34,985 nt of DNA from Clostridia bacterium. Its GTDB lineage: Bacteria; Bacillota; Clostridia; Oscillospirales; CAG-272. The position numbers and the translations under genes are program-made. The DNA lies in contig JAGBTM010000004.1 in assembly GCA_017631325.1 (NCBI GenBank), positions 1 to 34,985 on the forward strand, given 5' to 3'. The notes beneath the pieces were generated by a model. The model saw only the letters and a list, made by a program, of their open reading frames with translations, did no database searches and had not been told where the DNA came from. How positions within the stretch are numbered: position 1 is the stretch's first letter; every line of letters starts with the position of its first letter. Of the stretch, positions 1 to 34,985 are shown one piece after another.

Positions 1-2
1 TA

Positions 3-59
3 GGCGTCGATATTATGACGCAGTTCGTTCTCGATAACCAAGGCGGCATAAAGTTTTAA
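3..59 (+). CDS. C-terminal end of an unidentified protein (cut by window start)
   Basis: An open frame enters from the left edge and ends in TAA at 57-59, giving a tail that ends GVDIMTQFVLDNQGGIKF. The plus-strand side of the hairpin terminator at 146-184 lies about 90 bases downstream, as expected behind a real gene. The tail is too short to assign a family, and a chance open frame cannot be excluded. Confidence 0.35.
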   Translation, partial: GVDIMTQFVLDNQGGIKF

Positions 60-145
60 TATGGCGTATATACGCTTATTTAGTTTGCTAGACTACACTC
101 GCCCTTTCCAAATTATTTAATATTTTCTTTCATGTTTTTAACACA

Positions 146-184
146 AAAAGCGCACGGAAAATGAAAATCCGTGCGCTTTTGTTA
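146..184. terminator. bidirectional rho-independent terminator
   Basis: A perfect 13-bp stem (146-158 with 168-180) with a 9-base loop has A-runs on the left and T-runs on the right. It can therefore terminate both the plus-strand gene ending at 59 and the minus-strand deacetylase ending at 258. Confidence 0.85.
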
Positions 185-257
185 ATGTTTATTTACATTT
201 TTGCTCGTTTTGTCTCATTTTTGTAGGCAGTACTACTCTTGCCGTGTTGAAAACTCG

Positions 258-1088
258 TCAGTCAAGCTCCACAGTCTTTGCGGGTGGAATTAAGTACTGC
301 TTTCCCCTGCCCCACTCGATATAAACGTCAAGAGCCGAGGGGTTATATACGCGCGTACCCTCTGCAGAAAATCTGAGAGAACGGAATGCCGTAACGTAAT
401 CGTAAATCTCGCCGTTCGTTGCGTACCACACGTCCTCACGTCCACCCATATAAGAAGAGAACTCTTCAATTATCTGCCAGTTATCCTCTCTGTCAAACTC
501 GTAGGAATGTCCCCAGAGATAGAAGAGCTTTGGCGTCTTGTATATCCACTTGTCGCACTTTTCGCTGACGAATTTCTCTGCAAGCTCCATAAGGCGCGGA
601 TTTCCGTGGTGCGAGGTCGGGTTGAGCTTCATAAAGTCGGTCGGTATATCGAATTTTTCGGTGCTTTCGATAGTTCTCGCGTACCTTATTCCACACTCCT
701 CGGCGATTTTTCTCGCCTCTTCGTCGTAATAACCGCAGGAATACGCCATTCCCGTGATAACGACGCCAAACATCTTCTCAAGCGCTCTCTTGTCGTCGAG
801 AATATCGCTCATTTTCATGCTGCTTGGATAGTAGGGCAAAATATAGTGCTTTGCACCGTGTACGGCAATTTCCTGGCCACAGTCCTTGTAGGTTTTGTAT
901 ACGTCGTCGTATCCCATACGAATAGGAATATCGCCAAAAAGTCCCGAATTAAGGTTAAAGGTGCCTTTTATACCGTTCTTATTCATTATTTCGATAAGCC
1001 TTACGTCTGCCGAAACGCTGTCGTCGTAGCTTAACGTAAGCGCCTTATCACGAAATCCGGGCCAGCACATAAACTTATAAACACTCAT
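258..1088 (-). CDS. polysaccharide deacetylase (NodB-like) family protein
   Basis: This 276-aa protein has the layout of the carbohydrate esterase 4 / NodB fold. Motif 1 is TLSYDDS (Asp22-Asp23: catalytic base and metal ligand in the family) and motif 2 is HGAKH (His77 and His81, metal ligands). A later Trp-Gly-His (LWGHSYE) fits the C-terminal catalytic His region. Family members remove N- or O-acetyl groups from polysaccharides in a metal-dependent way. There is no signal peptide or membrane segment, so this one is probably cytoplasmic and may act on oligosaccharides. It lies 69 bases downstream of L-rhamnose isomerase on the same strand and is probably co-transcribed with it, suggesting a role in sugar catabolism. 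The actual substrate cannot be read from the sequence. Confidence 0.85.
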   Translation of the reverse strand: MSVYKFMCWPGFRDKALTLSYDDSVSADVRLIEIMNKNGIKGTFNLNSGLFGDIPIRMGYDDVYKTYKDCGQEIAVHGAKHYILPYYPSSMKMSDILDDKRALEKMFGVVITGMAYSCGYYDEEARKIAEECGIRYARTIESTEKFDIPTDFMKLNPTSHHGNPRLMELAEKFVSEKCDKWIYKTPKLFYLWGHSYEFDREDNWQIIEEFSSYMGGREDVWYATNGEIYDYVTAFRSLRFSAEGTRVYNPSALDVYIEWGRGKQYLIPPAKTVELD

Positions 1089-1157
1089 ACCACACCTCTT
1101 TAACCGCCTATTTTAGAAAAACAAAAAACGAAGAAAACTCTACACGGGTGTACCGTA

Positions 1158-2402
1158 TTACCTTTTTGTAAGTACCTCGCGCTCGTACTCAAGAACCTCG
1201 TCAAACCACTCGCGGCCTGCAGGATTTCCCTCTCTTTTGCAGTATTCCTCCCACACCTCGCCAAACGGCATAGTCTTCATTTCCTCGCTCATAACGAGCA
1301 TTCTCGTATAGTCGGCCTTGTCCTGATAAGCCTTAAACTCACTCGAGGGCGTAAGAAGTGCCATAAGAAGTGCCTTCTGCATATTTCTCGCACCCACAGT
1401 CCACGCTGCAATACGGTTTACCGAAGCATCAAAATAGTCGAGAGCGATAAACACTCTGTCAAGCGCGTCGTTTCTGACTATTTCCTTTGCTATCTCGCGA
1501 GTTTCGTCGTCGAGAATAACGACGTGGTCGGAGTCCCATCTGACGCTTCTCGTTACGTGAAGCGCAATCTTCTCGTTAAAGAGAAGAAGCGAGGAAATCT
1601 TATCCGACACAACTTCGGTCGGGTGATAGTGACCGTTATCCATAAGAGGAGTAATACCTGCCTTGGTCGAGTAGGAAAGGCAGAATTCTGCCGAGCCTAC
1701 CGTGTAGGACTCAAGTCCTATGCCGAACACCTTCGACTCAAGAGTAACGTACACGAGGCTCTTGTCGTAAGGTGTGCTGAGGATTTCGTCAAGAGATTTC
1801 TTGAAGCGTGCTCTCGGGCCGAGTCTGTCAGCGGGAATTTCCTTATATCCGTCGGGAATCCAGAAGTTAATTACACACTCAACACCCGTCTCGCGTGCAA
1901 AATACTCCGCAATCTTAAGACAGGCCTTGCCGTGTCTCACCCAGAACGCTCTGACCTCTTCGTCAGGCGAGGAAAGAGTGAGATTATCCTTTACCATAGG
2001 GTGAGAGAAGAAGGTGGGGTTAAAGTCTATGCCTACGCCGTGACGCTTTGCAAAATCAACCCAAGCTGAAAAGTGCTTAGGCAAAAGCTCGTCACGGTTC
2101 GCATACTCGCCCTCCTCGAAGATGGCGTAGCAGGCGTGTATGTTCAGCTTCTTTTTACCCGGAACAAGCGAAAACACCTTTTCCATATCAGCCATAAGCT
2201 CCTCGGGTGTCCTTGCGCGACCTGGATAGTTACCCGTCGCCTGAATACCTCCCGAAAGCGAAGCAGGTGAATCAAAGCCGGAAACGTCGTCACCCTGCCA
2301 GCAATGTATAGATACGGGAACACTCGAAAGGCGCTCAATAGCAGCCTCGGTGTCAATTCCGTATTCTCTGTATTTTTCCTTTGCAATCTCGTATGCGTTC
2401 AT
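1158..2402 (-). CDS. rhaA: L-rhamnose isomerase
   Basis: This enzyme interconverts L-rhamnose and L-rhamnulose, the first step of rhamnose catabolism. At 414 aa it matches the usual family length. Recognisable family blocks are SIHCWQGDDVSGF near the N terminus and the central FWIPDGYKEIPADR followed by GPRARFKKSLDEI. I place the start at 2402 because AAAGGA lies six bases upstream; an in-frame ATG at 2417 lacks such a site. No rhamnulokinase or aldolase gene is nearby, so the remaining pathway steps must be encoded elsewhere. The deacetylase-like gene follows closely and may process the sugar source. Confidence 0.93.
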   Translation of the reverse strand: MNAYEIAKEKYREYGIDTEAAIERLSSVPVSIHCWQGDDVSGFDSPASLSGGIQATGNYPGRARTPEELMADMEKVFSLVPGKKKLNIHACYAIFEEGEYANRDELLPKHFSAWVDFAKRHGVGIDFNPTFFSHPMVKDNLTLSSPDEEVRAFWVRHGKACLKIAEYFARETGVECVINFWIPDGYKEIPADRLGPRARFKKSLDEILSTPYDKSLVYVTLESKVFGIGLESYTVGSAEFCLSYSTKAGITPLMDNGHYHPTEVVSDKISSLLLFNEKIALHVTRSVRWDSDHVVILDDETREIAKEIVRNDALDRVFIALDYFDASVNRIAAWTVGARNMQKALLMALLTPSSEFKAYQDKADYTRMLVMSEEMKTMPFGEVWEEYCKREGNPAGREWFDEVLEYEREVLTKR

Positions 2403-2565
2403 TTTATGTCCTTTCATTTCGGCTAAATGAGCCTTTTGTTTTTCACTTTTGGGCGGCGCTTTGCCGTCTTATGTTTTATATTATATATGAAAATATGCCA
2501 CCTGTCAACAAAAACCTCACACAAATACAAAAAAACAGAACGTAAATCTCAAAAAATGAAAGAGC

Positions 2566-2672
2566 ACCACCAAAGGAAAACAAAAAACCGCACCGCCAAA
2601 GGAAAACAAAAAACCGCACCACCAAAGAAAAACAAAAAACGCGCCACCAAAGAAAAAGCGAAACCGCCTCAC
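2566..2672. repeat. 26-bp imperfect tandem repeat, four copies
   Basis: Four consecutive units, each built around CCACCAAAGGAAAACAAAAA, begin about 26, 26 and 25 bases apart (CCAAAG at 2570, 2596, 2622 and 2647). The copies differ by a few substitutions. There is no spacer variation, so it is a minisatellite rather than a CRISPR array. Confidence 0.8.
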
Positions 2673-2700
2673 TAAAACAAAACCTAAATACCAAAAGAAT

Positions 2701-2735
2701 GAGCGAGCCGATTTCGGCTCGCTCTGCTGTTTTTA
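2701..2735. terminator. hairpin with 11-bp perfect stem
   Basis: The arms 2701-2711 and 2714-2724 pair perfectly around a two-base centre. A T-run follows on the plus strand (2730-2735). On the minus strand it lies 36 bases past the acyl-CoA ligase stop codon, with a weaker U-tract. It probably ends the ligase transcript, but its stronger orientation is plus. Confidence 0.6.
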
Positions 2736-2759
2736 GTTTGTTTTTGTGGGGGTAACTAA

Positions 2760-4466
2760 TTAGTCGATAGTCATATCCATCTTGCGTCTGAGAATTTTAC
2801 GAAGAGTGTTCTTCGGGAACTCCTCCTCGCGCACCTTGAGTAGACCTATCTTCTTATAAGGAACGGCGGTCTTGTTATACTCATTAACAAAGCCCTGGAA
2901 ATATTCCTTAAAGTCCTTAACGCCCATATCGTCAAGCAGGTTCTTGTCGGGATAAATCTCGGCAACTATCGTGTTATAAGCGTCGCCGCGTCTGGATTTA
3001 CCCTCGTAGACAACGATGTCAACGACACCAGGTGTTGCCGAAAGCGCATCCTCGATTTCCTCGGGATAAACGTTCTTGCCGTTTGAGAGGATTATGAGAT
3101 TTTTAAGTCTGCCTGTGATATAAAGAATACGCGTGCCGTACTTATCAACGGTCATTTTACCGTAGTCACCGGTCTTGAAGTAGCCGTCCTCGGTAAATGC
3201 CTCGCGGTTTGCCTCTTCGTCCTTGTAATAGCCAAGCATAACGTTGGGGCCCTTTACCTGAATTTCACCCTCGCCGTCCTCGTTGGGCTCATCAATTCTC
3301 GCGTCAACGATAGGAAGCACGGGGCCTACGCTCTTAGGAACGATAAAGTGGTTGTGGTTAACTGCAAGTATGGGAGCGCACTCGGTAATGCCGTATCCGT
3401 TAAGCACCTTAACTCCTATTGAGTTAAACAAGTCAGCCATCTCCTGATTAAGAGGAGCGCCGCCCGAGATAATCATATTAAGCTCTCCGCCAAACGAGGA
3501 AAGTATCTTCTTTCTGAAAAATGCGCCAAAGGGATTAAGTCCTATCTTCTTAAAGGCGTCATTTATCTTCATAAGAGCAAGAAGAAGCTTTTCCTTGCCC
3601 GAGTCCTTGATACCCTTGAGTATTCTTCTGTAGAAGGTCTCAACGTAAAGAGGAACTGCTACGAGGTGGCCTGGCTTATGCTCCTGAAGCTCTTTAAGTA
3701 TATACTTAACGCCCGAGGAAATGTAAATGTCACAGCCGATAGAGTTCTGACCGAATATAGAAACCGACGAGCCGTAGGTGTGATGAGGGGGAAGCACGTT
3801 CATACACTTAACCGAGAAGTCGATAAAGGGTATAACGTCGGCAAGGTCGGACATAAAGTTGCGCTGCGAGAGCATAACGCCTTTGCCCTTACCCGTCGTG
3901 CCCGAGGTAAATACGAGAAGCGACATCTTCCTATCGTCAATATCGTTCTCAAAATAAAGAGAGCTGTCTTCAGCGAACTTCTCTTCACCCGCTTCAAGCC
4001 AGCCGAACAAAGACCCCTCGCCCTCACCGTCAAGCATAAGAGGCGCGTCTATACCGAGAGAGCTTGAAATATCCTCGCCCTTATCCTTAATTTCAGTGTC
4101 AACTATAACGAAGTCTACGTCGCCCGTCTTTACTGTTTCAATAAGCTCATCCGTGCCCCAGTCCTTATCAAGAGGAATAAGCACAGCGTCTGCCGCAAGC
4201 ACTGAGTAATAAGCAAGTATCCAGGCGTAAGAATGCTTGCCGATAAGAGCAATATGCTTACCCTTAAGACCCCTTGCCAAAAGCTCGGTCGTAAGCGCTC
4301 TGACGTCCGAGCGAAGCTTCTCGTAGTTTACTACTACCGCTTCCTTGTCGTGAGGCTTCTTGCGATAGCGATAAGCAGGTCTGCCCTCGTATCTTGAACC
4401 GATATCCTCCACCATTTCTCTTATATTGAGGTATTCTCTTTTTTCATGTATGGCTCTGTCTTTCAT
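2760..4466 (-). CDS. AMP-forming long-chain acyl-CoA ligase (AMP-binding family)
   Basis: This 568-aa enzyme of the ANL superfamily activates a carboxylic acid with ATP and joins it to CoA or a carrier. The P-loop-like core FTSGTTGKGKGV, the GYGITECAP motif, YFKTGD and the hinge region ITGRLKNLI are all present in order. The C-terminal NTLRKILR contains the Lys of the catalytic A10 motif, though with Arg in place of the usual Gly. Closest in style are the long-chain fatty acid ligases (FadD-like) of Clostridia, but the acid cannot be inferred. There is no membrane segment. It stands alone between two non-coding gaps, so it is probably transcribed by itself. Confidence 0.88.
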   Translation of the reverse strand: MKDRAIHEKREYLNIREMVEDIGSRYEGRPAYRYRKKPHDKEAVVVNYEKLRSDVRALTTELLARGLKGKHIALIGKHSYAWILAYYSVLAADAVLIPLDKDWGTDELIETVKTGDVDFVIVDTEIKDKGEDISSSLGIDAPLMLDGEGEGSLFGWLEAGEEKFAEDSSLYFENDIDDRKMSLLVFTSGTTGKGKGVMLSQRNFMSDLADVIPFIDFSVKCMNVLPPHHTYGSSVSIFGQNSIGCDIYISSGVKYILKELQEHKPGHLVAVPLYVETFYRRILKGIKDSGKEKLLLALMKINDAFKKIGLNPFGAFFRKKILSSFGGELNMIISGGAPLNQEMADLFNSIGVKVLNGYGITECAPILAVNHNHFIVPKSVGPVLPIVDARIDEPNEDGEGEIQVKGPNVMLGYYKDEEANREAFTEDGYFKTGDYGKMTVDKYGTRILYITGRLKNLIILSNGKNVYPEEIEDALSATPGVVDIVVYEGKSRRGDAYNTIVAEIYPDKNLLDDMGVKDFKEYFQGFVNEYNKTAVPYKKIGLLKVREEEFPKNTLRKILRRKMDMTID

Positions 4467-4622
4467 AACAATCTCTTTTCCTGCAAAACCCCAAAAAACT
4501 ATGATTTAGCTAACTTTTCGCTCGCTTTGTTCATTAACTTAGGGCAGTTTGCATTTTTGTAATTTTTATGCGAACGTAGACATTTTAGCATATTTTGTAA
4601 GCTTTGTCAAGTATTTTAGAGT

Positions 4623-5126
4623 TTATGTACACTTGACAACGTTCGCGCCCCTCTGCCTTTTAGACCTAAAATAGTCGCTAAGCAGCGCAGCGCACTCTTC
4701 CTTAAGCACCCCACCCGAGACCTCGGGAATATGGTTAAAGGGGATTTTAGACAGGTCGGTCAGCGAGCCGAGAGCACCGAAGCGCAAATCGGGTGCGCCG
4801 TACACGACCCTCTCAACCCTCGCGTTTATTACGGCGCCTGCGCACATAGCGCAGGGCTCAAGAGTAACGTATAGCGTAACGCCGGGAAGCCGCCAGCCGC
4901 CAAGGGTCTGGCAGGCCCTCTCAATAGCCAGAATTTCTGCGTGATGCGTCGCACATTTAGAGCTCTCTCTGGTGTTGTGCGCCCTTGAAATTACCACTCC
5001 GTCACGCACACACACAGCTCCGATTGGAACCTCGTCTATCTCCTTAGCCAAATGCGCCTCGGCTATCGCCTCGCGCATAAAGGTAATGTCAGAGCCGGAA
5101 ATCTGTCGAGTATTTTCCTTATCCAT
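4623..5126 (-). CDS. tadA: tRNA-specific adenosine deaminase
   Basis: This 167-aa protein deaminates A34 to inosine in the wobble position of tRNA-Arg(ACG). The zinc-binding catalytic signature is intact: His62-Ala-Glu64 (HAE) and the PCAMC motif with Cys92 and Cys95. The length and the C-terminal basic tail fit TadA rather than cytidine or guanine deaminases. The start is supported by AGGA seven bases upstream. It has a short N-terminal extension of about 15 residues relative to typical TadA. The gene lies alone, about 150 bases from each neighbour. Confidence 0.92.
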   Translation of the reverse strand: MDKENTRQISGSDITFMREAIAEAHLAKEIDEVPIGAVCVRDGVVISRAHNTRESSKCATHHAEILAIERACQTLGGWRLPGVTLYVTLEPCAMCAGAVINARVERVVYGAPDLRFGALGSLTDLSKIPFNHIPEVSGGVLKEECAALLSDYFRSKRQRGANVVKCT

Positions 5127-5267
5127 ATAGTTTCCTATCCTTATATTTTATATACCGCCGCACAGCGCGACAAAAGATTTTTATACGCCCACCCACATCT
5201 TAGCACTTAATACTCACCGCACAACACGGCTCGTCGCTTATACTCGCCGCACCCTCGGAATACGGCC

Positions 5268-6083
5268 TTAAGCGAAAAATTCACCGCAGGCTACAACGAA
5301 CGCTGGGATTACGAAAAGCAGCGAAAAAAGCCAACTCTCCTCCCTCTTGACAGGTGTAAATATCTGGTTGATTTTGCCTATTAACCTCTTTCTCTCTCTT
5401 AGGAAAAGCGCAAACGAGAGAGCAAAAAGTAAACCGCCGATTACATTTAGGCATATTTTGGCCACCAAATTCTCACCGCAGAAGATTAAAACAAGCGAGA
5501 AAACATTATTAAAGAAGTGCAAAATAAATGACGGTAAAACGCTACCTGCCATAAGGTCTAAAAGCATAAACAGAAATCCCGCTACCAATGCGTACGGTAT
5601 CTGATATAAGCTTGCGTGAGCAAAGGCAAAGAAAAGTGAGGAAAGCATAATTATCCTTGACCTTGGAGCGCCCGAAAGAACGCGCATAGGCAGATATCTG
5701 AACATAATTTCCTCAATAAGCGCAGGCAAAAGCGCCGATACCAAAATTGCAAGCAGAAAATCGTCAGGCACCGAGGGGGCCTTAAGCTCTCCAAAGAAGA
5801 ATTTTAAAACAAGCCCCGTCGTATAGGATATACTGCCCGTCAAGGCAATTGTGGGCGCCAAAAACAATAAGGTAGTCTTAACGCCCTCGCTGTCCAGACC
5901 AAGATACGCCCTTATATCATCGCTATCTTCCTTCTTTATATATCCGAGTGCTAAGAGCGTTGGAAGCGCAAACGACAGTGCAAACACCACATCAGACCAC
6001 ACCCCACGAAGCTCGCCCGAGAGAATATTCAAAACGAGGTATAATAAATACACCGCCGACAAAAGCTTAACTCTGTTTTGCAC
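5268..6083 (-). CDS. CPBP family intramembrane metalloprotease
   Basis: This 271-aa, strongly hydrophobic protein has about eight membrane segments. It carries the conserved CPBP (CAAX protease and bacteriocin-processing) motifs: EExxxR (Glu124-Glu125 to Arg129), FAFAHA, and HFFNN, which together form the metal-binding active site in the family. I choose GTG at 6083 because GGAGGG lies just upstream. The longest open frame would start at 6155 inside the RNase R coding end with no good ribosome site. It follows rnr by about 30 bases and is probably co-transcribed with it. Its substrate is unknown. Confidence 0.87.
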   Translation of the reverse strand: MQNRVKLLSAVYLLYLVLNILSGELRGVWSDVVFALSFALPTLLALGYIKKEDSDDIRAYLGLDSEGVKTTLLFLAPTIALTGSISYTTGLVLKFFFGELKAPSVPDDFLLAILVSALLPALIEEIMFRYLPMRVLSGAPRSRIIMLSSLFFAFAHASLYQIPYALVAGFLFMLLDLMAGSVLPSFILHFFNNVFSLVLIFCGENLVAKICLNVIGGLLFALSFALFLRERKRLIGKINQIFTPVKREESWLFSLLFVIPAFVVACGEFFA

Positions 6084-6112
6084 AAGTCCCTCCAATGATA
6101 AATTTGATAGAT

Positions 6113-8206
6113 TTAAACAAGTCCGAACCTTAATTTTCCTCGCTGAATATCGCACTCCAAAAGTTCAACCTCTACCCTCTGCCCAAGCCTGTATACCAGA
6201 GAGCGTGAAACAAGAGAAACGTTCTTTTCGTCAAAGAAAAATTCCCCCGGCATCTCGCTTATAGGAACGAGGCCCTCGCAGGTGTTAGGAAGTCTTACGA
6301 AAAGTCCAAACGAGGAAACCGAGCTTACAACGCCCGAGAAGCTCTCCCCGACAAAGTCCGACATATATATAACTTTATAAAGGTCCTCGATTTTGCGCTC
6401 GGCTACCGTCGCGCGAAGCTCACCCTCGGTCGCGGCTGCCGCAGCTCTCTTAGCATACGAGGAGTATCTCGACGCCTCCTTGCCCTCAAATAGCACACGT
6501 CTTATAATTCTGTGCGTGGCAAGGTCGGAAAGTCGTCTAATAGGTGAGGTAAAGTGACAGTAATTCTCTATTCCAAGGCCGAAATGTCGGCTCTTAATCT
6601 CCGAATACTTGGCCTTAGACATAGCTCTTAGCATACTGTACGATATAGGCTCGAGTATTCCTCTTTTCTCGGCCTCGGAAAGAAGAGCTGAAAGCGAAGA
6701 GGAGCTAATCTCACCCTTTTTAATAAAAGAGGTATCAAATCCCAGATTGTGAACGTACTCGACGAAATCCGACATCTTTTCCTCGGGCGGCGGCTCGTGT
6801 ATTCTGTAAACGCAGGGTATACCCCTCTCGTAAAGAAGCGTTGCAACCCCCTCGTTTGCAGTCAGCATAAACTGCTCTATCATGCGCTCGGCCACACCTC
6901 TTGTGCGCGGAATAATGTCACACGGGTGACCCTTTTGGTCGAGAATTATCTCTGCCTCGCACTCCTCAAAGTCAATAGCGCCTCTTGCCTTATGCTTTGA
7001 AAGAAGCAGCTCGTAAAGCTCCCTCATTTTTTCAAGAGTGGGCAAAACAGCCTTGTATTTTTTGATAATCTCACCCTCGGCCGTGCCATCAAAAATTCTG
7101 TTGACCTCGGAGTAAACTCCTCTTACCCTGGAGCGTATCACAGCGGGCTCGAGCTTGGTCTTTATGATTTTTCCGTCTTTGTCAAGGTCGATATGAGCGC
7201 TTATAGTATACTTATCCTCACCCGCATTCAATGAGCATGCACCGTTTGAAAGTGCCGTCGGAAGCATAGGCACAACCTTGTCGGTAAAGTAAACGCTCGT
7301 GCCTCTTCCCATAACGCACCTGTCAAGAGGCGTTTTCTCGGTGACGTAGCTTGAAACGTCGGCTATATGGACGCCAAGTCGGTATCCTCCCGAGGAAAGT
7401 CGCCTGAGCGATACTGCGTCGTCGAGGTCCTTTGCGCCCTCGCCGTCTATCGTGAAGATAACCTCGCCCGAAAGGTCTACCCTTCCCTCAGCGCTGACAG
7501 GAGCAGATGCCACTCTCTCGGCCTCCAAAAGCTGCTCGTCGGTAAACTCGCACTCTATCTCACACTCGGCGAGTATAGCCTCGTAATTTGCCTCCTTGGT
7601 GTCGGCAGGTCCGAAATTCTGAATAACCGTGCAGCATAGCTCACCGCCTCTTATAAGCTTAGCCAAAACCTTGTCGCCGACAAATGCGCTCTCGCCACCC
7701 ACGATTTTCGGGTTAGGGTGCACCTTGCCGCCGTCAACTATTAACACTGCCTCGCGATAGGTCCTGCGCCCGTGTCGATGGTATATTTCTTCCACCTCTC
7801 CGACGACAACCGACCTGCCGTATTCAAGTATTTTCGTGACACGCCCCTCGGTTTTGGTCTCTCCAAGGCGTGAGGTGTATTCATGGTAAACCACCGTAAC
7901 GGCATCGCCGTCAACAGCTCCCCCTTCCTTGCCCATCGGGATAAATACGTCCCCGCCCTCACAGCTTACGAAACCGTAACCCGAACGGCTGGAGGAATAT
8001 ACGCCGCTGGCTGTTATCTCGTCCCTGTGGGGCGAGAGCGAGGAGCGACCCCGTCTGCCAAGGTCAACCCTGTCTCGTATTTTGACGCCCGTGACGTCGG
8101 TACCGCTCTCCCGTATCGCTCGCAGAAGCTCTCTTGCCGCCGCGTCCTTCGCGCGTCTTCTGTGCGAAAGACGACCTATATCCTTTTTAAAATTCTTGTT
8201 CTTCAT
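6113..8206 (-). CDS. rnr: ribonuclease R
   Basis: This 697-aa exoribonuclease of the RNase II/R family degrades structured RNA in the 3' to 5' direction. In order: a basic N-terminal segment, a cold-shock-type OB domain with GYGFVS and DVFIP, the RNB catalytic domain with TIDGEGAKDLDDA (Asp254, Asp260, Asp262 and Asp263, the metal-binding acidic residues), and a C-terminal S1 domain near residues 610-690 (SFGLFVRLPNTCEGLVP). In many Firmicutes rnr follows secG, and that order is kept here, but 475 bases and a terminator separate them and no smpB follows. No clear Shine-Dalgarno sequence precedes the ATG at 8206. Confidence 0.95.
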   Translation of the reverse strand: MKNKNFKKDIGRLSHRRRAKDAAARELLRAIRESGTDVTGVKIRDRVDLGRRGRSSLSPHRDEITASGVYSSSRSGYGFVSCEGGDVFIPMGKEGGAVDGDAVTVVYHEYTSRLGETKTEGRVTKILEYGRSVVVGEVEEIYHRHGRRTYREAVLIVDGGKVHPNPKIVGGESAFVGDKVLAKLIRGGELCCTVIQNFGPADTKEANYEAILAECEIECEFTDEQLLEAERVASAPVSAEGRVDLSGEVIFTIDGEGAKDLDDAVSLRRLSSGGYRLGVHIADVSSYVTEKTPLDRCVMGRGTSVYFTDKVVPMLPTALSNGACSLNAGEDKYTISAHIDLDKDGKIIKTKLEPAVIRSRVRGVYSEVNRIFDGTAEGEIIKKYKAVLPTLEKMRELYELLLSKHKARGAIDFEECEAEIILDQKGHPCDIIPRTRGVAERMIEQFMLTANEGVATLLYERGIPCVYRIHEPPPEEKMSDFVEYVHNLGFDTSFIKKGEISSSSLSALLSEAEKRGILEPISYSMLRAMSKAKYSEIKSRHFGLGIENYCHFTSPIRRLSDLATHRIIRRVLFEGKEASRYSSYAKRAAAAATEGELRATVAERKIEDLYKVIYMSDFVGESFSGVVSSVSSFGLFVRLPNTCEGLVPISEMPGEFFFDEKNVSLVSRSLVYRLGQRVEVELLECDIQRGKLRFGLV

Positions 8207-8259
8207 TTATTACTTATTACTTTTTATATCTTTCTCTTACTATTTATCAAGATTTCTTA

Positions 8260-8400
8260 CTCTTTATAGCCTTAGCTTCTCTTTATAGCCTTAGCTCTCT
8301 TTACAGCCTTAGCTCTTTTTACAGCCTTAGCCCTCTTTACAGCCTTAGCCCTCTTTACAGCTTTAATTACTCTTTAAAGCCTCAGCGTACTCTTTATACT
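8260..8400. repeat. 18-19-bp degenerate tandem repeat, about eight copies
   Basis: Units of the form CTCTTTACAGCCTTAGC recur every 18-19 bases, with TATAGCC or ACAGCC variants, and decay toward the right end (TTTAAAGCCTCAGC). There are no unique spacers. It lies between rnr and secG and may form part of the rnr leader. Confidence 0.75.
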
Positions 8401-8633
8401 TTCTCTGATTTTTTAGTACCTTTTCTGCCTTTTAGTCTGCCTAAGCAGAGAGGGGCGTCATTTGTCTCTTTCCTTATTTTTTATACTGCGCGTTGTTTTT
8501 TATACAATTCGTTCCTTTTACACCTATTGCTGCAAGGCGCACTCTTATTGACGCTTTATCTCTTATACGGTATTCTTATACAGCGCACTACCCTTGCAGA
8601 GCGTAAATTATAGAAATTTTCAAAATCCCCGCT

Positions 8634-8672
8634 CAAAAAAGCAAAGGCTGCCGCTTAAAATCAGCGGCAGCC
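8634..8672 (-). terminator. rho-independent terminator of secG
   Basis: On the minus strand a 10-bp stem (8646-8655 with 8663-8672, GGCTGCCGCT) is followed within a few bases by a T-run (8635-8640 read in reverse). It starts nine bases after the secG stop codon. Confidence 0.85.
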
Positions 8673-8681
8673 GTCAGTCCC

Positions 8682-8996
8682 TTAGTTAAAAATGTGGGAA
8701 TACTCGTTAAGATATTCGCTCATCCAGTCGTCAAGCTTGAAGCCCTCTGCATAGTCGGGCTGAATAATGTATACGGCGAGAACCGCAACCGAGAAAACTA
8801 TTCCCGCGATTATAGTCCACTTGAACAGTATCTTTTCGGTATGAGCCGTTTTATCTCTGCCGTAGAAGGTATCTGCGCCACCGGAGATAGCGCCCGAAAG
8901 TCCCTCGTCGTTTGATTTCTGGAAAAGAACAACTGCAACGATTGCCAAAGCGGAAAGAATAAGAACCGCTATAAGTACGTACTCTAAAATTTCCAT
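8682..8996 (-). CDS. secG: preprotein translocase subunit SecG
   Basis: SecG is the small accessory subunit of the SecYEG channel. This 104-aa protein has two membrane helices (about residues 5-25 and 59-79) separated by the family signature LFQKSNDEGLSGAISGGAD and the following FYGRDK segment. The acidic C-terminal tail is somewhat longer than in many Firmicutes. A promoter is visible upstream (9054-9082) and a strong terminator downstream, so it can be expressed independently of rnr. Confidence 0.93.
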   Translation of the reverse strand: MEILEYVLIAVLILSALAIVAVVLFQKSNDEGLSGAISGGADTFYGRDKTAHTEKILFKWTIIAGIVFSVAVLAVYIIQPDYAEGFKLDDWMSEYLNEYSHIFN

Positions 8997-9053
8997 TATA
9001 AAAACCTTTCAAGATTACCCTATGCAAGAGCGCATAGATATTTAGCATACATT

Positions 9054-9082
9054 ATTTTACCATAAAAATTTCCAAATTGCAA
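9054..9082 (-). promoter_or_regulatory. sigma-A type promoter of secG
   Basis: On the minus strand TTGCAA (9077-9082) and TAAAAT (9054-9059) are 17 bases apart, with a TG extension before the -10 box. They lie about 60 bases upstream of the secG start. Confidence 0.65.
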
Positions 9083-9255
9083 TAGTTTTTTTATTTTTTT
9101 ATATTTTTAACAAAAAAGCAAAAAAAGATAACTGTAACGCCAAAAAATTATACAAAACGTGCTTTATTTTATACCTTTATAACCCAAAACTAAGATATAC
9201 TATTATTATAAAAACAAAAAAACGGCACCGGCCGAACTAAAAAGGTGAGGAAAAT

Positions 9256-11208
9256 ATGCTTTTTATCAACAAAATAAGCTCACACAGTGCGATAGATTTC
9301 GCCGCCGAGGAGCTAAAAAAATATCTAAGAATGATGATGCCCGAGTGCGGTGATATAAAAATTGCATATAACCCCGAAGCAACCGACGGATTTCGCCTTG
9401 GACTTATGCAGCACCTCGGCCTTGACGTATCCGATGCCGAGTGCCCCGAGCTCGACGACGTTCTCTATATTGACACTGACTGCCACGGTGGTATTATAGC
9501 CGGAGATAATCCTCGCTCGGTGCTCCTTTCGGTCTACGAATACCTCAGACAAAACGGCTGCGTCTGGCTTATGCCCGGTCACGACGGTGAATTTATTCCG
9601 ATGAGAAATATCGAGCCTGTAAAATACCGATTTAAGCCGTCCTGTCGCTATCGCGGTCTTTGTAACGAGGGCGCCGAGTTTCAGCGCTGTATGACAGATA
9701 TTATCGACTTTTTACCAAAGGTTGGTATGAATATCTTCATGATAGAATTTAAAACACCCGTTGCCTACTACGATTGGTACTATAACCACATCTACAATGA
9801 AAAGAACCGTCCACCCGAGCCGATAAGTCCGAAAACCGTCCTTCAATGGAAGCGTATGTGCGAGTGCGAGATAGCAAAGCGCGCCCTTCAGTTCCACGAC
9901 ATAGGCCACGGCTTCACCATCGACCCATTTGGAATAGACTCGAACATGGCCTGGTATAAGGTTGACGAGGATAAGCTCCCTCTTGAAGCAAAGGAGTACA
10001 TGGCAGAAATCGACGGTAAAAGAGGATTTTTCCGAGGCCAGCCGATAAACACGAATTTCTGCATGTCAAATGAAAAGGCCCGTACCCGTGTCGTAAAATA
10101 CATAGCCGACTACGCTGAGAGCCACTCGAATATCGACTATCTTCACGTCTGGCTTGCCGATGCGGCAAACAACCACTGCGAGTGTAAGGAGTGCCAAAAG
10201 CACACCCCCTCAGACTTCTATATGATGCTCATGAACGAGCTTGACATTGAGCTTTCAAATAGAGCGCTCAAAACACGCATAGTCTTTATCGTGTACCTCG
10301 ATACAACCTGGCCTCCTCTTGAGTACAGCATCAAAAACCCGGAGCGCTTTTCTCTGCTTCTGGCACCCATATCGCGAAGCTACACCTACACCCTCGACCA
10401 AAAGCCTCGCACCCTCACCCCCTACGTTCGCAACAAGCTCCGTCTTGCGCGCGACCTCGACGAGTATTTGGCCTACTTTGGCGAGTGGAAGAAAATATGG
10501 GGAGGCGCTGCGCTTTCCTACGAGTACCATTTCTGGCGCCACATGGCCTACGACCCCTCGGGAACCGTGCTTGCAAAAAGACTTATCGAGGACGTCAAAG
10601 CGTATAAGTCGAACGGAGTAAACGGTGTTATCCAGGACGGCTCGCAGCGCGCCTTCTTCCCCAACGGCTTCGCGTTCTACGCCTATGCAAGAACTCTATT
10701 TGACACGAGCAGCACGTACGACAAGCTCGCGCAGGAGTATTTCTCGGCAGCCTACGGCAAAAGATGGCGCGATTTCCTCTCATACCTCGAGAGGCTCGGT
10801 GAAGCCTTTAACCAGAAATACCTCGAGGGCGAGGCTTCCTCAAGGCGCGAAATATCGGCATACTACAACCCCGAATATCTTAAGAACCTCGATGCCGTTA
10901 CCAAAATTCTCGACGAGGGCGCAGCCTTAATAAAGGAATGCTACACCTCGGAAAACAGAATAGAGACCGTATCTGTAAGACTGCTTGAGGACCACTCGGA
11001 CCTCTGTCGATACCTCGTAAATATACTCAAAAACAAATGTGCCGGACGCGACGACGCAGCGCTTTCCGAGTTCGAGAGGTTCACCGAGGAGTTCGGCGCG
11101 CGCGAGGCTCGAATTGAGGGATACTACGACCACTTTATTTTCGCCGCAGCATACCATAGAATTTTAAGGCTCCACCCAACGAAAAGGTGCGACGATGTAA
11201 CACTCTGA
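9256..11208 (+). CDS. DUF4838 domain-containing, glycoside-hydrolase-like protein
   Basis: This 650-aa protein is of the DUF4838 type. It begins with an alpha-glucuronidase-like N-terminal module (SAIDFAAEELKKYL, later IIAGDNPRSVLLSVYEYL, then GCVWLMPGHDGEFIP). A large TIM-barrel-like part follows, with a paired-Cys block CECKECQ and several acidic and aromatic residues typical of sugar-processing enzymes. There is no signal peptide, so it acts in the cytoplasm on imported sugars if it is an enzyme. A purine-rich ribosome site (AAAGGTGAGG) supports the start. Catalytic residues and substrate are not established for this family. It is the first of two plus-strand genes in this section. Confidence 0.75.
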   Translation: MLFINKISSHSAIDFAAEELKKYLRMMMPECGDIKIAYNPEATDGFRLGLMQHLGLDVSDAECPELDDVLYIDTDCHGGIIAGDNPRSVLLSVYEYLRQNGCVWLMPGHDGEFIPMRNIEPVKYRFKPSCRYRGLCNEGAEFQRCMTDIIDFLPKVGMNIFMIEFKTPVAYYDWYYNHIYNEKNRPPEPISPKTVLQWKRMCECEIAKRALQFHDIGHGFTIDPFGIDSNMAWYKVDEDKLPLEAKEYMAEIDGKRGFFRGQPINTNFCMSNEKARTRVVKYIADYAESHSNIDYLHVWLADAANNHCECKECQKHTPSDFYMMLMNELDIELSNRALKTRIVFIVYLDTTWPPLEYSIKNPERFSLLLAPISRSYTYTLDQKPRTLTPYVRNKLRLARDLDEYLAYFGEWKKIWGGAALSYEYHFWRHMAYDPSGTVLAKRLIEDVKAYKSNGVNGVIQDGSQRAFFPNGFAFYAYARTLFDTSSTYDKLAQEYFSAAYGKRWRDFLSYLERLGEAFNQKYLEGEASSRREISAYYNPEYLKNLDAVTKILDEGAALIKECYTSENRIETVSVRLLEDHSDLCRYLVNILKNKCAGRDDAALSEFERFTEEFGAREARIEGYYDHFIFAAAYHRILRLHPTKRCDDVTL

Positions 11209-11334
11209 CAAGATAGCTTCTGCCGAAGTCCGCAGCTGTGCCTCGCATTTTTTAAAGCGCTCGGAAACTCTATCACACAGCACACAAAAATTACGAGGCC
11301 GCGGAGCATCTATTTTAGCTAATCGGAGAAGAAA

Positions 11335-11781
11335 ATGGAAATAATAGAAATAAAGGAAAACAAAAAGCAATATATCGACCTACTCCTTTTGGGAGACGAG
11401 AGCGAGAAAATGATAGACCGCTATCTCGAGCGGGGCAGAATGTACGTCCTAATTGACGGTGCAGTAGTGAGCGAGTGCGTGGTTACAGACGAGGGAGATG
11501 GCCTGCTTGAAATCAAAAACATCGCAACAGCCCCCAAGCATCAGGGTAAGGGATATGCAAGAGCCCTTATCGAGTTTGTTGCCGAAGCCTACCGTACCGA
11601 CTTTTCGATTATACAGGTCGGTACAGGCGACAGTCCCCTCACTATCCCGTTTTATGAGCGCTGCGGCTTCACCTACTCGCACACAGTCAAAAATTTCTTT
11701 ACCGACAACTACGACCACCCGATATACGAATGCTCGCGTCAGCTTGTGGATATGATTTATCTCAAAAGAAAAATAAAATAG
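11335..11781 (+). CDS. GNAT family N-acetyltransferase
   Basis: This 148-aa protein has the GNAT fold. The acetyl-CoA-binding motif A is visible as IKNIATAPKHQGKGYARALIE, with the Q-x-x-G-x-A/G pyrophosphate loop (HQGKGYA), followed by the motif B-like PFYERCGF. GNAT enzymes move an acetyl group from acetyl-CoA to an amine; the target here is unknown. The start is supported by GGAG eight bases upstream. It lies 126 bases past the DUF4838 gene on the same strand. A bidirectional terminator follows. Confidence 0.88.
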   Translation: MEIIEIKENKKQYIDLLLLGDESEKMIDRYLERGRMYVLIDGAVVSECVVTDEGDGLLEIKNIATAPKHQGKGYARALIEFVAEAYRTDFSIIQVGTGDSPLTIPFYERCGFTYSHTVKNFFTDNYDHPIYECSRQLVDMIYLKRKIK

Positions 11782-11803
11782 AAGCAGCATTCAATCAAAA
11801 CGC

Positions 11804-11874
11804 AAAAAACACCCGATTTTTCCTCCGAAACCAGAGCGTTATGCTCGAGTTTTTGGCAAAAATCGGGTGTTTTT
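11804..11874. terminator. bidirectional terminator with long stem
   Basis: The left arm (11804-11821) and right arm (11858-11874) pair over about 17 bp, with A-runs and T-runs at the outer ends. The loop holds a small inner hairpin (GAGC...GCTC). It separates the converging GNAT and fumarase genes and can serve both. Confidence 0.8.
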
Positions 11875-11920
11875 ACTACTTTAATTTACTTTTTGATAGC
11901 ATTTATGTCTTTGACGGGGG

Positions 11921-12481
11921 TCAACCTAACGAAGCAATATACGCCTCTCTTCCACTCTCATAAAGATTATTACCCTCGCTGTCTATTACCACGACCACGG
12001 GAAAATCTTCAACCAAGAGGCGCCTTACAGCCTCTGCGCCAAGGTCCTCGTATGCCACAACCTCGGAGCTTTTTATACACTTTGCGAGCAGGGCTCCACA
12101 GCCACCGATAGCGCCAAAGTAAACAGCGCCGTGCTTTTTCATAGCCTCTACCACCTCGACGCCTCGTTTTCCCTTGCCTATCATACCGGTCTGACCCTCA
12201 CCTATAAGAATTGGACTATACGCGTCCATTCTGTACGAGGTCGTAGGTCCTGCCGAGCCGATAACCTCACCCTCTCTTGCAGGTGTTGGTCCGACGAAAT
12301 ATATAACGCTGTCCTTTATCTCAAAGGGCAGCTCCTTGCCATCTGCCACAAGCTCGCACAGTCTTTTGTGTGCCGCGTCGCGCGCAGCGTAAATCACGCC
12401 CGAGAAAAGACAGCTGTCCCCTGCCCTGAGCTTCCTTGCCTCGTCGCGTGTGAGTGGTGCCTTAATCGAAATAGCCATCAT
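11921..12481 (-). CDS. class I fumarate hydratase / tartrate dehydratase, beta subunit
   Basis: This is the C-terminal-type subunit (186 aa) of the two-subunit iron-sulfur fumarase family, which hydrates fumarate to malate; tartrate dehydratase is a close relative. Family blocks are FSGVIYAARDAAHKR, GPTTSYRMD, MIGKGKRG and the GAIGGCGALL segment. The start overlaps the alpha subunit stop by four bases (ATGA at 12478-12481), so translation is coupled. Sequence alone does not settle fumarate versus tartrate, but the split form in Clostridia usually serves as fumarase. Confidence 0.9.
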   Translation of the reverse strand: MMAISIKAPLTRDEARKLRAGDSCLFSGVIYAARDAAHKRLCELVADGKELPFEIKDSVIYFVGPTPAREGEVIGSAGPTTSYRMDAYSPILIGEGQTGMIGKGKRGVEVVEAMKKHGAVYFGAIGGCGALLAKCIKSSEVVAYEDLGAEAVRRLLVEDFPVVVVIDSEGNNLYESGREAYIASLG

Positions 12482-13317
12482 ATCACCTCCGTCTTATGCC
12501 TTGTGACGTGACAGTTGATATTGACAGCCACGGGCAACCCGGCAATATGCGTCGGCATGCTCTCAATATTCACCTTAAGAGCCGTCGTCCTGCCACCAAA
12601 TCCCTGCGGGCCTATACCAAGCGAGTTAATTTCCTCAAGCAGCTCGTCTTCGAGCCTCGAATAAAACGGGTCGGAGTTTTTCTCGCTTAGCGGACGAAGA
12701 AGCGCGAGCTTCGAAAGATATGCCGCCTTATCAAAGGTACCGCCAATGCCTACGCCGACGACGATAGGCGGACACGGATTAGGTCCCGCCTCCTCTACCG
12801 CCTCTACTACGAAGCGCTTGACGCCCTCAAGTCCGTCGGACGGACGAAGCATTTTTATTTTACTCATATTCTCACTGCCAAAGCCCTTCGGAGCAACGGT
12901 AATTTCTATTTTGTCTCCCGGCACAATATCAAAGTAAATCATGGCGGGAGTGTTGTCCCCCGTATTTACTCTGTCAATAGGGTCACGAACCACGCTTTTT
13001 CTAAGGTATCCGTCACGGTATCCACGACGCACGCCCTCGTTGACAGCCTCAGTTATATCGCCCAAAACGTGAACGTCCTGCCCTATTTTTAAGAAAACGC
13101 AGGCCATACCCGTGTCCTGACAAATCGGTCTTTGCGTTTTGTCGGCTATCTCGTAGTTTTCCATTATGCGCCCGAGTATTTCCTTAGCACCGGGCCAGCT
13201 TTCCTGGTTATATGCGTTCGCGATACACTCCTTAACGTCCTCACAAAGATGGCAGTTCGCCTCTATGCAAAGTCGCTTTACAGTCTCGCTTATCAATACC
13301 GCATTTATTTTCCTCAT
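12478..13317 (-). CDS. class I fumarate hydratase / tartrate dehydratase, alpha subunit
   Basis: The 279-aa alpha subunit carries the 4Fe-4S cluster. Three candidate cluster cysteines sit in family motifs: CQDTG, NPCPP and the C-terminal NCHVTRH. GVGIGGTFD is also conserved. With the downstream beta subunit it forms the oxygen-sensitive hydro-lyase. The start has AAGGA eight bases upstream, and a minus-strand promoter lies at 13372-13400. The genes form a two-cistron operon ended by the terminator at 11804-11874. Confidence 0.92.
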   Translation of the reverse strand: MRKINAVLISETVKRLCIEANCHLCEDVKECIANAYNQESWPGAKEILGRIMENYEIADKTQRPICQDTGMACVFLKIGQDVHVLGDITEAVNEGVRRGYRDGYLRKSVVRDPIDRVNTGDNTPAMIYFDIVPGDKIEITVAPKGFGSENMSKIKMLRPSDGLEGVKRFVVEAVEEAGPNPCPPIVVGVGIGGTFDKAAYLSKLALLRPLSEKNSDPFYSRLEDELLEEINSLGIGPQGFGGRTTALKVNIESMPTHIAGLPVAVNINCHVTRHKTEVI

Positions 13318-13658
13318 AAAATCCGTCCTTAATAAGTCCTGAAAACGCCAAAATCATAACGTTATATAGTAATTATATAGTACCTTTGAATAAAAATCAA
13401 TGTTCTTTTGCAATTTTCCTCTTTTTACGGTCGAAATCCGCCCACAATGCTCACAAAAGCCCGAGATTAGCATAGCTTTTCGCTACAAATATCGGTCCTC
13501 CAACAAAAAAGAAGAAACCGAAAAAAGAAAAATAAAACGAAAATTAAAAACCAACTAAAAATTAGAAAGTGACGAAAAACAAAAACAAATAATAAAAAGG
13601 AACAAAAAAGGCCAGAGCCACCAGGACAAAGCCTAGCTAAGCTCTGAAGCCCTATCAT
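13318..13658. other. A-rich intergenic region
   Basis: Apart from the fumarase promoter I see no gene. Bases 13500-13610 are a low-complexity purine-rich tract on the plus strand (runs of A with scattered G), similar in character to the tract after rhaA. Confidence 0.5.
13372..13400 (-). promoter_or_regulatory. sigma-A type promoter of the fumarase operon
   Basis: On the minus strand TTGATT (13395-13400) and TATAAT (13372-13377) are separated by 17 bases, about 55 bases upstream of the alpha subunit start. Confidence 0.7.
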
Positions 13659-13856
13659 TTACCCGTGCTCTTCCTTTTGCGCTTCCGACGGCTCCCCGTT
13701 CAGTCCTCGTACGGTAGCTATCGTAGCCATCGTGTCACCAAGCTGAACAAAAAGGCTTGCCAAAAGAGCTATCTCGCTCACCGCAAGCCCCGAGCAAGCC
13801 GCATTTGCCAAAGCAGTGACAGCAGAGGTTATTTCAAGCGAACTAATATCAACCAC
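13659..13856 (-). CDS. small DUF6774-like protein
   Basis: This is a 65-aa protein with a hydrophobic helical core (SAVTALANAACSGL, EIALLASLFVQLGDTMATIAT). The pattern of a short helix, then a Leu-rich helix, then QLGDT-ATIA is that of small clostridial proteins classed as DUF6774; function unknown. The start is uncertain: GTG at 13856 gives the longest frame, but the purine-rich AAAGAGG almost touches it, so initiation may occur a few codons later. The tail is polar and ends EEHG. It has no close co-directional neighbour. Confidence 0.6.
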   Translation of the reverse strand: MVDISSLEITSAVTALANAACSGLAVSEIALLASLFVQLGDTMATIATVRGLNGEPSEAQKEEHG

Positions 13857-14173
13857 CTCTTTCGTTTTACGTCACTATATGATATGCAAAACGTTAAAAA
13901 ATTCACACGCCCCCCTATATAAACACTCCCACCTCAAAACCACAAGGCGCCTGCAAACCCAAGCCGAAAGCTCAAGAAATCCTCACAACGCACCCTTCTG
14001 CTCTATCCCCACACTACACTAGGGGTGCGCCACCGACAAACAACGCAAGATGATACGCGGCGTTTATCCGAAAAGACGTTTTTCGACGCGTAGATTTATC
14101 ATTTGACAATAGCCTGGTTTTGTGATACAATATCAATGTATTTTAGAAAAACGGTGATAATAGAGGTTATCTC
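13857..14173. other. intergenic region upstream of the PAP2 gene
   Basis: No gene is supported here. It contains the PAP2 promoter (14103-14131). A T-poor, C-rich stretch at 13900-14030 shows no recognisable structure. Confidence 0.5.
14103..14131 (+). promoter_or_regulatory. sigma-A type promoter of the PAP2 gene
   Basis: TTGACA (14103-14108) and TACAAT (14126-14131) are exactly 17 bases apart, about 43 bases before the ATG. Confidence 0.8.
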
Positions 14174-15115
14174 ATGCAAAAGAAAAGGGACGTTTTAATT
14201 TATACAACCATAGCAATGCTTGTCGCTCTTACGGTATTCGGTTCGTTTTGGGACCTTGAGATTTCAAACGCTCTATACCTTGGACAGACACCCTCGGACA
14301 ATATTTTTGGAATAATATTCTCGTTCATAGGGATAATTCCGACCTTTGTCGGCTGGAGCTTTCTCGGAGCGAGCATATTTTACCTATCAAAAAAGCAGGT
14401 GAAGAACGCCAAAAAAAGAAAAGCGCTCATAGCATTTTCGGTTTTACTCCTCCTGCTTTCATTCTTCTATTTTTGCAACACGCTCTACCTGTCAAACTCG
14501 AATGCATTTGAGGTTCACTTTGCCGTTGCTTACTCAATAGGAATTGCGGTTATTTTCTTCGCAGCATACCTTGGATACAGATTTTCACGGAGCAGCGATG
14601 ACGGTGAACTTCTCAAAAAGGCGCTCTTTTTGGCCGCAGTGAGCCTTCTCTCGTTAATTATAATCAGCTGTACCAAGGAAATTATGTCGAGACCACGTTT
14701 CCGTCTGCTTCTAGCAATGGACGATGAAAGATTCTTCAGGAGTTTTTGGCAAAGTGGAAAATCGCTCAGGGAAAGCCTCGGCCCGAATATCGTCACCGAC
14801 GAATTTGCGTCTTTTCCGTCCGGGCACTCGGCATACTCAATGTTCGCTATCTTCATATTTCCCGCGCTTTCTGACTACGTAAGCACTCTTAAAAAATTCA
14901 AAACCCACCTTTTCCTCTTAGGCTTCGCTTGGTGGGTAGCCACAGCCCTCTCTCGCCTTACCGTCGGAGCACATTACCTTACCGACGTCGCGCTCGCAGG
15001 CCTTATCACAATACTTGCATACGGCATAGTTTTTTTCACACGTCTAATCTATACAAAGCGAAAAAACACCAAAACACGAACACAAAAAGCGCCCGAAGAA
15101 AATAAGGTGTTGTAA
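14174..15115 (+). CDS. PAP2 family membrane phosphatase
   Basis: This 313-aa protein has about six membrane helices and the three-part PAP2 phosphatase signature: KEIMSRPRF (Lys168 and the RP pair), PSGHSA (His218) and SRLTVGAHYLTD (His267 and the following Asp). These residues form the phosphate pocket. Such enzymes remove phosphate from membrane lipids, for example undecaprenyl pyrophosphate, phosphatidic acid or phosphatidylglycerol phosphate; which one cannot be read. It has its own promoter and GAGGT six bases before the ATG. The C-terminal tail is basic and cytoplasmic. Confidence 0.88.
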   Translation: MQKKRDVLIYTTIAMLVALTVFGSFWDLEISNALYLGQTPSDNIFGIIFSFIGIIPTFVGWSFLGASIFYLSKKQVKNAKKRKALIAFSVLLLLLSFFYFCNTLYLSNSNAFEVHFAVAYSIGIAVIFFAAYLGYRFSRSSDDGELLKKALFLAAVSLLSLIIISCTKEIMSRPRFRLLLAMDDERFFRSFWQSGKSLRESLGPNIVTDEFASFPSGHSAYSMFAIFIFPALSDYVSTLKKFKTHLFLLGFAWWVATALSRLTVGAHYLTDVALAGLITILAYGIVFFTRLIYTKRKNTKTRTQKAPEENKVL

Positions 15116-15149
15116 GGAGCGATAAAACGAGAAACGCAAGGGACGATTA

Positions 15150-15301
15150 GCGGGATTTTCACAAAAGCTGAATATTCTCACGCTTGCCGCTTACGTGCGA
15201 GCTCGACGCGTCTGCACGGAGAATGCGAACTCGCATCTTGCTGCGCAAGACGAGTTCAAGTCAAGAAACCACAGCCAAAAAACAAGAGACAACCGCAAGG
15301 G
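15150..15301. repeat. 152-bp direct repeat, copy 1
   Basis: This copy matches 16108-16260 with about seven differences and one inserted base over 152 bases. It begins GCGGGATTTTCACAAAAGCT and ends at CAAGGG, the loop of the terminator hairpin that is complete only in copy 2. In this copy the second hairpin arm is missing, because the 15305-16087 segment follows. Confidence 0.9.
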
Positions 15302-15353
15302 TACGTATTCTTAAGGACAGTTTTTGATCTTAAAAAGAATATCTTATTTATTT

Positions 15354-15396
15354 GCAAAAATGACAGAGAATGCTTTACACTCTCTGTCATTTTTTA
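15354..15396 (-). terminator. terminator of the small cysteine-rich gene
   Basis: A 10-bp stem (15360-15369 with 15381-15390, ATGACAGAGA) is flanked by A-runs on the left and T-runs on the right, so it works on both strands. On the minus strand it directly follows the stop codon of the 69-aa gene. Confidence 0.8.
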
Positions 15397-15603
15397 CTGT
15401 TTTTTAGTATCATTCTTACTTGGAGTAATATTTTCTTCTTTGATTTGATCATCAAACTCCGGAAAACAAAGCAAAAAGTAATCACACTCGTCACAACAAC
15501 ACTCAAACCCTTGTTCGCCGTTACCAAGGCAAACGCTGGGTTTTCCCGGTGTAAGTTCAACGCCGGTAATATCTATGATTTTTTCTTGAATCTTCTTGCT
15601 CAT
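15394..15603 (-). CDS. small cysteine-rich protein of unknown function
   Basis: This 69-aa protein has a clear GGAGG ribosome site seven to eight bases... upstream of ATG at 15603 (site at 15608-15612). It has an N-terminal helix (SKKIQEKIIDITGVEL), then six cysteines in a short block (SVCLGNG followed by ECCCDECDYFLLCF), then an acidic, polar tail. The cysteine spacing suggests metal binding. I recall similar short proteins in many Clostridia but know no function. It lies just downstream of a terminator hairpin and the rod-shaped RNA on the same strand, so read-through could control it. Confidence 0.7.
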   Translation of the reverse strand: MSKKIQEKIIDITGVELTPGKPSVCLGNGEQGFECCCDECDYFLLCFPEFDDQIKEENITPSKNDTKKQ

Positions 15604-15621
15604 ATATCCTCCATCCACATA

Positions 15622-15651
15622 TAAAAAGGTGCGTAACCGAAGCCACGCACC
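15622..15651 (-). terminator. terminator between the rod-shaped RNA and the cysteine-rich gene
   Basis: On the minus strand GGTGCGT and ACGCACC (15645-15651 with 15628-15634) form a stem with a GC-rich interior, followed immediately by five T residues. It can end the RNA at 15674-15836 or act as an attenuator for the downstream gene, whose ATG is only 19 bases further. Confidence 0.8.
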
Positions 15652-15673
15652 GAAAAACGCAAACCCCGATTGC

Positions 15674-15836
15674 TGCTACACAAAACTTAACAAGCTCGGA
15701 GATAACTCTCGCTTATACGCTAAGTGGAATTTGCGTTTTTGCCAAATTCATTATTAGCATATAAGCATAGGGATAAAACCCTCTATAAAAATAGAGAGTT
15801 CCCTCGCATAGCTTGTTAATTAAATTTTGTGTAGCA
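15674..15836 (-). ncRNA. rod-shaped structured RNA candidate, 6S-like
   Basis: The ends pair perfectly over 12 bp (15674-15685 with 15825-15836). An inner 10-bp helix follows (15687-15696 with 15810-15819), then a large asymmetric internal bubble with its own hairpin (around 15781-15800), then an upper stem (15711-15720 with 15757-15766) and an apical GAATTTG/CAAATTC hairpin. Size (~163 nt), closing stem and central bubble fit 6S RNA, the RNA polymerase regulator. A terminator follows on the minus strand. The alternative is a cis-acting leader of the 69-aa gene. I cannot run a covariance search. Confidence 0.5.
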
Positions 15837-15934
15837 AGATTATTATATCACAATTTTTGCGATTTGTAAACATATTTGGTGAAAATTATAAACTTACCTT
15901 GGCGAAAATTATAAACTTACCTTTCGGGAGATAG

Positions 15935-15968
15935 AAAAAAGCCTCCCTTGTGTAAAGGGAGCTTTTTT
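15935..15968. terminator. bidirectional hairpin terminator
   Basis: The arms around CTCCCTT and AAGGGAG, bordered by six A residues on the left and six T residues on the right, form a typical U-tract terminator on either strand. It lies upstream (minus sense) of the rod-shaped RNA. Confidence 0.7.
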
Positions 15969-16027
15969 ACGTTCATCTATGATCTGTCAATTTTCCCGAC
16001 AAGCACTGCATTTGTATCCACAAACGC

Positions 16028-16064
16028 AAAATACGGCATACCTCTTTCGAGATATGCCGTATTT
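16028..16064. other. 12-bp inverted repeat near the element's right end
   Basis: AAATACGGCATA at the left arm pairs with TATGCCGTATTT at the right arm around a 12-base loop. It may be a terminator on the plus strand or a subterminal structure of the candidate element. Confidence 0.5.
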
Positions 16065-16107
16065 CCCCGAACTGTCCTTTAGAGTACAGCTCTAAGGGTT
16101 GTCTCTG

Positions 16108-16260
16108 GCGGGATTTTCACAAAAGCTGAATATTCTCACGTTTGCCGCTTACGTGCGAGCTCGACGCGTCTGCGCGGAGAATGCGAACTCGCATCTTGCT
16201 ACGCAAGACGAGTTCAAGTCAAGACACCACAACCAAAAAAACAAGAGACAACCACAAGGG
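16108..16260. repeat. 152-bp direct repeat, copy 2
   Basis: This is the second copy of the repeat at 15150-15301. It runs straight into the complete terminator hairpin at 16235-16276 that serves the minus-strand tRNA remnant. Confidence 0.9.
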
Positions 16261-16276
16261 TTGTCTCTTGTTTTTT
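16235..16276. terminator. terminator behind the tRNA remnant
   Basis: AACAAGAGACAACC and GGTTGTCTCTTGTT form a 14-bp perfect stem with a short loop and T-runs at both outer ends. On the minus strand it begins immediately after the CCA of the tRNA-like 3' end. Confidence 0.8.
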
Positions 16277-16327
16277 GGTCGAAGTGGCGGGACTCGAACT
16301 CGCGGCCTCCAGTACCCGAAGCCGAAA
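16277..16327 (-). pseudogene. truncated tRNA 3' end (probable attachment-site scar)
   Basis: Read on the minus strand it ends ...GCGAG-TTCGAGT-CCCGC-CACTTCG-A-CCA: a T arm with consensus T loop and four of five stem pairs, an acceptor 3' strand, a discriminator base and an encoded CCA, followed by a terminator. The matching 5' acceptor strand (CGAAGTG), D arm and anticodon arm are not found upstream; AT-rich unrelated sequence is there instead. CGAAGTG acceptors occur in tRNA-Leu, so a Leu tRNA is the best guess. A 3' fragment like this is typical of a boundary left by a tyrosine-integrase element. Confidence 0.55.
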
Positions 16328-16814
16328 AAATATGTTTTTTGAGCACCATTATTTACATATAGTCCGTATATTCCGCTGAAATGCACCGTTTTGCACGTTG
16401 TTTCCGTTATTTCCGTATAGAACAATTCCTGTTGTGGTCAGTTATGTGGTCAAACCTAAAATACGGTTAAAAGCAGAAAACAGAGATCCGGGCAAAGCCT
16501 TTCCTCCCTATTAACAAACTGTACCCGTGTTAAGAAATACGCACGAAATATACACTAGTTTGCTTTATTGTAACTCTAAAACGAAGAAAAAGCAAGAGCA
16601 TTTGATGATAAAAATCTTACCAGCCTTAGACAAAGATCAACCGTGAAAATCACGTAGCCTTGCGACAATGAAAAGCGCCTTGCACTTATCAAAATTTAGT
16701 CAGCATGAAACAAAGAATAGAGCCGATGAAAAAAATCGGCTTTTTATTTTCCCCAAGTGTCTGGACTTTACTAAATTTATGTGGTATTGTATTGTGCTAC
16801 CGGAGGTAATAAAA
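16328..16814. other. non-coding island-boundary region
   Basis: I see no gene. The minus-strand sequence next to the tRNA remnant has short repeated motifs (GACCAC twice around 16435-16455, ACGGAAATAACGGAAAC around 16395-16415), reminiscent of integrase arm or core sites. A plus-strand terminator lies at 16720-16746. Confidence 0.4.
16720..16746 (+). terminator. small rho-independent terminator
   Basis: AGCCGAT (16721-16727) pairs with ATCGGCT (16735-16741) and is followed by TTTTATTTT. No gene is seen directly upstream, so it may be the end of a lost or small transcript. Confidence 0.65.
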
Positions 16815-17084
16815 ATGAACGTAATAAAAGAACTGTGGCACGGAAATATCGTACCGCAAGAGAATAGCAGGACGAACACAAAGGAAATGAAGGAACTGCT
16901 CGGTTACATGGCAAGGCATCATGAAGATTTAGAAAAAACTTTCACAGAAGATCAAAAAGCGATCTTCGAAAAATTCCACGACTGCTGGAGCGAGTATATG
17001 AGTCTTGCCGAAGCAGCCATATTCGAATACGCTTTCCGCCTCGGGGCGAGGTTAATGATGGAGATAGAAACAGACGCAAAATGA
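16815..17084 (+). CDS. small DUF6809-like protein
   Basis: This 89-aa protein has the layout of the short clostridial proteins placed in DUF6809: an N-terminal ELWHGNI-P block, a central helix with a long acidic/basic pattern, and a C-terminal FEYAFRLGARLMMEI segment. Function is unknown. The frame is open further upstream, but ATG at 16815 has GGAGG at 16802-16806, so I choose that start. Members of this family often sit on mobile elements. It lies just inside the proposed island boundary and in front of the large gene cluster, but a strong promoter separates it from that cluster. Confidence 0.75.
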   Translation: MNVIKELWHGNIVPQENSRTNTKEMKELLGYMARHHEDLEKTFTEDQKAIFEKFHDCWSEYMSLAEAAIFEYAFRLGARLMMEIETDAK

Positions 17085-17193
17085 TAGAATAGGGCTGACG
17101 GAATTACAACCGATAGCCCTAAAATTTACTTTGTATAAAAAATGGCAACCGAATAATATTTTCACTAAAGTAGTATAAAATGCACAAAAAATG

Positions 17194-17222
17194 TTGACAA
17201 ACTGATGAATGTGTGGTAAAAT
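17194..17222 (+). promoter_or_regulatory. near-consensus sigma-A promoter of the eight-gene cluster
   Basis: TTGACA (17194-17199), a 17-base spacer and TAAAAT (17217-17222) with a TG extension form an almost ideal housekeeping promoter. It lies 82 bases before the first ATG. I find no comparable promoter inside the following 16 kb. Confidence 0.85.
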
Positions 17223-17264
17223 GTAAAAAAAGTAAAAATTCTTACAAATTTTAATTTCATTACA

Positions 17265-17287
17265 AAAAGCCGTGTTTCGACGGCTTT
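17265..17287 (+). promoter_or_regulatory. stem-loop in the leader of the eight-gene cluster
   Basis: AAAGCCGT (17266-17273) pairs with ACGGCTTT (17280-17287) around a six-base loop. There is no U-tract, so it is not an ordinary terminator. It lies only about seven bases before the ribosome site of the first gene and could modulate translation or RNA stability. Confidence 0.5.
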
Positions 17288-17303
17288 AGAATTTGGGGAA
17301 AAC

Positions 17304-18026
17304 ATGATTAAAGCAGTATTGAAAAGAAACAATATCCTATTAAGCGAATTTGCTGACAGTCTTAATATTTCTCGACCTACGCTCGATACTTATATTAGAA
17401 ATTATGATAGCGGAGTAAGGCTTTCAAACAATCTCTTTCAGAAGATTTTTGATTTTCTGTTCAGCGATGCACAGATGTCAAGAGAAGATTTTGAGAGAAG
17501 ATATGCCTATGTGATAGAGAACTATGGTAAAAAAACCGATATGTCCTCCTACTCTCAAAGTGCGCCACAGACATCGTCAGGCGAAACGAATGGCGCGAAC
17601 CGAGCGCAGGCTGTTTTTGACGTGCTTGGCGAGGATCTCATTTTGGAGCGCTTCACTCAAGATGAGTATAATATCTTGGCTAAACTATTGATGAAGGATA
17701 GCGGTCTCCTCCATTGCATCTTCAAGTATTTCCTTCTTTGGAAGGATAAGGTGCAATTGGCTGACCTAAACGAGCCGGAAAAAGTTATGGCTATCAACCT
17801 CTTTATGTTTGACAAGAAACTGCAAGGGAAAGATTTTACTTATTCTGAAGAAGAATATCGGGAACTTGAGGTAGCAATCGACAAGAAACTCAATCCGTCC
17901 AAATATACGACCGAGCAAGAGCAAAAAACAATTGACGAGATCAGCGGTTCGATATCAACATTGTTAGCGAACAACAGCGGATTATCAATAGATGAAATCA
18001 TCGCGCAGATCAAAAAGAAAATCTGA
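17304..18026 (+). CDS. HTH protein, first gene of the surface-signalling cluster
   Basis: This 240-aa protein has an N-terminal helix-turn-helix-like segment (LSEFADSLNISRPTLDTYIRNYD, about residues 13-36) resembling Cro/C1-type recognition helices. A polar linker (residues 78-100) joins it to a helical C-terminal part with no family I can name. The C terminus is a charged helix (SIDEIIAQIKKKI). GGGGA precedes the ATG. Being first behind the promoter, it may autoregulate the cluster. Only the HTH is recognisable; DNA binding is inference. The giant gene begins 19 bases after its stop codon. Confidence 0.7.
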   Translation: MIKAVLKRNNILLSEFADSLNISRPTLDTYIRNYDSGVRLSNNLFQKIFDFLFSDAQMSREDFERRYAYVIENYGKKTDMSSYSQSAPQTSSGETNGANRAQAVFDVLGEDLILERFTQDEYNILAKLLMKDSGLLHCIFKYFLLWKDKVQLADLNEPEKVMAINLFMFDKKLQGKDFTYSEEEYRELEVAIDKKLNPSKYTTEQEQKTIDEISGSISTLLANNSGLSIDEIIAQIKKKI

Positions 18027-18045
18027 CCGAGAAAGAGGAATGACT

Positions 18046-21000
18046 ATGAAAAGACAGTTTACAAAACTTTTTTGGGTAATTGCAACCATCTGCCTTGCCT
18101 TTGCAATGATTATAGGCGTTGGCAGTATTACTGCCTCTGCAGCGGATGGCGAATGCACGCTCTCCCTCTCGCTGATAGGTGATTCAACGATTTACCTAAA
18201 AAAAGGAACGGAATACAAAGAATTCGGAGCTACAGCCTATGATACCGTCGAGGGAGATCTGACGAAAAATATCGCAATCAACAATCCTGTTAAGAAAGAC
18301 ACGGTGGGAACGTACACGGTGTCTTATAGTGTTTCTAATGCATCCTCTCAAACAGCTACAGCAAGTAGGACAGTTATAGTTTTTGATGAAATGAAATTAG
18401 AAACATATAAAACATATAGCGCATCTTATTCAGGATCAACCTTGACTAATGTTATTCAGACCAATGACAACGGAATTGTTGCTTATGGATATCTTTGGAC
18501 TTATAATCGTAGAGAAAAAATTATAAAGTATGATAGCCGTTTTGATGTAGAATGGGAGCTTTCACTATCTGACAACCTTCTGACACGCGAAGTTTTACAA
18601 GACAAAAAAGGAAATATAATCCTTCTTTCAAGTCGCTATTTAACTGTGCTGGATGAGTTTGGCAAAGTCCTTTCCCAAAAATCATTATCTGGTGATTACT
18701 ATCATATCGCAATTATAGGTGAAAATACATATATGCTATATGACAATTATTATAGTGACAGAAGTAACCAATACACTATCGCATTTTTTGATAACGATAC
18801 AAAAAATATAACTTTTGAAAACAAAACTGCTCCTGTCAGTCTTGAAAATGCATTTGTGATGGATGGATTCGTTTATGCAATGCATCAAGATGGTGCGATA
18901 TACAAAATGGAATTAGATACAGGAGAAATAAATTCTATAAATATCGGCTATTCATTCTCAAGTTGCCACTACTGTATTGATGGAAAAAATGTGTACTGCA
19001 TAATGCTCGATGCAGTTGGAAACAAAACAATTTACAGGCTTGATGAAAATCTTAATATACAAGCCCAAAATGATATATCATCTATAACGGGAACAATTCA
19101 AGATCTCTGCGCAAATGGAAACAGCATTGTTGTTAAGAGCGGTTCTGAATTTGTTGTGTTAGATAACAATACATTCTCTTTAGTGGGTACTTTTAGTGCG
19201 CAACACGATTTTTTTGCTCAAGACCTATTGTTGGCGGATGATGGAAACATATATTTTGTTGGTAGCTACAATTCGTCCTTTGCTGGCATCGTTAAGATGT
19301 CAAACATAGTGATGTTTTGCAATAATAGTGATTATTATAGTGAATTAAATCAAACCATTGATTACAATCTAGGTATTGATATCGTAGATATCTTTGGCAA
19401 ATCGCTCGGCACATACACCTGTGATTATTCGCAAGTAGACATTACCAAGGCAGGAAACTACAAAGCATATTACACTTTTACTGCAATTGATACCGAAGGA
19501 ATCAAGACCTATTATGTAGGCAGAGATATCATTGTAGAGCCAACCACGACATTTGAGGATGGCGCGGTATATAGTGGAAGCAAAGTTGTTGATGTTGAAG
19601 GCGGCAGCGTAACAATAAATGGACAACCCTACTCCTATGGTGACATTTATAATATCCCCGGCGCGAGCAAAATGATTATTACGGGTGAAAATGGCTACAC
19701 CAAAACAATCAATTTCACCATTGAATTAATCGTTGACGGCGTTGAAAAGGATACTACTTATTACACACCTGTAATTCCTACTATTTCAGGTGGTGAAATT
19801 ACGCTTGACGGTCAGCCTTATGTGAGCGAAACACCCATTACCACAAAAGGTTACCATACCTTGGTTATTAAGGGTGCAAACAATTTCAAAGAAACAATCA
19901 ATTTCACAATTGAAACCACGATTATCGGCATCGAAGATGAAAAAACTTATTATGAAACGCTCTACCCCGATATCAATGGCGAAAATATGACACTGAATGG
20001 TGTTGAGTGGAACAACGAGCCTATTGAAAACTGTGGTAATTATACGCTTATTATAACAGGTACAAACGGCTATAGAAAAACCGTTACCTTCGTCATTGAA
20101 ACCGTCGTAACAGATTTGACTAATGGCGAAACCTACGAGGAAGAAGTAACGCCTTCCTTTACCAAGGGAACGGCAACGTTGAACGGCGAGCCTTATGTTA
20201 GTGGCACTACAATCTACACGCCCGGACTCAACACCCTTGTTATTACAGGCGAGGATGGATATTCTGTAACATATAAATTCACCATCAACTTAGGTGTTGA
20301 AAACGTAGTGCAAGGTGAAACTTATATCGGAGAGGTAACCCCCATTATTTCGGGTGGTGACATTACACTTAATAATCAAACCTATGTTAGTGGAACAAAG
20401 ATCGATGTTCCCGGTTATTACACAATCACTATTCTCGGTGCGGATGGATATAAAAAGGATATCCATTTCATTGTTAAACCTTACGAGGTCAACGTTGAAC
20501 ACGGAGCGACCTATAACCATTCCGTTGTACCTACGGTATCCGATGGTACATTAACTCTTAATGGCAACCCTTACACAAGTGGATCTGTTCTTAACAAATC
20601 GGGCGAATATACGCTTGTTATTGTGGGAGAGAACGGATATTACGAAAGTATTACATTCACTCTTGTTACGGGTGCAAACGTAGAGGATGGCATGCACTAT
20701 AACGATGCGGTCACCTTAAAATTCGTTGGAACGGCAACACTTAATGGTGTGCCTGTTCAGCCTAATACCATCATCGAAAAGGTTGGCAACTATGAGCTTG
20801 TTTTGACAGATGGAGAAAACACTTATACATACAATTTTGTTATTGAACCTGACTATTCGATTTTTGACGGAAGAATTACCTCTTGCGTGGTCGATTTGGC
20901 AAATTGCACCGTCACGCTCAACGGCGAAGCTGTAATGAATGCCACCACACTGACAGAGGTGGGCAATTACACCCTAGTCGTTGAAGGCGAAAATGGTTAT

Positions 21001-24000
21001 GCCGAAACAATCAATTTTGCTATCTGCGCAGAAACTAACGTGGAGAACGGAGGCGAATATGCAGCCGGACTCGTGTTAAATGCAATTGGCGGTATAATTA
21101 AGCTCAATGGTGAAGATTTCACGGACGGCACAGTTCTGTCCGAAGTTGGAACATATACGCTTATAATAAACGGATCAAACGGCCATGAGGAAACCATTGC
21201 CTTCGACATCGTTCCCGAAATCAATGGCATCAGCAATGCAATCGCTTACTACGGTTCTGTAACACCTTCTATCGTTGGCGGCACCTTAACCTTAAATGGT
21301 GAGGACTATGTCTCCGACACAGCAATCACCGAGGAGGGCGTATATCAGCTCGTAATTTCAGGTATCGGTGGATACACTAAAACGATTAATTTCATAGTTC
21401 TGTCCGAGAACTTTGAAATCAAAGAAAACGGCACTTATATGCAAGCCATGTCCATCACGAACAACGTGTGTGATATGGAAATCAATGGTGAAACCTATAC
21501 CGTAGGATCAGCAATCAATACCATAGGTAAAAACACGCTTACCTTTATTTACAACGGAGAAAGAACAGACATCACTTTCTACATTTTCCCTCTTATCAGC
21601 GGAGTGGAAAACGGTGCGGTGTATGAAGGATCAGCGACACCAACAATCGAGTGGAATAATCTCCTTTTGGACGGAAAGGCATATGTAAGTGGAACGCCGA
21701 TCACCGAGGTTGGACACCATACTCTCACCGTTGCAAATCTCAACGGATATAATTACGAAATCACATTTACAGTCAAAGAGGTTTGGGAAAGCATTGAAGC
21801 TGATGGCAGTTATGAATACTCCGTTGCTCCTAAAACTGATAATGGAACATTGTATCTCGATGGAAATGCCTTCACGAGCGGAACAACAATTTATGCCGTC
21901 GGACATCACACAATAAAGATTATCGGCGTAAATGGATATGAAAACGAAATAACATTTACCGTAACCGAACGAATCAGCAATCTTGAAGATGGAAAAGAAT
22001 ACACGGGTACGATTTACCCGTCCGTATCTAATGCAACGCTTTACTTGGATGGAGCATCATATTCAAGCGGCTCGTCTATCAACAAGGTAGGATATCGCAC
22101 TTTGCGAGTAGAGGGGGTAAATGGGTATGTATCGGAGTATCATTTCACCATTTTGCCGTCTATTTCAGGCGCACAGGCTAATGAGGAATATTCTCCCGGC
22201 AACACTTATGTTTCTTGCAGTAATGCTACCATTAAATTAAACGGGCAAGCATATACTTCGGGAACCGCTATTTACAATGCCGGATATTATACGGTGGAAA
22301 TTTTTGGCGCAAACGGTTATGTGTACACATACAAGTTCACCGTTGTTCCCACTATTTCAGGAGCGCAAGACGGCGGTGAATATAGTAGCTACACTTCTGT
22401 TTCGTGCAATTATGCAACACTTAAACTAAATGGCAATAGTTATTCCTCTGGAAGCACCATATACGACATTGGATACCATGAAATTGAGATTATCGGTGTT
22501 GGTGGCTATACAAAAACCATTCGCTTCACGAGAACACCCAATCCGACCATTACAGACGGAGAAGAAATAAATTATTCTAAGTCTGTAAGTATGGACTATC
22601 TTTCAAACTTTACAAATACGATTGTAAAACTTGATGGCGAAATTTTAACGAGTTCTAAAACCGTCTATGCAATTGGTTATCATACTCTCACTATTGAGGG
22701 CGCAAATGGTTACATTGATGAAAGAAATTTTACAATCAAAGCGAATTGGAGTGGAGTAGCCGATGGCGCATCGTATAACTCGACGACAGGTACTTACTTA
22801 AGATTAAGAAATAGCAGTAGTAGCAGTAGCATTCTTTCCGAAGAATACTACGAGAAGATTTTGCTTGACGGTCAACTATTCACCAACAACACGTACTGCT
22901 ACACCGTGGGCAATCACAAGTTCGAGATTTATGGCGCAAACGGATATGTGGAAACTATCGAATTTGTTATAAATCCCGTCGTTGATAAGCTCTATGATAA
23001 TTCAACCATTAGTACGAAAAATGACTCTTCGTATCCTTTCACCTTTAGTGATGGTATATACGAATCAACCAACAAGCGCGATGGATCTTCCTCCATATTC
23101 ATATTAACGGCAACCGCAGATATTGAATTCACTTTGAGATATTTCGTTTCCTCCGAGTCAGGATATGATAAGCTTGTCATCGTGAAGAACGGAACGGAAA
23201 TCGTTACTACATCGGGAAGCCCCGGATGGGCAGAACGCTCGCTCACTATGAGCGCAGGCGAGGTTATGACTATATCCTATCGCAAAGATGGCTCTGCTTC
23301 AAGAGGTGAAGATTGCGTGAGATTTGAGTTAAATATGAAATCGGAGGGGGTCGGAACAAAGCTCATCCCCGAAATCTACCTCAACAACACCAATACATTC
23401 CAAGATGAAACAACCTATGTGCTATTGGATGGTCAGCCCTACACCTTGAACTCGACCATTGATACGGTAGGATACCACACCTTGAAAATATTCGGCGTAG
23501 GTGGCTATGAGAAGGAATACAAGATCACCGTTATCCCAACTATTGCTGACATTGCCGATGATGCAACCTATGAAGGCGGCGTTACTCCCAATATCGATAA
23601 ATGCACACTTCTTCTCGATGGAGAGGCATATATCAGCGGAACGCCTATAGTTGCCGTAGGTCATCATACCATCGAGATGATTGGTGTAAACGACTATGTT
23701 TTGAGCTACAGCTTTACTATCACTCCCTCTCACGTGGAAGATTATAGCGATAAAGTGTTCTACAAAGAGGTAGCGATTAGTACAATCGAAAATGCCACTC
23801 TATATCTTGACGGTAAGCTTTACAACGGAGAAAAAATCACTTCTCTCGGCTACCACACCATTAAGATTGAGGGAACTAACGGCTATGAGCAATCCTTCGA
23901 CTTTAGCATTACCGAAAAGCCCATTCTTAAAGATGTAAACGGATACAAGGATTTTGTGGATGGATTTACTTCGGAATACATGGTCAACATAACAATTCCC

Positions 24001-27000
24001 GATGCGGAATTGTTTATTGACGGTGCAGCTTATACAAGCGGAACGGATTATTATACTGTTGGTTTGCATTATCTCCGCATCGTGGGTGAAAACGGATACG
24101 AAGCGGAATACACATTTACTCTTACGGAGAAAATTGCAGGACTTATTGACGATGAGGAATATTCGAGCATTCAAATCGATTGTGACAATGTTGTATCGTT
24201 GATTTTAAATGGCGAAGAAATTGAGAACCATACAATAATCAACCTCGTTGGAAATTACACACTTGTAGTTAAGGGCGCAAACGGCTATACGAACGAATAC
24301 AACTTCACTATTGGTCTTAACTTAAAGAACGTTGCCAACGGAGGTGTTTATGACTCCACAATAGCTCCGACAGTGAACGCAAACACCATCTATTTGAACG
24401 GCGAAGCCTTCGTATCGGGAACTTCTGTATCCAACGTTGGCTATCACAGCATGAGAATTGAAGGTGTTGGCGGTTATATACACGAAATTGCCTTTACCAT
24501 AGATGCAAAAGTAGAAGGAGTAACGCATAACACTATCTATACAACAGGAATTTGTCCCAAAATTGATTCGGCTCAGATATTATTGAATGGTCAGCGTTAT
24601 ACTCCTGGAACAGTTATTTCTTTGGTGGGCTACCATAAGCTTCAAATTATAGGCTTGAACGGCTATGAAAAGACAATATCTTTTACGATCAAAGACAACG
24701 TACAAGGTATTACAAATGGGGCAACCTATCAGGCAAATGTTACACCTACATTTAACAATGGAACTACGGTTACATTGGATGGTACAACGTTTACTTCAGG
24801 TACGCCTATTTTGAGTAGCAACATCGGTATTCACAAGTTGAAGATTGTTGGTGTTGGTGGATACGAAAAGGAATATGTATTTACTATTATTCCTACCATT
24901 AAAAACATCGAAGTAGGTGGTACATATCAAGGTAGCGTGTCACCTGTAATCAACGGTGGCTCCTTCAAATTGAACGGGCAGTCGATCACTTTGAATAATC
25001 CGATCAGCACCGTTGGAAATAACAAACTAACGATCTACGGAACGAACGGATATGTCCAAGAGATTACATTCACCATTGAGCCTGTCATTGAGAATCTTAA
25101 AGGCAGTTATCAACAATCGTTCACGCCCAATGTAATCGGTAGCGGAATGACCATGAAGTTGAACGGCAGTTCCTATACCAACGGAACGAGGATTGAGACC
25201 GTAGGAAACAACAAGCTCGTTGTTAGCGGATATGGCGGTTATACCAAGACATTCACCATCACGGTAGTACCGCTTATTACAGGTATCGAGAATAATTCCA
25301 TCGTTCACGGAAGCATTCAGATTAAGGTTTCTCCGAATGCAACGCTTAAAATTGACGGTGTAAGTTACACCAACAACGCTTCGTACACAAAGGTTGGCAA
25401 TCACATCTTGAAGATTACAGGTGTAAACGGATACGAGCAAACACTTACGTTCACACTTAAGGAGAGTAGTTCCACAATCTCTACTGACCAATATAACGGA
25501 GTGTTTAAGCTAGCATTTGACAAAGCTAACTTTGAAATTCTTATTGACGGTGCGAACTATACAAGCAATACAAACTATTACACAATCGGTCATCATGAAT
25601 TGACGGTAGTCGGCTCTAACGGATATGCAAGCACTTACGCGATAACTGTTACTCCTAAACTGAACGGCATTGTGGACAAAGGCGAGTATAATGAAAAAGT
25701 TATTGTCACAACGAATAATGGCAAGATTTATATCGATGGTACGCTTTATAATGCTGGAACTGCGTACAAAAAGGTCGGTCACCATACGTTGACCATGACG
25801 GGAACTGGCGGATACAAATATTCTATCGCCTTTACGGTTACACCCAAGATATCGGGAATCACCGCAGGTGGCTCTTATAACTCCACCGCAAGCTGGAGTA
25901 TCCCGACGGATTGTACTGCAAAGCTTGACGGCGCATCCGTTAACGTGAACTCTTCCACCTCAAAGATCGGTAACCACACCATCGTAATTGAGGGCGCAAA
26001 CGGCTATCAGACCTCTATCTCCTTTACCGTAACAGAAACTATCAATATCGTAGACGGCACAGTATACAACAAGGCTATCACCATTGATATTCCCGATTGC
26101 TCGGCTGTTCTTAACGATTTGGAAATTAGCGACCTTTATGAGTTAAACACTCCCGGAAGTTACACCTTGACGGTGTTTGGAACGAACGGATACACAAATG
26201 AATACAAGTTTACTGTTATTTCTGTTATTTCTGGAATAGTAGACGGTCAGGAATATGATGGAAGCGTAACCGCCAACACATCAATTGGTCAATGGTATCT
26301 TGACGATAAGCCATATGTATCGGGAACTTTAATCACCGAAATCGGGCATCATACGCTCAAGGTTAGCGGCCCTGATTACGAACAAATCTGTTCCTTTACC
26401 ATTACGGTAGATGTATCGGCGTATGCTGAAAACCTCAAAAAATTCAATTATACCAACAGCGATCTTGAACTGTACATAAACGGTGAGAAATACTCTTCCG
26501 GCGCATCGTTCAAGCAAGTTGGTAACCACACGGTTGAATACAGAGGAGCAAACGGATATATTTCAAGCGCAAACTTCACGATTGAATATACCTACAATGG
26601 CAACTCCGAGTACAAGTATCAGGATATCGCGGTTATCAACATCCCGAACGCAACGCTCTTCGTAAACGGAACGCAGATCGAGAACTTGACGGAAATCACA
26701 TCCATCGGTAACAATATCGTCACCATCAAGGGTGCAAACGGATATGAAAAGACCGTCGAAATCTTCATTGCCCCCACTCTCACTATTGTGAATGGAGAGG
26801 AAAGAGATGAAAAGATAACCATCAAGAAACTGAATGCAACCATGTACCTTGACGGCGTCGCGATTAGCGGTGATACCATAGTCGACACGCACGGAACTCA
26901 TACGTTGAGAATCGAAGGTGCAAACGGTTATGTCGAAGAAATCTCCTTCACCTTCAATAACCCCAACAACACGTATGTGATTATGATATCCATTGTTCTT

Positions 27001-27057
27001 GGATTGGTTGCGGCGGCATTTGTAACCATAATGATCATGCGAAAGAAGGTGCTGTAA
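18046..27057 (+). CDS. giant repeat-containing surface protein with C-terminal membrane anchor
   Basis: This is a 3003-aa exported protein. Residues 1-32 are a Sec signal peptide (basic start, hydrophobic core, cleavage near ASA-AD). Residues 36-112 resemble a DUF5011-type Ig-like domain. Residues 118-425 look like a beta-propeller (repeated strands with DGNIYFVGS-like turns), and 434-499 form a second Ig-like domain. About 37 repeats of ~62 aa run from about 500 to 2970, each with a L-D/N-G turn, SGT, VGxHT and G-x-NGY. Repeat 18 contains an inserted CUB-like domain (about 1660-1770). One membrane helix (2977-2998) and RKKVL end the protein; there is no LPxTG. I start at 18046 because AGAGG lies seven bases upstream; ATG 18040 is too close. 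No known activity is visible; an adhesin or sensor is plausible. Confidence 0.85.
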   Translation: MKRQFTKLFWVIATICLAFAMIIGVGSITASAADGECTLSLSLIGDSTIYLKKGTEYKEFGATAYDTVEGDLTKNIAINNPVKKDTVGTYTVSYSVSNASSQTATASRTVIVFDEMKLETYKTYSASYSGSTLTNVIQTNDNGIVAYGYLWTYNRREKIIKYDSRFDVEWELSLSDNLLTREVLQDKKGNIILLSSRYLTVLDEFGKVLSQKSLSGDYYHIAIIGENTYMLYDNYYSDRSNQYTIAFFDNDTKNITFENKTAPVSLENAFVMDGFVYAMHQDGAIYKMELDTGEINSINIGYSFSSCHYCIDGKNVYCIMLDAVGNKTIYRLDENLNIQAQNDISSITGTIQDLCANGNSIVVKSGSEFVVLDNNTFSLVGTFSAQHDFFAQDLLLADDGNIYFVGSYNSSFAGIVKMSNIVMFCNNSDYYSELNQTIDYNLGIDIVDIFGKSLGTYTCDYSQVDITKAGNYKAYYTFTAIDTEGIKTYYVGRDIIVEPTTTFEDGAVYSGSKVVDVEGGSVTINGQPYSYGDIYNIPGASKMIITGENGYTKTINFTIELIVDGVEKDTTYYTPVIPTISGGEITLDGQPYVSETPITTKGYHTLVIKGANNFKETINFTIETTIIGIEDEKTYYETLYPDINGENMTLNGVEWNNEPIENCGNYTLIITGTNGYRKTVTFVIETVVTDLTNGETYEEEVTPSFTKGTATLNGEPYVSGTTIYTPGLNTLVITGEDGYSVTYKFTINLGVENVVQGETYIGEVTPIISGGDITLNNQTYVSGTKIDVPGYYTITILGADGYKKDIHFIVKPYEVNVEHGATYNHSVVPTVSDGTLTLNGNPYTSGSVLNKSGEYTLVIVGENGYYESITFTLVTGANVEDGMHYNDAVTLKFVGTATLNGVPVQPNTIIEKVGNYELVLTDGENTYTYNFVIEPDYSIFDGRITSCVVDLANCTVTLNGEAVMNATTLTEVGNYTLVVEGENGYAETINFAICAETNVENGGEYAAGLVLNAIGGIIKLNGEDFTDGTVLSEVGTYTLIINGSNGHEETIAFDIVPEINGISNAIAYYGSVTPSIVGGTLTLNGEDYVSDTAITEEGVYQLVISGIGGYTKTINFIVLSENFEIKENGTYMQAMSITNNVCDMEINGETYTVGSAINTIGKNTLTFIYNGERTDITFYIFPLISGVENGAVYEGSATPTIEWNNLLLDGKAYVSGTPITEVGHHTLTVANLNGYNYEITFTVKEVWESIEADGSYEYSVAPKTDNGTLYLDGNAFTSGTTIYAVGHHTIKIIGVNGYENEITFTVTERISNLEDGKEYTGTIYPSVSNATLYLDGASYSSGSSINKVGYRTLRVEGVNGYVSEYHFTILPSISGAQANEEYSPGNTYVSCSNATIKLNGQAYTSGTAIYNAGYYTVEIFGANGYVYTYKFTVVPTISGAQDGGEYSSYTSVSCNYATLKLNGNSYSSGSTIYDIGYHEIEIIGVGGYTKTIRFTRTPNPTITDGEEINYSKSVSMDYLSNFTNTIVKLDGEILTSSKTVYAIGYHTLTIEGANGYIDERNFTIKANWSGVADGASYNSTTGTYLRLRNSSSSSSILSEEYYEKILLDGQLFTNNTYCYTVGNHKFEIYGANGYVETIEFVINPVVDKLYDNSTISTKNDSSYPFTFSDGIYESTNKRDGSSSIFILTATADIEFTLRYFVSSESGYDKLVIVKNGTEIVTTSGSPGWAERSLTMSAGEVMTISYRKDGSASRGEDCVRFELNMKSEGVGTKLIPEIYLNNTNTFQDETTYVLLDGQPYTLNSTIDTVGYHTLKIFGVGGYEKEYKITVIPTIADIADDATYEGGVTPNIDKCTLLLDGEAYISGTPIVAVGHHTIEMIGVNDYVLSYSFTITPSHVEDYSDKVFYKEVAISTIENATLYLDGKLYNGEKITSLGYHTIKIEGTNGYEQSFDFSITEKPILKDVNGYKDFVDGFTSEYMVNITIPDAELFIDGAAYTSGTDYYTVGLHYLRIVGENGYEAEYTFTLTEKIAGLIDDEEYSSIQIDCDNVVSLILNGEEIENHTIINLVGNYTLVVKGANGYTNEYNFTIGLNLKNVANGGVYDSTIAPTVNANTIYLNGEAFVSGTSVSNVGYHSMRIEGVGGYIHEIAFTIDAKVEGVTHNTIYTTGICPKIDSAQILLNGQRYTPGTVISLVGYHKLQIIGLNGYEKTISFTIKDNVQGITNGATYQANVTPTFNNGTTVTLDGTTFTSGTPILSSNIGIHKLKIVGVGGYEKEYVFTIIPTIKNIEVGGTYQGSVSPVINGGSFKLNGQSITLNNPISTVGNNKLTIYGTNGYVQEITFTIEPVIENLKGSYQQSFTPNVIGSGMTMKLNGSSYTNGTRIETVGNNKLVVSGYGGYTKTFTITVVPLITGIENNSIVHGSIQIKVSPNATLKIDGVSYTNNASYTKVGNHILKITGVNGYEQTLTFTLKESSSTISTDQYNGVFKLAFDKANFEILIDGANYTSNTNYYTIGHHELTVVGSNGYASTYAITVTPKLNGIVDKGEYNEKVIVTTNNGKIYIDGTLYNAGTAYKKVGHHTLTMTGTGGYKYSIAFTVTPKISGITAGGSYNSTASWSIPTDCTAKLDGASVNVNSSTSKIGNHTIVIEGANGYQTSISFTVTETINIVDGTVYNKAITIDIPDCSAVLNDLEISDLYELNTPGSYTLTVFGTNGYTNEYKFTVISVISGIVDGQEYDGSVTANTSIGQWYLDDKPYVSGTLITEIGHHTLKVSGPDYEQICSFTITVDVSAYAENLKKFNYTNSDLELYINGEKYSSGASFKQVGNHTVEYRGANGYISSANFTIEYTYNGNSEYKYQDIAVINIPNATLFVNGTQIENLTEITSIGNNIVTIKGANGYEKTVEIFIAPTLTIVNGEERDEKITIKKLNATMYLDGVAISGDTIVDTHGTHTLRIEGANGYVEEISFTFNNPNNTYVIMISIVLGLVAAAFVTIMIMRKKVL
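19549..26960 (+). repeat. coding region of about 37 tandem ~62-aa repeats
   Basis: The protein repeats are regular, but the DNA copies are strongly diverged, so the array is old and not recently amplified. Each unit has the order: short strand with V/I-xxG, Y, strand ending TxxxG, L-x-L-D/N-G, Y-x-S-G-T-x-I, VGxHT, L-x-I-x-GxNGY, and xFTI. Most units are 60-65 aa; units 16, 17, 18 and 21 are longer. Confidence 0.85.
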
Positions 27058-27058
27058 T

Positions 27059-28840
27059 ATGGAATTCATAGAAAAATACTTTATTATATTCGCAGCACTT
27101 CTCATCGCGGCAGGCTTTGCACTCGTTGTTCTTTATGCAAAGCGCGATTTGGTCTTACACAAAAGAAAAGCGATTTCATACGAGAATTACAAGAAATACA
27201 AAGGATACTTCACATTTGAACCAAATAAAACCCTTGTAATTCTCGGTGCATCGTACTTGGCGTTGGTGCTTATCGCATCGTTTTTGATAGTTCGCAATGA
27301 CATATTGAGAATCTATTTAATTGCATTTGGTGCAATGGAGCTTTTGGTAGGTTCGAGCTTGGCTCTCTACTACTTCAGCAAGAGCTACAATAAGAACTTA
27401 AGCGAATTTGACTCCATATACGAGAGCATCAATAATAGCTACATCAACAAACAAAGACTCCTTGATTTCATCAAAGTCTTAAAATTAAGACGAGAGGAAA
27501 TCAGGAGCGATATCAAAAAGATCAACGACAACTGCGAGAGCCTCGTTCTGAATTATAAAGGGATCGATGGCTTGACAGAAATCGATAAGCCTTTGTCGGA
27601 CATTATCGTAGCCCAAGAAAGCATTGCAAACGGCTTTGATAATACGATGACAGGCATCTTCACCAAGTCGCTCATTGAATACTTGCAAAGTGGAAAGATC
27701 AGCTCCCATACATATAACCTCTTCAACCCGATTACCAGCGTTGAACTTGAGAAAATATGCACAGGAATACAGGAAGAAAAGAAAAGAATCTTTTCCGCCT
27801 ATATTGTATCGGTATTTGAAAACGCCGAATTCAAAGGCAATCAAGCACTCATCCGCTTGGCTGATGTCTTACGTGCGAACGGTATGTTCAAGGATGCAGA
27901 ATATACGGGGATCATATTGGGATACATTTCAACCCACGAGCAGAACCGAGAAGAAGTTGTAAACTATCTCTACGATAAAAACCTTATCACCTATCAAGTA
28001 TTGCTTGATTGCGAAGAAAAGGAATTCAACTTCATGTTCGACCGTTCGGTAAACAGATACCTTACGGAAAAAGAATTGATTGAATTCATTTCAATCATTA
28101 TCAAGAAAAACAACCACAAATTGGCGAATAAATACCTTGTATTCTGCACTAAGGCTGATTGCGAGAGCATCAAGACCGCCCTCGACATTGCCGCGGCTTC
28201 TAATAAGACCTCCGAACTCTTTGAAGGATACTACCACTTATTGCAGCTTGATAGTGGATACAATGATATCTCAACTCGCTACGAGAGCATCGCACTTACA
28301 TTACGCAACTACTTTGCGAATGACAAAACATCTCTCGATAACATCAATCGCATCATTAATCAGGAAAGTTATTTGGAAAATCAGGTTAGTTTGGATGCAA
28401 TGTACAATCGAGCATTGGCAGATATGCAGCCGATCCTTGATAAATGCTTCAAGTCGTTGCTTTACTACTTCGTCTACGGCAAGGATTATGTAACCCAAGT
28501 CGTTGAAGAAAAGGTTAAGTGGCTATTTGTAGAATATAAAAAGTGTCTGAATGCAAGAGGTCTTTTGTGTCTCGCAGCTTTGCTTGATGGTCTAATGCTC
28601 ATCAGCGTAAAAGATAAGGCGAAAGCAAAAACTATTTGCGACAACATATTGTCCTACGGCAATATTTGTGCTGATTTCGATTACTATCCTTTGAGTGCAA
28701 ATAGCAAGAACAACTACGTGCTTTACGGCAAGGAGATCGTTGAGAACCTTTATACAGGCGATAATCTCCCCGTACTTCGTAACGTAATCATGCACATCGA
28801 AAGCAAGCGATTAATGTTGGATACTTTTAGAACTTTATAA
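27059..28840 (+). CDS. membrane protein with large helical cytoplasmic domain
   Basis: This 593-aa protein has three predicted membrane helices in its first 105 residues (about 7-27, 57-77 and 83-105). A charged, coiled-coil-like segment (about 110-165) follows, then a long alpha-helical, cytoplasmic region rich in paired helices, reminiscent of TPR-like solenoids, with no motif I can name. It starts one base after the stop of the giant gene, indicating coupled translation. Placement between surface protein and phospho-signalling genes suggests a membrane link between them; this is inference. No homology claim is made. Confidence 0.75.
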   Translation: MEFIEKYFIIFAALLIAAGFALVVLYAKRDLVLHKRKAISYENYKKYKGYFTFEPNKTLVILGASYLALVLIASFLIVRNDILRIYLIAFGAMELLVGSSLALYYFSKSYNKNLSEFDSIYESINNSYINKQRLLDFIKVLKLRREEIRSDIKKINDNCESLVLNYKGIDGLTEIDKPLSDIIVAQESIANGFDNTMTGIFTKSLIEYLQSGKISSHTYNLFNPITSVELEKICTGIQEEKKRIFSAYIVSVFENAEFKGNQALIRLADVLRANGMFKDAEYTGIILGYISTHEQNREEVVNYLYDKNLITYQVLLDCEEKEFNFMFDRSVNRYLTEKELIEFISIIIKKNNHKLANKYLVFCTKADCESIKTALDIAAASNKTSELFEGYYHLLQLDSGYNDISTRYESIALTLRNYFANDKTSLDNINRIINQESYLENQVSLDAMYNRALADMQPILDKCFKSLLYYFVYGKDYVTQVVEEKVKWLFVEYKKCLNARGLLCLAALLDGLMLISVKDKAKAKTICDNILSYGNICADFDYYPLSANSKNNYVLYGKEIVENLYTGDNLPVLRNVIMHIESKRLMLDTFRTL

Positions 28841-28851
28841 GGAAAATGCGT

Positions 28852-29913
28852 ATGGAAATGTCACTCGAAAATATAATTGCCAACGGTACATTGATGATAG
28901 ATGTTTCATCGCTTATGGTCGGTCAAAAGGATTTCTTTGTACTTGACCTATACGGAGCATTGAAGAAGCATCAGAAAAAGGTGTACATAAAAAAGGATGC
29001 AAGCGAACAACTGAAAAAGTATTGTGCTTTTTCGGAAAGCGAGCAAGCAGCTCGTGAAGGATTGTTCGTCATTGAGCATTATCAAAAAGAAGGATTGGTT
29101 GTCGAAATTGAATCGATTGCTGATCTGCCGACCGGTAATTTATATATCTTTTCCGAGGACAAGACCTACGCCGAAAAAGAATTAAAAGTAATAAAAAAGA
29201 TTGAGTTCAGCGGGAAAATCAAATTCATGAAAATCGAAAAAGGTTTTCCCGTTGAAATAGAGGTGGAAAAAATGTCAGAAGAAGGAAAAAAAGCAAAACT
29301 TTTAATTAGCATATCTATGGATAACAGCGCCTCTATGAAGGGCGACAAAATGGATAGATTGAAGCAGGCTGTATTCGCTTTCAATGAAAGATTGGAGAGC
29401 GAAGGTCTGCTCGACAGAATTGAATTCTCAACAACGGTCTTCAGCGGATTTAATTGCGTTGTAGCAAAACCGTTTGAGGAAACGGTAATAGCAAAAGAAA
29501 AATTCTTTGCAGGCGGCATTCCGTTTTTAGATTTGTCTATCACCAAAAGCCTTGAAAAGATCAATGATAGAACAAGTGAACTCGAAAAGAATGGAATTCC
29601 TTACTACAAGCCTTGGCTTATTGTTTTGTCAAACGGCGAGAATTTTGGAGATGTCAGCAGCTCGGTAGAAGGAATCAAGAAGATGGCAAGCGACGGAAAA
29701 CTAACCTATTTCCCATTTGCATTATCAGATCGTGAGTTCGATAGCAGCCTACTGCTTCTCCGCAAACTCAAGAAATTCATCACAATTAAAAATGCAATGT
29801 ATGACGAGCTGTTTAATTGGATCTTTACTATAGCAAAGAAAAGAGTTGAAACCCCAATTGATCAATCCTTTGGCATAGATGCAAATTCTTATGATGGATG
29901 GACGGTAAAATGA
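28852..29913 (+). CDS. VWA domain protein with degenerate MIDAS and PIN-like N-terminal region
   Basis: This 353-aa protein has two parts. Residues 1-145 look like a PIN-type alpha/beta domain (strand LMIDVSSLM, then KVYIKKD, then NLYIFSEDKTY). Residues 150-340 are a von Willebrand A domain. Its metal site is only half kept: D157-x-S159-x-S161 is present, but the Thr position is Ile223 and the later Asp is Asn261, so normal Mg-dependent binding is doubtful. I choose ATG 28852 because AAGGA is well spaced; ATG 28846 is the alternative. Its end overlaps the phosphatase start (ATGA). It is the second VWA protein of the cluster and probably a structural partner. Confidence 0.8.
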   Translation: MEMSLENIIANGTLMIDVSSLMVGQKDFFVLDLYGALKKHQKKVYIKKDASEQLKKYCAFSESEQAAREGLFVIEHYQKEGLVVEIESIADLPTGNLYIFSEDKTYAEKELKVIKKIEFSGKIKFMKIEKGFPVEIEVEKMSEEGKKAKLLISISMDNSASMKGDKMDRLKQAVFAFNERLESEGLLDRIEFSTTVFSGFNCVVAKPFEETVIAKEKFFAGGIPFLDLSITKSLEKINDRTSELEKNGIPYYKPWLIVLSNGENFGDVSSSVEGIKKMASDGKLTYFPFALSDREFDSSLLLLRKLKKFITIKNAMYDELFNWIFTIAKKRVETPIDQSFGIDANSYDGWTVK

Positions 29914-30869
29914 TTATAGAAAAATGGAAAAACGTTCAAGCCTACGAAATAGGAAAGTTGCATATATCGCGCAATATGGTTTGCCAAGATAGAACGTTTT
30001 ACAAAGAAGCAAACGGAGTGAAGATAGTTGCACTTGCCGACGGAGCAGGCTCGAAGTCCAAATCGGAAATCGGAGCTGAACTCGTTTGCGAAAAGGTATG
30101 CGAACTGTTTTCAACCAAGTTTATAGACTATCTCCTCTGCTTTGAGGACGAGAAAACAAATCAGGCGAAGCACAAAAAGAACATGGCGAGCCTCAGCAAG
30201 GAAATTATTACATACCTTGTAACTGCATTGAAAGCGAAAGCTCTCGAAATGAATATCGCCGTGGAAGAATTATCCTCCACCTTGCTGTTCTTCGCAATTA
30301 AAGACAATCACTACATTATGGGGCATATTGGAGATGGAGTGATTGCAGGCTTATACAATGAGAATAACGCTTATAGAGTAAGAGTTATATCAGAACCCGA
30401 AAACGGAGAAAGAAGCAATATAACCTTCTTCGTTCCCGACACGAATGCCGCAGAGCATCTGCATCTTCAAGCCGGAAGCATCGACAACTTGAAAGGCGTA
30501 TTGCTGACATCCGATGGTGCAGGAACAGTACTATTTAACGGAACTTCCGTGGACGATAACGTGTATAAGCTCTTTTCCAACTTCCAAAATCAGCAACACA
30601 CAGATTATGCTCAAGTAATATCGAAGTTTTTACGTGAGATCATCTCGAACTACTCAACTGATGATATGAGCTTGAACATTTTGAGATTGGAAGATGCAGA
30701 TACAGGAAAGATAACAAACAATTATGCAGAGTATTTGCTATCCGGCGTTGAATCCCCAAAGCAAATAATTCGAAAATCACAGTACTGCTATTATATTGAT
30801 CCGTCAATAGCTGCAACACAGGAATTTTCGAGCATTGATGAGGTTAAGGAGTATATGAAATGGAGATAA
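29910..30869 (+). CDS. PP2C-family Ser/Thr protein phosphatase
   Basis: This 319-aa cytoplasmic phosphatase has the PP2C (PPM) motifs in order: VCQDR (Asp27), LADGAGS (Asp44-Gly45), SSTLLFF, GHIGDG, LLTSDGAG (Asp202) and TDDMSLNIL (Asp251, Asp252). These are the metal-binding residues, and all are kept, so it should be active. A C-terminal extension of about 55 aa follows the catalytic core. The start overlaps the preceding stop as ATGA. PP2C, kinase and VWA together define the TerY-P triad. The likely substrate is the adjacent kinase or its targets. Confidence 0.88.
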   Translation: MIIEKWKNVQAYEIGKLHISRNMVCQDRTFYKEANGVKIVALADGAGSKSKSEIGAELVCEKVCELFSTKFIDYLLCFEDEKTNQAKHKKNMASLSKEIITYLVTALKAKALEMNIAVEELSSTLLFFAIKDNHYIMGHIGDGVIAGLYNENNAYRVRVISEPENGERSNITFFVPDTNAAEHLHLQAGSIDNLKGVLLTSDGAGTVLFNGTSVDDNVYKLFSNFQNQQHTDYAQVISKFLREIISNYSTDDMSLNILRLEDADTGKITNNYAEYLLSGVESPKQIIRKSQYCYYIDPSIAATQEFSSIDEVKEYMKWR

Positions 30870-32239
30870 GTGTATCAAAAAACAATTACATCTTTATTGA
30901 AGATACCGTTTTCGTATATCCTAACTTTTATTTGCTTCTGAAGAAATATATTGAAACCGTTGAAGCAAACGGACAAAAGCTCACAGTTTTTGTGGACAGC
31001 GGTATTGGAGAAAGAATAGAAAAATACAAAGCGGATCTCAAATTCAAGGAAGCATACTTGTTAGAGGGGTTAATAGACATTCTTGAACAAAAGGGCTTAC
31101 TTCAGAAAATTGAAACCAACAGTTATTTGGACTACACTCTTCTTGAGGCTGAATTCGCAAAATCAAAGAAGGATGCCAAATGCAGCATTATTACCCAAAG
31201 AGATGGCGTATATAATGTTTTCAAAGAGCTGAACAACTCATGCAAGAATCTCACCTTTTATCAGGTTACCGATTCGGGATTTGAGGAATGGCTAGATCAG
31301 GCACAGCTTACAACTCCGAAAGATGCATTCTATCTGCAGGATGACGAGTATGTCAATCGAATCGATACAACAGGAATTGACTATGTCTACTCCCCCAAGT
31401 ATGGATATTTGAAGCTCAATATTTCCTCGCAAATGAATGGTGGCGAAGGTAGCGTTTACAGAACCTACAACAACATGATGGTTAAGATCTTCAAGAAAGA
31501 AAACATAACCTATGTGAACTTTAAAAAGCTATCGGAAATGATAGAGATGAATCTGTACAACCCCTTTATTTGTTGGCCTCGTGATTTGGTCTATGTTGGT
31601 GATGTTTTTGTAGGCTATGTCATGGACGAGGTCAAGGGTGCAGAAACTTTGTTGAGCCTCCGACTACAGAGCTTTTCCGAATATACGCATCCCGAACGAT
31701 TTGAAATATGCTACAACTTCTTGAAGCATATCAAATACCTGCACGATAAAGGAATTCTTATCGGAGATTTGAAGCCCGACAATATATTGGTTAAGTCTCC
31801 GAGCGAGGTTTACTTCATAGACTGCGGATGCTATCAGATTAACGACTATGCGTGTCCCGTATGCCATCCCGAATACACCAAGCGAGTATTCAAAAAGGAC
31901 GAGCTGAAAAAGCAATTGAGAACGGTAGAAGATGAATACTATCCGATCAATAAAATGGCTTTTGAGATAATGATAATGAAAAATCATACCTACAGCCCGG
32001 ACAACATGGATATTGAGAACACAGATAAATCGCAATTCTTCTATCCTCTGGATGTAGATGGCATCGACATTAAGTCGGAAGATATGGCTTTGTGGGCAAA
32101 GTTTCTCACGGCTTCAATGAGAAAATACTTTTATTACTATTTCAAGCAAGGCAAAATTACGGACTTGTCTGAATGGGTAAAGGAATTACAACTGTTTTTA
32201 GAAAAAATCAAAAAGGAGATAAATAGCAATGGACGGTAA
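30860..32239 (+). CDS. divergent Ser/Thr protein kinase with PIN-like N-terminal domain
   Basis: This 459-aa protein has an N-terminal alpha/beta region (about 1-150) similar to that of the upstream VWA protein, then a protein kinase domain (about 185-420). The glycine loop is GGEGS (194-198), the ATP lysine is K209, the catalytic loop is GDLKPDN (Asp303, Lys305, Asn308), and the metal-binding motif is DCG (Asp321) instead of DFG. The HRD His-Arg is replaced by Ile-Gly, as in other TerY-P and YegI-like kinases. Key catalytic residues are present, so activity is likely. A CPVCH segment after DCG could bind metal. The gene overlaps its neighbours by 10 and 11 bases. Confidence 0.87.
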   Translation: MEISVSKNNYIFIEDTVFVYPNFYLLLKKYIETVEANGQKLTVFVDSGIGERIEKYKADLKFKEAYLLEGLIDILEQKGLLQKIETNSYLDYTLLEAEFAKSKKDAKCSIITQRDGVYNVFKELNNSCKNLTFYQVTDSGFEEWLDQAQLTTPKDAFYLQDDEYVNRIDTTGIDYVYSPKYGYLKLNISSQMNGGEGSVYRTYNNMMVKIFKKENITYVNFKKLSEMIEMNLYNPFICWPRDLVYVGDVFVGYVMDEVKGAETLLSLRLQSFSEYTHPERFEICYNFLKHIKYLHDKGILIGDLKPDNILVKSPSEVYFIDCGCYQINDYACPVCHPEYTKRVFKKDELKKQLRTVEDEYYPINKMAFEIMIMKNHTYSPDNMDIENTDKSQFFYPLDVDGIDIKSEDMALWAKFLTASMRKYFYYYFKQGKITDLSEWVKELQLFLEKIKKEINSNGR

Positions 32240-32912
32240 TTTCGATTTCTTTAGCAAACCTACAATGAATGGAGGCATTAAATTGCCTGTATGTCTGATT
32301 TTGGACAAGAGTGGTTCGATGTCAGAAAGAGTTAGAAGTAGCAGAGGCATGGTCGTTAAAATCGATGAGCTTAACAACAACATTCAGGAACTTTTCAGAA
32401 CAATCAGAAATGACTCCAATGCAAGATTGATGAGCGACGTTTGCCTCATTGGATGCGGCGGTGAACATCCAGAAGTTATCAACGGTTATTCGAGCGTTGA
32501 TAAGATTAACTTCGTTCCTCTGACCGCAGGAGGTAGAACTCCCCTCGGCGCGTCCGTTGAGTTGGCTCTCGACCTTCTTCAGAAGCGTAGAGAGTATTAT
32601 AGAAGCGCAGGCATTGAGCATTACAAACCTATTATGATGATTATGTCTGATGGTCAGCCTACCGAGGTAGAAAGCGTTGTTTATAACGCAGCACAGAGAT
32701 GCTCTGACATGGTTAATACCGAAGGATTGAAGGTTCTTCCTATAGGTATCGGTGATAGCGCAAGATTGGATATTTTGGATATGTTCTCCCCCAAGGTAAA
32801 AACTAAATGCATTACCAATATGGACGTGTTCGTAAAACTCTTTGAGATGTTGAGTGTAAGTATGAGCCAATCCGACAACACCGTATTCGATTGGTTAAAT
32901 GATCAGGTTTAA
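32229..32912 (+). CDS. TerY-like VWA domain protein with intact MIDAS
   Basis: This 227-aa protein is almost entirely one von Willebrand A domain of the TerY type. All MIDAS residues are present: D26-x-S28-x-S30 (LDKSGSM), Thr104 (GGRTPLG) and Asp141 (MSDGQPT). TerY proteins form triads with PP2C phosphatases and protein kinases in Ter-associated gene neighbourhoods. It overlaps the kinase gene by 11 bases and has AAAGGAG upstream. With the degenerate VWA protein it may form a pair of scaffold units. Its ligand is unknown. Confidence 0.88.
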   Translation: MDGNFDFFSKPTMNGGIKLPVCLILDKSGSMSERVRSSRGMVVKIDELNNNIQELFRTIRNDSNARLMSDVCLIGCGGEHPEVINGYSSVDKINFVPLTAGGRTPLGASVELALDLLQKRREYYRSAGIEHYKPIMMIMSDGQPTEVESVVYNAAQRCSDMVNTEGLKVLPIGIGDSARLDILDMFSPKVKTKCITNMDVFVKLFEMLSVSMSQSDNTVFDWLNDQV

Positions 32913-32928
32913 TTAGGAGGTAAAATAT

Positions 32929-33366
32929 ATGCGTTGTTCATGCTGTGGAAATGAAATAAGAGAAGATGAGAAATATTGCGATAAATGCGGTCAAAACAAT
33001 GAAGGATATGTAGAAAGAAAGCCTATTGAGAAGGTTGAGATTTATCATCAACAACCTAACAACTCTTCATATAGTCAGCCACAAACTACATACCAACAGA
33101 CTAACATTTATCAACAAACAACTTACCAGGTTACCAAGCCAGAATCGGGTGTAACGACTGCGGCTAAAGTGTTTTTGGTTATAGGAACTATTATTATGGC
33201 GCTAAGTACTTATTTAATTGGCTTGGCATGGTGTATTCCTATGACAATCCATTACTTTAATAAGATTAAGAATGGACAAGCGATTGGAACCGGATTTAAA
33301 GTATGCACTCTGCTTTTTGTAAGTTTGCTAAGCGGTATTTTGATGCTTTGTGACAAAGATCATTAA
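32929..33366 (+). CDS. zinc-ribbon membrane protein
   Basis: This 145-aa protein has an N-terminal zinc ribbon (CSCCGNEI then CDKCG: two Cys pairs), a Gln/Tyr-rich low-complexity linker (about residues 40-80), and two membrane helices (about 83-110 and 120-140) of the TM2/zinc-ribbon style. AGGAGG lies just upstream of the ATG, 16 bases after the TerY-like stop. The ribbon would face the cytoplasm. It ends the cluster and may be a membrane sensor or anchor. Function is inferred only from domain type. Confidence 0.8.
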   Translation: MRCSCCGNEIREDEKYCDKCGQNNEGYVERKPIEKVEIYHQQPNNSSYSQPQTTYQQTNIYQQTTYQVTKPESGVTTAAKVFLVIGTIIMALSTYLIGLAWCIPMTIHYFNKIKNGQAIGTGFKVCTLLFVSLLSGILMLCDKDH

Positions 33367-33381
33367 TCGCATAGTTAAATT

Positions 33382-33417
33382 AGTAGGCGGTGAAAATTTC
33401 ACCGCCTACTGTTTTTA
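33382..33417 (+). terminator. strong terminator of the eight-gene cluster
   Basis: AGTAGGCGGTGA on the left pairs with TCACCGCCTACT (33399-33410) on the right; a T-run follows (33412-33416). It lies about 16 bases after the last stop codon. Confidence 0.9.
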
Positions 33418-33544
33418 TTACTCAAGTTATCTGCAATAATATACATTTTTGAAAAGGTAAAATATAGACAGTCTTTGGCTTTTCACCATAATGCCAAAAT
33501 GCTTTTAACAACAATAAAATAAGATTTATTTACAAACTTTCAAG

Positions 33545-33564
33545 ATGTGCACGCACGTGTACAT
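33545..33564. promoter_or_regulatory. inverted repeat upstream of the lexA-like promoter
   Basis: ATGTGCACG (33545-33553) and CGTGTACAT (33556-33564) are inverted copies with one mismatch and a two-base centre. They end eight bases before the -35 box, an operator or activator position. Confidence 0.5.
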
Positions 33565-33571
33565 CTCCCTC

Positions 33572-33600
33572 TTGACAACTCTAATTTTATATGTTATAAT
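33572..33600 (+). promoter_or_regulatory. consensus sigma-A promoter of the lexA-like gene
   Basis: TTGACA (33572-33577), 17 bases, then TATAAT (33595-33600) with a TG extension: both boxes are perfect. It lies 40 bases before the ATG and rules out starts further upstream in the same frame. Confidence 0.9.
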
Positions 33601-33607
33601 CTAAATG

Positions 33608-33619
33608 TACCAAATGGTA
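33608..33619. promoter_or_regulatory. candidate operator for the lexA-like repressor
   Basis: TACCA-AA-TGGTA is a perfect inverted repeat at the expected transcription start, well placed for autorepression. It differs from the usual Gram-positive SOS box. Confidence 0.45.
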
Positions 33620-33639
33620 ATTATATCTTGGGGGTGCAT

Positions 33640-34254
33640 ATGAGAAGCAAAAACGAAGCTGTGTTCGGTGAGATAATCGAGTTTGTAAATCGTTACTTTG
33701 AGAGGAATGGTCGCTCCCCGTCGACCAGAGAAATCGAAGGTGCAGTAGGACTCTCTCACGTTACTGTGCAGAGATATCTGCAGGTTTTGCGTGAGCGCGG
33801 AGAAATTGAATACGACGGTCACAGAAGTATTGTAACTCAGTTTATGCGTGAGATGTTGGATACGAATCGCGCACAGATGGGAAACAGTATTCCTTGCGGT
33901 GCGCTCGATGACGTGATAGACTCAGAAATAGAACATCTCCGTTTACCGAAAGCAATCACCGGAGAGGGAGAATTCTTTCTGCTTCGTGCACGCGGTGAGT
34001 CAATGATAAAAGCCGGAATTGATGACGGTGACCTCGTCCTTATACGCAAACAGGAAACTGCTAAACAAGGAAATATTGTTGCGTTTCTCTACGACAACGA
34101 GCAAACTACCCTCAAAAGATATAAGCAAACCGACGATGCAATTTACCTTTGTCCCGAAAACGATACAATGCAGCCTATCGTAATTCGCGGAGAAGATCGT
34201 GCAAAGCTTCGCATCCAGGGAGTTGCTACCGGTATCATTAAGAAAATTGGTTGA
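33640..34254 (+). CDS. LexA-like repressor with S24 self-cleavage domain
   Basis: This 204-aa protein has an N-terminal winged-helix DNA-binding domain (residues 1-65, with the recognition region LSHVTVQRYLQVL) and a C-terminal S24 peptidase domain. The Ser-Lys pair is present (Ser121 in RGESM, Lys159 in TTLKRY), with LexA-like spacing. The self-cleavage site is Cys86-Gly87 (IPCGAL) in place of the usual Ala-Gly. ATG 33640 is chosen because the promoter ends 40 bases upstream. The wing and recognition helix differ from classical LexA, so it may regulate a mobile element rather than the SOS regulon. Confidence 0.85.
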   Translation: MRSKNEAVFGEIIEFVNRYFERNGRSPSTREIEGAVGLSHVTVQRYLQVLRERGEIEYDGHRSIVTQFMREMLDTNRAQMGNSIPCGALDDVIDSEIEHLRLPKAITGEGEFFLLRARGESMIKAGIDDGDLVLIRKQETAKQGNIVAFLYDNEQTTLKRYKQTDDAIYLCPENDTMQPIVIRGEDRAKLRIQGVATGIIKKIG

Positions 34255-34267
34255 AAGGAGTTAGCAG

Positions 34268-34985
34268 ATGAAAGACGAAATTACTTTTCCAAAAATGAAA
34301 GCCGCTATTCAAAAAACAGGCGGGTTGTTTTATCAGTATAGACCTTGCAAACGAGAAGCAACTACTATATATGATATAGAAAACATTCGTCACGATGTTG
34401 TATATGCGCGTACTCCACTGCAAATGAACGATCCGTACGATTCATCGGTAGGGTTTTCTACAGAAAAAATCTGCGATGAAGTAATAGATTTGGTTTTAGA
34501 CTCTGCTGAGGTTTCTGCTACTGATAACGTTAAACTTTTACTTAAATATCTTATAAAGTACAGAATGCTCGGTAAAATAGCAGATTTTATTTTGGCATTG
34601 AACAAATTGAAAAGATACATAACAAAAAAGTGTGTTATCAATCATATAAGCTCAGATAATGCAGCACAATATTTTGCAGCGAACTATAAAAAGCTCTTCA
34701 AGGATAGTCCCAGCGAGATAAAAAAGGTCTTTAATGCAGAAGCGTTTCTTGTGTTTTCACTTGTAATTAGCGATTATAAAGAGGTTGATATTGACGAGAA
34801 AACCCTTTTAGATACGTTAAAACTTGAGGATATGATTAAGGAGCTAGAAGCCACTATCGAAAAAGTAAAAAACGATATCTATCTTCCTTTTCTACGAGAT
34901 TATTTATCGAAAATAACAATCACATGCTTTAGTGCAAGTGGCTGGAATAATCAATTAATGTGGTCGCATTATGCGAACTCATATA
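34268..34985 (+). CDS. DUF2971 family protein, 3' end outside window
   Basis: This partial gene gives 239 residues before the window ends. AAAGGAG lies just before the ATG, 13 bases after the repressor stop, so the two are co-transcribed. A PLQMNDPYD segment near residue 52 and the terminal CFSASGWNNQLMWSHYANSY segment match the DUF2971 pattern (a Cys-Phe-Ser block, then LMW-HYA). The function is unknown; relatives occur in mobile and defence-rich regions. The repressor next to it could keep it silent until DNA damage. Confidence 0.8.
   Translation, partial: MKDEITFPKMKAAIQKTGGLFYQYRPCKREATTIYDIENIRHDVVYARTPLQMNDPYDSSVGFSTEKICDEVIDLVLDSAEVSATDNVKLLLKYLIKYRMLGKIADFILALNKLKRYITKKCVINHISSDNAAQYFAANYKKLFKDSPSEIKKVFNAEAFLVFSLVISDYKEVDIDEKTLLDTLKLEDMIKELEATIEKVKNDIYLPFLRDYLSKITITCFSASGWNNQLMWSHYANSY

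Follow-up and report, generated by a model that had tools for sequence, protein, structure and literature searches.

The question raised by this locus is whether a giant surface protein and the VWA, PP2C phosphatase and kinase genes encoded beside it form one system, and what such a system would do. The window, the whole stretch of 34,985 nucleotides that was analysed, carries eight tightly packed genes on one strand between 17304 and 33366, flanked by a promoter and a terminator. Their order is HTH protein, 3003-aa exported repeat protein, membrane protein, VWA, PP2C, kinase, second VWA and zinc-ribbon membrane protein. The reading we favor, with a probability of roughly 0.45, is that of a horizontally moving eight-gene TerY-P variant coupled to the cell surface, in which a giant tether with a variable tip would be linked to a cytosolic kinase/phosphatase switch, likely working outside-in. 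The features of the cluster, with the evidence for each, are as follows (L029 is a second copy, described below).

17194..17222, + strand: promoter TTGACA-N17-TAAAAT with an extended -10 (TG before the -10); promoter-like site search
17223..17258, + strand: conserved operator-like stretch, imperfect palindrome GTAAAAATTCTTAC directly 3' of the -10; alignment with L029
17304..18026, + strand: HTH protein, 240 aa, probable autoregulator; ORF, weak HTH_3 match
18046..27057, + strand: giant exported surface protein, 3003 aa; ORF, Pfam, hydropathy, repeat positions
18397..19311, + strand: variable tip domain (residues 136-440 of the 3021-aa ORF), weakly beta-propeller-like; alignment with L029, Pfam
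22972..23412, + strand: inserted non-repeat domain between repeats 18 and 19 (residues 1661-1807); repeat positions
27059..28840, + strand: membrane protein, 593 aa; ORF, hydropathy scan
28846..29913, + strand: PIN-VWA fusion (VWA1), 355 aa, degenerate MIDAS; profile and motif comparison
29898..30869, + strand: PP2C phosphatase, 323 aa, metal-binding aspartates conserved; Pfam, motifs
30860..32239, + strand: Ser/Thr kinase, 459 aa, catalytic motifs intact; Pfam, motifs
32229..32912, + strand: TerY-type VWA (VWA2), 227 aa, intact MIDAS; Pfam, alignment, motifs
32929..33366, + strand: zinc-ribbon protein, two TM segments, 145 aa; Pfam, hydropathy
33381..33411, + strand: terminator-like hairpin, 14-pair stem and T run; terminator-like site search

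The ORFs of the window bore out the eight same-strand genes of the first-pass annotation, and gaps and overlaps measured at all seven joints confirmed that the genes overlap or nearly touch. The HTH gene stops at 18026 and the giant likely starts at ATG 18046, with AGAGG directly upstream; a 3021-aa ORF version uses an earlier ATG and only thereby overlaps the HTH gene. The giant stops at 27057, a single base separating it from the membrane-protein ATG at 27059, and the membrane protein-VWA1 joint lies at 28840 / 28846. Overlaps of 16 bases (29898-29913), 10 bases (30860-30869) and 11 bases (32229-32239) join VWA1 to PP2C, PP2C to kinase and kinase to VWA2, and a 16-base gap follows before the zinc-ribbon gene. 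A promoter and a terminator are present at the cluster ends, as claimed. L029 has TTGACA-N17-TATAAT at the corresponding place, and the stem at 33381-33411 was the longest among 21 terminator-like sites (shuffles 13.3, sd 4.0). Promoter-like sites over the region numbered 64, near the shuffles (53.7, sd 7.8), and among the sites listed the best on the plus strand inside the cluster scored 10/12. On these signals a single transcript of the eight genes is plausible. No RNA element was matched by Rfam up to E 0.1 in 15000-34985.

A comparison of neighborhoods, proposed as a check with the first-pass annotation, repeated the gene order in two other genomes. Another Clostridia MAG (L029) carries all eight genes with the order kept, and a distant Clostridiales MAG (L008), whose contig starts inside the giant, carries the last seven in order; among the proteins aligned, identity to L008 was lowest in the membrane protein (24%) and highest in VWA2 (48%). 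DNA similarity between the window and L029 starts at the -10 box (17221) and stops with gene 8 (33364), with none in the flanks outside 17221-33364. Within the cluster the similarity is interrupted at the tip and where L029 lacks repeats or inserts. Since the limits of similarity are the operon's own ends, the comparison shows the eight genes to travel together, apparently as a horizontally moving unit, and upholds the earlier view that they form one unit. Chance neighbors were ruled out, as two further loci repeat the gene order and the similarity stops where the cluster does. All eight genes gave pN/pS values of 0.08-0.27, with synonymous sites saturated.

The cluster type is rare. Its clade is known from only three loci, all on draft contigs, and no description of such a cluster was found in the literature searched. 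The giant's tail was present in 1 of 246 family genomes, which is the source genome itself; the genome samples overlap and are not independent, as the source genome is in every sample drawn around it and many others are repeated. The species-wide scan used exact short PP2C peptides, by which divergent members may be missed.

The GC content of the L029 copy (0.468) is near that of its surroundings (0.474 and 0.501), so that composition gives no foreign signature there. Upstream of the cluster in the window, one feature was judged by eye:

16276..16307, strand given as -: fragment resembling a tRNA 3' end, possibly a scar from the left attachment site of an integrated element

GC shifts here from 0.464 to 0.383, and the fragment is single-copy in the genome (up to 3 mismatches). 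ARAGORN found no tRNA in the window, and Rfam gave no match for the fragment. LexA orthologues occurred in 13 of 40 genus genomes, source genome included. In the three best other LexA genomes no empty site was readable, two contigs ending within ~0.8 kb upstream of LexA and one having unrelated small ORFs. We also rejected a phage-borne cluster, since viral-contig scans with the kinase, VWA2 and PP2C alignments, by exact short patterns that are not very sensitive, gave 344, 201 and 79 pattern matches and zero relatives. Phage records held one weak match each for kinase and PP2C. Both VWAs match phrog_28389 (function unknown; 5e-13 and 2e-13), and there are weak PHROGs matches for kinase and PP2C; relatives of the triad thus do occur in phages, and the rejection is not clean.

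The TerY-P triad reportedly goes back to Anantharaman et al. 2012, and TerY-P as a stand-alone phage defence is said to come from Gao et al. 2020. Passages of the published accounts describe the triad (PMC11090510) and its protection against phage as a stand-alone defence system (PMC11090510, PMC10889362). Neighborhoods and alignments established homology of the VWA, PP2C and kinase to TerY-P triads, the type to which they had been assigned from the outset. The absence of Ter genes also stood among window ORFs scanned with Pfam (small ORFs not covered), and the same scans showed no restriction or defence genes there. In trees of kinase, PP2C, VWA1 and VWA2 the sequences from the three loci fall together (FastTree support 0.98-1.00), and on these trees the cluster is a separate clade among TerY-P triads; the kinase profile was built with the three members, which raises their scores. 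The first-pass annotation had named, as evidence against the link, giant and triad being mostly apart elsewhere. This holds for TerY-P generally, all 12 ordinary full triads opened being without giant and without membrane protein, but fails for this clade, where the two stand together in 3 of 3 loci. Neighborhoods set aside were those of L003-L006 (four same-genus distant kinase matches), 7 of 10 plasmid kinase matches, the phage matches and the plasmid PP2C matches other than those in L023-L025 (27 records). ORF picking for the opened triads dropped overlapping ORFs (e.g. the L025 VWA and PP2C), and small or overlapping genes may be missed there.

The adjoining TerY-type VWA, PP2C and Ser/Thr kinase all have homologues in the 12 ordinary triads, but the order here is PIN-VWA / PP2C / kinase / VWA, whereas many ordinary triads run kinase / VWA / PP2C. 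The cluster further differs in a kinase without a fused zinc ribbon, a second VWA, and the extra HTH protein, giant and two membrane proteins. A kinase-fused zinc ribbon is not universal in TerY-P, as a zinc-binding match was found in 3 of 4 ordinary kinases scanned and none in L040. With stand-alone TerY-P defence the cluster has in common three enzyme/adaptor families, patchy distribution and a mobile setting. PADLOC, run on the eight cluster proteins, met its TerY model with VWA2 only (0.006). It also matched the kinase to kinases of other defence systems (MkoA 9e-11, mad6 3e-8, PD-T4-6 5e-7), perhaps only because kinases resemble one another in general. The CoCoNuT type III-A extension likewise has two TerY-like VWAs (one with MIDAS intact, one without the middle Thr) enclosing other operon genes, but here the VWAs enclose PP2C and kinase, with a giant surface protein as the added partner. 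Neither Pfam nor PADLOC matched the CoCoNuT core (McrBC-type GTPase, helicase, HEPN nuclease) in the cluster, and with core genes unmatched a CoCoNuT or Ter locus was ruled out. Kinase-PP2C-vWA sets also occur linked to GTPases, some of them membrane-linked; in contrast, no GTPase system was matched here, and the membrane link consists of separate proteins and a surface filament.

The enzymes of the triad look active from their motifs. PP2C matched PP2C_2 (Pfam, 2.2e-37) and keeps CQDR, ADGAG, IGDG, SDGA and DD, and the kinase matched Pkinase (2.1e-8) and keeps GGEGSVY, K209, GDLKPDN and DCG. The kinase ends at 459 aa with no C-terminal zinc ribbon by Pfam. VWA2 matched VWA (1e-5) and aligns along its length with ordinary-triad VWAs. 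In the window VWA1 drew no Pfam match; the L008 orthologue matches VWA below cut-off (9e-4), and VWA1 aligns with other TerY VWAs, in agreement with a VWA identity. The N-terminus of VWA1 matched the PINs of TerY-P kinases over 79 columns (95.9%, E 5.6e-9). L008 VWA1 has no PIN part, so a PIN nuclease is not essential and was ruled out as the essential effector. A PIN at the kinase N-terminus was rejected at 2% profile probability (E 0.021), and at 0.7% (E 0.078) against the VWA1 PIN. By tblastn, however, kinase sequence from residue 22 onward could be aligned with a Fusobacterium PIN-kinase.

The giant has a signal peptide, an Ig-like domain, the tip, a further Ig-like domain, 37 repeats of ~63 aa interrupted by one insert of ~120 residues, a C-terminal TM and an RKKVL tail; the signal peptide and TM, read from sequence, agree with the exported 3003-aa protein first described. 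The first Ig domain matched Bact_surface_Ig (1e-16). Repeat number ranges from 33 to 37 across copies, and the stretch between repeats 18 and 19 is 147 residues here and 26 in L029, in agreement with a DNA similarity gap at 22983-23373. In the one pair compared, identity to L029 was 33% in the tip vs 70-75% in the Ig-like domains and repeats. The best Pfam matches of the tip in both copies were PTHB1_N (7e-4) and WD40_like (4e-4), all below cut-offs, which we take to be propeller-type families; against PDB no match was better than 0.28. Through its first Ig domain and repeat stalk the giant resembles bacterial Ig-like repeat surface proteins (Bact_surface_Ig-like; BiPBP_C-like repeats), but differs from them in its C-terminal TM anchor without a sortase motif, its variable tip and its fixed linkage to the triad. 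No LPxTG-type motif was found in the giant C-termini of the three loci, which end in a TM and then RKKVL / RRRVL. Related repeats also occur in a stand-alone protein of 1170 aa from a Priestia record.

The HTH gene is present as annotated and its product is 75% identical in L029; its assignment is weaker, HTH_3 matching at 0.10 in the window and 0.0054 in L029, both below cut-off. Homology to the HTH beside two ordinary triads was rejected (14 columns, 17% probability). The palindrome at 17223-17258 is a putative site for autorepression by this protein. By a simple hydropathy scan, used for all TM calls, the membrane protein has three N-terminal TM segments here and in L008 and two in L029, and we infer that the long domain following them is cytosolic. 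No family was found for it in Pfam, NCBIfam, PADLOC or plasmid records; weak matches were to PDB (best 0.097, some coiled-coil) and to one unknown PHROGs family (0.0018). The zinc ribbon of the last protein matched below cut-off (2e-4).

In the favored reading, the repeat stalk would carry the tip out through the wall, and the membrane protein would be the giant's membrane partner, its cytosolic domain offered to kinase and phosphatase. Assembly of membrane protein, kinase and phosphatase into a complex would fall to the two VWA proteins, and the zinc-ribbon membrane protein would bring to the membrane what in many ordinary TerY-P systems is a zinc ribbon fused to the kinase. Once the tip bound a surface ligand (phage, neighbor cell or host glycan), the phosphorylation state inside would shift, and the HTH protein would repress the operon via the palindrome after the promoter. 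Such a system would be a contact-triggered relative of TerY-P defence.

The same parts could work in the opposite direction, the switch controlling export, retention or extension of a giant adhesin through the membrane protein, so that the cell chooses when to stick. The shared operon layout with its near-touching giant and membrane-protein genes, a variable tip that suits an adhesin, and a kinase and phosphatase that both look active are consistent with this, but the giant carries its own C-terminal TM, and the cluster holds no recognised gene for a sortase, a protease, an ATPase or secretion. A cluster made for display or release should have such genes, and their absence counts for a sensor, which makes the sensor role more likely and inside-out control doubtful. 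Pfam gave nothing above cut-off for three of the eight proteins (HTH, membrane protein, VWA1), which could therefore conceal an export or effector function. Against the sensor, the cluster has no clear effector, and the giant's single span and five-residue tail are ill suited to conduct a signal if the membrane protein does not read the giant.

That giant and membrane protein serve an independent surface function, sharing a mobile unit with ordinary TerY-P defence on internal phage signals, would explain why both are absent from the 12 ordinary full triads opened, and would fit passages on stand-alone defence (PMC11090510, PMC10889362). We consider it unlikely given the strict union in three loci at identities down to 24%, the constraint that all genes appear to be under, and a triad that itself departs from the ordinary form, with VWA1 carrying a PIN, the zinc ribbon borne by a separate membrane protein, a second VWA and a different gene order. 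Least probable is a surface barrier, in which a giant coat blocks phage adsorption and the TerY-P part turns on the coat or a back-up response. The great length of the protein, the mobile setting and the tie of TerY-P to defence in the same passages (PMC11090510, PMC10889362) speak for it, but a barrier has no need of a fast-changing domain between two conserved Ig-like domains.

The analysis went beyond the first-pass annotation in showing that VWA1 contains a PIN and has a broken metal site, that the zinc ribbon is separate from the kinase, that the giant's tip is variable and that the cluster is mobile. We know of no established account of what TerY-P triads sense. This clade ties the TerY-P switch to a single surface protein and a single membrane protein, both dedicated, and because the eight-gene set is fixed, input and output can be sought there. 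Tentatively, and with less confidence than the reading as a whole, we suggest a transmembrane TerY-P: the first case of the switch reading external binding via a giant membrane-anchored fibre with an exchangeable tip, contact recognition built from a phage-defence module and passed as one cassette between hosts. If the link is true, TerY-P would be extended from the cytosol to the cell surface, and a changing tip on an otherwise constant system would be a natural experiment for finding the recognised target. The cluster may let the cell couple contact outside to a switch inside.

The window is a complete contig (C6) of 34,985 bases, from a genome of 1.93 Mb in 61 contigs. ORF reading and the scan of its flanks placed these features:

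17304-33366, forward strand, eight-gene cluster
17194-17222, extended -10 promoter, immediately upstream of the eight genes
33381-33411, 14-pair hairpin and T run, immediately downstream of the eight genes
22972-23412, non-repeat insert between repeats 18 and 19 of the giant exported protein (residues 1661-1807)
16276-16307, fragment resembling a tRNA 3' end (by eye), left of the cluster

The tight packing, promoter and terminator that the first-pass annotation had described were all found in the window sequence, the terminator as the hairpin and its T run. The genes for the giant and the membrane protein are separated by 1 base; of the five joints that follow, three are overlaps of 10-16 bases. 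The observation and the eight-gene unit are both real, and the region from promoter to terminator may form a single transcript. The first gene product is a predicted HTH protein with a weak HTH_3 match in Pfam (E 0.10, and 0.0054 for its counterpart in L029, a related locus). The sequence GTAAAAATTCTTAC is kept in the window and L029 within a conserved stretch directly 3' of the -10 box, and this stretch would be a natural operator candidate for the HTH protein.

A species-genome collection was scanned with short PP2C peptides; 28 stretches matched, two of which encode a relative. Locus L029 (extended from L007; Clostridia MAG, isolate Lapin-015, a name presumably meaning "rabbit") carries all eight genes in the same order, and L008 (Clostridiales MAG, isolate Gx485) carries the last 279 residues of the giant followed by the other six genes, likewise in order, its zinc-ribbon protein being assigned by position and architecture alone. 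The expectation that the same gene order would recur in other hosts was therefore borne out. L029 has the identical spacing (1 base, then overlaps of 16, 10 and 11 bases), and the L008 genes are also closely packed. Protein identity between window and L029 is 63–91% (zinc-ribbon protein 63%, giant 67%, VWA2 91%), with saturated synonymous sites and pN/pS of 0.08–0.27 across every gene. Identity to L008 is 24% for the membrane protein, 37% for the giant tail, 38% for VWA1 and the kinase, 40% for PP2C and 48% for VWA2. Trees group the three loci (kinase 1.00, PP2C 0.98, VWA2 1.00, VWA1 1.00). Two further features belong to L029:

209-283, tRNA-Glu, about 1.9 kb from the start of the L029 cluster
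17280-17690, second zinc-ribbon gene with TM segments, after the eighth gene and absent from the window

The giant begins with a signal peptide and a Bact_surface_Ig domain (Pfam E 1e-16), followed by a tip of 305 residues, a second Ig-like stretch (by eye) and repeats of about 63 residues, 37 in the window and 33 in L029. It ends in one TM segment and RKKVL, a C-terminus alike in the giants of all three loci; no sortase motif was found in it. The window repeats share a mean identity of 36% with each other, and 33 of the 37 have a same-order partner in L029 (60–88% identity). As repeats 15, 25, 33 and 34 have none and the rest are collinear, the array changes by whole repeats. Repeats 18 and 19 are separated by 147 residues in the window vs. 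26 in L029, through an inserted domain that adds about 120 residues to the array and that L029 lacks. An exported protein of 1170 aa in Priestia has related repeats (25% identity and E 8e-6 in tblastn; 7e-44 with the repeat profile). It stands alone, as the triad gave no match within 15 kb of it; repeats of this type are thus not bound to the triad.

The tips of window and L029 (residues 136-440) are 33% identical over 289 aligned residues, while the Ig-like domains flanking them are each 75% identical, the repeat blocks 70–74%, the signal-peptide part 51% and the C-terminal TM part 68%. The best Pfam matches of the two tips were two different families, both below cut-off, which we take to be beta-propellers. 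A ligand-binding tip would be expected to change quickly and to sit at the outer end of a long stalk, as this domain does in the one pair compared.

In the membrane protein, three N-terminal TM segments were called in the window and L008 and two in L029; all three proteins have an extra hydrophobic stretch around residue 500. By the positive-inside rule we read its long remainder as cytosolic; family and profile searches found no known family for it. Gene 8 encodes a zinc-ribbon protein with two TM segments. The gene linkage, catalytic motifs and anchors of the cluster can all be read from its sequence.

The N-terminal 85 residues of VWA1 matched the PIN domains of ordinary TerY-P kinases (79 columns, 95.9%, E 5.6e-9) with a profile of six PIN domains, for which the control against VWA domains gave E 0.17. 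The PIN acidic positions D19, E54 and D105 are apparently kept (by eye), and the VWA1 of L008 is without the PIN part. The MIDAS of VWA1 is broken, keeping DNSAS and having GGIPF instead of GRTP and SNG instead of SDG; that of VWA2 is intact, and PP2C and kinase have their usual catalytic motifs. A PIN domain at the N-terminus of the kinase itself was not clear (profile 2%, E 0.021), and in tblastn the kinase aligned from residue 22 with a Fusobacterium PIN-kinase. TerY-P kinases carry a zinc ribbon (PMC11090510), and the cluster kinase ends without one; three of four ordinary kinases scanned gave a zinc-binding match, L040 being without. On plasmid records, the annotation places distant PP2C relatives next to VWA genes (pphC/yegL in E. 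coli, for example), which suggests a wider circle of such pairs.

Kinase searches, run on overlapping genome samples, at E<=1e-15 found 3/246 genomes of the family, 4/394 of the order and 6/398 of the phylum, the window genome included in each. At E<=1e-3, 6/60 genus genomes matched, the window genome and five with distant kinases, and at E<=1e-20 the families of L008 (1/6) and L029 (1/207) each gave their own carrier. The three members scored 815–907 bits and non-members at most 163 with the kinase profile, which was built from these members. The membrane protein (E<=1e-5) was found in 1/391 class genomes and the giant tail in 1/246 family genomes, in both cases the window genome, the tail within the same ORF only. 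We opened 14 related-kinase loci (L016–L021, L023–L025, L036–L040). Twelve hold the full triad (L017–L020, L023–L025 with the VWA and PP2C of L025 taken from annotation, and L036–L040); no PP2C was seen in L021, and L016 has the kinase only. None of the 14, among which L037 and L039 are short contigs, matched the membrane-protein profile (E 1e-3) or the last 600 residues of the giant (E 0.01); the giant is thus not a general companion of TerY-P triads. The proposed joining of giant and triad consequently holds within the clade (3/3 loci) and does not extend to TerY-P triads at large.

Several opened loci have features of their own. L021 (G038:C76, 6302-9745), from the same genus, has in a row a possible TIR-like protein (by eye), a related kinase and a TerY-type VWA, possibly a variant with a TIR effector. 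L017 (G071:C115, 3363-13993) combines two VWA genes with two PP2C-like and four kinase genes in one array; upstream of it, a large ORF runs off the contig start. L036 (G1319:C6, 8801-15936) is a TerY-P locus with two PIN-kinase ORFs, two VWA genes and one PP2C. In L018 (G498:C55) only a few genes separate the triad from a protein that looks Hsp70-like by eye (8304-11060), and further genes nearby may be part of a larger conflict system.

Similarity between window and L029 in blastn begins at 17221, in the -10 box, and stops at 33364, inside the stop codon of gene 8. It is interrupted at the tip (18419-19375) and by four further gaps in the repeat region, consistent with the repeats or the insert that L029 lacks. 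The window flanks (13301-17220, and 33367 to the end) had no match to L029 or L008 at E 0.01; at the sequence level, a shared unit stands in two contexts. In L029, a partial second tRNA copy (by eye) precedes the tRNA-Glu, a serine recombinase ORF (resolvase match beginning at profile position 56) lies between tRNA-Glu and cluster, and a Rep-type protein follows; positions 1-1681 are a likely integration site. In the window, ordinary metabolic and RNA genes lie left of the tRNA-like fragment, at which GC drops from 0.464 to 0.38–0.40 over the remainder of the contig, and a DUF6809 gene separates fragment and cluster. The fragment, the fall in GC and the tRNA and recombinase setting of L029 make it likely that the cluster lies in an integrated element, whose right end falls outside the window. 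Against integration, however, the L029 copy has a GC of 0.468, like its surroundings (0.474 and 0.501). Two near-identical 150-base copies (15151-15300 and 16109-16259) lie left of the fragment. Beyond the cluster, a LexA-type repressor gene (33547-34254) has a GTG start that looks too early; the ORFs of two of three relatives start at MRSKN, located at 33640 in the window, and a perfect 12/12 extended promoter lies at 33572-33600.

TerY-P unites VWA, PP2C and a kinase with a zinc ribbon and is linked to restriction systems and tellurite resistance, with an OB-fold version acting as stand-alone phage defence (PMC11090510). It guards Pseudomonas aeruginosa PAO1 from phage, most cells surviving (PMC10889362). 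CoCoNuT type III-A has a duplicated TerY VWA, with the middle MIDAS Thr missing from one copy (PMC11090510), the same pattern as in the VWA pair of the cluster. GAP1-N2 systems can have kinase/PP2C/vWA sets nearby, some of the kinases bearing TM helices (PMC7159879), and a TerY-P cluster in Helicobacter accompanies type VII secretion parts (PMC4978471). The first-pass annotation knew of no precedent for a triad joined to a giant surface protein, and the available text of the open-licence literature searched likewise contained no description of a surface-linked TerY-P form. Its naming of the genes as a TerY-P triad stands by homology, as a variant; in the strict sense it does not, because there is no kinase–zinc-ribbon fusion and no Ter or defence neighbourhood was seen in the window.

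We suggest that the giant would keep its tip outside the wall, with the membrane protein, encoded one base after it, lying next to it in the membrane. The targets of the kinase/PP2C pair would be the membrane protein or the VWA adaptors, and the zinc ribbon, being separate, would join the PIN-VWA protein in holding the switch at the membrane; these contacts, like the substrates, the ligand and the direction of signalling, we infer. Signalling could instead run inside-out, the cluster serving to control display of the giant. We favour this less than sensing, since the cluster showed no recognisable gene for a sortase, protease, secretion ATPase or toxin. The proposed surface coupling of the triad is well supported as to linkage; its contacts and function are predicted. 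The cluster is a TerY-P triad variant that has been rebuilt and is both rare and mobile, and of the two directions we prefer outside-in sensing, with moderate confidence.
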